Positions 1-64,000 of a stretch of 64,000 nucleotides of DNA are shown here, piece after piece (positions within the stretch are counted from its first letter, which is position 1; each line of letters begins with the position of its first letter). Position numbers and translations under genes: made by a program. Source of the stretch: an uncultured Bacteroidales bacterium (GTDB lineage Bacteria; Bacteroidota; Bacteroidia; Bacteroidales; Muribaculaceae); assembly GCA_902782465.1 (NCBI GenBank), contig CACZNH010000011.1, positions 1-64,000 of the forward strand. Direction: 5' to 3'. The notes below the pieces were generated by a model that saw only the letters and a program-made list of their open reading frames with translations, did not search any database and was not told where the DNA came from.

Positions 1-56
1 TGAACATGAACCGCTTGAAATGGGCAAATAGATGATGAGAATTGGAAAAACTTTAT

Positions 57-64
57 TACCTTTG
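57..64 (+). promoter_or_regulatory. Putative -7 promoter box for the BspA-like gene
   Basis: The octamer TAccTTTG matches the Bacteroidetes -7 consensus TAnnTTTG and lies 71 bp before the ATG at 136. No TTTG -33 box stands at the usual distance. It implies an untranslated leader of roughly 65 nt. Confidence 0.5.
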
Positions 65-135
65 TGGTGAGCATCTCGCAAGATACTCCGAACCGCCAAC
101 AATATTATATTTAACCAATAAAACTTGATACGACT

Positions 136-2373
136 ATGAGCAATAAACTACTTTTCAGACTCGCCGTCCTGGTGGCGGCCATGATGTGTGCCCTCGGCGC
201 CGCCGCTGCCGAGGCCTATGCCAACTACACGTCCTCGAACACGACGTTGACGTTCTACTACGACAACTACCGCAGCAGCCGCACAGGCACCACCTACGAC
301 CTGAACACGCTCAACAACAGTCCCGGCTGGTACACTGACGGCACCAATGCCAGTGTGACCAAGGTGGTCTTTAACTCCTCGTTTGCCGATGCCCGCCCGA
401 CGACCACCTATTTTTGGTTTTACAGAATGGAGAACCTTCAGTCCATCACAGGCCTGAGTTACCTGAACACCAGTGAGGTGACTAATATGTCTTATATGTT
501 TGCGAGCTGTACAAATCTGACGAGCCTTGACTTGAGCAGTTTCAACACGTCCAAGGTGACTAAAGCAAACGGCATATTCCGTGATTGCAGTAGCCTGGCA
601 AGTCTTGACTTGAGCAGTTTCAATACGTCCAAGCTTACTAATATGAATTACATATTTAGTAACTGCACCAGTCTAAGGACCGTCTATGCGGGTTCGGGTT
701 GGACCACAGCAGCCGTGACAAGTTCCTACTACATGTTCCAAGATTGCACCAACCTGGTGGGCGGCAAGGGCACGACCTATGATGCCAATCATATCGATGC
801 CACCTACGCCCACATTGACGGCGGCACGAGCAACCCGGGCTACTTCACCAGGGGTACGGAGGCCTATGCCTGCTACACGCCGTCGAACACGACGCTGACG
901 TTCTACTACGACAACCAGCGCAGCTCCCGCACGGGCACGACCTACGACCTGAACACGGGCGACAACATTACCGGCTGGGAATCGGACGGCACCAATGCCA
1001 GTGTGACCAAGGTGGTCTTTGACTCGTCGTTTGCGGGCGCCCGACCGACAACCACCAGCGGTTGGTTCTATGATATGTGGAAACTTGAATCCATGACGGG
1101 CATGAGTTACCTGAACACCAGTGAGGTCACCAATATGTCTTTGATGTTCTACAACTGCACTAAACTAACAAGCCTTGATGTGAGCCACTTCAACACGTCC
1201 AATGTGACCGATATGAATCAAATGTTCGGAAACTGCACAGTTTTGACAAGCCTTGATTTGAGCAATTTCAACACGTCCAAGGTGACCGACATGGGCGCGA
1301 TGTTCCGTAACTGCAACAGCCTGATGAGTCTTGATTTGAGCAGTTTCAACACGTCCAAGGTGGCCTATATGACTAATATGTTCACTTACTGCAGCAATCT
1401 GCAGACCATCACTGTGGGCAGTGATTGGAGTACAGCGGCTGTGACGTCCTCGACGAATATGTTCAATAACTGCACCAGCCTGGTGGGCGGCCAGGGCACG
1501 ACCTACGATGCCAACCATGTGGACAAGACCTACGCCCACATCGACGGCGGCACGAGCAACCCGGGCTACTTCACCGAGTGGAAAGAAGCCTATGCCTGCT
1601 ACACGCCGTCGAACACGACGTTGACGTTCTACTACGACAACCAGCGCAGCTCCCGCACGGGCACGACCTACGACCTGAACACGGGCGCCAACGATACCGA
1701 CTGGGACACCGACGGCACCAATGCCAATGTGACCCGGGTTGTCTTTGACCCGTCGTTTGCCAATGCCCGCCCGACGACCACCTACGATTGGTTCTATAAT
1801 ATGGAGAACCTTCAATCCATCACGGGCATGAGTTACCTGAACACCAGCGAGGTGACCAATATGGCTTGGATGTTCGGTGGCTGTAAAAATTTGACGAGTC
1901 TTGACTTGAGTCACTTCAACACGTCCAAGGTAACCGACATGGGCGCGATGTTCCCTAGCTGCAAGAGCCTGACGAGTCTTGATTTGAGCAGTTTCAATAC
2001 GTCCAAGGTGACTACAATATCCTGGATGCTCTCTAACTGCACCAATCTGCGGACCATCTATGTGGACAGTAGTTGGAGCACGGCGGCCGTGACGAATTCC
2101 GAGTCTATGTTCGCTTACTGCTCCAGCCTGGTGGGCGGCCAGGGTACGACCTGGGACGCATCCAACCCGACAGACAAGACCTATGCGCACATCGACGGCG
2201 GACCCAGCAACCCGGGCTACTTCACCGCGAAGAATGCCAGCCTGCGCGGTGACGTGGATAGTGACGGCAACGTAACCATCGGCGATGTGTCGGCACTCAT
2301 CGACTACCTCTTGAACGGAGCATCTTCTGGCGTCACCGAATCAATGGCTTCTGGAATTAAATTTCCAACATAA
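136..2373 (+). CDS. BspA-like surface protein (DUF285 repeats) with a half dockerin tail
   Basis: Secreted protein of 745 aa. A Sec signal peptide covers about residues 1-25. Three large repeats follow, starting at residues 26, 242 and 484. Each opens with a YTxSNTTLTFYYDN block and continues with 22-23-residue DUF285/BspA leucine-rich repeats (MFxxCxxLTSLDLSxFNTSKVTDM), then a glycine-rich closing block. BspA-like proteins usually mediate adhesion or host binding, but the ligand here is unknown. Residues about 705-729 form one dockerin-type calcium loop and helix (GDVDSDGNVTIGDVSALIDYLLNG). The second half expected of a dockerin is missing and the protein ends in an unrelated 17-residue tail (ASSGVTESMASGIKFPT). 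An IS-end palindrome sits 8 bp past the stop codon. The repeats are very similar at DNA level, so the copy number could change by recombination. Surface location is inferred. Confidence 0.85.
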   Translation: MSNKLLFRLAVLVAAMMCALGAAAAEAYANYTSSNTTLTFYYDNYRSSRTGTTYDLNTLNNSPGWYTDGTNASVTKVVFNSSFADARPTTTYFWFYRMENLQSITGLSYLNTSEVTNMSYMFASCTNLTSLDLSSFNTSKVTKANGIFRDCSSLASLDLSSFNTSKLTNMNYIFSNCTSLRTVYAGSGWTTAAVTSSYYMFQDCTNLVGGKGTTYDANHIDATYAHIDGGTSNPGYFTRGTEAYACYTPSNTTLTFYYDNQRSSRTGTTYDLNTGDNITGWESDGTNASVTKVVFDSSFAGARPTTTSGWFYDMWKLESMTGMSYLNTSEVTNMSLMFYNCTKLTSLDVSHFNTSNVTDMNQMFGNCTVLTSLDLSNFNTSKVTDMGAMFRNCNSLMSLDLSSFNTSKVAYMTNMFTYCSNLQTITVGSDWSTAAVTSSTNMFNNCTSLVGGQGTTYDANHVDKTYAHIDGGTSNPGYFTEWKEAYACYTPSNTTLTFYYDNQRSSRTGTTYDLNTGANDTDWDTDGTNANVTRVVFDPSFANARPTTTYDWFYNMENLQSITGMSYLNTSEVTNMAWMFGGCKNLTSLDLSHFNTSKVTDMGAMFPSCKSLTSLDLSSFNTSKVTTISWMLSNCTNLRTIYVDSSWSTAAVTNSESMFAYCSSLVGGQGTTWDASNPTDKTYAHIDGGPSNPGYFTAKNASLRGDVDSDGNVTIGDVSALIDYLLNGASSGVTESMASGIKFPT

Positions 2374-2378
2374 TCCAG

Positions 2379-2432
2379 ATATGAACTGCACCCCAAAAGT
2401 TGGACACAAAACTTTTGGGGTGCAGTTCAATA
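2379..2432. mobile_element. 48-bp IS3-like end pair with 3-bp target duplication
   Basis: Two perfect 19-bp inverted arms (2382-2400 and 2411-2429) beginning TGAACTGCACCCC are separated by only 10 bp. The arm sequence resembles the terminal inverted repeats of IS3/IS150-group elements. ATA stands directly before (2379-2381) and directly after (2430-2432) in the same orientation, as a 3-bp target duplication would. No transposase is present. As RNA it would form a strong hairpin and may terminate the BspA-like transcript. The IS assignment is from memory of family ends and was not checked. Confidence 0.6.
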
Positions 2433-2520
2433 TTTAGTGGGGGGGTATTTTCATGTTTTTTTCAGCCATCGTCGTAAGATGGTGTGACTCGGTTTAGAAG
2501 CTATTACTCCGTGTTTCTAT

Positions 2521-2640
2521 TTACAGGCGGCTCTTCTCGTCGTTGCCGGCACTGGTACCCTTGTACTTGCTGCGCGTGGCATTAAATTTATATGTGAGAG
2601 ATGCTCCGATGCAGCGCACGGTAATGCTGTCTGAACAGCC
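2521..2640 (-). pseudogene. Relic of the C-terminus of a TonB-dependent receptor
   Basis: Read on the minus strand up to a TAA at 2523-2521, the sequence encodes ...GASLTYKF followed by NATRSKYKGTSAGNDEKSRL. A final amphipathic beta strand followed by a KYKGTxAG...K(S/N)R(L/M) tail is how many Bacteroidetes TonB-dependent receptors end, as I recall the family. About 35-40 codons are recognisable; the rest of the barrel is missing. The stretch lies just beyond the IS-end palindrome, which suggests a deleted receptor gene. Confidence 0.5.
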
Positions 2641-2922
2641 GCACAATATGTCTTTCTCAGTCTGTCATACACCCTATATACACACAGAAACCGGTTTACT
2701 AAACCCCAAATCGCGGTTTTTTTTGAAAAACACGACAAACATAGTGAATTATTTGATGGCATGTGCCGACACGAGTCAACAGATTACCAATATCTGTGAA
2801 TTAGTTTGTTTTTGTGTTCGACATGCACAAAATATATCGAAACAGGTGGTGTTTTGTTTTTTTTTCTGTACATTTGCGTTCTAAAGTATGCTCTTTTATC
2901 TCATAGTTAGTATTAAAAAACA

Positions 2923-5451
2923 ATGAGCGATATGAAAAGGTTATTGTGGTTATCACTCAGTCTGCTGGTGGTGCTGTGTGCAACGGCACAGACCCAGCAG
3001 GGTTATGTCAAGACCAAGGGACGCAAAGGCAGCAACGGCGCCGTCATCGCGGGCAAGCGCATCACCGGTGCGACGGTGCAGGTCAAGGGCGCCAATGCCG
3101 TGGTCACACAGGCCAATGGCGTGTTCTCTTTCCCGATTCCTGCCAGCAAGTTCTATATCCAGAGCGTGAGAAAGCAGGGCTATGTCATGACTGACCCCGA
3201 GATGCTTACCAAGCAATATGTCTACTCTTCCAATCCCTTGATTCTTGTGCTGGAGACCATCGAGCAGCAGACCGATGACAAACTCGCTTCGGAACGCAAA
3301 ATCCGCCGCACCCTGCAACGCCAGCTGCAACAGCGCGAGGACGAGATAGAAGAACTCAAGGAGCAGAACAAACTCACTCGCGAGGAGTACCAGAATGCAC
3401 TGAAGCAGCTCTATGCCGAGCAGGAGACCAACGAAAAGCTCATCAGTGAGATGGCCGAGCGCTATTCCCAGATAGACTATGACCTGATGGACGAGTTCAA
3501 CACCCGCATCAGTGACTGCATACTCGAGGGGCGCCTCGCCGAGGCCGACTCGCTGCTGCGCTCCAAGGGTGACATCAAGGACCGTATCGCCGCCGTTCAC
3601 AAGGCCGAGGCGATTGAGGCCGCCGAGGCTGCCGAGATTGCCGAACGCCAGCAGCGGCTTGAGGAGAGCAAGGCCGGCACCCAGGCATCAAAGGACGATA
3701 TTGCCCAAGACTGCTACCACTTCTTCGAGAAATTCAAGTTGGAGCACAACAATGACTCGGCGGCCTATTATCTGGCACAACGCGTCATGCTGGACTCCAC
3801 CAATGTGGCGTGGCTCACCGATGCCGGTGAGTTTGTCAGCGAATACCTGGCCGATTATCCTGCAGCGTTAGGCTATTTCCAGCGCGCCCTTGCCCATGCC
3901 ATCGAGCAGCAGGGCGAAAATGCCGAGTTGGTGGCATCGCTGTATAATCAGATAGCTGCAAATTACCGCAAACAGGGCAAATATGACTTGGCAATGGATT
4001 ATTGCCGCAAGGCCCTTGCCATCTGCGACAAGTCGCTGGGTGACAACAACGCCGTCACTGCTGCCACCCACAACGGCATCGGTCAGGTTATGGAAGCCCA
4101 GGGCAACACCACCCAGGCACTGGAGCATTACCTCAAGGCCTTGGAAATCATCGAGAGCGTCCTTGGCTCCGAACATCCCACCACGGCCACATTCTATAAC
4201 AACCTGGGGACACTTTATTATACTCGTGGCGAATATAACAACGCAATGGAGTGTTTCAACAAGTCATTGGCAATCCGTGAAAAGAAACTCGAAGCCGACC
4301 ATCCTGATCTGGCTCAATCCTATGGCAATATCGGGTCGGTATATCATGCCATGGGTGACAATGGCCGTGCACTGGAATATTTTACCCGCGCGCTGGATAT
4401 CCGTCAGCAAGTGTTAGGCAAGTCTCATCCCGTGGTGGCAGTTACCATTAGCGATATAGGTTCGGCACATATGGCTTTATCTGATTATGGCAAGGCTCTG
4501 GATTGCTACACCAGGGCATTGGCTATCACCGAGAAGGTGATGGGCAGCGAACACCCCGACGTAGCCATCTGCTACAATAACATCGGCTTGGCTTATGAGC
4601 GTCAGCGGGATTACGCCCGTGCGCTTGAGTGGTATCAAAAGGCACTTGACGCGAAGCAAAAGTTGCTGGGTGACAGTCATCCATCCACCATCAACACACT
4701 GGAGAACATGGGCGGCATCTATTTTGCCCAGAAGGACTATGAGCATGCCTATGACTGTTATTCACGTGCCATGTCGGCCCGGGTTGCGATTCTTGGTGAC
4801 GATAGGTTGGGACTGGCCAACTCCTATGACAATATGGGTTCAGTGCTCTATAATCGTGGGGATTATGACCGTTCCCTGAAAAACCTGTTGCAGGGTGTTG
4901 CCATACGTGAGCAGTTGCAAGGCAAGGGTGACCAGGCCACGGCAAGGACCTATAAGAATGTTGCCAAAGCCTATGGCAAGAAGGCAGACTACTCACAAGC
5001 TCTGGATTATTATCAGAAAGCCTATGATGCGATGGCACCTCTCAAGGGGGATGGCGACGCCGAAGTCATCAGTTTGAAGAAGGAGATTCTCAAGAATCAG
5101 TATCTGGTTGCCCAGTCTAAGGGCAAACTTAAAAGTTTCATGACCGACCATTGCTTTGTTGCCACCGTGAGCAACGGCAATAATCCCGCTGTGGCTCAGG
5201 GCATGTCGGGCGAGTATGTCCTGCTGGAGTTTGCCGAATGGAATCAGGACAGTCCAGGCTCGCTTTATGATATGGCTGATCAGTTGAGACAGTCGCCCAA
5301 GGACATCGTTGTCATGAAGGATGGCGCTATCTCACGACATCATTTTGAAAACAAGATGGGGCTGTTCTTTGATGTGAAACCGGTTACCAAGGAGGAGAAA
5401 CAGGCCATCAACAAGGCCTATAAGCAATGGAAAGAGCAGAATAACCAATAA
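2923..5451 (+). CDS. Large periplasmic TPR protein with N-terminal carboxypeptidase-regulatory-like domain
   Basis: 842 aa. A Sec signal peptide (about residues 1-22, ending ATAQ) precedes a carboxypeptidase-regulatory-like fold (about 35-110: GATVQVKGANAVVTQANGVF). A long charged coiled coil spans about 115-245. About ten kinesin-light-chain-type TPRs of 42-residue period cover about 300-720, with the recurrent motif YNNIGxxYxxxGDYxxALExYxKALxIxExxLGxxHP. A C-terminal domain of about 110 residues has no family I recognise. Such proteins act as periplasmic or outer-membrane-associated scaffolds, but the partner is unknown. The ATG at 2923 is followed by MSDMKRLL; the second Met at residue 4 is an alternative start. 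It is a single-gene unit closed by a strong terminator shared with the convergent gene. Confidence 0.75.
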   Translation: MSDMKRLLWLSLSLLVVLCATAQTQQGYVKTKGRKGSNGAVIAGKRITGATVQVKGANAVVTQANGVFSFPIPASKFYIQSVRKQGYVMTDPEMLTKQYVYSSNPLILVLETIEQQTDDKLASERKIRRTLQRQLQQREDEIEELKEQNKLTREEYQNALKQLYAEQETNEKLISEMAERYSQIDYDLMDEFNTRISDCILEGRLAEADSLLRSKGDIKDRIAAVHKAEAIEAAEAAEIAERQQRLEESKAGTQASKDDIAQDCYHFFEKFKLEHNNDSAAYYLAQRVMLDSTNVAWLTDAGEFVSEYLADYPAALGYFQRALAHAIEQQGENAELVASLYNQIAANYRKQGKYDLAMDYCRKALAICDKSLGDNNAVTAATHNGIGQVMEAQGNTTQALEHYLKALEIIESVLGSEHPTTATFYNNLGTLYYTRGEYNNAMECFNKSLAIREKKLEADHPDLAQSYGNIGSVYHAMGDNGRALEYFTRALDIRQQVLGKSHPVVAVTISDIGSAHMALSDYGKALDCYTRALAITEKVMGSEHPDVAICYNNIGLAYERQRDYARALEWYQKALDAKQKLLGDSHPSTINTLENMGGIYFAQKDYEHAYDCYSRAMSARVAILGDDRLGLANSYDNMGSVLYNRGDYDRSLKNLLQGVAIREQLQGKGDQATARTYKNVAKAYGKKADYSQALDYYQKAYDAMAPLKGDGDAEVISLKKEILKNQYLVAQSKGKLKSFMTDHCFVATVSNGNNPAVAQGMSGEYVLLEFAEWNQDSPGSLYDMADQLRQSPKDIVVMKDGAISRHHFENKMGLFFDVKPVTKEEKQAINKAYKQWKEQNNQ

Positions 5452-5480
5452 CCTTCTAGTTCCCCACTGGCCAATAAACG

Positions 5481-5521
5481 CTATCGGCTGGGGCTCAAGA
5501 ATAACGAGCCTCAGCCGATAG
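5481..5521. terminator. Bidirectional intrinsic terminator
   Basis: A 16-bp stem (5481-5496 with 5506-5521, one G-U pair) closes a 9-nt loop and is followed by TTTCGTT. It lies between the convergent genes ending at 5451 (+) and 5556 (-), so it can serve both. Confidence 0.8.
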
Positions 5522-5555
5522 TTTCGTTGTGATTCAGCTATGTTGTGCTTGCTGT

Positions 5556-7208
5556 TTACTTCATGACCTTCACGGCGGTGGAGGTGCCGTCGCTGTAGGT
5601 GGTCACGACGATGGTCATGCCCATGGGCTGCTGCATCTCCTGTCCCATGGCATTAAAGTAACGCGTGCTGGCAATCTGCTTGCCGGCAGTCGTCTCGTCG
5701 ATGCCGGTGGACGGCGTTACACTGAACTCGTGATAGACCTGGTCGCTGGGGAGCTTGCCGTCGACAACAGCATAGGCTTCGATGCGGTAGTCGCCACTGG
5801 TGGTGAACAAGATGGGGTCGTCATATTGAACCCACTCCGAGTAGCTGTTGGAGAACAGCGTGCGGACGTAAATCGTGCTGGGCTCGGTCGGTACAATCTC
5901 AATGCGATAGGCGTGGCCGTTGTTCTCGGCGTTGCCGTTGATGACGGGGGCGCTGGTCTTCACAGTAGGCTCAGCGGGCGTGTCCTCATCCAGGACGTAA
6001 ACAATGTTGGCTTCGATAACTCCAACGTTATCATAGGCATCATAGAAAAAGATGCCGGAGGCGTTGTAATTGTCGGGATAGGGTGCGTCAAGGTTCGCCC
6101 ATGTGCCCTGCAACGTGATGGTGTTGCCATCAATATTGTAAACCATGTAGTTGTAGTAGGGGAGTGCGTCCACATTGATGGCATAAACAGGCGATCCTGC
6201 ATTTGGTAATAAAGTGGGTTCAAGACGGCATTCGGCTTGAGTCATGCTTTTGCCATACCAACCATCGCTTTTTATGAACTGAGGCAGTGGTACTGTGATG
6301 TATTCTCCATCGTCAGACAGCGTGCCCATAATCCAAACGCCATTGTCCATCGACAGGAACGGTTCTTTCAGGTAAACAGTCTTGCCGTCATAGTCAAATA
6401 CGATTTGGCCTTTGTCTGACAATTTTTCAGTGCTGTAGGTGGGTTGGGTAGCTTTGTTGTAGGAGTAGTCGCTATAGTGGATGCAGTCGCTGGTGCGATT
6501 GTAGGTCTTCACCACGCCTTCGGGTTGCTTTTCTATGATAAATGGATTGGTACTCATTTCGGTACCCCACTCGAGATAGCCTGCCCATTCATCGGTCTCA
6601 CCCTCCCAAACGATGGCCAAGCCGGTAGCGTCATAAGACTTAAGAGCCCTTGCACTGATGTTGAGGTAGGGATTGTTCTCATCCTCAATGGCCACGGGAC
6701 CGCTGGTGCCCTCAATGTGGATGGTATTACCTTCGGCAACATAGGTGGCCTTCTCCACTGCGAGATTACGGGTAAAAGTGGTTAGGCCTGATACCGCATC
6801 AAAGTGAACGGTTCCCCATGTCAGGACAGCATTGCGGGAACTGCGGATAAACGAGCCGTCTGGAGCCTGCTCATAGATGACTTGGCCCAAGGGTACAACA
6901 ATATTGTGTGTGGTGTCATTCTCGATACCGTATACCCAGTAATCACCAAATTCCCTTTCTGAACCGTAAACAATGTTTTTAATATAAACAACTCTGGGCT
7001 GGACAGGTTCCTTGACAACCTCTAAGACGCCGTTTTGTGGCACATAATAAGTGTGGGTTTCGGGATTTACAGCACTTCCATGATTGGAACGCTGGTAAAT
7101 TAAGTATTCGCCAAAGACCTCTTGCTCTGAAATGATACGCAATGGCGAGCCTGCCATTGCCGATAGGGCAACGAATAGCGACAGAATAAGTAATGATAAA
7201 TTCCTCAT
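5556..7208 (-). CDS. Secreted protein with chitobiase-like C-terminal domain and type IX-like tail
   Basis: 550 aa with a Sec signal peptide (MRNLSLLILSLFVALSAMAG). The middle is a beta-rich region of unknown function with repeated YLxxxNG and VEKATY-like strands. Around residues 420-490 lies a chitobiase/CHB_HEX_C-type module (EIVPTEPSTIYVRT...YRIEAYAVVDGKLPS). The C-terminus (about 497-550: TGIDE...RYFNAMGQEM...GMTIVVTTYSDG...AVKVMK) has the layout of a Bacteroidales Por/type IX secretion C-terminal domain, which would direct export across the outer membrane and cell-surface attachment. No catalytic motif is recognised. The gene is alone, with a TAatTTTG box at 7275-7282 on its strand. It could be an adhesin or carbohydrate-binding protein. 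Confidence 0.7.
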   Translation of the reverse strand: MRNLSLLILSLFVALSAMAGSPLRIISEQEVFGEYLIYQRSNHGSAVNPETHTYYVPQNGVLEVVKEPVQPRVVYIKNIVYGSEREFGDYWVYGIENDTTHNIVVPLGQVIYEQAPDGSFIRSSRNAVLTWGTVHFDAVSGLTTFTRNLAVEKATYVAEGNTIHIEGTSGPVAIEDENNPYLNISARALKSYDATGLAIVWEGETDEWAGYLEWGTEMSTNPFIIEKQPEGVVKTYNRTSDCIHYSDYSYNKATQPTYSTEKLSDKGQIVFDYDGKTVYLKEPFLSMDNGVWIMGTLSDDGEYITVPLPQFIKSDGWYGKSMTQAECRLEPTLLPNAGSPVYAINVDALPYYNYMVYNIDGNTITLQGTWANLDAPYPDNYNASGIFFYDAYDNVGVIEANIVYVLDEDTPAEPTVKTSAPVINGNAENNGHAYRIEIVPTEPSTIYVRTLFSNSYSEWVQYDDPILFTTSGDYRIEAYAVVDGKLPSDQVYHEFSVTPSTGIDETTAGKQIASTRYFNAMGQEMQQPMGMTIVVTTYSDGTSTAVKVMK

Positions 7209-7274
7209 AATGCTATATGTTTAGTTATTAATGATTTATGTAAATTTCTGTATTGGGGGCAATGAACCAAAAGC

Positions 7275-7282
7275 CAAAATTA
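7275..7282 (-). promoter_or_regulatory. Putative -7 box for the type IX-tailed protein gene
   Basis: TAatTTTG on the minus strand, about 66 bp before the start codon at 7208. No convincing -33 TTTG was found. Confidence 0.4.
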
Positions 7283-7340
7283 CGCATTTTTATCGACATC
7301 ATCAAGTGAAACGCCATTTTTTGTTAAGACAAACCAAAAC

Positions 7341-7511
7341 GCTGTGTCATAATTGCTACATGGTAATATAACCGTGCTTTCGCACGGGAAAGCTTGTGCA
7401 AACTGAAGGCAAACGAGTTTGCTCGATTTGCTGAAGTAATTTTATAATCAATTTGCTTAATTTCCCGCCCGCAGGGCGGTTATAATCCTTGCAATTGAAT
7501 TATGACACGGC
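7341..7511. repeat. MITE-like imperfect palindrome of about 165 bp
   Basis: Terminal inverted repeats GTGTCATAATT lie at 7344-7354 and 7498-7508; the match extends to 14 bp with one mismatch. Further in, both ends carry TATAACCG followed by a GC hairpin (stem 7372-7377/7382-7387 and its counterpart near 7467-7481) and CGGGAAA. So the whole element is an imperfect palindrome with about 70 bp of unique centre. It carries no coding sequence. It fills the 352-bp gap between 7209 and 7560, in which I see nothing else apart from the promoter box at 7275. Confidence 0.55.
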
Positions 7512-7560
7512 CGCTTGATTGCTTATTCCGTCTGTCACGCCGTTGGATGGGCGTTGGCGT

Positions 7561-7971
7561 TTACTTGGGAGCGGCGTTGCGGCCGGCCTCCAGAATGGGC
7601 AGGTTGCCCTCGGTGGGGATGTAGATGACGGTCTTGTTGTTGAGGTCGGTCTGCTGGCGCACCCACAAGTACTGGATGTAGGTGGGGGTAATGCTGCCGT
7701 TCTCAATCTCGATGGCCTTGGCGGCACCCTTGGCGCGCTCGATTTCGGCCTGGGCGTTCAGTTTCTCGGCTTCGAGGTTGGCGCGGGCCTCCTCAATCTT
7801 GATTTTGCGGTTCTGCTCGGCCTTGGCGAACTCGGCCTTTCCGTCCATCTCCTGCTGCCATACCTTGTAACGGGGATATCCGAACATGAAGGCTAAAATG
7901 ATGGCCAGGACGAAGGCGATGATTAGTGATGTTGCAGCGAGGGTTCCTTTAGTGTCAGTCTGCTTTGCCAT
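7561..7971 (-). CDS. Small membrane protein resembling the C-terminal part of SPFH/prohibitin proteins
   Basis: 136 aa. One transmembrane helix (about residues 14-35) is followed by a charged coiled coil (about 42-92, rich in AEQNRKIKIEEARANLEAEK) and a tail reading ITPTYIQYLWVRQQTDLNNKTVIYIPTEGNLPILEA. That tail resembles the end of SPFH/band-7 proteins (a YLxxqal helix followed by a strand), but the SPFH core is absent, so function is not assigned. It starts 24 bp after asd on the same strand and may be cotranscribed with it. High codon bias supports a real gene. Confidence 0.65.
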   Translation of the reverse strand: MAKQTDTKGTLAATSLIIAFVLAIILAFMFGYPRYKVWQQEMDGKAEFAKAEQNRKIKIEEARANLEAEKLNAQAEIERAKGAAKAIEIENGSITPTYIQYLWVRQQTDLNNKTVIYIPTEGNLPILEAGRNAAPK

Positions 7972-7995
7972 AATAATTGATACTTTTAATGTTAG

Positions 7996-9006
7996 TTATT
8001 TCTTGCGGTGGGCGATAAGGTACTGGCCAATCTGGACGGCGTTGAGGGCGGCGCCCTTCTTGATTTGGTCACCGCATAGCCAGAAGGTAAGACCGTTGTC
8101 GCTGCTGGTGTCCTCGCGGATGCGGCCTACATACACGGGGTCTTTGCCCGAGCAGTCGATGGGCATGGGATAGCGGTTGCTGCGCGGGTCGTCCACGACG
8201 ACAACGCCGGGAGCGAGCTGCAGGGCGGCACGGGCCTCCTCGGGGGTGATGGGATTCTCGCACTCAATCCACACGGCCTCGCTGTGGGCGCGCATCACGG
8301 GCACGCGCACGCAGGTGGCGCTCACGCGGATGTCGCTGTGCATGATTTTGCAGGTCTCCCTGACCATCTTCATCTCCTCGCGGGTATAGTCATTGTCCAT
8401 GAAGATATCGATGTGGGGGATGACGTTGTAGGCCAGCTCGTGCTGGAAATGGCGTACGGTGAGTTCCTCCTTGCCGACAGCGATTTCGCTGGTCTGCAAG
8501 GCGAGTTCGTACATCGCCTCCATGCCGGCACCGCTGGCGGCCTGATAGGTGGCCACCTGCACGTTCTTGATGTGCGACAGGTTGTCGAGCGGCTTGAGGG
8601 CAACGACCATGATGATGGTCGAGCAATTGGGGTTGGCGATGATGTTGCGCGGAGTGTTCAGGGCGTCCTCGCCGTTGACCTCGGGCACCACCAGGGGTAC
8701 GTCGTCGTCCATGCGGAAGGCGCTGCTGTTGTCAATCATAATGCAGCCGTGCTTGGTGATGGTGGGGGCAAACTCGCGGGCCGGCCCGGCACCCATGGCC
8801 ACAAAGGCGATGTCGATGTCCTTGAAGTCATCGTTGTGCTGCAGCAGTTTCACCACATAGTCCTTGCCGCGGAACGTGAAAATGCGTCCGGCACTGCGTT
8901 CCGAGCCGAAAAGGACGAGTTCAGTAACGGGGAAATTCTGTTCATCGAGGACACGCATGAATTCCTGCCCCACAGCGCCGCTGGCGCCAACAATAGCAAC
9001 CTTCAT
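7996..9006 (-). CDS. asd: Aspartate-semialdehyde dehydrogenase
   Basis: 336 aa cytoplasmic enzyme that reduces L-aspartyl phosphate to aspartate semialdehyde with NADPH, the branch point to lysine/diaminopimelate, threonine and methionine. The NADP-binding GASGAVG loop is at residues 7-13. The catalytic cysteine is in NPNCST (C128), the substrate-binding arginine and catalytic histidine are around R234 and H241 ([10 protein letters not shown]), and the SGAG loop is near 158-161. Length is normal for the family. It lies in a minus-strand run after the argB-like gene (102-bp gap) and before the small membrane protein. Confidence 0.95.
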
Positions 9007-9108
9007 TGTTAATAAGAGTTTTTAAGTTGTTAGTTTTAAGTTTTAAGTACGATGACTATCGCCTATAATTAGGCACGAGGCTTGATGTTGCAAATCCCGT
9101 ACCAATTC

Positions 9109-9879
9109 TTATCCCTTGATGTGAGTGCCCTTGTCAGGCTTGCCCAGTTGTGAGGGGCAGGTGATGATGACCTCCTTCACGCCGTGTTCTATAGCCTGGA
9201 AGGCATGGTCAACCTTGTTATCAAACCAGCCCTCGATAATCTCCATGTCGCGCAGGGTCTTGTACTGCGTGCGGCGCAGGTTGGCAACGGCGCTGTCGGG
9301 GTCTTTAGGATTGAGCAGCACACCTTTTTTCTCAAAGCAGTAGATGAGCGTGATGTTATAGCGCAAGGCCAGGGCGCGGGCTATCTCGGCTGCCATCGCA
9401 TCGGTCTCGTTGAAAAGCAGGTTGCCGCGGCCGTCATGGGTGATGGGAGCAAGCACAGGGACGATGCCTGAGTCAACCAGTTGGGCAATGCCGGCAGTAT
9501 TCACTTGGCGCACCTGACCCGTGTCCCCCAGTCGTCCATCAGCCAACTTGACACTGGTGACCAGGTTCATATCGGCACCAGTCACACCCAGGGCATTGAC
9601 CTTGTTGCCCTGCAGCAACGAGACGAACAGTCGGCTCACCAGTCCGCCATAGACCATGGTGAGCAACTTGAGGGTACCCGCGTCAACAACAGGGCGGTCA
9701 TCGATGAGCTTGGTCTTGATGCCCATCTTGTTTCCAATTTCCTGGGCCATCATGTTGCCGCTGAAGATAAGCATCTTTTTTCCCTTGATGGCGGCGAAAG
9801 CCTTGACAAAGGTGCGCAACTCGTCAGCTTTCTCGACAATCTTGCCACTGACCTTAACGATAGTGAAGTTTTCGTTCAT
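9109..9879 (-). CDS. ArgB-like N-acetyl(succinyl)glutamate kinase with altered active-site loop
   Basis: 256 aa amino-acid-kinase fold protein that aligns along its full length with Bacteroidales ArgB (MVYGGL, NALGxTGADMN, PVxAPxTHDGxGN, LIYCFEKKGVL). The first lysine (K9) and the ATP-side lysine (K222) are present. The glycine-rich HGGG loop that holds the phosphates is replaced by FSGNM (39-43), and the first GG is SG (11-12). In the NTNAD motif, FNETD (156-160) keeps only the last Asp, losing the asparagine that binds the substrate amino acid. The GGMIPK motif reads EGWFDNK. Either a diverged kinase with another substrate or a non-catalytic paralogue is possible. The alignment is from memory of the family. 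I therefore withhold the argB symbol. Confidence 0.8.
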   Translation of the reverse strand: MNENFTIVKVSGKIVEKADELRTFVKAFAAIKGKKMLIFSGNMMAQEIGNKMGIKTKLIDDRPVVDAGTLKLLTMVYGGLVSRLFVSLLQGNKVNALGVTGADMNLVTSVKLADGRLGDTGQVRQVNTAGIAQLVDSGIVPVLAPITHDGRGNLLFNETDAMAAEIARALALRYNITLIYCFEKKGVLLNPKDPDSAVANLRRTQYKTLRDMEIIEGWFDNKVDHAFQAIEHGVKEVIITCPSQLGKPDKGTHIKG

Positions 9880-9918
9880 ATTTCTTTGAGTTTCAAGTTC
9901 CTGGTCTTCAATCGTTAG

Positions 9919-9989
9919 TTTCTATAGATGCTATAGATACTATAGTTTCTATAGATTAATTCAATAACTTAGCGCCTTAGCGGCTTAGC
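9919..9989. repeat. Short tandem repeats between prfB and the argB-like gene
   Basis: Two clusters stand in the 123-bp gap: four CTATAG palindromes at 9-11-bp spacing (9921-9955) and three copies of an 8-mer ending CTTAGCG (about 9967-9990). They have no obvious coding or promoter role. Comparable 7-8-bp arrays lie in other gaps of this window. Confidence 0.5.
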
Positions 9990-10002
9990 GTGGGGGTAGG
10001 CG

Positions 10003-11112
10003 TCAGCTCTCGGCAAACTCCATCAGGTAAGCCTTGATGAAGTCGTCCAGGTCACCGTCCATCACACCGCCCACGTCGCTCGTCTGGTGGTTGGTGCGGT
10101 GGTCCTTCACGCGGCGGTCATCAAAGACGTAGCTGCGAATCTGGCTGCCCCATTCGATTTTCTTCTTGCTGTCTTCCACCTTGCGCTGCTCTTCTTGACG
10201 GTGCTGCAACTCCTTGTTATACAGGATGGAGCGCAGGTTGCGCAAGGCGTTCTCGCGGTTCTTGGGCTGGTCGCGGGTCTCGGTGTTCTCAACCAGGATT
10301 TCCTCTTCCTCGCCCGTATAGGGGTCCTTGTACTGGTAGCGCACGCGCACACCCGATTCCACCTTGTTCACGTTCTGGCCACCGGCACCGCCGCTGCGGA
10401 AGGTGTCCCACGATATTCTCGCCGGGTCAAGGGTGATTTCGATGGTATCATCGACCATCGGGGTGACGAATACCGAGGCAAACGAGGTCATGCGCTTGCC
10501 CTGGGCGTTATAGGGCGACACGCGCACCAGGCGGTGCACGCCGTTCTCGCTCTTGAGGTAGCCGTAGGCAAAGTCGCCCTCGATGCTGATGGTCACGCTC
10601 TTGATGCCCGCCTCATCACCGTCGATGAGGTGCTCGATGGCGGTCTTGTAGCCGTGACGCTCACACCAGCGCAGGTACATACGCATCAGCATCGATGCCC
10701 AGTCCTGGCTCTCGGTGCCGCCGGCGCCCGAGTTGATTTTCAGGATGGCGTCCATCTTGTCCTCCTCATGTCGCAGCATGTTGCGCAATTCGAGTTTCTC
10801 GAGCATCGCCATCGCCTTGGTATAGAGCGCGTCGAGTTCATTTTCCTCGACGAGACCTTCCTTCACGAAGTCAAATCCCGTGGAAACCTCGTCAACGGCG
10901 AGTTCCACTTCCTCGCAACCGTTAATCCAGTTGCGCAACGACTTGATTTTCTTCATCTGCGCCTCGGCGGCCTTCTGGTCCTGCCAGAAGTCGGGTACAT
11001 GGGTTCGCAGTTCTTCTTCCTCGACCTCGATTTTCTTGCCATCGATGTCCAGGTAGCGTTTCAGGTCGTCTTTGCGTTGTTGTAATTCCTTGAGTTGTTC
11101 TAGTGTAATCAT
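10003..11112 (-). CDS. prfB: Peptide chain release factor 2
   Basis: 369 aa. It recognises UGA and UAA and triggers peptide release on the ribosome. The GGQ loop is seen in RSGGAGGQNVNKVESGVR, and the codon-recognition tripeptide region reads RVSPYNAQG (SPY where E. coli has SPF). Unlike E. coli prfB, the frame is continuous: where E. coli has the programmed +1 site CTTTGAC, the sequence here reads CTGGAC (near 11047-11052). So the autoregulatory frameshift is absent. It starts 9 bp after the acyl-CoA ligase gene and is probably cotranscribed with it. Confidence 0.95.
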   Translation of the reverse strand: MITLEQLKELQQRKDDLKRYLDIDGKKIEVEEEELRTHVPDFWQDQKAAEAQMKKIKSLRNWINGCEEVELAVDEVSTGFDFVKEGLVEENELDALYTKAMAMLEKLELRNMLRHEEDKMDAILKINSGAGGTESQDWASMLMRMYLRWCERHGYKTAIEHLIDGDEAGIKSVTISIEGDFAYGYLKSENGVHRLVRVSPYNAQGKRMTSFASVFVTPMVDDTIEITLDPARISWDTFRSGGAGGQNVNKVESGVRVRYQYKDPYTGEEEEILVENTETRDQPKNRENALRNLRSILYNKELQHRQEEQRKVEDSKKKIEWGSQIRSYVFDDRRVKDHRTNHQTSDVGGVMDGDLDDFIKAYLMEFAES

Positions 11113-11121
11113 TTATGGTTG

Positions 11122-12966
11122 TTACTCGTTATTCGTTTTCTTCTTGCGGTAGTCGGCGGCATACATGGCGTCAATCAGCGGACGATAGCGCTTGTTGATG
11201 ACGGCACGCCTGATTTTGAGGGTGTTGGTCAATTCGCCGCTCTCCATGGTGAAAGCCTTGGGCAGCAGCACGAAGCGCTTGATCTGCTCATAGCTGGCCA
11301 GGCCCTTCTGGTAGTCGTTGATGCGGTCCTCAATCATTTTGCGGATGTCGGGGTGATTGACCATTTCCTCGATGGTGCGGTGCTCGATGTGTTTCTTATC
11401 GGCAAAGTTTTTCAGTTCCTCAAAGGCGGGCACGATGAGTGCCGACACATATTTGCGGCCGTCACCGATGATGGCTACCTGCTCGATGTACTTGTCCTGT
11501 CCCAGCATCGTTTCGAGCACCTGCGGGGCAATGTACTTGCCGTTGCTGGTCTTGAACAGGTCCTTGAGGCGCTCGGTGAGGATGAGTTCGCCTGTCGGGG
11601 CAATTTCACCGCAGTCGCCGGTGTGGAACCAGCCGTCGGCGTCTATGGCCTCGGCGGTCTCCTTGGGCTTGTTGTAGTAACCTTTCATCACGGTGGGACC
11701 CTTGACCAGAATCTCGTTCTTGTCTCCGATTTTCACTTCGATGTTCGAGATGGGCATACCGATGGTGCCCAGGGTCCACTCGCCGGGCTTGAAGAAGCTC
11801 ACCGACGCGTTGGTCTCGCTCAGGCCGTAGCCGATGCAGATGTTGATGCCCACGGCGTGCAGGAACTCGGTGATGTTGTCGCTGAGCATGGCGCCGGCGG
11901 TGGGGAACAGCTTGCCGTCGGTCACGCCGATGGCGCCGCGCAGCTTCTTGAAGACTTTCTTCTCAAAGTACTGGTACTGCTTCTCGATGACAGCGGGCGC
12001 TTTCTTGCCCACGCGGGCATACTTCATGTTGCGCACCTTGCCAATGCGGATGGCCTGCTTGACCATCATGCGCACCACGGGCTTGGCGTTGGCGAGGTTG
12101 TCGTTGACGGCAGTATAGACCTTCTCCCAGAAACGCGGCACGCTGCACATGTAGTTGGGCTGCACCTCCTTGACGGCGCGCTGGATTTCCTTGGGGTTGT
12201 AGTTGATGGCAACGCGGATGCCGGTACACATGCACACCATGGTCCAACCCAGCTCAAACACGTGGCTGAAGGGCAGGAAACTCAGCGACACGTCGTTCTG
12301 GTCGTCAATCATGGTGTCAAAGCGCTCGATGTGGGCATCCATGGCCGAACTCATGTTGCTGTGAGTGAGCATCACGCCCTTGGGGACACCCGTGGTGCCT
12401 GACGTGTATATCAGGTACATGATGTCGGTCGGTTCGCCAGCCTGCTTGCGCTCATCGATGGCATCGGTCACCTCCTTGCCCAACTTGTCGCCGGTGGACA
12501 GGAATTCCTCCCACGTGAGCGAGGTCTTGTCGCCGGTATCACGCTTCACGGTCGGGTTCAACGTGACGATGAACTTGAGCGTCGGGCACTCGTCGATGAT
12601 TTGACGAGCGATGTCATATTGTCCCTGGTCGCCGACAAACAGGATGTTGGCGCCCGAATCGTTCACGATATAGGCGGCCTCGTCCTTGCTGCTCGTGGCA
12701 TAGATGGGGACAGGGATGGCACGGTTATAGAAAGCGCCGAAGTGGATAATCAGCACCTCGGGGCAATTTTGGGTAAACAGGCACACGCGGCCCTGAGGCT
12801 CAATGCCTCCGGCATAGAGCGCCCCTGCGGCACGTTCTATCTGCTCGGCAAAACCCTCCCAAGTGATGGAGGACCACACCTGGGTCTCGTAGTCACGGAA
12901 ACGCAATGCTTCCTTGCTGCCGTACTTGGCGCACTGTTGCGGTATCAGTTCTACAAATCTATTCAT
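11122..12966 (-). CDS. Long-chain fatty-acid-CoA ligase (AMP-forming)
   Basis: 614 aa member of the ANL superfamily that activates fatty acids to acyl-CoA via an acyl-AMP intermediate. The P-loop-like motif YTSGTTGVPKGVMLTH lies at about residues 190-205, the adenine-binding GYGLSETNAS near 380, and the hinge/ATP motif DGWFHTGDCGEI...LTERLKDLFKTSNGKYIAP near 440-475. Length is typical of bacterial FadD-type and Bacteroidetes AMP-dependent synthetases. It has a well-formed promoter 34-65 bp upstream and leads an operon with prfB. Chain-length preference cannot be read from sequence. Confidence 0.9.
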   Translation of the reverse strand: MNRFVELIPQQCAKYGSKEALRFRDYETQVWSSITWEGFAEQIERAAGALYAGGIEPQGRVCLFTQNCPEVLIIHFGAFYNRAIPVPIYATSSKDEAAYIVNDSGANILFVGDQGQYDIARQIIDECPTLKFIVTLNPTVKRDTGDKTSLTWEEFLSTGDKLGKEVTDAIDERKQAGEPTDIMYLIYTSGTTGVPKGVMLTHSNMSSAMDAHIERFDTMIDDQNDVSLSFLPFSHVFELGWTMVCMCTGIRVAINYNPKEIQRAVKEVQPNYMCSVPRFWEKVYTAVNDNLANAKPVVRMMVKQAIRIGKVRNMKYARVGKKAPAVIEKQYQYFEKKVFKKLRGAIGVTDGKLFPTAGAMLSDNITEFLHAVGINICIGYGLSETNASVSFFKPGEWTLGTIGMPISNIEVKIGDKNEILVKGPTVMKGYYNKPKETAEAIDADGWFHTGDCGEIAPTGELILTERLKDLFKTSNGKYIAPQVLETMLGQDKYIEQVAIIGDGRKYVSALIVPAFEELKNFADKKHIEHRTIEEMVNHPDIRKMIEDRINDYQKGLASYEQIKRFVLLPKAFTMESGELTNTLKIRRAVINKRYRPLIDAMYAADYRKKKTNNE

Positions 12967-12999
12967 AGGGCAAAGATGCTTTATGATTCAACTAATCGG

Positions 13000-13031
13000 C
13001 AAAGATACAAAAAATCTCGCTATTCACCAAA
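13000..13031 (-). promoter_or_regulatory. Promoter of the acyl-CoA ligase/prfB operon
   Basis: On the minus strand TTTG (13031-13028), a 20-bp spacer and TAtcTTTG (13007-13000) fit the Bacteroidetes primary-sigma consensus. The start codon is 33 bp downstream. Confidence 0.75.
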
Positions 13032-13126
13032 AACGGAATCATTTTTGGCTTTTTTCTAGATTTACAGGATTCTCTAGATTTGCTGCAAAGATAATTAACG
13101 CTGCAGTTTTGTAACAGAATTGGCCG

Positions 13127-13146
13127 TAATGCAATCGGTTGCATTA
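13127..13146. promoter_or_regulatory. LacI-family-type operator upstream of the maltodextrin operon
   Basis: A perfect palindrome with 8-bp arms TAATGCAA/TTGCATTA around TCGG. The core AATCGGTT fits the AANCGNTT core of LacI-family operators. It lies 53-72 bp upstream of the -7 box (13199-13206) of the MFS-malQ-pullulanase operon. No LacI gene is present in the window. Confidence 0.6.
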
Positions 13147-13198
13147 TTTTTTCGTCATTCAATTTACATTATTAATTACAAAATATCATATTGTTCGT

Positions 13199-13206
13199 TA
13201 TATTTG
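13199..13206 (+). promoter_or_regulatory. Putative -7 box of the maltodextrin operon
   Basis: TAtaTTTG, 59 bp before the ATG at 13266. No good -33 TTTG at the standard spacing, as expected for an activator-dependent promoter. Confidence 0.55.
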
Positions 13207-13265
13207 TAGCTGTTTAACAGCCGTACCTTAAGAATTATCACAATAACCAAAAAATATAATCGATT

Positions 13266-14600
13266 ATGAGAACTAAACCGGATTTGAAATTTAACCAGCT
13301 GTGGAACATCAGCTTCGGTTTCTTTGGAGTGCAGATTGCCTACGCTCTGCAGAGTGCGAATATCAGCCGCATTTTTGCGACTTTGGGTGCCGATCCGCAC
13401 AACTTGAGTTATTTCTGGATTTTGCCTCCGTTGATGGGCATGGTTGTCCAGCCGCTCGTGGGCTACTTCAGTGACAAGACGTGGCTGGGCCGTTGGGGCC
13501 GCCGCATCCCTTACCTGTTGATTGGAGCCCTTGCTGCCGTGATTGTGATGTGCCTGCTGCCCAATGCGGGTTCATTTGGCCTGACCGTTGCCGGTGCCAT
13601 GATTTTCGGCCTGATTGCCCTGATGTTCCTTGACACGAGCATCAATATGGCGATGCAGCCCTTCAAGATGATGGTGGGCGACATGGTCAACGAGAAACAG
13701 AAGGCCAAGGCCTACAGCATCCAGTCGTTCCTGTGCAATGCGGGTTCGCTCGTGGGCTATGTCTTCCCGTTCCTGTTCACTGCCTTGCTGGGAAAAGCCA
13801 TCAATGAGGCTCCCGAGGGTGTCGTGCCCATGAGTGTGAAGCTGTCGTTCTATGTGGGAGCTGCCATTCTCATCCTGTGCGTACTGTACACCATCAGCCA
13901 CGTGAAGGAGTATACCCCCGCCGAGATGGCCGAGTTCAACGCTGCCGCCAATTCCGAGGGGCAGGAAGAAAAGACTGCAACGGAAATGAGTCCTGCTCAA
14001 AAGAAGCACGCCTACAGGGTATTCCTTGAAGTGGGTCTTGTGCAGTTCTTCTGCTGGGCAGCCTTCATGTACATGTGGACCTACACCAACGGCACCATCG
14101 CTGATACCGTGTGGAACACCACCGAAGCCTCCAGTGCGGGTTACCAAGAGGCCGGCAACTGGGTGGGCATCCTGTTCGCCGTTCAGGCTATCGGCAGTGT
14201 GCTGTGGGCTGTTGTGCTGCCGCAGTTCAAGAACATCAAGGTGGCTTACGCCTTGAGTCTTGTGATTGGTGGCATCGGCTTCGCCATGGTGCCTTACATC
14301 CATAACCAGTACATGCTGTTTGTGCCTTACTTCCTCATCGGTTTCGCTTGGGCTGCCATGCTGGCCATGCCGTTCACCCTGGTGACCAACGCCTTCGAGG
14401 GCAGCAGCCGCATGGGTACCGCGTTGGGTCTGTTCAACTGCACCATCTGCTTGCCGCAGATTATTGCAGCCGCATTGGGTGGTGTGCTGCTTGCTGCCAT
14501 GGGCAGTGTGCAGGGCAACATGCTCCTGCTGGCAGGCATCCTGCTGGCTGTGGGTGCCGTTTGCGTCTTCTTAATCGAGGACAAAAAACACAAGAACTAA
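13266..14600 (+). CDS. MFS sugar transporter (SLC45/GPH-like), probable maltose or maltodextrin carrier
   Basis: 444 aa, about 12 hydrophobic helices. The loop between helices 2 and 3 reads PLVGYFSDKTWLGRWGRRIPYLLIG, with the D-x-x-x-x-R-x-G-R-R-x-P pattern of SLC45/GPH-type sugar:cation symporters. The central loop (about 215-245) is hydrophilic and glutamate-rich. It is the first gene of a three-gene unit with a 4-alpha-glucanotransferase 21 bp downstream and a pullulanase overlapping that. This points to inner-membrane uptake of maltose or short maltodextrins. Substrate is inferred from context only. Confidence 0.85.
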   Translation: MRTKPDLKFNQLWNISFGFFGVQIAYALQSANISRIFATLGADPHNLSYFWILPPLMGMVVQPLVGYFSDKTWLGRWGRRIPYLLIGALAAVIVMCLLPNAGSFGLTVAGAMIFGLIALMFLDTSINMAMQPFKMMVGDMVNEKQKAKAYSIQSFLCNAGSLVGYVFPFLFTALLGKAINEAPEGVVPMSVKLSFYVGAAILILCVLYTISHVKEYTPAEMAEFNAAANSEGQEEKTATEMSPAQKKHAYRVFLEVGLVQFFCWAAFMYMWTYTNGTIADTVWNTTEASSAGYQEAGNWVGILFAVQAIGSVLWAVVLPQFKNIKVAYALSLVIGGIGFAMVPYIHNQYMLFVPYFLIGFAWAAMLAMPFTLVTNAFEGSSRMGTALGLFNCTICLPQIIAAALGGVLLAAMGSVQGNMLLLAGILLAVGAVCVFLIEDKKHKN

Positions 14601-14621
14601 GAACTTTAAACTACTATAATC

Positions 14622-17303
14622 ATGAAAGTTAGATTCAACATCGAGTACGGCACCGTTTATGGTGAAAATCTTGTACTCAATATCGTGAATAGCGACACCG
14701 GCGAGAAGGCTGCTAGCCATGTAATGAAGCCGGCAAGTGACAGAATATGGAAATGTGACCTTGATGTTCCCGCCAAGGCCGGTTACATCGACTATTACTA
14801 CAGCGTGGAGCGCGATGGCAAGCAGATGCGCCAGGAGTGGACGGTCATTCCTCATCGTCTGGACCTGAATGCCTCGAGGGCTTCACGATATATCACCTAT
14901 GACCACTGGAACGACATGCCCGATGACAGCTACCTGTACAGCTCGGCCTTTACCGACTGTGTGGCGCTGCGCAAACATCAGCCTGTCGCCAAGTGCAAGT
15001 TCCCGACCATCGTGCAATTGAAAGTGCGTGCACCACAGCTGCGCACGGGCGAGGTGCTGGGCGTCGTGGGCAATGAGCCGACGCTGGGCGACTGGGACGA
15101 GAGCAAGGCTCTCAAGATGACCGAGCACAACCACAACGAGTGGGTCATCTCGCTCGATGGTGCGGCTTTCAAGAAGGCGTTTGTGGAGTTCAAGTTTGTC
15201 ATCATGGGCGGCAAGAACAAGGCCGTCATCTGGGAGACTGGCGACAACCGCACCGTCCTGCTGCCTGTCCTCAAGGATGGCGAGCACATCGTCTATGAGT
15301 TGCAGCAGGCCTATTTCCCGCTCTATCCCGTCAAGCTCGCGGGAACCGTGGTGCCCATCTTCTCGCTGCGCAGCGAGGGCAGCTTCGGCGTGGGCGATTT
15401 CGGTGACCTCAAGCTGATGGTGGACTGGGTGGCCAGCACGGGTCAGCGTGCCCTGCAGGTGTTGCCCATCAACGACACCACCATCACCCACACGTGGAGC
15501 GACAGCTACCCCTACAACAGCATCAGCATCTACGCCCTGCATCCGCAGTACATGGACCTGCGCCAGCTGCCCAAACTCGCCGACAAAAAACGTGCCGCCG
15601 AGTTCGAGAAACTGCGCAAGGAACTGAATGCCCTGCCGCAAATCGATTATGAGCGCGTCAACAATGCCAAGCGCGAGTACATCAAACTGCTGTTCGAGCA
15701 GGAGGGCGCACAAGTGCTCAAGAGCGACGAATTCAAGAGGTTCTTTGACGCCAACCAGGATTGGCTGGTGCCCTATGCCGCATTCAGCCACTACCGTGAC
15801 CTGTACGGCACGGCAACCTTCTCGAAGTGGCCCACGCACCACACCTTCAGCGACGAGGAGCGTGCAGCGATGTCCAATCCGCGCACCAAGGCGTTTAGGG
15901 AGGCTGCCCTGTGGTACTACGTTCAGTATTACCTCGACAAGCAGATGCACGCCGCCCATGAGTATGCCCAGAGCAAGCACGTCATCCTCAAGGGTGACAT
16001 TCCCATCGGCATCAGCCGCGACAGTGTCGAGGCATGGGTAGAACCCAAGTACTTCAACCTCAACGGCCAGGCAGGTGCTCCGCCCGATGCCTTCTCGACC
16101 AACGGTCAGAACTGGGGCTTCCCGACCTATAACTGGGACGTGATGCTCGCCGATGGCTGCAAGTGGTGGGTAAAGCGTTTCCGCAAGATGGCGCAGTACT
16201 TCGACGCCTACCGCATCGACCATGTGCTGGGATTCTTCCGCATCTGGGAAATCCCCATCAATGCTGTCCACGGTCTGCTGGGCCAGTTCTCGCCCTCGCA
16301 GGGCATGAGCGCCGATGAAATCCGCAGCTACGGCCTCAACTTCCAGGAGAAGCTGATGACCGAGCCCTTTATTGCCGACTGGGTGCTGGACCGCATCTTC
16401 GGTGAGAAGGCCGACCTGGTGCGTCAGAAGTATGTGGAGCGTACGCATGACGACATCTACCGCATGAAGCCCGAGTATGAAACCCAGCGCAAGATTGAGG
16501 CGGCATTCCAAGGCAAGACCAACGACGAGGACATCTGGCTGCGCGACGGCCTGTATGCCCTCATCAGCGACGTGCTGTTTGTGCGCGACCGCAAGAATCC
16601 CGCCCTGTATCACCCGCGCATCTCGGTGCAGTTCGACTTCATCTACGAGGCGCTCTACGACAACGACAAGGCGGCCTTCAACAAGCTCTACAACGAGTAC
16701 TACTACCACCGCAACAACGACTTCTGGTATCACGAGGCGATGAAGAAACTGCCCAAACTGGTGCAGGCCACCCGCATGCTCGTGTGTGCCGAGGATCTGG
16801 GCATGGTGCCCGACTGCGTGGCATGGGTAATGAACGAGTTGCGCATCCTGAGCCTCGAAATCCAGTCGATGCCCAAGGACAACCACATCAAGTTCGGCAA
16901 TCTCAACGCCAACCCCTACCGCAGTGTCGCCACCATCTCGACCCACGACATGCCCACGATGAGGCAGTGGTGGGACGAGGACTGGGACCGCACCCAGGAA
17001 TACTTCAACACGTCGCTGTGGCACAGCGAGGCTGCTCCCCATCCGCTTCCCGGATGGCTGGCCGACGACATCGTTCGTGCCCACCTCGCCAGTCCGTCGA
17101 TGCTGTGCCTGCTCTCGTTGCAGGATTGGCTCGCCATCGATGAGAAGATGCGTCTGGCCGATGCCGATGCCGAGCGCATCAACATCCCGGCCAATCCGCG
17201 TCACTATTGGCGCTACCGCATGCATCACACCATCGAGCAGCTGATGAAGGCCGATGCATTCAACAACCACCTTAAGGAAATCATCTCTCAAAGTGGACGC
17301 TAA
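14622..17303 (+). CDS. malQ: 4-alpha-glucanotransferase (amylomaltase, GH77) with two CBM20-like domains
   Basis: 893 aa, no signal peptide, so cytoplasmic. It disproportionates maltodextrins, moving glucan chains and releasing glucose. Two N-terminal starch-binding CBM20-like modules (about 1-105 and 125-240; the second has GNEPTLGDWDESKALKM) precede the GH77 barrel (about 255-885). Catalytic residues visible: nucleophile D533 in YRIDHVLGFFR, acid/base E724 in CAEDLGM, and stabiliser D776 in STHDMPT. A GH77 insertion typical of the longer bacterial and plant DPE2-like type is present. Its TAA shares its last base with the ATG of the pullulanase gene, which indicates translational coupling. 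Confidence 0.93.
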   Translation: MKVRFNIEYGTVYGENLVLNIVNSDTGEKAASHVMKPASDRIWKCDLDVPAKAGYIDYYYSVERDGKQMRQEWTVIPHRLDLNASRASRYITYDHWNDMPDDSYLYSSAFTDCVALRKHQPVAKCKFPTIVQLKVRAPQLRTGEVLGVVGNEPTLGDWDESKALKMTEHNHNEWVISLDGAAFKKAFVEFKFVIMGGKNKAVIWETGDNRTVLLPVLKDGEHIVYELQQAYFPLYPVKLAGTVVPIFSLRSEGSFGVGDFGDLKLMVDWVASTGQRALQVLPINDTTITHTWSDSYPYNSISIYALHPQYMDLRQLPKLADKKRAAEFEKLRKELNALPQIDYERVNNAKREYIKLLFEQEGAQVLKSDEFKRFFDANQDWLVPYAAFSHYRDLYGTATFSKWPTHHTFSDEERAAMSNPRTKAFREAALWYYVQYYLDKQMHAAHEYAQSKHVILKGDIPIGISRDSVEAWVEPKYFNLNGQAGAPPDAFSTNGQNWGFPTYNWDVMLADGCKWWVKRFRKMAQYFDAYRIDHVLGFFRIWEIPINAVHGLLGQFSPSQGMSADEIRSYGLNFQEKLMTEPFIADWVLDRIFGEKADLVRQKYVERTHDDIYRMKPEYETQRKIEAAFQGKTNDEDIWLRDGLYALISDVLFVRDRKNPALYHPRISVQFDFIYEALYDNDKAAFNKLYNEYYYHRNNDFWYHEAMKKLPKLVQATRMLVCAEDLGMVPDCVAWVMNELRILSLEIQSMPKDNHIKFGNLNANPYRSVATISTHDMPTMRQWWDEDWDRTQEYFNTSLWHSEAAPHPLPGWLADDIVRAHLASPSMLCLLSLQDWLAIDEKMRLADADAERINIPANPRHYWRYRMHHTIEQLMKADAFNNHLKEIISQSGR

Positions 17304-19228
17304 TGAAACATCTGATTAAACTGGTTGCGATAATCATGGCATTACTCGTACCAATGACTATCAACGCTCGCACTGGGGTCAATTACAGCCCCGGCGCGAG
17401 CGCCTTTACGATTGAGACCAACAGTGACGCCCAGCAGGTGAAACTGCGCATCTACAAGGATGGATTGGGCGGCAAACCCGTCAAGACCGTCAACATGAAG
17501 CGTGTGCAGGCTGGTGGAACCCTGTGGCAGGCCACCGTCAAGGGCGACCTCAAGGGCAAGTTCTACACCTTCGACGTGCAGTACGGCGGCAAGTTCCGCG
17601 GCGAGTGCCCGGGCATCTGGGCTACCGCTGTTGGCGTGAACGGCAAGCGCGGTGCCATCGTTGATATGGCACAGACCAATCCTCAGGATTGGAGTGCCGA
17701 CAAGCGACCTGCCATTGCTGCTAAGGACCTCATCATCTACGAGATGCACCATCGCGATTTCTCCATCGACGAGTCGGGCGGCTTTACCTATAGGGGCAAA
17801 TTCCTTGCCTTGACCGAGCCGCGCGCCATCGAGCACCTCAAGACCTTGGGTGTGAACGCTGTGCACATTCTGCCGTCGTTTGACTATGCCTCGGTCGATG
17901 AGACCCGTCTCGACGAGCCGCAGTATAACTGGGGTTATGACCCCGTGAACTACAACGTGCCCGAGGGCGGCTATTCCACCGACCCCTACAAGCCCGAGGT
18001 GCGCATCCGCGAATTCAAGCAGATGGTGCAGGCCCTCCATCAGGCTGGCATCAAGGTCATCCTCGACGTGGTCTATAACCACACCTGGAACATCGACGGC
18101 AGCACTTTCCAGCTCACCCGTCCCGACTATTTCTACCGCAAGAACACCGATGGCACCTACAGCAACGGTAGCGGCTGCGGCAACGAGACGGCGAGTGAGC
18201 GCGAAGCGATGCGCGAGTTCATGATTGAAAGTGTGAAATATTGGGTTGAGGAGTACCACATCGATGGCTTCCGATTCGACCTGATGGGTGTGCATGACAT
18301 CACGACGATGAACGCCATCCGCGCCGCTCTGCCCAGCGACATCTTCATCTATGGCGAGGGCTGGAGCGCCGGTAGTTGCGCCATTCCCGGCGAACAGCTG
18401 GCGATGAAGGCCAATATTCAGCAGATGCCCGGCATCGCCGCCTTTAGCGACGAAATCCGTGACGCCCTGCGCGGCCCCTGGGACAGCAACAGCAAGGCTG
18501 CCTTCCTGGGTGGTGTCAAGGGCAACGAGGAGAGCATCAAGTTCGGCATCGTGGGCGCCATCAAACATCCTGGCGTGGACTATAGCCAGGTGAATTACAG
18601 CAAGGCACCCTATGCCACCGAACCCACCCAGATGATTTCCTACGTCAGCTGCCATGACGACATGTGTCTGGTAGACCGCCTCCAGGCAAGCGTCAAGGAC
18701 ATTACCCTCGACGAACTCATTCGCCTCGACCTGCTGGCACAGACCGTCGTGATGACTTCGCAGGGCGTGCCGTTCATGCTCAGTGGTGAGGAGATGCTAC
18801 GCAACAAGAAGGGTGTCCACAACAGCTACGAGAGCCCTGACAGTATCAACCACCTCGACTGGGACAACCTGGAGCGTTACCCGCAGGTGATGGAGTATTA
18901 CCAGAACCTCATCGCCCTGCGCAAGGCACATCCCGCCTTCCACATGGGCAGTGCTGACATGGTGCGCCGCAACCTCGACTTCCTGCCTGGCGCCAACTGC
19001 CTCGTTGTCTACCACATCAACGGCAAGAAAGTGCCTGGTGAGACCTGGGGCGACATCTACGTTGCCTTCAATGCCCACAAGCGTGCCCGCACCATCGAAA
19101 TCCCCGACGGCACCTACACCGTCGTCTGCCGCAACATCAAGTGCGATAAGGACGGCCTCACCACGGTGAAAACCAAATCCGGCAAAGTCACCATCCCTCC
19201 CCAATCCGCACTAATCATCCACAATTAA
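17303..19228 (+). CDS. Type I pullulanase / GH13 alpha-1,6-glucosidase
   Basis: 641 aa with a Sec signal peptide (MKHLIKLVAIIMALLVPMTINA) and no lipobox, so periplasmic. A CBM48-like N-terminal domain (about 25-120) precedes the GH13 barrel. Catalytic residues: nucleophile D326 in FRFDLMGVHD, acid/base E352 in YGEGW, stabiliser D452 in SCHDDM. The YNWGYDP motif near residue 210 is the signature of type I pullulanases, which cleave alpha-1,6 branches in pullulan and limit dextrins. The ATG overlaps the malQ stop by one base. Together with the MFS carrier and amylomaltase it forms the intracellular side of starch breakdown. Confidence 0.9.
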   Translation: MKHLIKLVAIIMALLVPMTINARTGVNYSPGASAFTIETNSDAQQVKLRIYKDGLGGKPVKTVNMKRVQAGGTLWQATVKGDLKGKFYTFDVQYGGKFRGECPGIWATAVGVNGKRGAIVDMAQTNPQDWSADKRPAIAAKDLIIYEMHHRDFSIDESGGFTYRGKFLALTEPRAIEHLKTLGVNAVHILPSFDYASVDETRLDEPQYNWGYDPVNYNVPEGGYSTDPYKPEVRIREFKQMVQALHQAGIKVILDVVYNHTWNIDGSTFQLTRPDYFYRKNTDGTYSNGSGCGNETASEREAMREFMIESVKYWVEEYHIDGFRFDLMGVHDITTMNAIRAALPSDIFIYGEGWSAGSCAIPGEQLAMKANIQQMPGIAAFSDEIRDALRGPWDSNSKAAFLGGVKGNEESIKFGIVGAIKHPGVDYSQVNYSKAPYATEPTQMISYVSCHDDMCLVDRLQASVKDITLDELIRLDLLAQTVVMTSQGVPFMLSGEEMLRNKKGVHNSYESPDSINHLDWDNLERYPQVMEYYQNLIALRKAHPAFHMGSADMVRRNLDFLPGANCLVVYHINGKKVPGETWGDIYVAFNAHKRARTIEIPDGTYTVVCRNIKCDKDGLTTVKTKSGKVTIPPQSALIIHN

Positions 19229-19233
19229 TCCTT

Positions 19234-19263
19234 GATTAGTGATTAGAGATTAGAGATTAGAGA
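19234..19263. repeat. 7-bp tandem repeats (GATTAGA), left arm
   Basis: Four copies of GATTAGA/T stand between the pullulanase stop and the four-helix-bundle gene. They are the reverse complement of the larger array after that gene (19643-19729), so the gene is bracketed by inverted arrays. Confidence 0.75.
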
Positions 19264-19277
19264 AATGATACTGCAAG

Positions 19278-19646
19278 ATGGAATATCAATTTGAGAGATT
19301 AAATGCTTGGCAGGAATCCAGAAAACTGGTATTAGCTGTTTATCAGTTGCTCAAGAAATTCCCCAATGAGGAGCGATATGTGCTTTGTGACCAGTTGCGC
19401 CGCGCTGCGATTTCAGTTCCATCCAATATCGCTGAGGGTAATGGCCGTATATCAGTTAAAGAACAAATTCGTTTTTTGGAAATTGCATTTGGCTCAGTGA
19501 TGGAAATATATTGCCAGTTGCAAATCGCTGTTGACCTTGATTATATCTCAGATACAGACTTTAATCAAATAAAGCCTCTTATTTATAACACTTCAAAACT
19601 GATTAGTGGTTTGCGCTCAAGCAAAGTCAAACAATTACCACACTAA
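19278..19646 (+). CDS. Four-helix bundle protein (23S rRNA intervening-sequence protein family)
   Basis: 122 aa. Signature elements of the S23/IVP family are visible: FERLNAWQESRKLV at the start, LCDQLRRAAISVPSNIAEGNGR in the middle, and FLEIAFGSVMEIYCQLQIA. The family was first found in intervening sequences of 23S rRNA genes and folds as a pentameric four-helix bundle, with no known enzymatic activity. Such genes are frequently scattered singly in Bacteroidetes. Lower GC than its neighbours and the flanking inverted 7-bp arrays suggest insertion as a unit. Confidence 0.88.
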   Translation: MEYQFERLNAWQESRKLVLAVYQLLKKFPNEERYVLCDQLRRAAISVPSNIAEGNGRISVKEQIRFLEIAFGSVMEIYCQLQIAVDLDYISDTDFNQIKPLIYNTSKLISGLRSSKVKQLPH

Positions 19647-19729
19647 TTACTCACTAATCACTAATCACTAATCTCTAATCTCTAATCTCTAATCTCTAAT
19701 CTCTAATCGCTAATCTCTAATCGCTAATC
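19643..19729. repeat. 7-bp tandem repeats (CTAATCN), right array
   Basis: About twelve copies of CTAATCT/A/G in tandem, beginning inside the stop codon region of the four-helix-bundle gene and ending at the terminator hairpin at 19730. Such an array can gain or lose units by slippage. Confidence 0.85.
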
Positions 19730-19763
19730 AACAAGAAAGGAGGGTCAACCCTCCTTTCTTGTT
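19730..19763. terminator. Bidirectional intrinsic terminator
   Basis: Perfect 15-bp stem AACAAGAAAGGAGGG with a TCAA loop, followed by TTTT. It ends exactly at the ddl stop codon (19764) and serves ddl on the minus strand and the plus-strand transcript. Confidence 0.85.
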
Positions 19764-20765
19764 TTAAAACTGGTTCTCGACGATGTCGGTGAGGACGTCG
19801 GTTAGCGAGAGGCCGGCGGCGCGCACTTGCTGGGGGATGAAGCTGGTGACGGTCATGCCAGGCGTCGTGTTGATTTCCAGCAGGTTGATGTGGTCACTGC
19901 CGTCGGGGTTCTTGGTAATGATGTAGTCGATGCGGATGATGCCGTTGCAGTGCAGGATGTCGTAGATGCGCGACGTCTCGGCCTGCAGGGCGGCGGTCAG
20001 TTCATCGCTGATGCGGGCAGGGGTGATTTCCTCCACCTGGCCGTTATACTTGGCATCGTAGTCAAAGAACTCGTTGTCGGTCACTACCTCGGTAACGGGG
20101 AAAACGACCGATTTCTCCTTGGTCTTGTAGCAGCCCACGGTGACCTCGGTGCCATCAAGGAAACGCTCAATCATCACGTTATCGCACTGCTTGAAGGCGA
20201 ACTCCATCGCCTCGTCCAGCTGGTCGCAGCTTTTCACCTTGGTAACGCCAAAACTGGAACCGTCGGCTGTGGGCTTGACGAAGCAGGGCATACCCAAATA
20301 GTCTTTAACCTTCTCGGCAGTCCAGTCATGGGGCACGCCGCGGCGCACCTGGATGCTGTCGGGCACCGAGCAGCCGAAGGCCTTCAGGTAGTTGTTTAGC
20401 GCGAACTTGTGGAACGTCAACGCCTCGACCAGCACGTTGCAGGTGGAGTAGGGCAGGTCTATCATGTCAAAGTAGCCCTGCAGCACACCGTTCTCGCCAG
20501 GGGTGCCGTGGATGGTGATATAGGCGTAGTCAAAGCGGATTTTCTTGCCGTCCTTCATGAACGAGAAGTCGTTCTTGTCGATGGGGGGCGTGCTGCCGTC
20601 GGGCAGGTTCACGTGCCAGTCCTCTTTCCTGATAAGAACGATATAGACGTCATAACGCTCGTGGTCAAATGCCGAGTCGATGCCCTGTGCCGAACGCAGG
20701 GAAACCTCATATTCCGAGGAGTCGCCACCACACACGATGGCTATGGTTCTTTTGGTGTAGTTCAT
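19764..20765 (-). CDS. ddl: D-alanine-D-alanine ligase
   Basis: 333 aa cytoplasmic ATP-grasp enzyme that joins two D-alanines for peptidoglycan. Seen: N-terminal CGGDSSEYEVSLRSAQGI, the TIHGTPGENGVLQGYFDMIDLPY substrate loop, the FVKPTADGSSFGV ATP-grasp motif, and the metal/active-site strand IRIDYIITKN...LLEINTTPGMT. Length is normal. It is divergent from murF, the next enzyme in the pathway, with about 90 bp between the two starts. Confidence 0.96.
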   Translation of the reverse strand: MNYTKRTIAIVCGGDSSEYEVSLRSAQGIDSAFDHERYDVYIVLIRKEDWHVNLPDGSTPPIDKNDFSFMKDGKKIRFDYAYITIHGTPGENGVLQGYFDMIDLPYSTCNVLVEALTFHKFALNNYLKAFGCSVPDSIQVRRGVPHDWTAEKVKDYLGMPCFVKPTADGSSFGVTKVKSCDQLDEAMEFAFKQCDNVMIERFLDGTEVTVGCYKTKEKSVVFPVTEVVTDNEFFDYDAKYNGQVEEITPARISDELTAALQAETSRIYDILHCNGIIRIDYIITKNPDGSDHINLLEINTTPGMTVTSFIPQQVRAAGLSLTDVLTDIVENQF

Positions 20766-20794
20766 TATTTTGTGCGCACATTAATTTTCGGGTG

Positions 20795-20832
20795 CAAAAT
20801 TACACAATTTTTTGTGCTTTTTTGTATTTTTG
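20795..20832. promoter_or_regulatory. Divergent promoters of ddl and murF
   Basis: TAatTTTG on the minus strand (20802-20795) faces ddl, and TAttTTTG on the plus strand (20825-20832) faces murF. Both are 23-30 bp from their start codons. The two boxes are 22 bp apart, so RNA polymerases would compete at this site. Confidence 0.6.
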
Positions 20833-20854
20833 CAGCAAAATAACTGACATCATT

Positions 20855-22171
20855 ATGAACAGCAAGGAACTTTACGCAATCTACGAGCAACATCCTGTCA
20901 TCACCACCGACAGCCGCGAGTGCCCCGAGGGCAGCATCTTCATCGCCTTGAAGGGCGAAAGCTTTGACGGTAACCAGTTTGCCGCACAGGCGCTGGAAAA
21001 AGGCTGCGCCGTGGCCATTGTCGATGACGAGCAGGTATATAACGATTATCAGGGCCCGGGACAGATGGCTCTCGTGCCCGACACGCTGCAGGCCTACAAG
21101 GACATGGCGCGTGAGCACCGTCGCCGCTTCGACATTCCCGTCGTCGGCATCACCGGCACCAACGGCAAGACGACGACCAAGGAACTCGTGCGTGCCGTCA
21201 TCGGCGAGCGCTATGACGAGATGGCCACCGAGGGCAACTTCAACAACGACGTGGGTGTGCCCAAGACGCTGTTCCGCCTCAACGTCATGTGCGAAATCGC
21301 CATTGTCGAGATGGGTGCCAGCCACCCTGGCGACATCAAGACCCTTGTCGAGACTGCCGAGCCGACCTGCGGCCTTATCACCAACGTCGGCAAGGCCCAC
21401 CTGCAGGGATTCGGCTCGCTTGAGGGCGTTATCCGCACCAAGGGCGAACTCTATGACTATCTGGCCACCCAGCCTGGCAGCGTCATCTTTATCAATGCCG
21501 ACAACGAGCACCTGATGGGCATCCTCCCAAAGGGCGTCAAGGCCGAATTCTATACCCGGGATTTGAACCGCAAGGGTGCGAGTGTCTATGGCGAACTCAT
21601 CGCCTGTGACCCCTTCCTGCGCCTGCGCTGGAGAGATGGCGAGGCTGGCGAGTGGCATGAGGTGGCGACGCACCTCATCGGCAGCTACAACCTCGACAAT
21701 GTGCTGGCAGCCGTGACCGTGGGTCTGCACTTCGACATCACGCCCGAGCAGATTTGCCATGCCATCGAGAACTACGTGCCCTCCAACAACCGTTCCCAGC
21801 TCACCGAGACCGAGCACAACCACCTCATTGTGGACGCCTATAACGCCAACCCCACCTCGATGGCCGCCGCCCTCGACAACTTCAGCCTGATGCAGGTAAG
21901 CCCCAAGATGGCTATCCTGGGCGAGATGCGCGAGCTGGGCGACAGCAGCGCCGAGGAGCACCGCCGCGTGGTGGAGCACCTCAAGAACTGCCCTTTTGAC
22001 GAGGTATGGCTCGTGGGCCAGGAGTTCAAGGACATCGACTGTCCCTATCGCAAGTTTGACGACGTCGAGCAGGTCAAGGCCGCCATCACCGCGGCCCGCC
22101 CCGAGGGCCACTACATCCTCATCAAGGGCTCCAACGGCACTCGCCTCTTCCAGCTCCCCGCCTTGCTTTAA
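20855..22171 (+). CDS. murF: UDP-N-acetylmuramoyl-tripeptide--D-alanyl-D-alanine ligase
   Basis: 438 aa Mur ligase that adds the D-Ala-D-Ala made by Ddl to UDP-MurNAc-tripeptide. The ATP loop GITGTNGKTTTKE is near residues 98-110, followed by TEGNFNNDVGVP, the EMGASHPGDI motif, TNVGKAHLQGFGS, and the C-terminal domain ligand motif DAYNANPTSMAAAL. The open frame extends upstream to 20669 but overlaps ddl; I choose ATG 20855 because it starts MNSKELYAIYEQHP, fits MurF N-termini and lies just past a -7 box. Confidence 0.95.
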   Translation: MNSKELYAIYEQHPVITTDSRECPEGSIFIALKGESFDGNQFAAQALEKGCAVAIVDDEQVYNDYQGPGQMALVPDTLQAYKDMAREHRRRFDIPVVGITGTNGKTTTKELVRAVIGERYDEMATEGNFNNDVGVPKTLFRLNVMCEIAIVEMGASHPGDIKTLVETAEPTCGLITNVGKAHLQGFGSLEGVIRTKGELYDYLATQPGSVIFINADNEHLMGILPKGVKAEFYTRDLNRKGASVYGELIACDPFLRLRWRDGEAGEWHEVATHLIGSYNLDNVLAAVTVGLHFDITPEQICHAIENYVPSNNRSQLTETEHNHLIVDAYNANPTSMAAALDNFSLMQVSPKMAILGEMRELGDSSAEEHRRVVEHLKNCPFDEVWLVGQEFKDIDCPYRKFDDVEQVKAAITAARPEGHYILIKGSNGTRLFQLPALL

Positions 22172-22186
22172 CCCTTCCCAAATAAT

Positions 22187-22227
22187 AACAAGTCAGCCCC
22201 TCGTCATTCGCGAGGGGCTGACTTGTT
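22187..22227. terminator. Bidirectional intrinsic terminator
   Basis: Perfect 17-bp stem (22187-22203 with 22211-22227) around a 7-nt loop, between the convergent murF and C10 peptidase genes. Confidence 0.85.
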
Positions 22228-22291
22228 GTCGAGGGGGGCTCCCGTTGTCCCGTGGGCGGAGGCTCAGCCTCCGTCATCTCCGTCATCGTCT

Positions 22292-24652
22292 TCACCCCTG
22301 GGTGAGGATGATGCTGATGGTGGCGTTGATGTCGCTGATGTTGACCACCCCGTCGCCGTTCACGTCCCCGACGGGGTCATTGTTGCCGGTCAGAATCATG
22401 TTAATCAGCACATTGATGTCGCTGATGTTGACCACCCCGTCGCCATTGACATCACCCGTGATAGTGGCTGGCGGGAACATAATGGTGTAGGAACCGGTAC
22501 CCCTTATCGACTTCCTTTCACCCTCACTGTAGAAGAAGGCATAGGCAAAGTACTGCCAACCGTCGATGACATTGTCCAGATGGAAGGTCAACGTCTTGGA
22601 CTGCCTGGGCTCGAGGGTCAGATGCTGGGTAATCGACTGGATTCCGCTGCCGTGGCCCTCATAGGTCACTTTGTAGAGCGTGAAAATGATGTCCTCGTCA
22701 TAGGTCGTCGTGCCTGAGTTCCTGATGGTGACGGTTCCGCTGAAGTCCTTGGCGGTGATAATCTTATTGGCCGCATCGGTGACATTAAGTACATTGATGG
22801 AGCCTGTCAGGTTTGCCGCGGGCATCGGGTCGATGGAAACTACCTTCTCGGCCAGCACTTGCTTGCCATCCTCGTCAAGGGTGAACTTGAGGTTCACCTT
22901 GCCTTCTTTTTCGGGCATATAGCACATGGCGAAATCGCGCGTCTGGCCGTGCGGGAAATCGGCCAATCCCACCGATACCACCTTGTCCTCGGCGAACATA
23001 TAGATGATGTCGTTGCTGGTATAGCCGTTATTGGTCATGTTCAGGGTGAGATCCACGGGCCTGTTGGGATGCATGTTGCCCTTGACATCGATGCTGTTGA
23101 CCTTATAGTCGGGGGTCAAGGCGTTGCTGTAGCAGGTAAAGGTACAATTATTGCCGTTGATGGTGACCTCAATGAAGTTGACATCGTTGCCGGGGCAGGG
23201 CTTCCAGTTGGTGGAATTCAACTCGCTGTAGAGGGGGATGATGCGGTAGGTGCCATTCGGGATGCCGCTGCCCAGTGACAATGTCCTAGAGAGGGAGGTG
23301 TAATACCAGCTCTCCAGTTTTTCCTTGACGCCTGACTGCATAACCTTGAGCAGCTCTCCGTTATGATACAGGCCCCATGCATAGTTGAATCCGACTGTTC
23401 GTGTCGTGCCATTCAGGAACTGGGTCTCTTGAGTCACCTTGAAATCCTGGTCCATCGAGGTGCGGGTATTGACGGTATTCTCGATCTTGATGCCCCTGTC
23501 GTGAATAATCAGGCCCATTTCGGTTGACGTGTTGGGGTGCAGTCCCACAATCACGGCTTGTCTCAGGACGTAGCCGTGTGACTCATCAGCACTGCCAGGG
23601 GCAGCTTGATCAGGATTCAGGATGTTCAGCAGGAAGTAGCCGTTGTCCGAGCCGTTCCAGCCCCAATTGATGTGGAACATGCCATTGCCGTCATATCCGT
23701 CACAGATAAAGGCATGGCCGCCAGACAGTTGGCTGGCGCTGTAGATGACGGGACGGCGGGCCTTCAGTTCGTTGAGAATCAGGTTCTCCCACTGCTCGGT
23801 GGAATAGTAAGTGCGGTACATGAACTGGGCTTCAGGAGAGTAGTCGAAGTACTGCGGCATTACGTCGCACAGATCGATGGTTGAAGCCGATGAGGTCTTC
23901 TCCTTGAAGTCCATTTGTACCGCCTGAGCACAGTAGAGACACAGTGTTGCTACAGCCAGGGGCGAGGGCTCGACGGTATCACTGATGAGATAGTTGTCAC
24001 GCATCAACTGCCAGTTAAAGGTGACAGGCTCCAGAGCAGGCATATTGTATTTCAGCGTCTTGGACACATAACCAGGAATCGGTTTCGTCGGTTGTTTAGG
24101 CCATTGCCAGTAATACATCACCTGGGCTGCTGCTGTCGCCACACAGCCCACCAGGGCGTGAGTGCCGTTGGAGCGGTAGGGCAGCAGGATGTTGTAGGGC
24201 GGGTTCTGCGACCAGTTGGCCTTTACCAGTGGGGCGATGGGTTGGGCTGTCTTGATGTGGCTTGCCTTAGTGGCACCCTCGTCCAGGGCGGCAACTTGGG
24301 CGGCATAGCTGTCGAGCCAAGCCTGCATGGCTTCAGGCACATTGTCGTGGTCAAAGTAGCCCTCATCGCTATAGCCCAGCACCTGCGGCACACGGTCATC
24401 ACCGGCAACGATGACATATCCGTCACCCACGTCTCCAGCATTGAACACATAGTAGGGCGCTGCTTCACCAGCCTTAGTGCTCGGAGCCCGATGCGCAAGG
24501 CACGGGCCGGCACTGATGCCAGTCATGAAATGGCTGGACATAAAACTCGAGGCAATCTGCCGTGCCTCACCCTCGCTGACGCTTTCCGCCCACACGGAAC
24601 TCAGGAATGAAAGACACGTTATAAAAATAGAGATAAGGATACGGATTCTCAT
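22292..24652 (-). CDS. C10 family cysteine peptidase (streptopain-like) with C-terminal dockerin
   Basis: 786 aa secreted protease precursor. Signal peptide about 1-22, Spi-type inhibitory prodomain about 23-130 (RQIASSFM...YYVFNAGDVGDGYVIVAGDD...VLGYSDEG). The catalytic cysteine is C170 in HALVGCVATAAAQVMYYW and the histidine H313 in SGGHAFICDGYDG, with the supporting Trp in HINWGWNG. Beta-rich domains follow. Residues about 731-786 are a complete dockerin: two DVNGDGVVNISDIN calcium loops. Related enzymes are streptopain, prevotella interpain and Bacteroides C10 proteases, which cleave host or microbial proteins. The dockerin suggests attachment to another surface protein. Single gene; promoter box at 24687-24694. 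Confidence 0.92.
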   Translation of the reverse strand: MRIRILISIFITCLSFLSSVWAESVSEGEARQIASSFMSSHFMTGISAGPCLAHRAPSTKAGEAAPYYVFNAGDVGDGYVIVAGDDRVPQVLGYSDEGYFDHDNVPEAMQAWLDSYAAQVAALDEGATKASHIKTAQPIAPLVKANWSQNPPYNILLPYRSNGTHALVGCVATAAAQVMYYWQWPKQPTKPIPGYVSKTLKYNMPALEPVTFNWQLMRDNYLISDTVEPSPLAVATLCLYCAQAVQMDFKEKTSSASTIDLCDVMPQYFDYSPEAQFMYRTYYSTEQWENLILNELKARRPVIYSASQLSGGHAFICDGYDGNGMFHINWGWNGSDNGYFLLNILNPDQAAPGSADESHGYVLRQAVIVGLHPNTSTEMGLIIHDRGIKIENTVNTRTSMDQDFKVTQETQFLNGTTRTVGFNYAWGLYHNGELLKVMQSGVKEKLESWYYTSLSRTLSLGSGIPNGTYRIIPLYSELNSTNWKPCPGNDVNFIEVTINGNNCTFTCYSNALTPDYKVNSIDVKGNMHPNRPVDLTLNMTNNGYTSNDIIYMFAEDKVVSVGLADFPHGQTRDFAMCYMPEKEGKVNLKFTLDEDGKQVLAEKVVSIDPMPAANLTGSINVLNVTDAANKIITAKDFSGTVTIRNSGTTTYDEDIIFTLYKVTYEGHGSGIQSITQHLTLEPRQSKTLTFHLDNVIDGWQYFAYAFFYSEGERKSIRGTGSYTIMFPPATITGDVNGDGVVNISDINVLINMILTGNNDPVGDVNGDGVVNISDINATISIILTQG

Positions 24653-24686
24653 AATGGCACTATGAATTAGAGATTATCTTATTTTG

Positions 24687-24694
24687 CAAATTTA
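24687..24694 (-). promoter_or_regulatory. Putative -7 box of the C10 peptidase gene
   Basis: TAaaTTTG on the minus strand, 34 bp before the start codon at 24652. Confidence 0.5.
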
Positions 24695-24774
24695 GACATA
24701 ATTATTGAGTTTTATGACAATCTAGATAAAGAAATATTTTTTTTGCGGTTGCTCTGGGTAATTAGACGCAAGAT

Positions 24775-24804
24775 TTTGCGTCTCTACTTTTTTTTGTACC
24801 TTTG
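24775..24804 (+). promoter_or_regulatory. Upstream argS promoter (P1)
   Basis: TTTG (24775-24778), an 18-bp spacer and TAccTTTG (24797-24804). A second, better spaced promoter lies 80 bp downstream. Confidence 0.55.
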
Positions 24805-24852
24805 CCAATTAATTGGCGAAGGTAGGCTGCGTCTCGGGAATGCTCAAATAAA

Positions 24853-24884
24853 TTTGGCATTCCGCTCAACTTGCACTACCTTTG
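24853..24884 (+). promoter_or_regulatory. Proximal argS promoter (P2)
   Basis: TTTG (24853-24856), a 20-bp spacer and TAccTTTG (24877-24884) match the Bacteroidetes consensus exactly. The ATG is 29 bp downstream. Confidence 0.8.
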
Positions 24885-24913
24885 CAGTTTGAATTGTAAA
24901 ACTTAGAGGAATT

Positions 24914-26698
24914 ATGTCGATTGATCAGATATTGGCTGAGGCTACCGCGGTGGCGGTGAAGGAGTTGTATGGCGTGGATTTTCCCGCCGAGAAGATTGTT
25001 CCCCAGACGACCAAGAAGGAGTTTGAGGGCAATGAGACGATTGTGGTGTTCCCGTTCCTGAAGGCATCACGCAAGGCGCCCGACGTGACGGCTCAGGAGA
25101 TTGGCGAGCACATGCTGGCCCACTGCGACGCCGTTGAGAAGTTCAACGTCATCAAGGGTTTCTTGAACATCACCATCAAGCCGTCGTTCTGGACGAGCGT
25201 GCTCAAGCACGTTGCCGAGACGCCCGACTATGGCTTCAAGGCAGCTGCCGACGATAGCCAGCTGGTGATGATTGAGTACTCGTCGCCCAACACCAACAAG
25301 CCCCTGCACCTGGGCCACGTGCGCAATAACCTGCTGGGCTACAGTCTCTCCAAGATTATGGAGGCCAACGGCTACAAGGTGGTAAAGACCAACATCGTCA
25401 ACGACCGCGGCATCCACATCTGCAAGTCGATGCTTGCCTGGCTCAAGTGGGGCAACGGCGCCACGCCCGAGTCTGCCCGTAAGAAGGGTGACCACCTCAT
25501 CGGCGACTTCTATGTGGCATTTGACAAGCACTACAAGGCCGAAATCAAGGAACTCATCGACAAGGGCATGCCCCCCGAGGAGGCCGAGAAAGAGGCGCCC
25601 CTCATCAAGGAGGCACACGACATGCTGCGCCGCTGGGAGGCTGGCGACCCCGAAGTTCGCGCCCTGTGGGAGCGGATGAACGGCTGGGTATATGCCGGTT
25701 TTGACGAGACCTACCGCCGCATGGGCGTTTCGTTCGACAAAATCTACTACGAGAGCGACACTTATCTCGTGGGCCGCGACACCGTGCTCGAGGGCCTCAA
25801 GAAGGGCATCTTCTACCGCAAGGACGACAATAGCGTGTGGGCCGACCTCACGCCCGACGGTCTGGACCACAAGCTGTTGCTGCGCAGCGACGGCACGTCG
25901 GTCTATATGACCCAGGACATCGGTACCGCCCAACTGCGCTACAAGGACTATCCCATCGACCAGATGATTTATGTCGTGGGCAATGAGCAGAACTACCACT
26001 TCCAGGTGCTCTCGCTGCTGCTCGACAAGCTGGGCTTCAAGTGGGGCAAGGACCTGGTACACTTCTCCTACGGTATGGTCGAACTGCCCAATGGCAAGAT
26101 GAAGTCTCGCGAGGGCACTGTCGTCGATGCCGACGAGCTGATGGACGAGATGATTGCCACGGCAACCGACATGGCCAACGAGCCCGGCCGCCTGCAGGGC
26201 GTGCCCGAGGACGAGCGCGACGACGTGCTGCGCATGATTGGCCTGGGTGCCTTGAAGTACTTCATCCTCAAGGTGGACCCCAGGAAGACCATGCTGTTCG
26301 ACCCCAGCGAGTCCATCGACTTCAACGGCAACACCGGTCCCTTCATCCAGTACACCTATGCCCGCATCCAGTCGGTGCTGCGCAAGTGCTGCGATGACTA
26401 CAAGGCCGTGGACATCAGCACCGTGGCTCCCAACGAGAAGGAGACCTCGCTGATTCAGAAGCTTGCCGACTTCACCACTGTCGTTGCCGATGCCGGCCGC
26501 AACTACAGCCCCGCCCTCATCGCCAACTACGTCTATGACCTGGCCAAGGAGTACAACCAGTTCTACCACGACTGCAGCATCCTTAAGGAGCAGGACACCG
26601 CCGTGCGCTGCTTCCGCCAGCTGCTGAGCGAGACCGTGGCCGACGTCATCAAGCGCGGCATGTCGCTCCTGGGCATCGAAATGCCCTCTCGCATGTAG
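24914..26698 (+). CDS. argS: Arginyl-tRNA synthetase
   Basis: 594 aa class I aminoacyl-tRNA synthetase charging tRNA-Arg. Visible: the N-terminal arginyl-tRNA-specific domain (about 1-110), the HIGH-type motif in SPNTNKPLHLGHVRNN, the KMSKS-equivalent region GKMKSREGTVVDADEL, and the alpha-helical DALR anticodon-binding domain ending in GIEMPSRM. Length is normal. A GC-rich 7-bp hairpin (26704-26721) stands between it and the next gene, which may read through. Confidence 0.96.
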   Translation: MSIDQILAEATAVAVKELYGVDFPAEKIVPQTTKKEFEGNETIVVFPFLKASRKAPDVTAQEIGEHMLAHCDAVEKFNVIKGFLNITIKPSFWTSVLKHVAETPDYGFKAAADDSQLVMIEYSSPNTNKPLHLGHVRNNLLGYSLSKIMEANGYKVVKTNIVNDRGIHICKSMLAWLKWGNGATPESARKKGDHLIGDFYVAFDKHYKAEIKELIDKGMPPEEAEKEAPLIKEAHDMLRRWEAGDPEVRALWERMNGWVYAGFDETYRRMGVSFDKIYYESDTYLVGRDTVLEGLKKGIFYRKDDNSVWADLTPDGLDHKLLLRSDGTSVYMTQDIGTAQLRYKDYPIDQMIYVVGNEQNYHFQVLSLLLDKLGFKWGKDLVHFSYGMVELPNGKMKSREGTVVDADELMDEMIATATDMANEPGRLQGVPEDERDDVLRMIGLGALKYFILKVDPRKTMLFDPSESIDFNGNTGPFIQYTYARIQSVLRKCCDDYKAVDISTVAPNEKETSLIQKLADFTTVVADAGRNYSPALIANYVYDLAKEYNQFYHDCSILKEQDTAVRCFRQLLSETVADVIKRGMSLLGIEMPSRM

Positions 26699-26795
26699 TG
26701 TATTGCGGGCTATTGCCCGCAGAGGAGAGCAATTGGCATGGTAATTGCAGATTAATGCTGAAGACAGAAAACTGACAATAGAAAACAAAAGAATT

Positions 26796-27530
26796 ATGAA
26801 CAACTGGAATGAGAATATTTCGAACAGCTACGGTTATGACACCGCTGTTCAGGCCGAGAATGAAATGACGCTGCAGCGCTATGTCGCTGGTGTGATGCGC
26901 AAGGTGTATGGCAAGATGACCCTGGGACTGCTGGTGACCGCCGTCACCTCGCTCCTGGTTTTGTCGAGCCCGGCAATCATGAGCGTGTTCTTCGCCAGCA
27001 GCTTGACCTACTTCGTGCTGTTTGGCCTTGAGTTGGGTCTGGTGATTTACCTCAGCGCCCGCATCAACAAGTTGAGCAGCGGCACCGCCACCGCGCTGTT
27101 CTATGCCTACAGCGTCTTGAACGGCATCACCTTGTCGCCCATCCTGTTGATTTACACAGGCACTAGCGTCGCCCTGACCTTTGCCATCACTGCTGGCATG
27201 TTCGGCGTGATGACCATCATGGGCTACACCACCCGTCAGGACTTGTCCAAGTTTGGCGCCTTCATGTTCATGGCTTTCATCGGACTGCTTGTCTGCATGA
27301 TTGTCAACATCTTCCTGCAGAGCTCCATGATGGCATGGTGCATCAGTGTGGCTGGTGTACTCATCTTTGTGGGACTTACCGCATGGGATACCCAGGCTAT
27401 CAAGCGCATGTGTGCCGAGGCCGACCCCTCGATGCTCGGCAAGGTCGCCACGATGGGCGCCCTGACGCTCTATCTCGACTTCATCAACCTGTTCCTGCAC
27501 CTGCTGCGCATCCTTGGCAGCCGCAACTGA
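26796..27530 (+). CDS. Bax inhibitor-1 (BI-1/YccA) family membrane protein
   Basis: 244 aa with seven predicted transmembrane helices after a polar N-terminus of about 45 residues. Family features include YGKMTLGLLVTAVTSLLV at the first helix, NGITLSPILLIYTG, and the end WDTQAIKRMC...GALTLYLDFINLFLHLLRILG with the conserved acidic D. BI-1 proteins are thought to conduct calcium or protons; in bacteria some are tied to FtsH and membrane stress. I choose ATG 26796 (MNNWNENIS) rather than the in-frame ATG 26745, since the extra residues overlap an A-rich leader. Confidence 0.9.
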   Translation: MNNWNENISNSYGYDTAVQAENEMTLQRYVAGVMRKVYGKMTLGLLVTAVTSLLVLSSPAIMSVFFASSLTYFVLFGLELGLVIYLSARINKLSSGTATALFYAYSVLNGITLSPILLIYTGTSVALTFAITAGMFGVMTIMGYTTRQDLSKFGAFMFMAFIGLLVCMIVNIFLQSSMMAWCISVAGVLIFVGLTAWDTQAIKRMCAEADPSMLGKVATMGALTLYLDFINLFLHLLRILGSRN

Positions 27531-27558
27531 TTGATTTCTCATTTCATACGATATCTTT

Positions 27559-27591
27559 CAACCCCGACAACTTCTCACGTTGCCGGGGTTG
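27559..27591 (+). terminator. Intrinsic terminator after the BI-1 gene
   Basis: 13-bp stem with one mismatch (27559-27571 with 27579-27591), 7-nt loop, followed by ATTTTGC. Confidence 0.75.
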
Positions 27592-27608
27592 ATTTTGCTA
27601 TGCTGTTT

Positions 27609-27639
27609 TTTGCGGATTGCGGGATAATTGCTATATTTG
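27609..27639 (+). promoter_or_regulatory. Promoter of the small dockerin protein gene
   Basis: TTTG (27609-27612), a 19-bp spacer and TAtaTTTG (27632-27639); start codon 31 bp downstream. Confidence 0.7.
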
Positions 27640-27670
27640 TGGCGTGATTAACTTTTAAATATTTGCAAAG

Positions 27671-28408
27671 ATGATGAAACGGATTTATAGTATTGTGATG
27701 TTGTTGGCGTTCTCGGCAGTTGTTGCTGTCGCCCAGGAACGTACCCCGGACCCCGTGATAGAAGTACAGGAAGGTGAAGAATGCTGGGTCGTTACAGCCT
27801 ATGGCGAAGGCGAGGTGCACCTCTATAAAGACCTTACCGAGGTGGAGAACCCCTACACGATTGAATTGACCGATGAGGAGCAGTATTATACCTTTGGGGC
27901 CTACGCCAGGGCCGAGGGCTGTCTCCCCAGCTATTATGTGGAATATGAGGTATATGTGCCGCCCCTTCCTCATATAATATTGCCTGTTTATGGTCTTAAT
28001 GAATATTTGACAGACAATAGTCTCATTTTGGAACCATTTGATGGAGGAGATAACTTTACGTTTAGGATGAGTGTCGAAGACGTGCCGGTTGACGTTCCTT
28101 GTGTACTGCCACGAGGCCGTGTGGATTATGATGTTCTGGTTTTTGTATACGCAGGATATGAAGAAGGGTACTATAATTTCTTGCTTGACCAAGTGGTTAC
28201 TGTGCCTGCTATGGAGAACTATGTCCCTGACGTGAATGGTGATGGCATGGTAAACATTGCCGATGTGACGGCTGAGATTGATTATGTCCTCGGGCCTCGC
28301 AAGTGGTGGGCCGTTAACATCTTGAAAGCTGATATAGACGGCGACGAACTAATCACCATCGCCGACGTCACCGCACTCATCGACTACCTCTTCAATGGTG
28401 AATGGTAA
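27671..28408 (+). CDS. Small secreted protein with complete dockerin domain
   Basis: 245 aa. Signal peptide (MMKRIYSIVMLLAFSAVVAVAQ). About 100 residues (25-120) of a beta-rich domain resemble a chitobiase-like C-terminal module (PDPVIEVQEGEECWVVTAYGEGEVHLYKD...YTFGAYARAEG). A second region of unknown nature follows. The C-terminal dockerin (about 185-245) has two calcium loops, DVNGDGMVNIADVTAEIDYVL and DIDGDELITIADVTALIDYLF. No catalytic motif is seen, so it may be an accessory or structural component. The start of its signal peptide (MKRIYSI) is identical to that of the amylase just downstream. Confidence 0.75.
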   Translation: MMKRIYSIVMLLAFSAVVAVAQERTPDPVIEVQEGEECWVVTAYGEGEVHLYKDLTEVENPYTIELTDEEQYYTFGAYARAEGCLPSYYVEYEVYVPPLPHIILPVYGLNEYLTDNSLILEPFDGGDNFTFRMSVEDVPVDVPCVLPRGRVDYDVLVFVYAGYEEGYYNFLLDQVVTVPAMENYVPDVNGDGMVNIADVTAEIDYVLGPRKWWAVNILKADIDGDELITIADVTALIDYLFNGEW

Positions 28409-28506
28409 ATCCCGTTTGGAACGGTATTCGGGGGCTTGACTAAATATAATCAATTTGTGGCATGATTATTTCCCTCCCGTTGGTCGTGCAAGTTAGCGGT
28501 GTCTCA

Positions 28507-28544
28507 ACAATGGCAAGAAAAAGTACATTTTTCTTTGCCATTGT
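28507..28544. promoter_or_regulatory. Long palindrome over the amylase promoter
   Basis: ACAATGGCA (28507-28515) and TGCCATTGT (28536-28544) are inverted, and the A/T inner arms also pair with one bulge. The right arm covers the -33 TTTG at 28534-28537. An outer pair GTGCAAG/CTTGCAC (28486-28492/28551-28557) brackets it. A regulator bound here would block or replace the -33 contact. Confidence 0.5.
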
Positions 28545-28565
28545 CTTCGGCTTGCACTAACTTTG
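28534..28565 (+). promoter_or_regulatory. Promoter of the dockerin amylase gene
   Basis: TTTG (28534-28537), a 20-bp spacer and TAacTTTG (28558-28565), followed by a leader of about 100 nt. Confidence 0.7.
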
Positions 28566-28625
28566 TGGCGATATTAACCAAAATGAGTTTGCAGTTTTGC
28601 AGTTTTCAGCGGCATCCGCAACTAA

Positions 28626-28667
28626 CTGAAAACTGAAAACTGAAAACTGAAAACTGAAAACTGAAAA
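28626..28667 (+). repeat. Six CTGAAAA repeats at the amylase ribosome-binding region
   Basis: Six perfect 7-bp copies end 2 bp before the ATG at 28670, so the array is the translation-initiation region itself. Upstream TTTTGCAGTTTTCAG (about 28593-28608) is complementary and could fold over it. Loss or gain of units would change the leader without shifting the frame. Confidence 0.8.
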
Positions 28668-28669
28668 GT

Positions 28670-30757
28670 ATGAAACGGATTTATAGTATTCTAACGTTGA
28701 TGGCCTTGCCCTTGTTGATGCTGGGGCAGGGTTGGCCGTCGAATTATGGCGGCGTGATGCTGCAGGGATTCTATTGGGATTCCTATAACGACAGCAAGTG
28801 GACAAACCTCGAGTCTCAGGCCGATGAATTGGCCGAGTTCTTCAAACTGGTGTGGATACCGCAGAGCGGTAACTGCGGCGGCTATACCTCGATGGGCTAC
28901 GATGACCTGTACTGGTTCACAAACTACAACAGCTCCTTCGGCACCAAGGCGGAGCTGCAATCGATGATCAACACCTTCAAGGCCAAGGGCGTCGGCACCA
29001 TCGCCGACGTGGTCATCAACCACCGTAAGAATGTCTCCAACTGGGTGGACTTTCCTGCCGAGACCTACAAGGGTGTCACTTACCAGCTCAAATCGACCGA
29101 CATCTGCCGCGATGACGACGGCGGGGCAGCCCTTAGCTGGGCTTCCTCTCACGGCTACTCGCTGAGCAGCAACAACGACAGCGGTGAGGACTGGAGCGGC
29201 CTGCGTGACCTGGACCATGCCAGCACCAACGTTCAGAAAAGCGTCAAGGCCTACCTCAACATGCTGCTCAACGACTTGGGCTATGCCGGTTTCCGCTATG
29301 ACATGACCAGGGGCTATGCTGCAAGCTATACGGGCCTGTACAACGCCTATGCAGTGCCCACATACTCGGTTGGCGAGTATTGGGACGGCAACCTGAGTGC
29401 AGTGAAGTCGTGGATTGACGGCACTAAGGTCAACAATGTGGTGCAGAGCGCCGCCTTTGACTTCCCCTTCCGCTACACCGTGCGTGACGCCGTTAACAAC
29501 AACAAGTGGACTAACCTGTCGGGCACGGGCAAGGGCCTGAATATGGAGGCCAACTACAAGCGCTACGCGGTCACCTTTGTCGAGAACCATGACACGCAGT
29601 ACCGCGACGCCAGCAACCCGCAGGACCCCCTCAACCAGTATGCCGAGGCGGCCAATGCCTACATGCTGGCCATGCCTGGCACCCCTTGCATCTTCCTCAA
29701 GCATTGGATGGACTACAAGGAAAGCATCAAGCAGATGATTTACGCACGCCAGCTGGCAGGCATTACAAACACCAGTTCGACGGCCCAGCAGGCTTACAAC
29801 TCCTCGTCCAACTACTATGCCCAGCGCACTACGGGCACGCGTGGTATGTTGATTGCCGCCATGGGCAGCACCTCCTACTCAATCCCCTCGACCTACGTCA
29901 CGGTATTGAGCGGCACAAACTATCGCTTGGCGCTGAGCAAGAGCACCGAGACGGCGTGGGCAAGTGTCCCCAGTGGCAAACGTGTGGACCCGTTCCAGGT
30001 CAAGCTCACCGCGGTGAGCCAGACTGCAGGCGCTCAGATAGTCTATACTCTCGACGGCAGTGAACCCACCGCCACCAACGGCACTGTCATTGCCAGCGGC
30101 AGCGACGTCACCATCAACCGTTGCCTGACCCTGAAGGCGGGCCTGCTGATTAACGGTGCGGTGACAGGCATCATCACACGCAACTACCTCGTTGTAAATG
30201 AGGTATATGACTCCTACGAGATTACTGTCTATCTCAAGGACCCGACCGTCGCACCTAACAATTGGTCTAACGTGGTTTACTACTGCTGGGACAGCAACAA
30301 TGTGCAGCAGTGCGGCAACTGGCCCGGCGAGACGATTACCGATACCCGCATCGTGGGCGGTGTGAAGTTCTATTACAAGACTTTCACCATTACGGGCAGC
30401 CAGTACTGCGTGAACTTCGTCTTCAATCAGGGCGGCAGCACTGCCAGCAGTCACCAGACCGTCGATGTGACGGGCGTGAGGGAAACCTCCTTCTTTGAGG
30501 TGACCACTCAGACCAACAAGTACCAGGTGAGCGATGTGACCGACACCTACTTGCCCCTGTTGAACGGCGACTTCATCAGAGGCGATGTGAACGGTGACGG
30601 ACAGGTCAGCATCGGTGACATCACCGACCTGATTGACTACATCCTGAATGGGACAGTGCAGTCATTTGTCTTTGAGGCCGCAGACCTCACGGGCGACGGC
30701 ATCATCGGCATCGGTGATGTGACAGACCTGATCGACTTGATTCTGAATGGGGCATAA
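28670..30757 (+). CDS. Secreted alpha-amylase (GH13) with CBM26-like module and dockerin
   Basis: 695 aa. Short Sec signal (MKRIYSILTLMALPLLMLGQ), no lipobox. GH13 barrel about 22-440 with ADVVINHR, nucleophile D211 in FRYDMTRG, acid/base E236 in VGEYWDG and stabiliser D308 in VENHDTQ. A chitobiase-like beta module (about 440-510: QIVYTLDGSEPTATNGTVI) is followed by a CBM26-type starch-binding module (about 520-625: ITVYLKDPT...VVYYCWDSN...NWPG). The dockerin (about 638-695) has two calcium loops, DVNGDGQVSIGDITDLIDYI and DLTGDGIIGIGDVTDLIDLI. It would cleave alpha-1,4 bonds in starch outside the cell. Lipid anchoring, used by Bacteroides SusG, is absent, so the dockerin may provide attachment. 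Confidence 0.92.
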   Translation: MKRIYSILTLMALPLLMLGQGWPSNYGGVMLQGFYWDSYNDSKWTNLESQADELAEFFKLVWIPQSGNCGGYTSMGYDDLYWFTNYNSSFGTKAELQSMINTFKAKGVGTIADVVINHRKNVSNWVDFPAETYKGVTYQLKSTDICRDDDGGAALSWASSHGYSLSSNNDSGEDWSGLRDLDHASTNVQKSVKAYLNMLLNDLGYAGFRYDMTRGYAASYTGLYNAYAVPTYSVGEYWDGNLSAVKSWIDGTKVNNVVQSAAFDFPFRYTVRDAVNNNKWTNLSGTGKGLNMEANYKRYAVTFVENHDTQYRDASNPQDPLNQYAEAANAYMLAMPGTPCIFLKHWMDYKESIKQMIYARQLAGITNTSSTAQQAYNSSSNYYAQRTTGTRGMLIAAMGSTSYSIPSTYVTVLSGTNYRLALSKSTETAWASVPSGKRVDPFQVKLTAVSQTAGAQIVYTLDGSEPTATNGTVIASGSDVTINRCLTLKAGLLINGAVTGIITRNYLVVNEVYDSYEITVYLKDPTVAPNNWSNVVYYCWDSNNVQQCGNWPGETITDTRIVGGVKFYYKTFTITGSQYCVNFVFNQGGSTASSHQTVDVTGVRETSFFEVTTQTNKYQVSDVTDTYLPLLNGDFIRGDVNGDGQVSIGDITDLIDYILNGTVQSFVFEAADLTGDGIIGIGDVTDLIDLILNGA

Positions 30758-30782
30758 AGCCTCGTATGGAAACACCTGTTTG

Positions 30783-30822
30783 AGCCTCGGTTTTGGAGAG
30801 TTGTCTTTAAAAAACCGGGGCT
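30783..30822 (+). terminator. Possible terminator after the dockerin amylase
   Basis: 12-bp stem with one G-U pair (30783-30794 with 30811-30822) around a 16-nt loop. The tract after the hairpin is not T-rich. Confidence 0.45.
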
Positions 30823-30849
30823 TATCCTTGATGACTGAATATTTTTGCT

Positions 30850-30857
30850 TATTTTTG
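30850..30857 (+). promoter_or_regulatory. Putative -7 box of the YfhO-family gene
   Basis: TAttTTTG, 38 bp before the ATG at 30896; no clear -33 box. Confidence 0.45.
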
Positions 30858-30895
30858 CAAGTTCAAATCAAGAGAATAACTAATCAACAGATATA

Positions 30896-33427
30896 ATGAA
30901 AAGTAGCTTAGACAAGAAACTGATTGGGTCGCTGTCGCTTGCCGACGTGATTCACTTTGCGATTGCGGTGGTAGTCTTTGCCGCCATTTCGTGGATTTAT
31001 TTCTATCCCAACGCTGTTAACGGTGATGTCATGCAGCAGCACGACGTCATGCAGGGCATAGCCAACAGCCAGGAAATTAAGGCATTCCAGGAACAGACGG
31101 GTGAGAATTCCTGGTGGACCGATGCCCTCTTTGGCGGTATGCCCGCCTTCCAGATTGCGCCGACCTACGAGGGCACGACAATGCTCTCGCCTGCATCGGC
31201 GCTCTACCGCCTGTATTTCCCCACACCGGTGAGCTGGCTGTTTATCCTGATGCTGGGCTTCTTCATCCTGATGCTCGCCTTCAAGGTCAAATGGTACTAT
31301 GCCGTGCTGGGTGCCATCGGCTATGCGTTCTCGAGTTACTTTTTCATCCTCATGGGCGCCGGCCACATCTGGAAACTCATGGTGCTCGCCTATATCCCGC
31401 CCACCATCGCCGGTATCGTGTGGTGCTATCGCGGTAAGTACTTGGGCGGTATGGCCGTGGCAGCTTTCTTTGCTGCATTGCAGCTGGCAAGCAACCATGT
31501 GCAGATGACCTATTACTCGATGTTCCTCATCGTGGCGCTGGTCATCGGCTATCTCGTCAAGGCCATCCTCGACAAGCAGGTGGGACGCTGGTGCATCGCT
31601 ACGGCATGCCTGGCGGTTGCCGCATTGCTCGCGCTGGCAGCTAACTCGCCCAACCTGATGATGACCTATAAGTACTCCCAGGAGACCATGCGCGGCGGCC
31701 ACAGCGAACTCGCCTCTACAGGCGAGGATGCCGCTTCTGCCAAGCCCACCAAGGGCGGCCTCGACAAGGACTATATCACCCAGTGGAGCTATGGCAAGGA
31801 CGAGACCTTCACCCTGCTCATTCCCAACGTGAAGGGTGGTGCCACCATCAAGCCCGAGCATGGCGAGAACAAGCCGCTGCTGCTGAGCGATACCAAGAAG
31901 GCTCAGACGATGGCGAACAACGGCGAGATGAATCAGCAGGATGTGCAGATTCTGAGCCAGTTCCCGCAATACTTCGGTGACCAGCCCATGACCAACGGCC
32001 CCGTTTATGTCGGTGCCCTGATTTGCGCCCTGTTCCTGCTGGGCTGCCTCATTGTCAAGGGCCCCGTGAAATGGGCTTTGCTCATTGCCACCATCATCAG
32101 CATCCTGCTCTCGTGGGGCCACAACATGATGTGGCTCACCGACTTGATGATTGACCACTTCCCGATGTACAACAAGTTCCGCACTGTGGCATCAATCCTT
32201 GTCATTGCCGAGATTGCGATGCCCATTCTGGCAGTCCTTGGCCTTCGTGAGCTTTTCAAGAACCGTGATGACTGGCAGAAGTACAAGTTGCCGTTGATGA
32301 TTTCCTTCGGCCTGTGCGAATTGGTCTGCCTGCTGGCAGCTATCTTCCCGGGTATCTTCGGCCACTTCTCGGCCACAGAATACGAGCAGCTGGTAGCTAC
32401 GGGACAGATTCAGCAGTATCCCAGCGTTGACGCAGCTATCGCCACCGTGCGTGGCGCATTGGTTAGCGGTGACGCTTGGCGCAGCTTTGGTATACTTCTC
32501 GCTGGATTTGCCGCGATCATGTTCTATCTCAGGGGTTTAGTCAACGAGATGGTGGCTACGCTCATCATCGCCGGCATCGTGCTGGTGGATATGTATGGTG
32601 TGAACAAGCGTTACATCAACACTGACACCTTCACCTCGCGCTACGACTTGCCCGAGCAGCAGTTTGCTCCCCGTCCCGTCGACACCCAGATTCTGCAGGA
32701 CAAGGACTTGAACTATCGAGTGATGGACATGCAGCACTTCGGTGAGGCGATGCCCAGCTACTTCCATAAGACTGTGGGAGGTTATCATGCCGCCAAGTTG
32801 ACGCGCTACAATGACCTCATCTTGAATCAGATTACCAAAAACAACATCCAGGTGCTCAATATGCTCAATGCACGTTACTTCATCCTCGATGACCAGACGG
32901 TGCAGCGCAACCCTGACGCACTGGGCAATGCTTGGTTTGTGGACTCGCTCACCTATGTGGACAATGCCGATGCCGAGATGGCTTTCCTCGACGACTTCAA
33001 CCCCGCCCGCAGCGCTGTTGCCGACGCCAAGTTCCGTCAGCAGCTGGGCGAGGCCAAGGCAGTCCAGCCCGGCGATACCATCTACGAGACATCTTATGCC
33101 CCCAACCACCTGACTTACAAGAGCCACAGCGCCAATGGCGGTTTGGCGGTATTCAGCGAGATTTATTTCCCGTGGGGATGGAACGTGACCGTTGACGGCA
33201 AGCCTGCCGAGATGGGACGCGTGAACTACGTCTTGCGTGCCCTGCAGTTGCCTGCCGGTGACCACGAGATTGACTTCAAGTTTGCCCCTGCTGAGGTGAA
33301 CAAGACGCAGACGTGGGCCAAGGTGGCTGTTATTGCCATCTACATCCTGCTCTTGCTGGCACTGAACTACGCCCTGTTTGGCGATAAGCTGTTCCGCAAG
33401 AACAAGGAAGAGGCCCCTAACACCTAA
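30896..33427 (+). CDS. YfhO-family multi-pass membrane protein
   Basis: 843 aa with about 12-13 transmembrane helices. The first loop is large and periplasmic (HDVMQGIANSQEIKAFQEQTGENSWWTDALFGGMPAFQIAP), as in YfhO/GT-C-like glycosyltransferase-fold proteins. A soluble domain at about 560-800 has the motif YHAAKLTRYNDLILNQITKNN and the ending IYFPWGWNVTVDGKPAE...LPAGDHEIDFKFAP, common to this family. YfhO in Gram-positives decorates lipoteichoic acid with sugars; in Bacteroidetes the substrate is unknown. It is followed 11 bp later by a methyltransferase-like gene. Confidence 0.85.
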   Translation: MKSSLDKKLIGSLSLADVIHFAIAVVVFAAISWIYFYPNAVNGDVMQQHDVMQGIANSQEIKAFQEQTGENSWWTDALFGGMPAFQIAPTYEGTTMLSPASALYRLYFPTPVSWLFILMLGFFILMLAFKVKWYYAVLGAIGYAFSSYFFILMGAGHIWKLMVLAYIPPTIAGIVWCYRGKYLGGMAVAAFFAALQLASNHVQMTYYSMFLIVALVIGYLVKAILDKQVGRWCIATACLAVAALLALAANSPNLMMTYKYSQETMRGGHSELASTGEDAASAKPTKGGLDKDYITQWSYGKDETFTLLIPNVKGGATIKPEHGENKPLLLSDTKKAQTMANNGEMNQQDVQILSQFPQYFGDQPMTNGPVYVGALICALFLLGCLIVKGPVKWALLIATIISILLSWGHNMMWLTDLMIDHFPMYNKFRTVASILVIAEIAMPILAVLGLRELFKNRDDWQKYKLPLMISFGLCELVCLLAAIFPGIFGHFSATEYEQLVATGQIQQYPSVDAAIATVRGALVSGDAWRSFGILLAGFAAIMFYLRGLVNEMVATLIIAGIVLVDMYGVNKRYINTDTFTSRYDLPEQQFAPRPVDTQILQDKDLNYRVMDMQHFGEAMPSYFHKTVGGYHAAKLTRYNDLILNQITKNNIQVLNMLNARYFILDDQTVQRNPDALGNAWFVDSLTYVDNADAEMAFLDDFNPARSAVADAKFRQQLGEAKAVQPGDTIYETSYAPNHLTYKSHSANGGLAVFSEIYFPWGWNVTVDGKPAEMGRVNYVLRALQLPAGDHEIDFKFAPAEVNKTQTWAKVAVIAIYILLLLALNYALFGDKLFRKNKEEAPNT

Positions 33428-33438
33428 AGCCTAACACC

Positions 33439-34143
33439 TTGTTTCAACTGAAACGATACATGAATGCTTGGAGCCGCCACCACCGCAGTGGCGGCTTCGG
33501 CATACATTCGCCTTATGCCTACAAGTTTGTGCGCAACGTGTGGCGTCAGCGACTGCCTTATTATGCCTACGGCGGCATCCGCCAGCTGATAGACACCGTC
33601 AAGGCGGGTACAACGCGCCAGCAGCACCGCGAGATGGACCTCATCAGCAAACGTGAGGCGAGGCTCTTGTTCAGGGTGACGAATTTCTTCAACCCTTATT
33701 ATATGCTGCAGGTGGGAGCCTCGACCGGCATCGAGAGCGTTACGATGCTGCAGGTGAACAGCCAGAGCAGTCTGTGCCTCTGTGATCCGCAGCTGGAGCA
33801 GAATGCGCTCGCCATGCGTGTGTTGCGGACGCAGTTGGGTAGGGTGGAGTGCTACGATGACATCAAGGTGGCGACAGATGAATTTCTGGAGGACGGAAAA
33901 GCCGATGAGAGCCCCTTGTTGGCGCTGGTTAACACCCCTATGGATGAAGAGATGCTGAAACGCCTGCTGGACGCCCGGTGTGTCGTGGTGATGCGCAACC
34001 TGAACCGCAACGAGGCCATGTCCCGCCTGTACGATGCCTGCTGCGCCTATATGCCCGCTGGCCAGACCTACACCAACAACAAAATCGCCATCCTCAATCC
34101 CAATCCCAAACTCCAGCGCGAGGATTTCCTCCTCTGGCTGTAA
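33439..34143 (+). CDS. Class I SAM-dependent methyltransferase-like protein
   Basis: 234 aa. The N-terminus RHHRSGGFGIHSPYAYKFV matches the RHGxGxHSPFVF opening of a Bacteroidetes methyltransferase-like family. MLQVGASTGIESVTMLQVN resembles motif I and CLCDPQ the acidic end of strand 2, but the usual glycine pattern is loose, so activity is uncertain. The frame can begin at TTG 33439 (MFQLKRYMNAW), which gives the expected length, or ATG 33460. It follows the YfhO-type gene by 11 bp and is likely cotranscribed. Confidence 0.65.
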   Translation: MFQLKRYMNAWSRHHRSGGFGIHSPYAYKFVRNVWRQRLPYYAYGGIRQLIDTVKAGTTRQQHREMDLISKREARLLFRVTNFFNPYYMLQVGASTGIESVTMLQVNSQSSLCLCDPQLEQNALAMRVLRTQLGRVECYDDIKVATDEFLEDGKADESPLLALVNTPMDEEMLKRLLDARCVVVMRNLNRNEAMSRLYDACCAYMPAGQTYTNNKIAILNPNPKLQREDFLLWL

Positions 34144-34166
34144 CTTTGACAAAGGAAACAATAGAA

Positions 34167-34200
34167 AAGCCGCCTTGCAGAACGCTCTGCAAGGCGGCTT
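34167..34200. terminator. Bidirectional intrinsic terminator
   Basis: Perfect 14-bp stem (34167-34180 with 34187-34200) with a 6-nt loop, between the convergent methyltransferase-like and FKBP genes. Confidence 0.8.
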
Positions 34201-34226
34201 GTGGTTAGTGGGTTATTCCCGCAGAA

Positions 34227-35111
34227 TTATTTCTTCTTCATCTGGGCGGGGATGTTAATCTTGGGAGCAGCGGGCTTGGGGCTGTCATCCAGACCTACGG
34301 TCTCGATGTCGAAAATCAGAGTCTCGTTGGGCTCGATGCCGCGGTTGCCCTCGGGGCCGTAAGCCAGCTCACCGGGGATAACAACGGTTACCTTGCTGCC
34401 GGGCTTCATGAGCTGAATCATCTCAGCGAAGCCGGGGATGACCTGCTTGAGGTTGAAGGGAACGGGGTTCTCACCGCTCTTGTCAAACTCGGTGCCATCG
34501 AGGTGGCGGCCAACGTAGTTCACCTTAACCACGTCGCTGTCGCTGAAGTTCTTGCCCTCACCAGCTGCCAGCACCTTGTAAGCGATACCGCTCTGGGTGA
34601 AGGTATAGTCCTTGTCGCTCTTGAGCTTGCTCATGTATTCCTCACCTTTCTTCTTGTTGTTGATAGCCTTGGGGGACTGCTCCATGGTCTTCTTCAACAG
34701 GGGCTCAATCTTGCTCTGCAGGGCCATCATGTCTTCCTGACCAACGGGAGTGGTCTTCATCAAAGCCTCACGCAGGTGCTTCATAAACAGGCTCTTGTTC
34801 ATGGGCATACCGCACTGCTGCTCGATACCCTGATAAAGCTGAGCAATCTGCATACCCAGCTGCAGACCTGCCATGAAATTCTTGCTGGTGTCAGCATTGG
34901 CGATGTACTCGATACCCTTCAGGGCCTGCTCCATGTTGATGGTGGAGTCCATGCCGCGCAGCTGCTGGCCCATACCAGAACCATAGAGGTCACCGAAAGC
35001 CATACTCAGGGAGTCCATCGACTCGCTGCTGCCGCTAGCACCCTTGCTGTTGCAACCTACAAAACCAACGGTCAACAGACCGGCTGCTGCAATTGCTAAA
35101 ATCTTCTTCAT
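34227..35111 (-). CDS. FKBP-type peptidyl-prolyl isomerase lipoprotein (FKBP_N + FKBP_C)
   Basis: 294 aa. Lipoprotein signal with lipobox GFVGC (C20), so anchored to a membrane facing the periplasm or surface. Residues about 30-165 form the helical FKBP_N dimerisation domain; about 170-275 the FKBP domain (VKVNYVGRHLDGTEFDKS...QVIPGFAEMIQLMKPGSKVTVVIPGELAYGPEG...LIFDIETV). It assists folding of exported proteins at prolyl bonds. It is the last of three consecutive FKBP genes in one transcription unit. Confidence 0.92.
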   Translation of the reverse strand: MKKILAIAAAGLLTVGFVGCNSKGASGSSESMDSLSMAFGDLYGSGMGQQLRGMDSTINMEQALKGIEYIANADTSKNFMAGLQLGMQIAQLYQGIEQQCGMPMNKSLFMKHLREALMKTTPVGQEDMMALQSKIEPLLKKTMEQSPKAINNKKKGEEYMSKLKSDKDYTFTQSGIAYKVLAAGEGKNFSDSDVVKVNYVGRHLDGTEFDKSGENPVPFNLKQVIPGFAEMIQLMKPGSKVTVVIPGELAYGPEGNRGIEPNETLIFDIETVGLDDSPKPAAPKINIPAQMKKK

Positions 35112-35168
35112 AATAATAAAACTAGTTTTTTAAATGAATTGAATGTTGTTATAAATAATGTTTATTGG

Positions 35169-35687
35169 TTATTTCTTATTGACCTTAATCAACTCGACGT
35201 CAAAGATAAGTGTGGAGTTGGGCAGAATGTTTTGGGTTCCCTTGGAACCGTAAGCCAGTTCGCTGGGAATGAACAGTCTGTACTTTGAACCTTCGCTCAT
35301 GAGCTGCAGACCCTCGGTCCAGCCGGGAATGACTTTGTCAAGGGGGAAGGTGGCGGGCTCGCCACGGTCCACACTGCTGTCAAATACCGTGCCGTCCAGC
35401 AGCTTGCCGGTATAGTGTACGGTAACTTCGTCGGTGGGACCAGGCTTGGCACCGGTGCCTTCTTTCAGCACCATATACTGCAGGCCGCTCGTGGTTTGGA
35501 CTACGCTGTCGTTCTTGGCGTTCTGCTCCATGAACTCGCGGCCAATGGTCTTGTTGTCCTTAATCTGCTGGCCGTAGTCGGGAGCTGCCTCTTCGGTGGT
35601 CTCGGTACTCTCTTTCTGCGTGTTGTTGCAACTTGCCATGCCTGTGAGCAGCAGGGCTGCCATGGCAATGGATAAAACCTTCTTCAT
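35169..35687 (-). CDS. FKBP-type peptidyl-prolyl isomerase lipoprotein
   Basis: 172 aa. Lipoprotein signal with lipobox GMASC (C20), a short acidic linker, a short helix (EFMEQNAKND) and a single FKBP domain (about 75-170: VHYTGKLLDGTVFDSSVDRGEPATFPLDKVIPGWTEGLQLM...PSELAYGSKG). This is a compact form lacking most of the FKBP_N domain. It is the middle member of the tandem set, 57 bp before the third gene and 45 bp after the first. Confidence 0.92.
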   Translation of the reverse strand: MKKVLSIAMAALLLTGMASCNNTQKESTETTEEAAPDYGQQIKDNKTIGREFMEQNAKNDSVVQTTSGLQYMVLKEGTGAKPGPTDEVTVHYTGKLLDGTVFDSSVDRGEPATFPLDKVIPGWTEGLQLMSEGSKYRLFIPSELAYGSKGTQNILPNSTLIFDVELIKVNKK

Positions 35688-35732
35688 TGTTCTTATCAGG
35701 AGTTGATGGTGTGATAGAATAATAGACTGCGT

Positions 35733-36320
35733 TTACTTCTTCTCGACCTTGAGCAACTGCACGTCAAAGATAAGCGTGGAGTTGGGCTGGATGGGACCCG
35801 TACCATGGGGGCCGTAGGCAAGGTTAGAGGGAATGAAAAACCTGTATGCTGCACCCTCGCGCATCAGCTGCAGACCTTCGACCCAACCAGGGATGACCTG
35901 GCCAACAGCGAAGGTTGCGGGCTCACCGCGCTCAACACTGCTGTCAAATACGGTGCCGTCAATCAGCTTGCCGGTGTAGTGTACGGTAACTACGTCATTG
36001 GGGCCGGGTTGGAGGCCGTCACCCTCTTTCACGACCTGATACTGCAGACCGCTCTCGGTAACCTTCACGCCCTCGACCTCCTTGTTCTTCTCCAGGAACT
36101 CGCGACCCAGACGCTCGTTCTGCTCGGCGCCCTGCCTCTCAAGATTGGTGAAAAATTCGGTGACTATCTGTTTGGCCTCGTCAAAGGTCATCTTCTGCTC
36201 TGCACCCTCATAGATGGCTCTCAGTCCATCAGCAAAGTCGTTGATATCCAGTTTCTTAATGCCTGATCCGATGAAGTTTCCTCCCATGCTCAAGCCTAAT
36301 GCGTAACTCAGTTTATCCAT
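35733..36320 (-). CDS. FKBP-type peptidyl-prolyl isomerase without signal peptide
   Basis: 195 aa. The protein starts directly with an FKBP_N domain (MDKLSYALGLSMGGNFIGSG, helices to about 85) followed by an FKBP domain (VTVHYTGKLIDGTVFDSSVERGEPATFAVGQVIPGWVEGLQLM). No signal peptide, so it is predicted to be cytoplasmic, unlike its two downstream relatives. The FKBP domain is nearly identical to that of the middle gene, which suggests tandem duplication followed by loss or gain of a lipoprotein signal. It leads the operon. Confidence 0.9.
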   Translation of the reverse strand: MDKLSYALGLSMGGNFIGSGIKKLDINDFADGLRAIYEGAEQKMTFDEAKQIVTEFFTNLERQGAEQNERLGREFLEKNKEVEGVKVTESGLQYQVVKEGDGLQPGPNDVVTVHYTGKLIDGTVFDSSVERGEPATFAVGQVIPGWVEGLQLMREGAAYRFFIPSNLAYGPHGTGPIQPNSTLIFDVQLLKVEKK

Positions 36321-36352
36321 TGAAAAATCTAATATTTTTGTAAAAAACGGTG

Positions 36353-36411
36353 CAAAGATAGTGATTTCCTCGATTAGGGTGTACGTTTTTAGAAAAATTT
36401 TACTATTTTTG
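36353..36411. promoter_or_regulatory. Divergent -7 boxes for the FKBP operon and the sirtuin gene
   Basis: TAtcTTTG on the minus strand (36360-36353), 33 bp before the first FKBP gene, and TAttTTTG on the plus strand (36404-36411), 44 bp before the sirtuin start. Confidence 0.5.
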
Positions 36412-36455
36412 CTTTCACATTATATAAAAGATACGCTAACCAACCAAATAAACCA

Positions 36456-37166
36456 ATGACTATGAGCAAGAAGAAACTAGTGATTTCATCAGGTGCCGGC
36501 ATGAGTGCCGAGAGCGGCTTCAAGACCTTTCGTGATGCCGATGGCTTGTGGGAGAACTATCCCGTGATGGACGTGGCCAGTCACGAGGGGTTCCTGCGTG
36601 ACCCCGAACTCGTCCACAACTTTTACAACATGCTGCGCAAGAAGCTGTTGGATGCCAAGCCCAATGCGGCCCACCTGGGACTGGTAGACTTGGAGAAGGA
36701 CTTCGATGTGAGGGTGATTACCCAGAATGTGGACGACCTGCACGAGCGTGCAGGCAGTTCCAGTGTATTGCACCTGCACGGTGAGTTGATGAAGGTGCGC
36801 TCGCTGCGTCGCGAGGAACGTGAGTACACGCTGCCCTGTGACCAGTTGTCCGACAAGGGACTCGAAACGAGCGTGGATACCCTGGACCCCTATGGCGACC
36901 ATGTCAGGCCACACATCGTGTTCTTTGGAGAGGCTGTGCCCAATATGGAAGCTGCAGCGCGATTGGCACAGGATGCCGATATCTTTGTGGTCATCGGCAC
37001 GACGCTGGTGGTTTATCCTGCTGCTGCCCTCATCCAGTATGTAAGGCGCGGTGTGCCCATTTATTACATCGACCCCAAGCCGGCAGCCGTTCCCGACTGG
37101 GTCCATGTCATCCCCAAGCCCGCAACCCAGGGCGTCGCCGAACTCATCGACATCCTGCGCAAGTAA
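36456..37166 (+). CDS. Sirtuin-type NAD-dependent deacylase lacking the zinc cysteines
   Basis: 236 aa. NAD-binding GAGMSAESGFKTFR (residues about 13-26), TQNVDDLHERAG (about 90-101) and the catalytic histidine in HLHGE are intact, as are the GTTLVVYP and IDPKP strands. The zinc ribbon normally set by four cysteines after HGE is replaced by RREEREYTLPCDQLSDK with only one cysteine. It would remove acyl groups from lysines and make O-acyl-ADP-ribose. ATG 36456 gives MTMSKKK; the ATG at residue 3 is equally possible. Confidence 0.88.
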   Translation: MTMSKKKLVISSGAGMSAESGFKTFRDADGLWENYPVMDVASHEGFLRDPELVHNFYNMLRKKLLDAKPNAAHLGLVDLEKDFDVRVITQNVDDLHERAGSSSVLHLHGELMKVRSLRREEREYTLPCDQLSDKGLETSVDTLDPYGDHVRPHIVFFGEAVPNMEAAARLAQDADIFVVIGTTLVVYPAAALIQYVRRGVPIYYIDPKPAAVPDWVHVIPKPATQGVAELIDILRK

Positions 37167-37235
37167 TGTGATGCTTTCCGTCCTGTTAGTGACGGTGTGG
37201 TAATGTGATGGCTTCCGTCCCATAGGGACGGTGTG

Positions 37236-37874
37236 GGCATAGGCAGGGGTGGAGCGAAGCGGAACCCCTGTGAAATAGGCACTATTCAATTATCAATTAG
37301 CCCCATTGGGGCGACAGAACAACATCTTAAAAATGGCAAATACATACGTCAAAAATGACATACATATCATTTTCCATACCAAGCCTCAAAACACAGATGT
37401 TCTGGATGATGATTTGGTGCGCTTACACCAGTATATAGGCGGGATTGTCAAGGGAGTGGGGGCCTTGCTGATTGAAGTGGGTGGTATGACCGACCATGTA
37501 CATCTGTTGTGTTCGTTGCCCAAGACCATGGCACTAGCTGATTTTGTGAAGAAAATCAAGGCCGAAAGCAGCCGATGGATTAAGACCCTCAATCCTCATT
37601 ATTACAACACTTTCTCTTGGCAAGAGGGCTATGCGGCCTATTCGGTGAGCACGTCAGTTTTGCCCAAGGTCATTGAATACATCCGCAACCAACAGGAACA
37701 CCACAAAATCCGAACTTTTATGGTGAATACAAAGCGTTTCTCAAAGCAAACAATATTGAATTCGATGAGCGCTTTTTGTGATGCTGTCGCCCCGATGGGG
37801 CTAAAATGTGTGGTGTGAATGCCATGGTACAGGGGTTCCGTTCGGCTTCGCCTCACTGCACCCCTGCCTATGCC
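37236..37874. mobile_element. REP-associated IS200/IS605-like element with nested inverted repeats
   Basis: A Y1 transposase gene is enclosed by two layers of inverted repeats. The outer pair (37236-37271 and 37829-37874) shares GGCATAGGCAGGGGT at one edge and GGAACCCCTGT at the other. The inner pair (37299-37317 and 37784-37802) shares 18 of 19 bp with CCCCAT...GGGGCGACAG. Each repeat is itself palindromic, as expected for REP sequences bound by RAYT transposases. Further CCGTCCC hairpins lie just outside (37197-37230 and near 37880-37897). Confidence 0.75.
37333..37818 (+). CDS. Y1 (HUH) transposase, RAYT/IS200-like, frameshifted near its end
   Basis: 161 aa from ATG 37333. The HUH pair is in MTDHVHLLCSLP and the nucleophilic tyrosine in KVIEYIRNQQEHH, so the catalytic core is complete. 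After KIRTF the frame shifts: one T missing from the run at 37716-37719 gives the tail MVNTKRFSKQ..., while restoring a T gives YGEYKAFLKANNIEFDERFL and a TGA at 37779-37781, the usual family ending. Such enzymes cut single-stranded REP hairpins and join them. Consequence of the frameshift is unknown; it may be an old mutation or a sequencing error in a homopolymer. Confidence 0.85.
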   Translation: MANTYVKNDIHIIFHTKPQNTDVLDDDLVRLHQYIGGIVKGVGALLIEVGGMTDHVHLLCSLPKTMALADFVKKIKAESSRWIKTLNPHYYNTFSWQEGYAAYSVSTSVLPKVIEYIRNQQEHHKIRTFMVNTKRFSKQTILNSMSAFCDAVAPMGLKCVV

Positions 37875-37943
37875 CTGGTCGTCCCTGACGGGACTCGATG
37901 ATGCAGCAGGCCTCAATAGTTAAAGGCTCTCTCCTCACTACAC

Positions 37944-37980
37944 TTTAGCGGGGCAAGCGATTGTCGCTTGCCCCGCTAAA
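37944..37980 (-). terminator. Intrinsic terminator after the small lipoprotein gene
   Basis: Perfect 17-bp stem (37944-37960 with 37964-37980) with a 3-nt loop, beginning 1 bp after the stop codon at 37982 on the minus strand. Confidence 0.75.
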
Positions 37981-37981
37981 C

Positions 37982-38338
37982 TTAATCCTTAAACTTGATG
38001 ATGGTGTCTTCGCCCGCTCGCAGCTCGACAACGTCCTTGAATAGCAAGCGTTCGTTCTTTTGACGAATCATGACTTGCCGCAGGCCCTGTTGTGCTCCGT
38101 AGCGCATGCCAACAACCTTGCCGTCGACGATTTGGGCCGTTGACGCCAGAAACGTCTTGTTCAGACCCGAAATGTTGACCCACAGGTCATCATATTGCTT
38201 GCCTGACTCGCTGACGAAAACCAGGAATCCGAACGTGTCGGTCGTGGCATAGTCTTTGGCCAACTTATAGCTGTCGGCATTGCATCCGCCCAAAAACAGG
38301 CAGATGGTTAACAGTAGCAGACTCAGGCACTTTTTCAT
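37982..38338 (-). CDS. Small lipoprotein of unknown function
   Basis: 118 aa. Signal peptide with a canonical lipobox LGGC (C19), then about 99 residues with no family I recognise (SYKLAKDYATTDTFGFLVFVSESGKQYDDLWVNISG). The strand-rich pattern suggests a small beta domain. It lies 23 bp after the threonine dehydrogenase gene on the same strand and may be cotranscribed. Confidence 0.65.
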   Translation of the reverse strand: MKKCLSLLLLTICLFLGGCNADSYKLAKDYATTDTFGFLVFVSESGKQYDDLWVNISGLNKTFLASTAQIVDGKVVGMRYGAQQGLRQVMIRQKNERLLFKDVVELRAGEDTIIKFKD

Positions 38339-38361
38339 TCTAAAAATCTAAAGTCTAAAAA

Positions 38362-39318
38362 CTACTTCATCCCGAATTTGATGCGCAGTTTCTTGATCAT
38401 GTCCACGGTCATGGCATCGAGGTCATACTCGGGCTTCCAGTCCCACTCAACGCGTGCGCAGGTGTCGTCCAGCTTGTTGGGCCAGCTGTCGGCAATACCC
38501 TGGCGCAACGGATCAACGTCATATTCCATCTCAAACTCGGGAATGTACTCCTTGATTTTGTGGTAGATGACCTCGGGGTCGAAGCTCATCGACGCGATGT
38601 TGAACGAGTTGCGGTGTACCAGACGCGACGGGTCGGCCTCCATGATTTCGATGGCAGCGCGCAGGGCGTCGGGCATGTACATCATGTCCATCAGCGTGCC
38701 GGCAGCGATGGGGCAGATGAATTTCTTGCCCTGGACGGCGCTGTAGTAGATATCCACGGCATAGTCGGTCGTGCCACCACCCGGAGGAGTGACATAGCTG
38801 ATGAGGCCGGGGAAGCGCACCGAACGGGTGTCAACACCGAACTTCAGGGCGTAGTAGTTGCTCAGCAATTCGCCGGTGACCTTGGTCACGCCGTACATCG
38901 TGCGGGGCTGCTGGATGGTGTCCTGGGGCGTGCCGTCCTTGGGGGCATTGGGACCGAAGGAACCGATGCTGCTGGGGGTGAACACGGCGCACTTCTTCTC
39001 GCGCGACACTTCCAGCACGTTCATCAGGCCGTCGATGCCGATGTGCCAGGCTAGTTGCGGCTTGTTCTCGGCAACGGCGCTCAGCAGGGCTGCCAGGTTG
39101 TAGATGGTGTCGATGTTGTACTTGTCAACGACAGCGCCGATTTGGGCTGCGTTGGTGATGTCGACGATTTCAGCGGGGCCGCTCTCGAGCAATTCTCCCT
39201 TGGGCTCAGCGCCAGGGATGTAGCCAGCAACGACATTACCTGTGTAGATGCCTCTCAACTTCATAGTCAGCTCCGAACCGATTTGTCCTGTCGAGCCGAT
39301 AATCAGGATATTTTTCAT
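38362..39318 (-). CDS. L-threonine 3-dehydrogenase, SDR/epimerase type
   Basis: 318 aa cytoplasmic enzyme with Rossmann motif GSTGQIGSEL (8-17) and catalytic YGVTK (Y/K pair near 144-148). The SSIGSFGPNAPK, VRFPGLISYVTPPGGGTTDYAVDIYY and CPIAAGTLMDMMYMPDALRA stretches are typical of bacterial SDR-type threonine dehydrogenases, which oxidise L-threonine to 2-amino-3-ketobutyrate with NAD. A generic UDP-sugar epimerase annotation is common for this family but fits less well. A promoter-like pair lies about 110 bp upstream. Confidence 0.88.
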   Translation of the reverse strand: MKNILIIGSTGQIGSELTMKLRGIYTGNVVAGYIPGAEPKGELLESGPAEIVDITNAAQIGAVVDKYNIDTIYNLAALLSAVAENKPQLAWHIGIDGLMNVLEVSREKKCAVFTPSSIGSFGPNAPKDGTPQDTIQQPRTMYGVTKVTGELLSNYYALKFGVDTRSVRFPGLISYVTPPGGGTTDYAVDIYYSAVQGKKFICPIAAGTLMDMMYMPDALRAAIEIMEADPSRLVHRNSFNIASMSFDPEVIYHKIKEYIPEFEMEYDVDPLRQGIADSWPNKLDDTCARVEWDWKPEYDLDAMTVDMIKKLRIKFGMK

Positions 39319-39428
39319 TGCAGTTTCTAAGTTTTATGTTTAGGTTTATGTCTTCAGTTTTCAGTTCTTAGCTATAGCCTAAAAGCTAACGCCTCAAGCC
39401 TCAAAGCTAATCAAGCCACAAAAATACA

Positions 39429-39463
39429 CAAATTTATTAGAAATAGTACTAGCGAGGTGCAAA
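39429..39463 (-). promoter_or_regulatory. Possible promoter of the threonine dehydrogenase gene
   Basis: On the minus strand TTTG (39463-39460), a 23-bp spacer and TAaaTTTG (39436-39429). The spacer is longer than usual. The leader to 39318 would be about 105 nt. Confidence 0.4.
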
Positions 39464-39466
39464 AAA

Positions 39467-40282
39467 TTACGGCTCGACCCTGAAATCGCTCAATTTGGGG
39501 CCGCTCTCGGTCATGGTGACGGCGGCGCTGATGGTGGGCATGTCCTCGTAGTGCAGCACCTTGCCCACGACAAAATTCACGCCTGGTGTGACGAGAACCC
39601 TTATCGGACCCTCGATGCTGTAGTCTATCTGTTCGCCCACATAGATGGCATCGTCCATGAATCCGCCCATGTCCTCGATGTGGTTGGTCACGGTGGTCAG
39701 CGGTTCACCGTCGATGTAGAACGTGATGTCTTGGCCGTCAATGCTGTAGGTGAGCGCATCGAGCCAGGCCTGCTGCATCTCGTAGGGTTCGATGGAGTTG
39801 GTGATGGTGGCATAACCGTCGTCGTCAAAGCGCAGCATATATACTCGCCCGATGTTGATGCCGGTGCCTTCGGCTTGACTGCCAAGGATTAGCAGTTCGC
39901 CCGTGGCAGCATCATAGTGTGCGCGAGGCATACGGCCGTGTTGCATGTGGGGCAGGGCGGTCTTCACGTCACCCTTGGCAACCACGATGCCGTGGCCCTC
40001 GCTGGATATGGAATCGTTGCACTTCAACAGGCTCCACACGCTCACGCCGGTCGCCTTGTCCTCCATCAGCGTCTCGTAGCGGTCGTCGATAGTGACATGC
40101 TTCATCAGGTCCTCTACTGCTTGCGATGCGTCATCGGGTATAACGGCCTCATCCATCGTTCCGTTCACAGGGTGCTGGACAGCGGCGCTCAGGCTCTTGC
40201 CCTTGCATCCACTCATCATGCCGCACACTGCAATCACTGCGGCGACCATCAACCATTTTTTCATCTCTTTCATCGTCATCAT
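39467..40282 (-). CDS. Lipoprotein of unknown function
   Basis: 271 aa. Signal peptide with lipobox MMSGC. The mature part has repeated short strand patterns (GELLILGSQAEGTGINIGRVYMLRFDDDGYATI, ITFYIDGEPLTTVTNH) that look like a beta-propeller or beta-sandwich fragment but match no family I recognise. ATG 40282 gives MMTMKEMKKWLMV; the downstream ATG that begins MKKWLM gives a more usual signal peptide. Single gene. Confidence 0.65.
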   Translation of the reverse strand: MMTMKEMKKWLMVAAVIAVCGMMSGCKGKSLSAAVQHPVNGTMDEAVIPDDASQAVEDLMKHVTIDDRYETLMEDKATGVSVWSLLKCNDSISSEGHGIVVAKGDVKTALPHMQHGRMPRAHYDAATGELLILGSQAEGTGINIGRVYMLRFDDDGYATITNSIEPYEMQQAWLDALTYSIDGQDITFYIDGEPLTTVTNHIEDMGGFMDDAIYVGEQIDYSIEGPIRVLVTPGVNFVVGKVLHYEDMPTISAAVTMTESGPKLSDFRVEP

Positions 40283-40300
40283 TTGATTTATAGAATTGGT

Positions 40301-40606
40301 TTAATAGATTGGTTTGACAACTTCAACGCGTAAACCTAAGGCAGCGATGAAACGATAAAACATGCCGACGCTGGGAGTGATGATACCATTTTCTACTTTG
40401 GAAATGTAGGATTTGGTTGTATTGGTACGTCGAGCCAATTCGGCTTGGGTTACCTTTGCCTCTTTGCGAGCATCCTGAAGGATTTGGCCAGAGTAGAATG
40501 AGTATGCATCCTCTTCGGCTTTTGCCCTTTCGGGTGTTCCTTCTTTACCAAATTTGGCATCAAGTACCAAGTCATAATCAACGATTTTATGATTGTTTGT
40601 CTGCAT
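40301..40606 (-). CDS. XRE-family antitoxin (HigA-like)
   Basis: 101 aa. N-terminal 40 residues are charged. A helix-turn-helix of the XRE type spans about 44-95 (ILQDARKEAKVTQAELARRTNTTKSYISKVENGIITPSVGMFYRFIAALG). It overlaps the 3' end of the toxin gene by 20 bp. In such HigBA-type systems the antitoxin neutralises the RNase and represses the operon by binding a palindrome at the promoter; one is visible at 40936-40963. Confidence 0.88.
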   Translation of the reverse strand: MQTNNHKIVDYDLVLDAKFGKEGTPERAKAEEDAYSFYSGQILQDARKEAKVTQAELARRTNTTKSYISKVENGIITPSVGMFYRFIAALGLRVEVVKPIY

Positions 40607-40922
40607 AATAAGCCTCCTTTATCTTTATTGCTTTTTCAATTTCGTTATTAGGCGTTTTCTGAGTCTTTTTCTGGAATCCATTAAATAATAACACGACAAT
40701 CTGGCCATCATCAAAGATGAAAAATACTCTAAAAATTTTTCCAGCATATTCCGTTCTTAGTTCATAAATACCATTACATATTAGTTTGACGAATTTCTTG
40801 GGTAGTCGTTCTTGCGTTTTCAAGAGAAGCAATCCATATTGGATTTTCTCTTGTTCTTTCTCTTTCAACGTGGCCATGAATGACTCAAAGTAACCACCAT
40901 ATGTTAGTATTTTGCGCGCCAT
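40587..40922 (-). CDS. RelE/HigB-type toxin (Gp49-like)
   Basis: 111 aa. Matches the phage-derived Gp49-like/HigB toxin family: YELRTEYAGKIFRVFFIFDDGQIVVLLFNGFQKKTQKTPNNEIEKA, where the FxKKTQKTP..EI.KA stretch is the signature. Such toxins cleave mRNA at the ribosome. Toxin-first gene order is the HigBA arrangement. The -7 box stands only 4 bp before the ATG, so the mRNA may be leaderless or nearly so. Confidence 0.88.
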   Translation of the reverse strand: MARKILTYGGYFESFMATLKEKEQEKIQYGLLLLKTQERLPKKFVKLICNGIYELRTEYAGKIFRVFFIFDDGQIVVLLFNGFQKKTQKTPNNEIEKAIKIKEAYYADKQS

Positions 40923-40926
40923 GGTG

Positions 40927-40963
40927 CAAAATTACAATAAGTTGTCAAATCTTGCAACTTATT
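40927..40963 (-). promoter_or_regulatory. Toxin-antitoxin promoter and operator
   Basis: TAatTTTG on the minus strand (40934-40927) is overlapped closely upstream by a 9-bp inverted repeat AATAAGTTG/CAACTTATT (40936-40944 and 40955-40963). Its position suits autorepression by the antitoxin. Confidence 0.6.
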
Positions 40964-41079
40964 ATTGAAAAAAATGCGGCTATAATCGCAAGAGCCAATT
41001 GAACAGCCACGACTGTAACCGCAAGAGAAATGAATTGTATACTGTAGTGAAGTGTTTTTTCTGCTGTCTTATCGGTGGG

Positions 41080-43764
41080 TTATTCTTTCTTCTTGGCATC
41101 GAGGTGGTAGGTGAACGAGATGCCGATGTAGTGGTGCAGGGTATCCTGCCATTCGTTGGTCTGCTGATAGGCCGTCTGGCTGCTCCAGCGATAGTCGTCC
41201 TGGTTGAGGATGTCCTCGGCAAAGAGCCTGACTTGACCTTTGTTCTTCAAGATTTTCCAAGTGATAGAGGCGCCCCAGAGCAGGCTGTTGCGGTTCATCC
41301 CGCTGGAGATATAGCCGCGCCGCATATACTCGGTGAGTCCTGTGGTGAACACAAAGTTGCGGTAGTTGGCTTCAAACTCCATGCCGTAATTGTTGTTCCA
41401 CAGGGTAGTGTTCTGGCTTTGCGACTGAGAGAAACGCAAGCGGTCGGCATTGAGTTCGGCAAAGACACCTGCCTTAATCCAGTTGTGGTCAAACGACACG
41501 GTCAGTTTGTCCTTGGGGTGCACGCTAGTCTGGCGGTTGAGGATGCGCTCGTCGTGAGAGGGCAGCATGGTCAGGAAACCGTAGTATTTGCCACCAGTCA
41601 CCTTCAGGTCATTCTGAAGGCGGAAGTAGTTGCCCAGGCCATGGTCGTAGTTGAGATTCACTTCCCACGTGCGGCTGCCGGGCACCGACTCGGGACGGCT
41701 GGTATAGACGTTTGTCGCTGGGTCATAACTGAGCGCCGTGATGTTGCTATGGTCTGACGTGCTGTATTTGGCGTTGAAGCCGATGGACAGTTGCCTGTTG
41801 GTTATTACGGCCTTGTAGGCCAACTGAAACTCGTTAGTGTGGCTGTCCTTCAAGTCGGGATTACCTTCGGAAATGAACAAGGGATCACTCAAGTCACGAT
41901 AGCCGATGGTCTGCAGCAGCTCGGGACGCGTGGTTTTATAACTGTAATTCAACTCAACATTCATGCTGCTGTTCACCTTCCACGAGACCTTGAGCGCCGG
42001 CTCGACCTTGAAACGGTTCCTGACGGCCGTCGTGTCAAGCAGCGCACGGGTGTAGTCCTGATGCTCACGTGCCCAATTCAAGACCGCACTGGGTAGCAGT
42101 TGCACCTGGCCGATGTTGAATGTCGAGCCAGCAGTGACGGTGTGGATGGTGCTGTGGTAGCGGTTTCTGAACGAGTTGGCGGCATCGGCCATGCCGTTGG
42201 TGGAGAATTCACGGTCTGTCCGAATGTTGTTATAGTCCAATTGATAGTCCATATTGAGCATCCACTGCTTGGTGAGCCAGTGCTGATAGGTCATGCTGCC
42301 GTTTAATCCGAACTTTGATGAAGGCTCAATGGCATATTGGCTGAGCATCGATGAGTAGTCGCTCTGATAGTCGCTGATGGCGCGCTCGGTCCACTGCTTG
42401 CTCTTGCTGTCGGCATAATTCAGCCTTCCTGCAATTTTGAGGGAACCATCCCTGAAAAAATGCGTCCAATCTCCGGTAGTGATGAGTTTGGTTTCGTGAC
42501 CGCGGTTGAGCGTATTGACATGTTGACTGACTGTGGGAGTATAGCCGTTGCCTGAATCGACCGATTGCTCTATCTGGCGTCTGTTGATGGAACGGTTGTT
42601 GTCGTATTCGAGTTGTGCCCACAGGAAAAACATGTTGGTCGTGTCGGGTCTCCATCGCATCATGCCCAGGATTGTCGGGTTCAATGAGTGGCTACGGTCA
42701 AAGCCCGTCGTCTTGTTGTAACTCTGTGCTTCGCCAGGGAAGTAATTCTCGGTTTCCTTTCCCGAATTTTTCCACCTGTCATCATGCGCCAGTCCACCAC
42801 TGATGCTGTAGTAACTTTTCAATGGCTTATTGCCCTGCTCACGGCTCCAGTTGTGCTGGTATCCGCCCGAAATGCCCTGCTCTTGGCCTAAACCGAAACC
42901 TGAACTCATCGTGTATTGGCCCTTGTATCGCCTGTGGCGTTTGGCCACATTATTGGCGTCACCGAATACCATGACCGGGTCATTCTTGGAGAGACGGTTC
43001 AATTGCACATCTGCTTCGTAGTGGTCGCGGGTCCTGTAGCCTGCGGTGGCGTCACCATACCAGCGGTCGAGGAATCCTGGCTTGATGGTCAGGTCTAGCA
43101 CCATGTCCTCTCCGCCGTCGTCCTTACCCGTATGCTCCTTGAGTTCCGATGATTTGTTGTAGGCTTTGATGTTTTGCACCGCTTCGGCAGGCAGTTGGCT
43201 CACCAGGTCATTGCCGCCAAAGAGGCTCTCGCCGCCCATCGTCAGTCGGATGGGTTTGCCGTTCCACCAGAGTTTGCCGTTAGCATCCACCTCAACACCA
43301 GGCAATTGCTTGATGAGTTCGTCGAGGCGTGCGCCTTCTTGCAGCCTGAAGGCCGACGGGTTGAACACGATGGTGTCGCCGTGCATGGTGAACCGTTTTG
43401 CATGGCCCGTGACCTCGACCATCTGCAGCATCTGTGAGGACATTTTCAGCTCGATGGCGCCGATGTTGAGCGTATCTTTGCGGCTGTCGGACAGCGCCAT
43501 CACGTTTTTCTTCTTGCTGTAATAACCCAGCATGGAGACTTCCAGCTCGACACGGCCATCGGTAAAGAACGTGAACCGGCCCAGCGAGTCGGCAATCACG
43601 GTGCTGCCCGAATAGCTGGTTTCATTGATTTGCTTCATATACTGAACCGTTGCGCCGGGCAAGGTCTCCTTGGTGTCAGCGTCGATAACGCGACCGCTGA
43701 TGATATCGGCTTTGATGAATAAAACACTGAAAACCAATAAAATAGTTGCAATAAGGTATTTCAC
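41080..43764 (-). CDS. Outer-membrane beta-barrel receptor (TonB-dependent receptor-like)
   Basis: 894 aa. Signal peptide about 1-19, a carboxypeptidase-regulatory-like domain (about 20-105: ISGRVIDADTKETLPGATVQYMK), a plug (about 115-215: RLDELIKQLPGVEVDANGKLWWNGKPI, the FxLxEGxxLxELIKxLPGVEV pattern) and an outer-membrane beta-barrel of the OMP_b-brl type to the C-terminus. No SusD partner. It is the last gene of the ECF sigma factor unit (69-bp gap from the 43834-44877 gene), so it is probably the receptor or target of that signalling pathway. Ligand unknown. Confidence 0.88.
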   Translation of the reverse strand: MKYLIATILLVFSVLFIKADIISGRVIDADTKETLPGATVQYMKQINETSYSGSTVIADSLGRFTFFTDGRVELEVSMLGYYSKKKNVMALSDSRKDTLNIGAIELKMSSQMLQMVEVTGHAKRFTMHGDTIVFNPSAFRLQEGARLDELIKQLPGVEVDANGKLWWNGKPIRLTMGGESLFGGNDLVSQLPAEAVQNIKAYNKSSELKEHTGKDDGGEDMVLDLTIKPGFLDRWYGDATAGYRTRDHYEADVQLNRLSKNDPVMVFGDANNVAKRHRRYKGQYTMSSGFGLGQEQGISGGYQHNWSREQGNKPLKSYYSISGGLAHDDRWKNSGKETENYFPGEAQSYNKTTGFDRSHSLNPTILGMMRWRPDTTNMFFLWAQLEYDNNRSINRRQIEQSVDSGNGYTPTVSQHVNTLNRGHETKLITTGDWTHFFRDGSLKIAGRLNYADSKSKQWTERAISDYQSDYSSMLSQYAIEPSSKFGLNGSMTYQHWLTKQWMLNMDYQLDYNNIRTDREFSTNGMADAANSFRNRYHSTIHTVTAGSTFNIGQVQLLPSAVLNWAREHQDYTRALLDTTAVRNRFKVEPALKVSWKVNSSMNVELNYSYKTTRPELLQTIGYRDLSDPLFISEGNPDLKDSHTNEFQLAYKAVITNRQLSIGFNAKYSTSDHSNITALSYDPATNVYTSRPESVPGSRTWEVNLNYDHGLGNYFRLQNDLKVTGGKYYGFLTMLPSHDERILNRQTSVHPKDKLTVSFDHNWIKAGVFAELNADRLRFSQSQSQNTTLWNNNYGMEFEANYRNFVFTTGLTEYMRRGYISSGMNRNSLLWGASITWKILKNKGQVRLFAEDILNQDDYRWSSQTAYQQTNEWQDTLHHYIGISFTYHLDAKKKE

Positions 43765-43833
43765 GATAGGGTATAGTTATGGCTGTTTCATGCAATGTTT
43801 TACATGAAACGGTAGGTTAAACTTTAGTCAATT

Positions 43834-44877
43834 TCAGTCTGGATTCCAAGAGTGTACACTCTTGGTTTTGTTCTCGAGGAGATCGACCATGCTTTCGAGG
43901 AAAAGGAGCTCGTTTTCCTTGAGTTTGGACTTGGATTTGAGTTGCTTATAGATGCTGGCAAGTTGCCGCATAGCGATTTTCAGGTCGGTCTGGTCAAGCC
44001 CCTCGGTGTCCTTGCACAGGTCATAAAGTTTGGACAGATAGATGTAGTGTGCGCTGTTGTTGTCCTGCAGTTTCTCGACATAGAAGAGCATCTTTTGTAT
44101 CCAACTGTTGGCGTCATTTTTACTTGAACTAGAACTGGATGAGGAAAAAGAGAAGGAATGGCTCTTGTTGTCCGACAAATCAGAGAGTGCTTCTTGGGCT
44201 TTTTCCATGGCAGCTTGATACTTGTCCATACCTTGATGGTACTTTTCCATGCCAGCTTGGAATTGTTCCATGTACTTGTCATAATCGTCCAGATTGATAA
44301 CCACAGAGCTGAGCCGATGGCCATCATTCGCTTTGGCTTTGATGGGGGCATAGGTGGTAATGATGCGCCCGCTGATGCTGTCGCTGTCGTCCATATTGCT
44401 CCACTCCAGGGTGTAGGTCTTGCGGTGCTGCTTGTCGTCGGGAGCGACAAACGCCACGGTGTAACAGTGGTCACAAGCCAATCCCACGACAATGGCATTA
44501 TCCGGGTTATAATAGAGACGATAGCCTTGGAAATCCCTGTCGTTGTCATTCCACCACAGGGTATAGATATCTGCGTTGCTGTTGCCATTCACTTGCTCAT
44601 AGACCTTTTTGGCGTTGTTTATCAGGTCAATGCCATTGTGGTCGATGGTAAACTTGAAGACATCAAGCTGGCCCTCTTTGATTCCGGTCTCGGGGTCGGA
44701 ATAGATACTGACCATTTGCTCACGTGAAGCTAAGGAGACAGCGTTAATGATGTCATCAAAAGCCGTTTGCAGCCTGTCCTCATAGACGTTGGCACTTGCC
44801 ATGAACGTGGTGAACAATGCCATGATCAAGGCCGTGATGACGGCAATGATTGAGATGTTATTATTTAGAGTCTTCAT
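43834..44877 (-). CDS. Secreted or membrane-anchored protein of unknown function in the sigma factor unit
   Basis: 347 aa. N-terminal hydrophobic segment (about 9-30, signal or anchor). A globular domain (about 32-190) is followed by a helix-rich segment with heptads (MEQFQAGMEKYHQGMDKYQAAMEKAQEALS), a serine-rich spacer of about 12 residues (SFSFSSSSSSSSK) and helical C-terminus. No recognised family. It overlaps the anti-sigma gene by 4 bp (ATGA), which suggests translational coupling and a role in the same pathway. Confidence 0.65.
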   Translation of the reverse strand: MKTLNNNISIIAVITALIMALFTTFMASANVYEDRLQTAFDDIINAVSLASREQMVSIYSDPETGIKEGQLDVFKFTIDHNGIDLINNAKKVYEQVNGNSNADIYTLWWNDNDRDFQGYRLYYNPDNAIVVGLACDHCYTVAFVAPDDKQHRKTYTLEWSNMDDSDSISGRIITTYAPIKAKANDGHRLSSVVINLDDYDKYMEQFQAGMEKYHQGMDKYQAAMEKAQEALSDLSDNKSHSFSFSSSSSSSSKNDANSWIQKMLFYVEKLQDNNSAHYIYLSKLYDLCKDTEGLDQTDLKIAMRQLASIYKQLKSKSKLKENELLFLESMVDLLENKTKSVHSWNPD

Positions 44878-45551
44878 AATGCCGGGATATTGGTTGATGG
44901 TTGGTTGTTTAATTCGTTTTCTATTTCCTGGTTGAGGTCGATAAACACGATGTTACCGTCCTCGTCCTGTATGGCCTTGTAGCCCATCGCTTCCATGTCG
45001 ATGATGAAGGCACGGCGCTTCAGGTCGTCGAGTTCGCGTTGCAGGCGCTCGTTCTCGCGGGCCAGGCTGTCGTTACGGGCCTTCAAGCGGCGTGTGGATC
45101 TGGACGACCGTGCATTTCGTGCCGGTGCAGCTTGCCGTGCTGGAGATGCAGAAGCCAGTTGCAGGGGCTCGGTTTCCACAACAGGTGGGGTAGCGACAGA
45201 GTCAACTGTTTCAGCGATGAAAGGTGGCGAATCGGTTATAGTGGACTGTGTCGGCTGATGTAGCACAGTGGTTCCCACAATGGCGGCGGTGATGACGGCT
45301 GCGGCAGCGATACCCCACCATTGGCGGCCCATCTGCCTGTTCAATGACAGGTGCGGCGCTTGCTCGCTCACCAGGTCTCCCTTCATGCCGCGGTCAAAGT
45401 AGTCGAACATGTCACGGTAGTCCTCCCACTCCGCGGGCACGTCGCCGCTGCGGAAGTAGTCGGCCAGCAGGGCCTCTTCTTCCACGGTGGTCTGCCCGTC
45501 CATGAACTTGTCGAGCAGTGCCTCAATTTGTTGATGTGAATACCGTTTCAT
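44874..45551 (-). CDS. Membrane anti-sigma factor-like protein
   Basis: 225 aa. N-terminal cytoplasmic segment with the pattern IEALLDKFMDGQTTVEEEALLADYFRSGDVPAEWEDYRDMFDYF, common in Bacteroidetes proteins encoded next to ECF sigma factors. One transmembrane helix at about 79-99 (WWGIAAAAVITAAIVGTTVL) and a periplasmic coiled coil (about 150-190). It probably sequesters the sigma factor encoded immediately upstream, with which it overlaps by 4 bp. It lacks the FecR domain of Bacteroidetes sugar-linked anti-sigmas. Confidence 0.7.
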   Translation of the reverse strand: MKRYSHQQIEALLDKFMDGQTTVEEEALLADYFRSGDVPAEWEDYRDMFDYFDRGMKGDLVSEQAPHLSLNRQMGRQWWGIAAAAVITAAIVGTTVLHQPTQSTITDSPPFIAETVDSVATPPVVETEPLQLASASPARQAAPARNARSSRSTRRLKARNDSLARENERLQRELDDLKRRAFIIDMEAMGYKAIQDEDGNIVFIDLNQEIENELNNQPSTNIPAL

Positions 45552-46114
45552 TGTCTTTCCTTTTTATATTGCCTGATTTCTTCCAGCAGTTGCCGTCGTG
45601 CACGTGCCAGCAGCGTGCTCACGCTTGACTCCTTGATGCCCAGAATGCCGGCGATTTTGGCGTTGTCGCAGTGTTCCACTTGCCTCATGTGCAGCACTGC
45701 GTGCAGGGTGGGCGGCAAATCCCTGATGCGCTCCTGTAGCCATTGTTCGTCCTCACGCTGCACGATGATGTCCAGGGGCGAGGGGGACGTCTGGCTCACG
45801 GCTTGCCGCTCGTCGAGCGGCAGTGGCGGCTTGCGCCGGGCGCGGTTCAGGGTCAGGTGGCGGGCAATCGTCGAGGCATAGCCTTCGGGATTGTGGAGCC
45901 GGGGCTCGTCACGCATTTGCATAATCCTGTCGCGACTCTGCCGTTCAAGCTCGCTTGATGGCGCTCGCTGCTCCAGAATCTGCCACAGGCGCAGCATCGT
46001 CTCCTGGGCGATGTCCTCGGCTGTGTCGGCATCGGCGCCCGCTGTTGCGGCCGCTTGCAGAGCCAATGCCCTGAGCCGAGGTGCCTCGTGTTCAAATGCG
46101 TCTTTCGTCATCAA
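45548..46114 (-). CDS. ECF-type RNA polymerase sigma factor
   Basis: 188 aa. Region 2 is about 12-90 (ADADTAEDIAQETMLRLWQ) and region 4 about 128-180 (LPPTLHAVLHMRQVEHCDNAKIAGILGIKESSVSTLLARARRQL), with no region 3, as in extracytoplasmic-function sigma factors. First gene of a four-gene unit with anti-sigma, unknown secreted protein and outer-membrane receptor. It likely transcribes the receptor or other surface genes when the anti-sigma is released. The start at 46114 is MMTK; the next Met is equally possible. Confidence 0.9.
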   Translation of the reverse strand: MMTKDAFEHEAPRLRALALQAAATAGADADTAEDIAQETMLRLWQILEQRAPSSELERQSRDRIMQMRDEPRLHNPEGYASTIARHLTLNRARRKPPLPLDERQAVSQTSPSPLDIIVQREDEQWLQERIRDLPPTLHAVLHMRQVEHCDNAKIAGILGIKESSVSTLLARARRQLLEEIRQYKKERQ

Positions 46115-46222
46115 ATTCTGTTCGTTTTTCGATTGCTACACTACTATAACACGTTAGGCTCCCGTTTTTGAACAGCAAAACGGGATTATTTAAGTTTTTT
46201 TAGCCAAAAAATCAAAAAAGCC

Positions 46223-47497
46223 TCAATGCGTCATGTGATTGTGGGAGAAAAGGCGTTGCGGCAGCTCCATGGCAAGGATGATGCCCAAGACAATGGCCAT
46301 GGCGATTTTGCAGGCCACCCATCCGCTCTGCATCGAGAGGCCGAACTGTTCGTCGGTGAGGTAATATGTGAACCAGAAAATGCCTGCTCCCGGCACCAGC
46401 GGGAAGATGCCGCACAGGAGAAATCCCTGGGCTGGGATACGGAACGGGATGGCAGCGAAGCGGGAAAGGATGCAGACCACCGTGGATGCCACAAAGGTAG
46501 CACCTGTGGCCGAAGCACCGAACTGGCGCACAAGAATCAGGTAAATCGCCCATCCGATGGCGCCAATCACGCCTGCGGGAATATAGTGTTCACGGTCAAT
46601 GCCGAAGAGCAACGCAAATGCAGCCGTACCGGTAAATGCCGCGATGAATTGCCAGAACAGGCTGGCCGTCTCTGGGCTGACCATCATGGTCAGCTCTGCT
46701 ACGCCACTGTGCATTGAACCGTCAAGAATAAATGCGAGTGACACACCCACTGCGATGCAGAAGAAACCGAGCATTGCATCGGTGAGACGTGTAAAGCCGG
46801 CAAGGTAGTCCGAGTTGGCCAGGTCGCGCACGCCATTGATAAAAGGCACTCCGGGTATCAGTGGCATGATGGCGCCGATGATGATGTTGGCAAGGCTGAG
46901 GCCGGAGCCTATGCGCCAAGCGAGAATGCAGAGCATCGTGGCCAACAGTGCATTGCAGACGCCACTGACAATCTTTGAAAAATAACGGCTGCTCACACCC
47001 ATGACAAAGCCATACAGCAGCAGCCCAACGACAAGGGCCACTCCACACTCGGCCCATCCTCCGCCAAACACGGCGCAGAAGCCTGCGGCACCGATTCCGG
47101 AGCCCAGAATCTGTTCCCATGCCGGTTTGGGTGCGGCAGTGCTAATCTGTTCCAGCCGTTCTCGGGCTTCGGCCAATCCTGCTTTGCCGTTGGCGATATC
47201 ATAGCTCAGGCGGTTTACGGCCACCACTTTAGACAGTTGGATGCCCCTGATGGGGATGAATTCCACGTTGGCATAGGTGGATGCCTGTCCTCCCGACTTG
47301 GTGATTTTATTGGCATGGCCTGTTGTGAAAATGCCGTTGGAGAGCACAAAGAAATTGCCCGAGTCGACACCATAATGCGATGCGATGCGGCTCATGATAT
47401 CTTCAACTCGCGAGATTTCAGCTCCGTTCTCCAGCAGGATGTGTCCCGCCTTGGCAGCTACATCCAGTACTTCGGTAAAATCAGCTTGGTTGGTCAT
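46223..47497 (-). CDS. Threonine/serine exporter family protein (ThrE-like, fused)
   Basis: 424 aa fusing the two halves found separately in E. coli as YjjP and YjjB. The N-terminal domain (about 1-125: LLENGAEISRVEDIM...FVLSNGIFTT) is followed by about ten transmembrane helices (ASGFCAVFGGGW, GAIMPLIPGVPFINGVRDL). It would export threonine or serine, or succinate as for YjjPB, through the inner membrane. It lies 42 bp after the CPBP protease gene. Confidence 0.88.
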   Translation of the reverse strand: MTNQADFTEVLDVAAKAGHILLENGAEISRVEDIMSRIASHYGVDSGNFFVLSNGIFTTGHANKITKSGGQASTYANVEFIPIRGIQLSKVVAVNRLSYDIANGKAGLAEARERLEQISTAAPKPAWEQILGSGIGAAGFCAVFGGGWAECGVALVVGLLLYGFVMGVSSRYFSKIVSGVCNALLATMLCILAWRIGSGLSLANIIIGAIMPLIPGVPFINGVRDLANSDYLAGFTRLTDAMLGFFCIAVGVSLAFILDGSMHSGVAELTMMVSPETASLFWQFIAAFTGTAAFALLFGIDREHYIPAGVIGAIGWAIYLILVRQFGASATGATFVASTVVCILSRFAAIPFRIPAQGFLLCGIFPLVPGAGIFWFTYYLTDEQFGLSMQSGWVACKIAMAIVLGIILAMELPQRLFSHNHMTH

Positions 47498-47539
47498 TTT
47501 TGCAATGGGTTTTCTTGCTTGTTTTTCAGTTTAGTGTGA

Positions 47540-48370
47540 TTACTCTACTTGGCGTCGGTGACGGTTGTAGAGGAAGACGATGGTAAGTATTATGCCGTAG
47601 ATGACGGCGATGATGGAGGCTTCGGGACCAAAGGCGCCTCCAGTGATAATATCGGGGCCGCTGACGGTGGTGGCAAGTATCGTGTCGCCCGCATCAGCGC
47701 CCGAGACCGCAAGTCCGAAGATGTTGCCCTGGGTATAGTTCCACGCCCAGTGGATGCCGATGGGTACCCACAGCGTGCCTGACCACTTGTAGGCAGCGGC
47801 AATCAGCAGCCCTGCCTCGACAGAGATGGCAAGCGACGACCACCACGTGGCATTGTCATTGGGCATGTGTGCAAACCCGAAAAACAGGGCCGACACCAGT
47901 AGGGCCACCCAGGTATTCCAGCGCTCGTCAATCCAGCGGAAGATGACGCCGCGGCAAATCATCTCCTCGCCCACGGCAACACCAAGGAACATCATGATGA
48001 CACTGAATTGCTTTTCGCCCGAAAAAGCGCTCCATTGCACTGTAGCACAGCCTGTTGCCGAGATGGTGCACACCACAATCACCATATAGATGAAACCCAC
48101 AAGCAGACCCAGTAACATGTGGGGGACGAGGCGGCGCAACGGCAGGTCGGTGGGCCAATGCTTCTCCATCAGCTTGACAAACAAGGCATACATGCCCAGG
48201 ATGATGGCGGCGAATACGATAGTCAGCCCCGGGTGATGGATGTTGTCCGATATCTCAAAACCAGTGACCAACAAGCCATAACCAATGAAGGAAAGGATAA
48301 TAGCTGTGATAAACAGCAAGAGCCATTTCCATAGTGGACATTTTTTATAATGAGTAGCCGTTGTTGCCAT
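47540..48370 (-). CDS. CPBP-family intramembrane metalloprotease
   Basis: 276 aa with about eight transmembrane helices. The family motifs are visible: GEEMICRG (EExxxR, residues about 139-144), FGFAHMPN (FxxxH) and HWAWNYTQG (HxxxN). CPBP proteins (CAAX and bacteriocin-processing) cleave within membranes; bacterial ones act in bacteriocin immunity or unknown processing. The gene begins 7 bp after crcB and is probably cotranscribed. Confidence 0.9.
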   Translation of the reverse strand: MATTATHYKKCPLWKWLLLFITAIILSFIGYGLLVTGFEISDNIHHPGLTIVFAAIILGMYALFVKLMEKHWPTDLPLRRLVPHMLLGLLVGFIYMVIVVCTISATGCATVQWSAFSGEKQFSVIMMFLGVAVGEEMICRGVIFRWIDERWNTWVALLVSALFFGFAHMPNDNATWWSSLAISVEAGLLIAAAYKWSGTLWVPIGIHWAWNYTQGNIFGLAVSGADAGDTILATTVSGPDIITGGAFGPEASIIAVIYGIILTIVFLYNRHRRQVE

Positions 48371-48377
48371 ATCCTTA

Positions 48378-48755
48378 TTATTTCATCACCGTTTGTGAAA
48401 GCCAGTTGCCTAACAGCAGAGCGATAAAGCCCACAGCGAGTGAGGCGAGCAGGTACATGGCGGGCATGAGCATATTGCCATCCTTGGCCAATGTGCCGCA
48501 CTCGTTGATGAAGGTGGAAAAGGTGGTGAAACCGCCGCAAAATCCCGTCGTGAGCAACAGCCGCGTCGTGGGTGACATCCAGCCGCCGTCCCATTTCAGG
48601 CCATAGAGCAGCCCGATGAGGAAACACCCCACCACATTGACGGTAAATGTCCCCAGCGGGAACCCCGCCGCAACGGGCAGAAGTCTCGAGACGACATATC
48701 GCAGCCCTCCACCGAGGAAACTGCCAAGCCCCACTATCATAAAATCCTTGAACAT
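48378..48755 (-). CDS. crcB: Fluoride ion transporter CrcB/Fluc
   Basis: 125 aa with four transmembrane helices. Motifs: GLGSFLGGGLRYVVSR, GTFTVNVVGCFLIGLLYG and GFCGGFTTFSTF, the fluoride pore signature. It forms a dual-topology dimer that expels fluoride. I use ATG 48755; a GTG precedes it at 48758. A TAccTTTG box (48768-48761) ends only 5 bp upstream, so the message may be leaderless. No fluoride riboswitch fold was seen upstream. Confidence 0.93.
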   Translation of the reverse strand: MFKDFMIVGLGSFLGGGLRYVVSRLLPVAAGFPLGTFTVNVVGCFLIGLLYGLKWDGGWMSPTTRLLLTTGFCGGFTTFSTFINECGTLAKDGNMLMPAMYLLASLAVGFIALLLGNWLSQTVMK

Positions 48756-48760
48756 CACTG

Positions 48761-48768
48761 CAAAGGTA
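48761..48768 (-). promoter_or_regulatory. -7-like box immediately before crcB
   Basis: TAccTTTG on the minus strand, 5 bp from the ATG. If used, transcription would begin at or next to the start codon. Confidence 0.45.
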
Positions 48769-49059
48769 TGAAAAAGTTTTGGGTTTTCACTCCCTGGCTT
48801 GAAGTTTCTGCTTAGGAAATCCGCTGATGCACGTAAAAGATATTTTTATCTGTGTGGCAGATGCCGTAAAATCGATGAAATGATGCAAAATCTCAACGAA
48901 ATCGGTTTAGATTTTTGGGATATAGATAAACCTTTAATTTATTGTAAGACTGATGGATAGTTTTTGTTTTGGTTTAGATTTTTCCTTTGATATGGTGTGA
49001 ATTGAGCTAATTATGTGTACCTTTGCCTATCAACATCAAAAGAAATAACAATAACCAAG
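48769..49059. other. Gap of about 290 bp between crcB and the amylase gene
   Basis: AT-rich region holding the divergent promoters: the crcB -7 box at its left edge and TAccTTTG at 49018-49025 for the amylase. I see no further gene, repeat or RNA structure. Confidence 0.6.
49018..49025 (+). promoter_or_regulatory. Putative -7 box of the PUL amylase gene
   Basis: TAccTTTG, 34 bp before the ATG at 49060. The nearest TTTG upstream (48986-48989) is 28 bp away, too far for a standard promoter, so an activator may be needed. Confidence 0.55.
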
Positions 49060-50949
49060 ATGAAACGTTTATTTTCAACTTCCATCCTAGTGATGATAGT
49101 CTTGCTCGTCCAGGCTGCGGTCTATGAACCCACGCTGTCGAGCGATAGCGAAGTATGTGTGTTTTTTGAGGCTGACGGCACGGTGACCGATGCCCCCAAG
49201 ATTTGGGCATGGGAAGGCAATACCGACGGCCGCACCTATGTGGGGACGGCATGGCCCGGTCCTGCTATGACCTATATGGGTGATACCCAGAGCGGAAACA
49301 AAATCTACAAGTGGACCTATACCGGCTCGCTGGCGACCCCCACGGGACTCATTTTCACCTGGAACAATGAGGGCGGACGTGTCGATGGCACGTTCAACAA
49401 TCATGGCTACTATGTGATGGGCCGCCTGACCAAGGTCATCGGGGCAGGGCAGAGCACCTTTGTTCCCAACCAGAATGTCATCTATCAGCTTGACCTGTAC
49501 AACTTTACCAGTGCGGGCACCCTGGCCGCCGCCCAGCAGCGCCTGGACTACCTCAAGGACCTGGGCATCGACGTCATCTGGCTCATGCCCATCCATCCGC
49601 GTGGCCAGCAGGGTCGCATCGGTTCGCTGGGCAGTCCTTACGCTCCCCGCGACTATCATGCGGTGAACAGCGATTTCGGTACGCTGGCCGACCTGCAGGC
49701 GTTTGTCGCCGCCGCCCATCAGCGCGGTATGCAGGTGTGGCTCGACTGGGTCGCCAACCACACCGCCAAGGACAACGTGTGGATTACCCAGCACCGCGAA
49801 TATTACAACTCCACGCTCACCAGCCCCAACGGCTATGGCGACGTCTATCAGCTGGACTACAGCAAGGAGGCTACCCAACTGGCGATGATTGAGGCCATGG
49901 AGTACTGGGTGGACCAGGCCGACATCGACGGCTTCCGTTGCGACTACATCAGCAGCAACACCATCCCCACAAGTTTCTGGACCCGCGCCATCAAGGCGTT
50001 GAAGGAGTTCAAGCCCGGCAAGACCGTCACCATGCTGGGCGAGGGTGACATGGCCAACAGCGTGCAGCGCCTGCTCGTGTGCGGCTGGGACTATGACTAC
50101 GCTTGGGGCTTCCAGTCGGCGCTGGTCAACAACAAGACCAACCCGTCGGGCGTCCTCTCGCAGTGCCGCAACCTGGTGGGTGACATGCGATTCACCGACA
50201 TGAGCCGCATGGTCTACCTCACCAACCACGACCAGAACTACAACAGCTCGATGAATACCCAGTACGGCAACAACGTCTATGCCTTCACGGTGCTCACGTT
50301 CACCCTCTACGGCATGCCGCTGCTCTACAACGGCCAGGAGACGGGTTACCTGTTGTCGCGCAAGCTGGACTACTTCAACCGCACGCCCATCAACTGGAAC
50401 AGCGTTGACAGCAAGATGGTGAACACCGTCAAGGCCTTGACGGCCCTCAAGCACAGCTGCGACGCCCTCATCGACAATGGCGACCGCGCCACCGAGGTGA
50501 CCTTCCTGAACACGGGCAACAACAACCTGATGGCCTATGTCCGCCACCACAACGACCAGCAGTGCCTGGTAGTGCTCAACTTGGGCAGCTCTCAGGTGAG
50601 CACCGTGGTCTCGGGCATCGAGGCCGGCGAGTGGAAACTGGCCATCGATGTCAACAACATCTCGGCTGGCTTGACCTCCCAGCCCGTGCAGCTCAACGCT
50701 ACGCAGAGCTTCACTGTGCCTGCCGGCGGCTTCAAGGTCTATGTCAAGGGTGAGCCCAGGCCCGGTTATCTGCAGGGCGACGTGAACCTGGACGGCAGTG
50801 TGAACATCTCGGATATTTCGGAGCTTATTGACCTTATCCTTAATGGGACGGTACCTGCCGAGATTTTTGCCTATGCTGATGTCAACGGCGACGGTTCGGT
50901 CAACATCTCTGACATCACAATGGTGATAGACATTATATTAAATGGTTAA
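49060..50949 (+). CDS. Secreted alpha-amylase (GH13) with N-terminal starch-binding module and dockerin
   Basis: 629 aa. Sec signal (MKRLFSTSILVMIVLLVQAA) without a lipobox. A CBM26-like starch-binding domain (about 22-115: VCVFFEADGT...IWAWEGNTDGRTYVGTAWPG) precedes the GH13 barrel with DWVANH, nucleophile D295 in FRCDYIS, acid/base E328 in LGEGDM, stabiliser D391 in TNHDQN. The C-terminal dockerin (about 570-629) has DVNLDGSVNISDISELIDLIL and DVNGDGSVNISDITMVIDIIL. ATG 49060 is chosen over 49015 because it begins a clean signal peptide. First gene of the starch locus, taking the place of SusG. Confidence 0.92.
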   Translation: MKRLFSTSILVMIVLLVQAAVYEPTLSSDSEVCVFFEADGTVTDAPKIWAWEGNTDGRTYVGTAWPGPAMTYMGDTQSGNKIYKWTYTGSLATPTGLIFTWNNEGGRVDGTFNNHGYYVMGRLTKVIGAGQSTFVPNQNVIYQLDLYNFTSAGTLAAAQQRLDYLKDLGIDVIWLMPIHPRGQQGRIGSLGSPYAPRDYHAVNSDFGTLADLQAFVAAAHQRGMQVWLDWVANHTAKDNVWITQHREYYNSTLTSPNGYGDVYQLDYSKEATQLAMIEAMEYWVDQADIDGFRCDYISSNTIPTSFWTRAIKALKEFKPGKTVTMLGEGDMANSVQRLLVCGWDYDYAWGFQSALVNNKTNPSGVLSQCRNLVGDMRFTDMSRMVYLTNHDQNYNSSMNTQYGNNVYAFTVLTFTLYGMPLLYNGQETGYLLSRKLDYFNRTPINWNSVDSKMVNTVKALTALKHSCDALIDNGDRATEVTFLNTGNNNLMAYVRHHNDQQCLVVLNLGSSQVSTVVSGIEAGEWKLAIDVNNISAGLTSQPVQLNATQSFTVPAGGFKVYVKGEPRPGYLQGDVNLDGSVNISDISELIDLILNGTVPAEIFAYADVNGDGSVNISDITMVIDIILNG

Positions 50950-50988
50950 TTAAACACATTTGGCTCTGTGGCAATCTGGAGAGGGAAT

Positions 50989-52644
50989 ATGGCTTTCGCA
51001 ACGTGCGTCAAGCGGTGGCTTTTGGTGCTGCTTGCACTAGCTGCGGCATTTGGGGCTGTAGCGTCATCGCAAGAGGACAAATTCAGGCGACTGGACAGCC
51101 TGATTGCCGCCCAGCCGGCTATCATTGCCGACAAGGAGCGGCAGCTGTCGATGATGAAGGTGCGGCTGGCCAGTGTGCATGCCCCGATTGAGCGCTACGA
51201 GGCCCTGAAGATGCTGTATGAGCAGTATGCTGCCTACCAGTATGACTCGGCCTACTCCTACGTGGCCCAGTGCATTCGCCTGGCCGAGTCGATGGGCGAC
51301 AATGTCCGGCTCAACGAGGCGCGCCTCAATCTGGCGCACATCCTCTCCACCGCCTGCCTGATGGACAAGGCGCAACAGACGCTCAACCTCATCGACACCG
51401 CCCACCTGTCACTGGACCGGTTGCTCCAGTATCGTCGCACCAAGACCAACATGTACATCTATCAGGCCGAGTATGCGCATGGCACACAGTATTCTCCATA
51501 CTATATCAACCAGCTGATAGCCCTGCGCCGTGGCATCACGGCGATGGACTTGCCGCGTGACAACGTGAACTTCCTGCTCACTGTCGCCGAGGTTGATGCC
51601 GATGCCGGGCGTTATGACAGCGCCATGGCCCTGCTCGACAGCCTGATGCGGAATTACGGCAGCGGTGACCGCCTGTACTCCATCATCACGAGCATGATGT
51701 CCTTCTACTGCTCCCAGAAGGGCGACAAGGAAGCCCAGATACAGTACCTCATCAAGAGTGCCGAGAGCGACCTGGAAGGTTGTATCCGCGAGAACACGTC
51801 GTTGCGCACGATTGCCGATCTCCTCTTTGACGAGGGGGACATCGACCGTGCTTACCGTTACATGCGTGTGGCGGTGGACGATGCCAACTTTTACGGCACG
51901 CGTCTGCGCAACATCCAGGCATCGCGCATCGTGCCCAAAATCCTCAATGCCTATCAGACCAAGCAGGAGCAGGGCCGTCGCAACATGATGTGGCTGCTGG
52001 CGGCCATCTCAGTCATCGCTGCGTTGCTCGTGGTGGGCGTCATCGCCATCTATCAGTTGCTCAAGCGTTACCGCCGCCTGAATGAGCAGAAGAAGGCCAT
52101 CAACGAGCAGTTGCGGCAGGTCAATGCCCAGTTGGGCGATACCGTCGACCAGCTGAATGAAACCAACGGCCTGCTACGTGAGCGCGAGAAACTCAAGGAG
52201 GAGTACATCGCCCGCTTCCTGACGCTCTCGAGCCGTTTCATCGACCGGGGCGAGGAACAGCGCAAGGCGCTTTACCGCCTGCACCGCGACCGCAAGACCG
52301 ATGAACTGGCCAAGCAGTTGAAGAGCACCCACTTCGGCAGCGAGAATGCCCAGTTGTTCTATGAGAACTTTGACAACGCTTTCCTGAACATCTATCCGAA
52401 CTTCGTTGACGAGGTGAACAAACTGCTTCAGGAGGACGGCAAAATCGAGGTCAAGCAGGGCAAGCGACTCACCACCGAATCGCGCGTGCTGGCGCTCATC
52501 CGCATCGGCATTACCGACAACCAAAGCATTGCCAACATCCTGCGGGCAAGCCTGACGACCATCTACACCTACCGCTCCAAGCTCAAGGCGCGTGCCATCG
52601 ACAAGGACGACTTTGAGACCCGCGTCAAGGACATCGACTGCTAG
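50989..52644 (+). CDS. SusR-like membrane regulator (TPR sensor, transmembrane helix, C-terminal HTH)
   Basis: 551 aa from ATG 50989 (a GTG lies in frame at 50968). Signal peptide about 1-26, a periplasmic TPR-like helical sensor (about 30-325), one transmembrane helix (about 335-358, MMWLLAAISVIAALLVVGVIAIYQLL), a cytoplasmic coiled coil (about 360-410) and a C-terminal domain ending in a LuxR-type helix-turn-helix (LALIRIGITDNQSIANILRASLTTIYTYRSKLKARA). This is the layout of the Bacteroidetes DUF6377 regulators, to which SusR belongs as I recall. Placed between the amylase and susC, it should sense maltooligosaccharide in the periplasm and activate the locus. Confidence 0.85.
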   Translation: MAFATCVKRWLLVLLALAAAFGAVASSQEDKFRRLDSLIAAQPAIIADKERQLSMMKVRLASVHAPIERYEALKMLYEQYAAYQYDSAYSYVAQCIRLAESMGDNVRLNEARLNLAHILSTACLMDKAQQTLNLIDTAHLSLDRLLQYRRTKTNMYIYQAEYAHGTQYSPYYINQLIALRRGITAMDLPRDNVNFLLTVAEVDADAGRYDSAMALLDSLMRNYGSGDRLYSIITSMMSFYCSQKGDKEAQIQYLIKSAESDLEGCIRENTSLRTIADLLFDEGDIDRAYRYMRVAVDDANFYGTRLRNIQASRIVPKILNAYQTKQEQGRRNMMWLLAAISVIAALLVVGVIAIYQLLKRYRRLNEQKKAINEQLRQVNAQLGDTVDQLNETNGLLREREKLKEEYIARFLTLSSRFIDRGEEQRKALYRLHRDRKTDELAKQLKSTHFGSENAQLFYENFDNAFLNIYPNFVDEVNKLLQEDGKIEVKQGKRLTTESRVLALIRIGITDNQSIANILRASLTTIYTYRSKLKARAIDKDDFETRVKDIDC

Positions 52645-52797
52645 ACCATCACCGTGCCCCTCACCTTGCCAACTCATCAAGGGACGGAAATGGACGGGAT
52701 GAACGATGGTATTTCATGGAATGGGTGTTTAAAATGAGTTAGATTTTTGTTGGATGGATGGATATTGAAATATTTGAAAATCAACACGTTATTTTTG

Positions 52798-52812
52798 AAT
52801 CAAAGTTTGATT
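52798..52812. promoter_or_regulatory. Candidate SusR-type operator upstream of susC
   Basis: AATCAAA-G-TTTGATT is a perfect palindrome 38 bp upstream of the -7 box, where an activator would sit. I did not see the same palindrome before the other starch genes. Assignment to the SusR-like protein is inferred. Confidence 0.5.
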
Positions 52813-52849
52813 TTTGTTTGAACCACTTTTAGGGGTTGCGTGTGCATTG

Positions 52850-52857
52850 TAAATTTG
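52850..52857 (+). promoter_or_regulatory. -7 box of the susCDE operon
   Basis: TAaaTTTG, 88 bp before the susC ATG. The -33 box is missing at standard spacing, as expected for an activator-dependent sus promoter. Confidence 0.6.
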
Positions 52858-52945
52858 CGATGCTTAACTCGATGCCTCGAGACGGCTGTTACCAAGCATA
52901 AAATCATCAATCATTACATATATTATTTATTAAACATCATTAACA

Positions 52946-55903
52946 ATGAAGAAATGTAAAACAGGATTGTTGCAACGCACGCTGCTGGTGTGTGCTGCAT
53001 TGATGTTTGCCCTGGGCATTTCGGCGCAGAACCAGACCATCACCGGCCACGTCGTGGATGAGAGCGGTGAGGACCTGATTGGCGCCAGCGTCGCCGTCAA
53101 GGGCACATCCAAGGGGAGTGTTACCGACTTTGATGGTAGATTCACCGTCGAGAATGCTCCGAGTAACGGAACCCTGGTCATCTCCTACATCGGTTTTGAG
53201 AACCAGGAAATCGCCATCAACGGCCAGACCCACTTCGAGATTACCCTCGTCGAGGAGCGTTCGCAGCTCAACGAGGTCGTGGTTGTGGGTTACGGCTCAC
53301 TGGCCAAGAAAGAGATTTCGAGTTCGGTGGTGCAAATCGACAAGAAGCAGTTCAACCAGGGTGTTGCCAGCGACCCTCTCGCCCTCGTGGCAGGTAAGGT
53401 GGCTGGTCTCAACGTGAGCACTGCTGCTGCCGCCAACCCCAACTCGATGACCGACTTCCAGGTGCGCGGTGCCGGTTCGCTCACGGCGTCCAACGGTCCG
53501 CTCATCGTCATCGACGGTATCGCCGGCGGTGACCTGCGCAACATCGCCACTCAGGACGTGGAGAGCATCACCGTGCTGAAGGATGCCGGCTCGGCCGCCA
53601 TCTACGGTACGCGTGGCGCCAACGGTGTCATTCTGGTGACCACCAAGAAGGGTGCCGGTGCTCCCGGTATCACCACGGTGACCTACGACAGCTACATCGC
53701 CGGCAACTTTGCCAAGCCCAAGCCCCGCATCCTGACGACCGACGAGTTCCGTCGCTCACGCCGCGGCCAGGACTACGGCGGTGACACCAACTGGTGGGAC
53801 GAGATTACCCGCCCGGTGGCCTACAGCCTGAACCAGTACCTGTCCATCGACAGCTCGACCAAGAACGGCTACTTTGGCGCTTCGGTCAACTACAAGCGCG
53901 GCAACGGTCTCGACATCGTGTCGGGCCGCGAGGAATACGGTGCCCGCTTTGTGGGAGAGCAGCGCGTGCTGGACAACTTCCTGCAGTTCAACGCATCGCT
54001 CTCGGGCCGCAAGGTGCATGAGAAGTGGGGCAACGACGGCCTGTTTGACACGGCGCTGACGATGAACCCCACCATCCCCGTGTTTAACGAGGACGGTACC
54101 TACTACCAGCCCAACAGTCCCACCGATATCCACAACCCGGTGAACGACTTGAAGAACAACGTGAGCAACGGCGACCGCATCTACCTGCTGGGTAACGGTG
54201 ACGTCAAGGTCAATCTCATCCGCAGCGACCATCACCTGCTGAACACGACCTTGAGCTACGCCCTGCAGTACAACGACCTGAAGTCCAACTTCTACACCCC
54301 CAGCACCTCGAGTGAGAGCTACTGGAACGGCTATGCAGGTCGTGCCAACATCAACTACCAGAAGTGGTGGACCAACCGTCTGGAGTGGCTCGGCAACTAC
54401 ACCCTGACCCTCGATGACCATCAGCTCAAGGCTGTGGTGGGCTACTCATGGGAGCGCACCCGCTGGGAGCAGAGCGGCAACGAGAACATGGGCTTTGTGT
54501 ACGACAGCATGAGCTACCATGGCATCGCCAACGGTACCTACCTGCGCGAGGGCAAGGCCAACATGTGGGCAGGCTCGTCCGAGTCAACCCTCATCGGCTT
54601 CTTCGGCCGCTTGAACTATAACTACAGGGATATGCTCTTTGCCGCAGCATCGATGCGTCACGAGGGCAGCACCAAGTTCGGTGCCAACAAGAAGTGGGGT
54701 AACTTCCCCTCGGTATCGCTGGCTTGGGAAATCATCCGTACGCCCTTTGCCGAAGGTCTGTCCCGCACCTTCCAGAGCCTGAAGCCCCGCATCTCCTACG
54801 GTGTGACGGGCCGCAGTGACTTCAACGCCTATCAGTCGCTCTCGACCTACAGCGGCTATGGCGCCTACTACATCGACGGCGAGTGGATCAACGGCTATGC
54901 CCCCTCGGTCAACGCCAACCCCGACCTGGCCTGGGAGAAATCGACGGCCTTCAACGTGGGTGTGGACTTTGTCGCCTTCGACAGCCGCCTGCGCGGTAGC
55001 GTCGAGTACTACGACCGCCGCAGTCAGGACCTGCTCTACAACTACACCGCTCCGCAGCCCCCGTTCATCTACAACTCGATTCTCGTGAACGTGGGTACCA
55101 CCAAGAATACCGGTGTCGAGGTCGTGCTCGACTATGACGTGCTGACCAAGACCGCTGTCAAGTGGACCACCGGCATCAACTGGAGCACCGGCAAGACCAA
55201 GCTCACCAAGCTCTCGAGCGACGTTTATCAGATGAGTTATCTGGACCTCTACCGCAAGCCCGGTGTGGGAACCAGCGAGTACTTCTTCCGCGTTGAGGAG
55301 GGTGGTCTGATTGGTCAGTATTACGGCTTTGAGCACGCCGGCATCGACGAGAACGGCCTGTTCATGGTCTATGACAACGACGGCAATGCCGTGCCCGCCG
55401 CTCAGGCTGATCCCTCTTGGAAGCGCAACATCGGCAACGGTGCTCCCAAGCACTTCCTGTCGTGGAGCAACATGTTCACCTGGGGCAACTGGGACCTGAG
55501 CATGCTGATGCGCGGCGCCTTTGGCTACAAGATTTTCAACATGCGTCGTTATGGCATGGGCCTCAAGGGCTGCGGTACCGACAATGTGCTGGCCAGCGCC
55601 TACACTGACTATGCCGAGGTGAACGCCGGCGGCAGCATCATCTCGAGCTACTTCCTCGAGAAGGGTGACTACTTCAAGCTCGACAACGTGACCCTGGGCT
55701 ACACCTTCATGCCCAAGAAGCGTAATCTGCTTGAGAGCCTGCGCGTCTATCTGTCGGCCAAGAACCTGTTTACCCTCACGGGTTACAAGGGCAATGACCC
55801 CTCGATTGTTACCTCGACGGGTATCACCCCCGGTATTGACTCCAACAGCGCCTATCCTCAGGCCTACCAGTTCACGCTGGGTGTGACTGTGCGTTTCCAC
55901 TAA
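52946..55903 (+). CDS. susC: SusC/RagA-type TonB-linked outer-membrane transporter
   Basis: 985 aa. Signal peptide about 1-27, carboxypeptidase-regulatory-like domain about 30-105 (ITGHVVDESGEDLIGASVAVKGTSKGSVTDFDGRF), TonB box in LNEVVVVGYGSL (about 111-121), plug about 122-240 and a 22-strand barrel to the final phenylalanine (TLGVTVRFH). It forms a pedal-bin complex with SusD and imports starch fragments with TonB energy. Length is typical. susD follows by 15 bp. Predicted starch specificity comes from the neighbouring amylase, GH97 and CBM26 genes. Confidence 0.95.
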   Translation: MKKCKTGLLQRTLLVCAALMFALGISAQNQTITGHVVDESGEDLIGASVAVKGTSKGSVTDFDGRFTVENAPSNGTLVISYIGFENQEIAINGQTHFEITLVEERSQLNEVVVVGYGSLAKKEISSSVVQIDKKQFNQGVASDPLALVAGKVAGLNVSTAAAANPNSMTDFQVRGAGSLTASNGPLIVIDGIAGGDLRNIATQDVESITVLKDAGSAAIYGTRGANGVILVTTKKGAGAPGITTVTYDSYIAGNFAKPKPRILTTDEFRRSRRGQDYGGDTNWWDEITRPVAYSLNQYLSIDSSTKNGYFGASVNYKRGNGLDIVSGREEYGARFVGEQRVLDNFLQFNASLSGRKVHEKWGNDGLFDTALTMNPTIPVFNEDGTYYQPNSPTDIHNPVNDLKNNVSNGDRIYLLGNGDVKVNLIRSDHHLLNTTLSYALQYNDLKSNFYTPSTSSESYWNGYAGRANINYQKWWTNRLEWLGNYTLTLDDHQLKAVVGYSWERTRWEQSGNENMGFVYDSMSYHGIANGTYLREGKANMWAGSSESTLIGFFGRLNYNYRDMLFAAASMRHEGSTKFGANKKWGNFPSVSLAWEIIRTPFAEGLSRTFQSLKPRISYGVTGRSDFNAYQSLSTYSGYGAYYIDGEWINGYAPSVNANPDLAWEKSTAFNVGVDFVAFDSRLRGSVEYYDRRSQDLLYNYTAPQPPFIYNSILVNVGTTKNTGVEVVLDYDVLTKTAVKWTTGINWSTGKTKLTKLSSDVYQMSYLDLYRKPGVGTSEYFFRVEEGGLIGQYYGFEHAGIDENGLFMVYDNDGNAVPAAQADPSWKRNIGNGAPKHFLSWSNMFTWGNWDLSMLMRGAFGYKIFNMRRYGMGLKGCGTDNVLASAYTDYAEVNAGGSIISSYFLEKGDYFKLDNVTLGYTFMPKKRNLLESLRVYLSAKNLFTLTGYKGNDPSIVTSTGITPGIDSNSAYPQAYQFTLGVTVRFH

Positions 55904-55918
55904 TCCATAAATAGACAA

Positions 55919-57748
55919 ATGATTATGAAAGATTTCAAATATATCATTATAGCAATAGCAGTGAGCGTGTTGGGTCTGGCATCATGTACCGACCTGGACG
56001 AGAAGGTCAATGACCGCATCGACGCCACCGTGTATTACCAGAACGAAGCCAGTGTCAAGGGTGCCGTGGCCGCCATCTACAACCAGACGTCATCGACCCT
56101 TGCCGGCGAGAATTTCTTCCACTTGAGCGAGTATCCCAGCGACCAGCTCACCTGGCGCGTGTGGAACGGTGGCCAGTGGGGATGGGACGAGGCCATGAAG
56201 ACGGTGCTCTCGTGGCACAACTGGAACAGTGAGTCCACCATCATCCAGAATGCATGGTCGGGCGCCTGGACGGCCGTGGGCCTTGCCAACCTGCTGCTCA
56301 ATGACCTGGAGGGCTTGAATGCTGCCGACCTGGGCATGAGCCAGGATAAACTCAACCAGTATGTCGCCGAGGTGCGCACCATCCGCGCCTGGAACTACTA
56401 CTGCCTGTTCGAGCTGTGGGGTGGCGCTCTGCCCCTGAACATCAAGTCGGGCAGTGAGGTGCCTGGCACCGCCGACCCCGATTGGGATACCTCGTGCAAG
56501 AAAATCTACGATTTCATCGCACAGGAGCTTGACGAGACCTACATGCAGCTGGCTGTCGAGGACGGTACCCGCACCACCGTCAACCGTGCCAACCAGGCGA
56601 TGAACCGCCTGCTGAAGGCCCGCCTGCTGCTCAATGCCGAGATTTTCATCAAGGAGGCCCACTACGACGAGTGCGAGGCCCTGTCCAAGCAGATTATCAA
56701 CGGCGAATACGGTACCTATCGCCTGGCCGATAACTACCGTGACCTGTACAGCATCGACAACGTGAAGTGCCCCGAGGTTATCTTCGCTCTCGCTGCCGAG
56801 GACGGACAGGGTGCCGCCAACGCCATCAGCAACGTGCGCACGATGGTGGGCATGTGGTACGGCTATGCCGACTACTTCGGACAGTCCTATGACGGCATCG
56901 GTGCCTGGAACTGCGTTTGCCTCGTGCCCAGCTACGACAACGCGGGTACGGTATTGCCCACGGGCGGTACCGAGGGTGCCAACTGCTTCCTGGAAGCTCC
57001 CTACAACGACAAGTTGGGTGCCCCCTACGAGCGCTTTGACGACCGCGACATCCGCAAGCAGAATTATGTATATAATGTGACGACCAAGACTCACGGTCCC
57101 GGTATGTTCCTCAAGGGCGTGATGCGTGCCAACTTCGGCACGGGCGATGTCCTCAAGGCTGATGCCGACCGCGACGGTCAGGATCTGGTCTATGTGGACC
57201 AGGTGGGTACCTTCCTGAACCAGGGCCGCACCCTCGAGACCGTGATGAGCCCCCGCTGGGGTGAGACCAACTCGGGTGTGCGTCTGGTGAAGTATCCCCT
57301 GTATCCCAACGACGATGCCGGCGGCTTCAAGTCGATTGACGACGTGCAGTTCCGTCTGGCCGAGGCCTACTACAATGTGGCCGAGTGCGAGATGCGCAAG
57401 GGCAACAGCGGCGAGGCACGCAACTATGTGGACGCCGTGCGCCAGCGCTACTTCAGTGCCGCCAACCGTGCTTCGGCGCTCTCCATCCCCGGACCCGGCT
57501 TCACCAGCTTTGACATGGACTGGATGCTGAGCGAGTGGGGTAAGGAGTACCTGGGCGAGGGCAACCGCCGCCGCACCGACCTGCGCCGCTTCAACAAGTT
57601 CACCCAGGGCACCTGGTGGTTCTGGGGCCGTGCTACCGAGGCTGGCATCGACCTGCCTGCACAGCGCAGCGCCAAGTATGAGTGGTATCCGCTGCCTCAG
57701 TCGGCGTTGACCGTTAACCCTGGTCTCATCCAGAATCCCAATTATTGA
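55919..57748 (+). CDS. susD: SusD/RagB-type starch-binding outer-membrane lipoprotein
   Basis: 609 aa. Lipoprotein signal with lipobox LASC (C23), then the SusD fold: N-terminal TPR-like helices (EKVNDRIDATVYYQNEASVKGAVAAIYNQ...YVAEVRTIRAWNYYCLFELWGGALPL) and a C-terminal region ending EYLGEGNRRRTDLRRFNKFTQG...YPLPQSALTVNPGLIQNPNY. It sits on the surface as the lid of SusC and captures starch helices. An in-frame second ATG lies 6 bp downstream of the chosen start (MIMKDF). Confidence 0.95.
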   Translation: MIMKDFKYIIIAIAVSVLGLASCTDLDEKVNDRIDATVYYQNEASVKGAVAAIYNQTSSTLAGENFFHLSEYPSDQLTWRVWNGGQWGWDEAMKTVLSWHNWNSESTIIQNAWSGAWTAVGLANLLLNDLEGLNAADLGMSQDKLNQYVAEVRTIRAWNYYCLFELWGGALPLNIKSGSEVPGTADPDWDTSCKKIYDFIAQELDETYMQLAVEDGTRTTVNRANQAMNRLLKARLLLNAEIFIKEAHYDECEALSKQIINGEYGTYRLADNYRDLYSIDNVKCPEVIFALAAEDGQGAANAISNVRTMVGMWYGYADYFGQSYDGIGAWNCVCLVPSYDNAGTVLPTGGTEGANCFLEAPYNDKLGAPYERFDDRDIRKQNYVYNVTTKTHGPGMFLKGVMRANFGTGDVLKADADRDGQDLVYVDQVGTFLNQGRTLETVMSPRWGETNSGVRLVKYPLYPNDDAGGFKSIDDVQFRLAEAYYNVAECEMRKGNSGEARNYVDAVRQRYFSAANRASALSIPGPGFTSFDMDWMLSEWGKEYLGEGNRRRTDLRRFNKFTQGTWWFWGRATEAGIDLPAQRSAKYEWYPLPQSALTVNPGLIQNPNY

Positions 57749-57779
57749 TTGTTATCACACATTATAATAAGACATAGAT

Positions 57780-59201
57780 ATGAAAACAAGGAATATATAC
57801 AGTCTGATAGTGGCGCTGCTGGCCGTCACGAGCGTGATGACCGGTTGCTCCAAGGACGAGGACATCATCTTTGACCACGAGCGCCAGCAGTTTGAGACGC
57901 GTGCCGACCGCATCCTGCTTGAGTTCATTGCCCCCTACGGCACCGCCGTGGATGAGGAAATCTACATCATGGGTGCCTTCAATGGCGACAGTGCGTCGAT
58001 GGGCAAGGAGGAGTGGAAACTCATGAAGGCCCCCGGCAGCGACATCAAGTGGGGCATCTATCTGGATCCTTCCACCTTTGTGTCGGGCAAGACGCTTGCC
58101 GACGGCTTCCGCTTCTACAGCGCTACCCAGGGCAGCGAGTTCACCGTCAAGGGTGAGCTGGCCCGCCACAACGACAACCCCGGTCTGGGCACCTTCACCA
58201 ACGTGTGGGGTGAGCGCTGGGAGAGCTACTACTGGAGCGGTGACGGTCCCGAGATTGAGCATGACGGCTATGTGGTCTATGTGCTCGACGAGACGGGCTG
58301 GGCCAACCTGAACCTGTACATGTGGGGCGACGTCAACGACCTGAACGGCGGTTGGCCCGGCATGACGCCCACCGGCAAGCAGAAGATTGGCGGCACCGAG
58401 TACACCTACTTCGACATGGGTGAGGCCAACACGGGCTTGAACGAGAACCTCATCTTCAACAACGGCGAGGGTAGCCAGCTGGCCGACTTCAACTTCACCA
58501 TCGACCGCGACATCTACCTGCGCATCACCACGAGCGGTGTCGAGGAGATGGGCGAACCCGTGGTTGTGGAGCACGACGGTTATGCCGTGTTCATCGTCAA
58601 CAAGACCGGTTGGGACGAGATTGCCCTGTACATGTGGGGTGACGTCAACGACCTGAACGGCGGTTGGCCGGGTATGCTGCCCACGGGCGAGCAGACCATC
58701 AAGGGCGTGACCTACACCTACTTTGATATGGGCGAGGCCAACACGGGCTTGAGCGAGAACCTCATCTTCAACAACAACGGTGCTGGCAATCAGTTGGCCG
58801 ACTTCGCTTATACCATCGACCATGATGTCTATCTGGAGGTGACCTCGAGCGGTGTGACCGAGATTGACCCCAACACCTACACCGGTGGCGGCGATACTCC
58901 CGAACCCCAGCCCGGTGACCTGCATTACATCTACATCGACAACCAGACGGGTTGGGATGCCATCACGCTGTACGCCTGGGGCGACAAGGAGTTCTTCGGC
59001 GGCTGGCCTGGCGTTGCGCCCACGGGCAACAAGACCGTTGATGGCGTGGACTACCTCTACTGGGAGTTCACCAGCGCTGGCGAGACCGAGCACCTCATCT
59101 TCAACAACAGCGGTGGCGGCGTGCAGACGCCTGACTTTGACGTCGTTCTGGACCGTGACTATTATCTCACGGTAACAGCCGATGGCGTGACACCCAAGTA
59201 A
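57780..59201 (+). CDS. Surface lipoprotein with three CBM26-like starch-binding modules (SusE/SusF counterpart)
   Basis: 473 aa. Lipobox MTGC (C23). A SusE-like N-terminal domain (about 35-160: LLEFIAPYGTAVDEEIYIMGAFNGD) is followed by three tandem CBM26-like modules at about 163-256, 266-360 and 380-473. Each carries a TGWxxxxLYxWGD...GGWPG(M/V) core with the aromatic residues that stack on maltodextrin. Modules 1 and 2 are near copies at DNA level (around 58314-58550 and 58627-58860). It takes the place of SusE and SusF and would hold starch on the surface. It follows susD by 31 bp and precedes a terminator. Confidence 0.85.
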   Translation: MKTRNIYSLIVALLAVTSVMTGCSKDEDIIFDHERQQFETRADRILLEFIAPYGTAVDEEIYIMGAFNGDSASMGKEEWKLMKAPGSDIKWGIYLDPSTFVSGKTLADGFRFYSATQGSEFTVKGELARHNDNPGLGTFTNVWGERWESYYWSGDGPEIEHDGYVVYVLDETGWANLNLYMWGDVNDLNGGWPGMTPTGKQKIGGTEYTYFDMGEANTGLNENLIFNNGEGSQLADFNFTIDRDIYLRITTSGVEEMGEPVVVEHDGYAVFIVNKTGWDEIALYMWGDVNDLNGGWPGMLPTGEQTIKGVTYTYFDMGEANTGLSENLIFNNNGAGNQLADFAYTIDHDVYLEVTSSGVTEIDPNTYTGGGDTPEPQPGDLHYIYIDNQTGWDAITLYAWGDKEFFGGWPGVAPTGNKTVDGVDYLYWEFTSAGETEHLIFNNSGGGVQTPDFDVVLDRDYYLTVTADGVTPK

Positions 59202-59217
59202 TTACTATTACCCCATG

Positions 59218-59259
59218 TCAGGGCAGGGCATCTTTCCTGCTTCTATAGCCCTGCCCTGA
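59218..59259 (+). terminator. Intrinsic terminator of the susCDE operon
   Basis: Perfect 12-bp stem TCAGGGCAGGGC (59218-59229 with 59248-59259) around an 18-nt loop. No long T run follows, so read-through to susB is possible. Confidence 0.65.
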
Positions 59260-59386
59260 TTGATACTTGAATGGGGGAGTGTCGTGATTTGACTCGCTGA
59301 TGTGATAAACAGTCGATACACCCCCATTTTTTAAAAAAAAATTCAAGTTTAGGGGCAATGTGTGGCGCTAATCGGGAAAAAAGCGC

Positions 59387-59394
59387 TATATTTG
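59387..59394 (+). promoter_or_regulatory. Putative -7 box of the GH97 gene
   Basis: TAtaTTTG, 41 bp before ATG 59436; no standard -33 box. Confidence 0.5.
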
Positions 59395-59435
59395 CATTTG
59401 TAAATTTTGAATTAACAAATGAAACTGGAAACGAT

Positions 59436-61424
59436 ATGAGAAGAACACTTTTTACAGCCTTGATGTGCTTGCTGGTCAATGTGTTGACTCTCGCTAAGGA
59501 CGTGACGGTCGCCTCGCCCGACGGGGCGCTGACGGTGACCGTGGGCGTCGATGGCGGCAAGGCCTGGTATCAGGTGATGCGTGGCGGCGAGACCGTTATC
59601 GGCCGCTCGGCGCTGGGCCTGGTGCTCAAGGACGGCGATCTGAAGGACAACTTCAAGATGGGCAAGGTGACGCGCGCGAGCCTCGACGAGACGTGGAGCC
59701 AGCCATGGGGCGAGGATGCACAGGTGCGCAACCATTACAACGAACTGAGGGTGGCTCTGCAGGAGAAGGGCGGCATGAAGCGTCAGTTGGGCGTGGTGTT
59801 CCGCGCCTTTGACGACGGCATCGCCTTCCGCTACGAGTTCCCGCGCCAGCGTGGCCTGCAGGACTTCGTCATCATGGACGAGGCGACCGAGTTTGCCCTG
59901 CCCAGCGATGCTCAGGCGTGGTCGATTCCCGCCCTGACGGCCTATTACGAGGGCATTTACACCTGTGAGCCCGTGAGCCAGAAGGGCAAGATGTCCGGTC
60001 CTGTGGCCCTCGAGGTCAATCCGTCGCTCTACATGGCGATTATGGAGGCCAACCTGACCGACTACACGACGATGAACTTCGCTCACGAGGGGACGACCCT
60101 CAAGGTGGACCTCGTGCCCTGGCAGAACGGCGACAAGGTGAGGGTGGGGGACACCCGTGTCTCGCCCTGGCGTGCCATCATCATCGGGCACAAGGCTGCC
60201 GACATCCTGCTCTCGCGCATGGCGCTGAACCTCAACGAACCGTGCAAGATCGAGGATACCTCATGGATCAAGCCGACCAAGTATGTGGGCATCTGGTGGG
60301 CGCTGCAGAAACAGGTGTGGACCTGGTCACAGGGCGAACGCCACGGCGCTACGACCGAGAACACCAAGCGCTACATCGACTTTGCCGCCCGTCATGGCTT
60401 GGGCGGTGTGCTGGTCGAGGGTTGGAACTACGGCTGGGACACCGACTGGACCAAGTATGGCGACGGCTTCAGTTTCACCAAGGCTTATCCCGACTATGAC
60501 CTGCAGGGCCTGTGCCACTATGCTGCCGAGCGCGGTGTGCGCATCATCGCCCACAACGAGACCGGCGGTGCGGCGCAGAACTACGAGAACCAGCTCGAGG
60601 AGGCCTACCGCCTGTACGAGTCGCTGGGCATCAACACCATCAAGACGGGTTATGTCAACTCGCACTTCTATAACGGCGAGTTGCAGCACTCGCAGTGGGG
60701 TGTACAGCACTTCCGCAAGGTCATCGAGACCGCCGCACGCTACCACCTGATGATTGTCAACCACGAGGGCGCCATGCCCAGCGGCATCCAGCGCACGTGG
60801 CCCAACCTCATCGCCACCGAGAGCATGCGCGGCCAGGAGTACAACGCCTTTGACCGTCGTGGCGGCAACCCGCCTTACCACGAGTGCATTCTGCCGTTCA
60901 CGCGCGGCCTGGGAGGTCCCATGGACTTCACGCCCGGCATCATGGAGTACCGCAACGACGCGGTGCCCGGCACGCGCCCGCAGAACACGCTGTCCCACCA
61001 GCTGGCCGAGTACATCGTCATCTACAGCCCGGGACACATGGCAGCCGACCTGATCGAGAACTACGAGCATCAGCCCGCCTTCAAGTTCATCGAGGACGTG
61101 CCCACCAACTGGGAGCGTACCCTCGTGCCCCACGCCGCGATGGGCAAGTATGTGACCTATGCCCGCCAGGAGCTCGGTACCGACAACTGGTACATCGGCA
61201 GCGTGACCAATGCCGAGGCCCGCGACCTGGACTTGTCGCTTGACTTCCTGGCCGATGGCGCCTACACGGCCATTATCTACGAGGATGGCCCCGATGCCGA
61301 CTATCGCACCAATCCCTATCCCATGACCATCCGTCGGCTGGACGTGGACAAGTCCACCGTCCTGCATCTGCATCTCGCGCCCGGCGGTGGTGCAGCCATC
61401 CAGATCATCAAGGAAGCGAGGTAA
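59436..61424 (+). CDS. susB: GH97 alpha-glucosidase (SusB), inverting type
   Basis: 662 aa. Sec signal about 1-20, periplasmic. It releases glucose from the non-reducing ends of maltooligosaccharides. The inverting SusB residue set is complete and keeps the spacing of B. thetaiotaomicron SusB (E439, E508, E526, E532): here E375 (HNETGG), E444 (NHEGAMPSG), E462 (ATES) and E468 (GQEY). Retaining GH97 enzymes have Asp instead at the base position, so this is the inverting kind. ATG 59436 is chosen over 59358 because MRRTLFTALM begins the signal peptide. It closes the starch locus. Confidence 0.95.
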   Translation: MRRTLFTALMCLLVNVLTLAKDVTVASPDGALTVTVGVDGGKAWYQVMRGGETVIGRSALGLVLKDGDLKDNFKMGKVTRASLDETWSQPWGEDAQVRNHYNELRVALQEKGGMKRQLGVVFRAFDDGIAFRYEFPRQRGLQDFVIMDEATEFALPSDAQAWSIPALTAYYEGIYTCEPVSQKGKMSGPVALEVNPSLYMAIMEANLTDYTTMNFAHEGTTLKVDLVPWQNGDKVRVGDTRVSPWRAIIIGHKAADILLSRMALNLNEPCKIEDTSWIKPTKYVGIWWALQKQVWTWSQGERHGATTENTKRYIDFAARHGLGGVLVEGWNYGWDTDWTKYGDGFSFTKAYPDYDLQGLCHYAAERGVRIIAHNETGGAAQNYENQLEEAYRLYESLGINTIKTGYVNSHFYNGELQHSQWGVQHFRKVIETAARYHLMIVNHEGAMPSGIQRTWPNLIATESMRGQEYNAFDRRGGNPPYHECILPFTRGLGGPMDFTPGIMEYRNDAVPGTRPQNTLSHQLAEYIVIYSPGHMAADLIENYEHQPAFKFIEDVPTNWERTLVPHAAMGKYVTYARQELGTDNWYIGSVTNAEARDLDLSLDFLADGAYTAIIYEDGPDADYRTNPYPMTIRRLDVDKSTVLHLHLAPGGGAAIQIIKEAR

Positions 61425-61447
61425 AATAGGATTGTTTTTATGGTTTA

Positions 61448-61518
61448 GAGACGTGAAAAACGTCTCAAATGTGTTAAAACCGGAATGTTAAATAATGTTG
61501 TATTTAACATTCCGGTTT
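61448..61518 (+). terminator. Double-hairpin terminator after susB
   Basis: A 7-bp stem (61448-61454/61460-61466) and a perfect 18-bp stem (61477-61494/61501-61518) follow each other. The second carries AACCGG/CCGGTT with A/T ends on both sides. Confidence 0.7.
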
Positions 61519-61707
61519 ATTGCATTGCATATTGCATAAGAAATGGAATATTTGATTGTAATATGCTATATATCAATTATATACAGAGAAATCAACGCTA
61601 AAACCGCCATTTTTTTATGAAATGATGTCACAGCGGGCAAAAAAGATAGAAAAAGCCGTTATTAGTTAAAGTCCCCCATTTCTTGTGCCCAATTTACATT
61701 TTTTGAC

Positions 61708-61715
61708 TAATTTTG
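61708..61715 (+). promoter_or_regulatory. -7 box of the second SusC-type gene
   Basis: TAatTTTG, 115 bp before the ATG at 61831, giving a leader of about 110 nt. Confidence 0.5.
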
Positions 61716-61830
61716 CATACTTGTAAATTATTGATTGCGGCCAAAGAAGAACAGCAGTCGATAGCTTACAGTAACTGATAGTAAAAAACACATTTTTAAC
61801 TAATTGTATTATTAATAAACATCATTTTTT

Positions 61831-64000
61831 ATGAAAAAGGTTTTTCTATTGCTTTTTGCGATGTGCTTCATGGCACTCTCGGCTTATGCCGACCGCGTGA
61901 TTAGCGGGCAGGTATTAGATGCAGCCAACGGTGAACCTCTCATCGGCGCCACTGTGCAGGGTGAGGGTGTGAACCAGGGTACTGCAACAGATGTAGATGG
62001 ACACTTCACGCTCAAATTGCCTGATCATGTGAGGTTTGTTAACGTATCCTACGTGGGTTACGCAACCCGCCAGGTTGAGGTGTCTAACAACATGGTTATT
62101 AAGCTGTCTGACTCGGGTCAGAACCTCGATGAGGTGGTTGTTGTCGCTTACGGTAGCGCTAAGCGTCAGTCAATTACCGGTTCTATCTCGGTCGTTGACG
62201 AGAAGAAAATCAAGGACCGCATCGGTTCCTCGGTAACCGCAGCGCTCGAGGGTAGCACCCCCGGTATCCAGGTGAACAACACCTATGGTGAGCCTGGTGC
62301 AGCCCCCAGCATCCGCATCCGTGGTATCGGTAGTATCACCGGCTCCAGCACACCTCTGTATGTTGTTGATGGTGTGGCATTTGACGGTAACATCGCTGAG
62401 ATCAACCCTGTGGATATCGAGAGCATGAGCGTCCTCAAGGATGCTGCCTCGGCTGCCCTGTATGGTAACCGTGCTGCTAACGGTGTTGTGCTGATTACTA
62501 CCAAGAAAGGTAATTATGCCAATAAGCCCGTCGTTACGGTTCGCATCAATCAGGGTATGTACAAGCGTGGTATCGCCGAGTATGACCGCATGAATGCCGA
62601 CCAGTGGATGGAGGCTTCATGGACCGCCATGAAGAACTTCGCCATGAACGGTAGCATGGGTCTTGATGCCGCTGCCGCCGCCCAGTATGCCACCGAGCAT
62701 CTGATTACCGACTATGCTCAGCGCAACATCTATGACCGCGAGTACAACCAGCTGTTTGACGCCAATGGTAAGCTGGTAGCTCAGGTTCTCCCCGGTTACA
62801 CCGACCTGGATTGGGAAAAGGACATTGAGCGCACCGGTTATCGTCAGGACTACAGCCTCTCGGGCACCGCAGGTAGTGAGAAGTATAACATGTATGCTTC
62901 GGCTGGTTACACCAACGAGCAGGGTTATGTATACGCTAGCGCCTACGAGCGTTTCACTGGCCGTATCAACACCAACTTCACTCCCAGTGACTGGTTCAAG
63001 GCTGGTATCAACCTGAGTGGTACCTATGCTACCCGCAACTTCAACGACAATGCTACGGGTACCTACTATGCCAACCCCTTCTATACCGCACGTTACATGG
63101 CTCCCGTTTATCCCCTGTTCCTGCACAACCCCGATGGCAGCTTCCTGCTTGACGAGAATGGTGAGAAGCAGTATGATACCAAGTCCTCTTATTTGGACAA
63201 CCGCAACATCGCCTTTGAGTTGCGCAATGACTTCGATCGTCGTCGCCGTGCTGTAGTCGAGGGTATGGCCTATGGTACCTTCACCCTGCCTGCCGGCTTC
63301 TCGCTGACCTTGAAGGCCGACTTCATGCACTCAAACACCAATCGCCGTCATTTCAACAACCCGTTGATTGGTGATGGCGCTACCAATGGTGGCCGTCTGA
63401 GCAGCTATGCTTACGAGTACAACACCCGCACCGCTCAGGAAATCCTGAACTGGAACCGCGACTTTGATCGTCACCATGTTGACGTGATGCTCGCCCACGA
63501 GAACTACGATTACAACAGCCGCAGCGCTTACGGCATGAACACCGGTTCGGCTGCCGATGGTATCTACACCCCCGGTAACTTCCAGACCAACTCTTACTTC
63601 CTGGGTTCGGATGACGAGGACAAGACCGAGTCCTACCTGGGTCGTGCTCGCTACAACTACTACGAGAAATACTTCGCTGACTTCTCGTTCCGTCGCGACG
63701 GTTCTTCGCGCTTTGCCAAGGACAACCGCTGGGGTAACTTCTTCTCCTTCGGTGTGAACTGGAACATCAAGAAGGAGAACTTCCTGCAGGATGTGAACTG
63801 GCTCGACCAGCTGCGCGTTCGCGCTTCTTATGGTGAGACCGGTAACAACATGGGCGTTAGCCTCTATGCTTATCAGGCACTCTATTACATTGAGAAGAAC
63901 GCCGGTAGCGCTGCTTTCATGAAGCAGAGCCTCGCTGCCAACGACATCAAGTGGGAGACCTGCCAGAATATCGACTTCGGTATCGAGGGTCGCGTATTTG
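61831..64000 (+). CDS. SusC/RagA-type TonB-linked transporter (3' end outside the window)
   Basis: At least 723 codons remain open to the end of the window. Signal peptide about 1-21 (MKKVFLLLFAMCFMALSAYA), carboxypeptidase-regulatory-like domain (about 24-95: ISGQVLDAANGEPLIGATVQ), TonB box NLDEVVVVAYGS (about 104-115) and plug with IRIRGIGSI...VVDGVAF, followed by barrel. It belongs to a different SusC subfamily from the starch SusC (the extra RQSITGSI segment). It starts 406 bp after susB behind its own promoter and probably begins a further utilization locus with SusD beyond the window. Confidence 0.93.
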   Translation, partial: MKKVFLLLFAMCFMALSAYADRVISGQVLDAANGEPLIGATVQGEGVNQGTATDVDGHFTLKLPDHVRFVNVSYVGYATRQVEVSNNMVIKLSDSGQNLDEVVVVAYGSAKRQSITGSISVVDEKKIKDRIGSSVTAALEGSTPGIQVNNTYGEPGAAPSIRIRGIGSITGSSTPLYVVDGVAFDGNIAEINPVDIESMSVLKDAASAALYGNRAANGVVLITTKKGNYANKPVVTVRINQGMYKRGIAEYDRMNADQWMEASWTAMKNFAMNGSMGLDAAAAAQYATEHLITDYAQRNIYDREYNQLFDANGKLVAQVLPGYTDLDWEKDIERTGYRQDYSLSGTAGSEKYNMYASAGYTNEQGYVYASAYERFTGRINTNFTPSDWFKAGINLSGTYATRNFNDNATGTYYANPFYTARYMAPVYPLFLHNPDGSFLLDENGEKQYDTKSSYLDNRNIAFELRNDFDRRRRAVVEGMAYGTFTLPAGFSLTLKADFMHSNTNRRHFNNPLIGDGATNGGRLSSYAYEYNTRTAQEILNWNRDFDRHHVDVMLAHENYDYNSRSAYGMNTGSAADGIYTPGNFQTNSYFLGSDDEDKTESYLGRARYNYYEKYFADFSFRRDGSSRFAKDNRWGNFFSFGVNWNIKKENFLQDVNWLDQLRVRASYGETGNNMGVSLYAYQALYYIEKNAGSAAFMKQSLAANDIKWETCQNIDFGIEGRVF

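What the first reader, a model, noticed from the sequence alone, without database searches (positions are those of the whole stretch)
28670..50949. Dockerin-tailed amylases without lipid anchors: possible Bacteroidales amylosome-like assembly
Five secreted proteins in 64 kb end in dockerin-type calcium loops: a BspA-like protein (half module), a C10 peptidase, a small beta protein and both predicted extracellular amylases (28670-30757 and 49060-50949). Neither amylase has the lipobox of SusG. In Ruminococcus bromii, dockerins tie amylases to cohesin scaffolds. The sequence shows the modules; that they bind a cohesin is inference, since none is encoded here. They might instead be stabilising or sorting modules, which are common in gut Bacteroidales.
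Basis: partly seen in the sequence, partly recalled or inferred. Interest (0 to 1): 0.75.

Follow-up and report, generated by a model that had tools for sequence, protein, structure and literature searches.

The report
Cohesin-dockerin surface assembly in rumen Bacteroidales
A rumen bacterium tags about 145 secreted proteins, two starch-cutting enzymes among them, with small docking modules, and its genome does encode matching sockets on proteins that seem to be fixed to the cell surface by a secretion machine typical of its phylum; this points to a cellulosome-like assembly in a group usually thought to lack one, though binding has not been shown.

Summary
The dockerins are real and not a local oddity. 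The genome (rumen Muribaculaceae, 3.13 Mb) has at least 150 Dockerin_1 matches in 145 frames. All 41 sampled congeners are dockerin-rich; 73 other family genomes have 0-9 matches. The amylase at 49060-50949 sits in a Sus locus without a lipobox, and 36 of 36 near orthologues end in a dockerin. Cohesin proteins often end in a dockerin or a T9SS-type tail; six congeners have a six-cohesin-plus-dockerin scaffold beside a dockerin-cohesin gene with a T9SS-like tail, and other Bacteroidales have 4-8-cohesin scaffolds with T9SS tails over NCBI's cut-off. Best reading: a cohesin-dockerin surface assembly anchored by T9SS. Cargo is more LRR protein and C10 peptidase than amylase, so 'amylosome' is too narrow. 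Binding, pairing, surface location and how tail-less cargo crosses the outer membrane are not shown.

The parts
49060..50949 (+). GH13 amylase with signal peptide, weak CBM26 match and C-terminal dockerin (50776-50937), T-type in both loops
   Evidence: 36 of 36 near orthologues keep a C-terminal dockerin
28670..30757 (+). GH13 amylase with signal peptide and C-terminal dockerin (30581-30733)
27671..28408 (+). small secreted protein with C-terminal dockerin (28229-28390)
22292..24652 (-). C10 peptidase with I69 propeptide domain and C-terminal dockerin (residues 733-777, about 22322-22456)
136..2373 (+). LRR/DUF285 secreted protein with half a dockerin (residues 705-731, about 2248-2328)
50968..52644 (+). 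DUF6377 protein (SusR-like by position, recalled); context of the Sus locus
52946..55903 (+). SusC-like TonB-dependent receptor; context
55919..57748 (+). SusD-like lipoprotein (lipobox by eye); context
57780..59201 (+). CBM26 lipoprotein, SusE/F-like by position (lipobox by eye); context
59358..61424 (+). GH97; context

Best explanation
The dockerin tails belong to a cohesin-dockerin system of the cell surface. About 145 Sec-exported proteins of this bacterium (LRR/BspA proteins, C10 peptidases, some glycosidases including both amylases) carry a dockerin, mostly at the C-terminus and mostly without a lipid anchor or T9SS tail. A few proteins of the same genome carry cohesins; in this genus such proteins have a T9SS-type C-terminal tail, by which they would be exported and held on the outer membrane, or a dockerin of their own, by which they would plug into such anchors. 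Cargo dockerins would bind these cohesins and so be held at the surface, and the dockerin amylase would take the part that the lipoprotein SusG plays in the Sus system. Shown by sequence: dockerins, cohesins, T9SS translocon, tails, gene order. Inferred: that they bind, which cohesin takes which dockerin, and surface location. Unknown: how cargo without a T9SS tail crosses the outer membrane.
For: Dockerins. Cohesins matching PDB scaffoldin cohesins, 5n5p_A E 2e-7, 6kgc_A 3.3e-4, in 41 of 41 congeners, 1-16 domains, but in only 14 of 119 genomes of the order. Six-cohesin-plus-dockerin proteins (916-921 aa) in G169, G204, G205, G220, G230, G233, each beside a dockerin-cohesin gene with a T9SS-like tail. 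Polycohesin proteins of G003 and G043 with TIGR04183 over the cut-off. SprA in 78 of 79 family genomes, the window's included. Cohesin and dockerin co-occur outside the genus: 13 of 17 against 12 of 56, p 6e-5; in the order 13 of 14 against 32 of 105, p 9e-6. Cargo dockerins fall into two types with both loops agreeing at position 14 in 110 of 114 N-or-T modules, as expected of a symmetric binding face.
Against: No binding data. About 145 dockerin frames to 10 cohesin domains in this genome, and no protein with more than two complete cohesins. Its cohesins score under Pfam's cut-off (22.2 bits against 24.1). T9SS tails of congeners' cohesin proteins are all under NCBI's cut-off where tested: 6 of 8 match at 16.9-22.3 bits against 23, 2 of 8 do not match; with a model from 20 seeds alone only 8 of 35 complete cohesin frames of the genus have such a tail, 13 end in a dockerin, 1 is weak, 13 get no call. 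Four dockerin-rich genomes of the order (G085, G097, G105, G108) have no cohesin found, and four cohesin-bearing family genomes (G158, G161, G168, G171) no dockerin. Part of the co-occurrence comes from both modules lying in one protein. The one fold of a cohesin-dockerin dyad failed (pLDDT 37). Within the genus cohesin number follows genome size (Spearman 0.51) at least as well as dockerin number (0.41).
Confidence: 0.6

Rival explanations
1. Stabilising module: cargo dockerins are calcium-binding caps that bind no cohesin, and the dockerin-cohesin pairs inside one protein are structural dyads. No assembly forms.
For: Dockerin and cohesin are often neighbours in one polypeptide; few cohesins per dockerin; four dockerin-rich genomes without cohesin found.
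Against: Proteins with six cohesins and one dockerin, and T9SS-tailed proteins with 4-8 cohesins and no dockerin detected, have nothing to pair with inside. Loop agreement at position 14 is not needed for a cap. 36 of 36 amylase orthologues keep the module.
Confidence: 0.2
2. The dockerin itself is read by the type IX system as a sorting signal, in place of the Ig-like C-terminal domain, with no cohesin needed.
For: Mostly C-terminal place (110 of 145 within 20 residues of the end), no lipobox in most, SprA present, and few TIGR04183 tails in this genome, 9.
Against: T9SS is in 78 of 79 family genomes without the expansion; some dockerin proteins carry a T9SS tail as well; an all-helical module does not resemble the beta-rich tail (tail fold recalled).
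Confidence: 0.1
3. Dockerins bind another partner, such as a glycan or an unrelated surface protein, as suggested for Ruminococcus albus, which has dockerins and no cohesin.
For: R. albus as cited in PMC9763041 (passages); dockerin-rich genomes without a cohesin found.
Against: Cohesins are present in 41 of 41 congeners; two distinct cargo types fit protein partners better.
Confidence: 0.1

Closest known systems
Ruminococcus bromii amylosome
   Same: Secreted amylases with dockerins; cohesin proteins in the same genome. The amylase dockerin profile matches R. bromii Amy16 (E 8.9e-6) and Amy12 (9.5e-5) in the PDB.
   Different: Gram-negative, with T9SS-type tails on cohesin proteins; cargo mostly LRR proteins and peptidases; a Sus locus beside the amylase; cohesins divergent.
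Clostridial and ruminococcal cellulosomes (primary scaffoldin plus anchoring scaffoldin)
   Same: Polycohesin protein with its own, different C-terminal dockerin beside a cohesin protein with a surface-type tail.
   Different: T9SS-type tail in the place of SLH or sortase anchors (the latter recalled); few glycosidases among the cargo.
Sus locus of Bacteroides, SusG
   Same: Amylase next to SusC, SusD, a CBM26 lipoprotein and GH97.
   Different: The amylase has no lipobox and ends in a dockerin; gene order alone does not tell SusG from SusA, the periplasmic enzyme.
Bacteroidetes genomes with dockerins or cohesins in earlier surveys
   Same: Camel-rumen Bacteroidetes bin 136 listed with 5 dockerins and 1 cohesin, bin 129 with 2 cohesins (PMC6071333, passages); dockerins in Bacteroidetes PULs, role 'not defined yet' (PMC7480376, passages).
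   Different: The passages seen describe no T9SS tail on cohesin proteins, no genus-wide expansion and no two-gene scaffold-anchor layout.

Membership tests
Dockerin type I module | Two calcium-loop-helix repeats of about 22 residues | tested here: met
   Pfam and PDB matches, two loops readable in 132 of 150 modules, fold with three helices
Dockerin type I module | Binds a cohesin in calcium | not testable with these tools
   needs purified proteins
Cohesin domain | Sequence homology to solved cohesins | tested here: met
   84-domain profile against PDB: 5n5p_A 2e-7 and further scaffoldin cohesins; single domains match Pfam Cohesin in 3 of 9, best 1.3e-6
Cohesin domain | Jelly-roll fold | tested here: inconclusive
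   single-sequence model failed, pLDDT 37
Amylosome / cellulosome | Scaffold with several cohesins in the same organism | tested here: inconclusive
   window's genome: at most two complete cohesins in one protein; six congeners: six cohesins plus dockerin
Amylosome / cellulosome | Cargo mainly polysaccharide-degrading enzymes | tested here: not met
   110 of 145 dockerin proteins scanned: 28 LRR_5, 14 Peptidase_C10, 5 alpha-amylase (only the 25 commonest families per set were listed)
Amylosome / cellulosome | SLH or sortase anchoring of the scaffold | not tested
   not searched; T9SS-type tails found instead
SusG | Surface lipoprotein amylase | tested here: not met
   no lipobox at the N-terminus (by eye)
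T9SS cargo (the amylases) | C-terminal sorting domain | tested here: not met
   both amylases end 3-7 residues after the dockerin match
T9SS cargo (cohesin proteins) | C-terminal sorting domain | tested here: inconclusive
   three proteins of G003 and G043 over NCBI's cut-off; in the genus 6 of 8 tested match under the cut-off and 2 do not; 8 of 35 frames by the seed model

The most novel reading that the evidence does not exclude
The dockerin is a portable export-and-anchor tag: cargo folds in the periplasm, binds a cohesin on a T9SS-tailed carrier, and is carried through the SprA pore and held on the surface with it. One genus would so have put about 145 proteins on a single non-covalent tag, giving a Gram-negative, T9SS-anchored cellulosome-like assembly used for proteolysis and adhesion as much as for starch.
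Probability: 0.2. Interest if true: 0.9.

Novelty: new variant of a known kind. Interest (0 to 1): 0.75.

Why it matters
Dockerins in rumen Bacteroidetes have been noted with their role called not yet defined (PMC7480376, passage), and a survey of 4,941 rumen genomes placed 79 of 80 cohesin proteins in Firmicutes (PMC6785717, passage). Divergent cohesins in every sampled genome of a rumen Muribaculaceae genus, and T9SS-tailed polycohesin proteins in other Bacteroidales, turn that open question into a set of modules that can be expressed and tested. If they bind, cellulosome-like assembly is not limited to Gram-positive bacteria, and the Sus paradigm has a form in which the amylase is held by protein docking instead of a lipid.

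Tried and rejected
Chance: rejected; E-values reach 9e-14 and 150 of 150 scored candidates match.

T9SS as the cause of the expansion: rejected as a simple cause; SprA is in 78 of 79 family genomes but the expansion in one genus. Fewer T9SS tails in this genus than elsewhere: not clear, 9-16 against 2-63.

Recent copying of one cassette: rejected as the main source of the likeness. Median nucleotide identity of first loops is 0.59 (a few pairs up to 0.98), and codon entropy at nine conserved positions of each loop is 69-104% of that elsewhere in the same proteins.

T9SS tail swapped for a dockerin in the amylase: not established. L139-L141 end in a short motif that looks like the end of a T9SS tail, but TIGR04183 and my model do not score it.

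Fold of a natural cohesin-dockerin stretch from L104 without alignment: failed, pLDDT 37.

First T9SS-tail model had wrong seed frames and is discarded. The iterated model (28 of 60 cohesin frames) is partly circular; the seed-only count (12 of 58 after removing duplicates) is the one to trust.

Papers: ten searches. I saw passages, not whole texts, of PMC6071333, PMC11557425, PMC10266427, PMC9763041, PMC5831590, PMC5830445, PMC6785717, PMC7480376, PMC8810776 and PMC3368933; all others as listings. None of what I saw describes T9SS-tailed cohesins; most subscription papers are not held. PMC5830445 reports 15 rumen genomes with multi-cohesin proteins, 9 near R. flavefaciens; the phylum of the other six was not in the passages seen.

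Rows dropped before counts: 18 of 150 modules without two readable loops; 35 of 145 dockerin frames not of clean N or T type, not scanned for cargo families; one of 85 representative cohesins left out of A4 (next to masked sequence). At least two masked or fragmentary cohesin frames (L239, L213) remain in the 58.
Full report
1. All five proteins carry the dockerin sequences described, at the stated coordinates. The LRR/DUF285 protein at 136-2373 has half a module, and no second half lies just downstream in any frame. Neither amylase has a lipobox, whereas the SusD-like (55919-57748) and CBM26 (57780-59201) proteins of the same locus do (by eye). The amylase at 49060-50949 is followed by a DUF6377 protein, SusC, SusD, the CBM26 lipoprotein and GH97. 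None of the three GH13 proteins found in the window (with 17303-19228) has a lipobox. Whether the amylase does the work of SusG or of the periplasmic SusA cannot be told from gene order.

2. The genome. The window is contig C11 of a 3.13 Mb assembly, 94.8% complete. The nearest named relatives of the amylase (79-86% identity) are Bacteroidales genomes labelled Muribaculaceae, Prevotellaceae or Porphyromonadaceae, many with ruminant sample names. Dockerin_1 gives 150 matches from 150 scored of 272 candidates, a lower bound, in 145 frames; 110 end within 20 residues of the match, 4 at 21-60, 4 at 61-120 and 27 further on, many of these cut by the fetched stretch. A simple rule finds a signal peptide without lipobox in 133 of 145, a lipobox-like stretch in 3, none in 8, one cut (a heuristic, not SignalP).

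3. The expansion belongs to the genus. The T9SS translocon SprA is in 78 of 79 family genomes, so T9SS alone does not explain it.

4. Orthologues. Of 53 related frames in 52 named loci, the 36 from near relatives (L103-L138) all end in a dockerin; 17 distant ones have none. L139-L141 end in a short motif resembling the end of a T9SS tail, but TIGR04183 and my model do not score it. Several distant homologues look like lipoproteins by eye.

5. Two cargo types. Where both loops can be read (132 of 150), position 14 is Asn in both in 49, Thr/Ser in both in 61, one of each in 4, and 18 have another residue in at least one loop (odds ratio 747 on the 114). Position 10 is Ile in 89 and 90% of first and second loops. 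Codon entropy at conserved residues is 69-104% of background, so the likeness is kept mainly by selection. That positions 10, 11, 17, 18, 21 and 22 face the cohesin is recalled, not tested. Among 37 amylase modules, 30 are T/T, 2 N/N and 5 other: the enzyme has changed type between species.

6. Cohesins. Pfam's model gives one match under its cut-off in the genome, at the N-terminus of a 2536-residue protein (22.2 bits). Iteration over fetched stretches found relatives in five more frames, and a nine-domain alignment finds 10 domains in the genome. That profile matches the NagJ cohesin weakly (E 0.0036). A profile of 84 domains from seven genera matches PDB scaffoldin cohesins (5n5p_A 2e-7, 6kgc_A 3.3e-4, 5m2o_A 0.0023, 5aoz_A 0.0035). 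It finds 1-16 domains (median 8) in 41 of 41 genus genomes and any in 14 of 119 genomes of the order.

7. Architectures. In the genus: dockerin-cohesin-tail, cohesin-dockerin-cohesin-tail, cohesin-dockerin-cohesin-dockerin, and six cohesins with a C-terminal dockerin. The last occurs in G169, G204, G205, G220, G230 and G233, each time beside a dockerin-cohesin gene with a T9SS-like tail. Of the five tails the seed-only model scores three (1.2e-5 to 4.2e-5) and the iterated one all five; the sixth (G169) has 16.9 bits to TIGR04183. Elsewhere: three cohesins plus dockerin beside one cohesin with a short tail (G155); eight and five cohesins with T9SS tails (G003), four (G043), and arrays of ten (G043), seven (G003) and five (G068) cut by the stretch or contig end. 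The G003 and G043 tails pass TIGR04183's cut-off, at 30.4, 31.8 and 26.9 bits against 23. In the genus all eight tested are under it: six at 16.9-22.3, two without a match. With a model from 20 seed tails, 12 of 58 complete cohesin frames have a tail, 18 end in a dockerin, 1 is weak and 27 get no call; no shuffled tail of 3286 scores. By eye a number of the 27 have short tails of the same kind (listed). Cohesins group on a tree by their place in the protein (22 label changes against 55.9 in shuffles), with few columns and many weak forks.

8. Co-occurrence. Outside the genus 13 of 17 cohesin-bearing family genomes have a dockerin, against 12 of 56 without cohesin (p 6e-5); in the order 13 of 14 against 32 of 105 (p 9e-6). 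Some of this comes from both modules lying in one protein. Against: G085 (49, at the cap), G105 (23), G108 (20) and G097 (13) have dockerin matches and no cohesin found; most of those of their matches that are listed start at profile position 8-11, so they may be another calcium repeat. G158, G161, G168 and G171 have cohesins and no dockerin match. Within the genus cohesin number correlates with dockerin candidates (Spearman 0.41) and with genome size (0.51).

9. Mechanism. Shown: modules, tails, translocon, gene order. Inferred: cohesin proteins leave by T9SS and stay on the surface, and cargo dockerins bind them. The gap is export, since a Sec signal alone leads to the periplasm: the cargo may be co-exported on a carrier, leave by an unknown route, or have its dockerin read by T9SS. 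I rank docking on T9SS-anchored cohesins first (0.6) and a purely structural role second (0.2).

10. Against what is known. Amylosome is too narrow: of 110 cargo proteins scanned, 28 have LRR_5, 14 Peptidase_C10 and 5 alpha-amylase. Dockerins, and in two camel-rumen bins cohesins, had been seen in Bacteroidetes (PMC6071333), but a large survey put 79 of 80 cohesin proteins in Firmicutes (PMC6785717), and the role of Bacteroidetes dockerins was called not defined (PMC7480376). Hence: a new variant of a known kind.

Noticed in passing
L225, L226, L227 (G155, another Muribaculaceae genus): Three nearly identical copies of a three-gene set: a dockerin protein with a T9SS-like tail, three cohesins plus dockerin, and one cohesin with a short tail.
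   Followed up: partly
L278, L280, L282, L283 (G043, G003, G068, G017): The gene just before the polycohesin gene carries a dockerin and a T9SS-like tail; two of them match Omp28 weakly, and in L241 (G158) the neighbour matches subtilase weakly.
   Followed up: partly
L067/L247, L207, L216, L229 and others: Many dockerins inside cohesin proteins look like a third type (for example ...DYVxxANYIL...), unlike the N and T types of the cargo.
   Followed up: no
own genome, e.g. C3:29507, C6:50914, C9:121225 and C20:50553: Some dockerins are followed by further modules instead of ending the protein, such as FGE-sulfatase or a recurring 'WVDLGLPSGTLWATCNVGA' module.
   Followed up: no
L002 1934-12579 (own genome, C9): An LRR protein with dockerin and T9SS tail lies directly before the 2536-residue protein with an N-terminal cohesin; that cohesin groups with those of giant proteins in other genomes.
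   Followed up: partly
G000:C6:196239-196316: A dockerin match with a TAA inside the matched stretch.
   Followed up: no
G085, G097, G105, G108 (other families): Dockerin-rich by Pfam yet no cohesin found; many listed matches lack the first residues of the profile.
   Followed up: no
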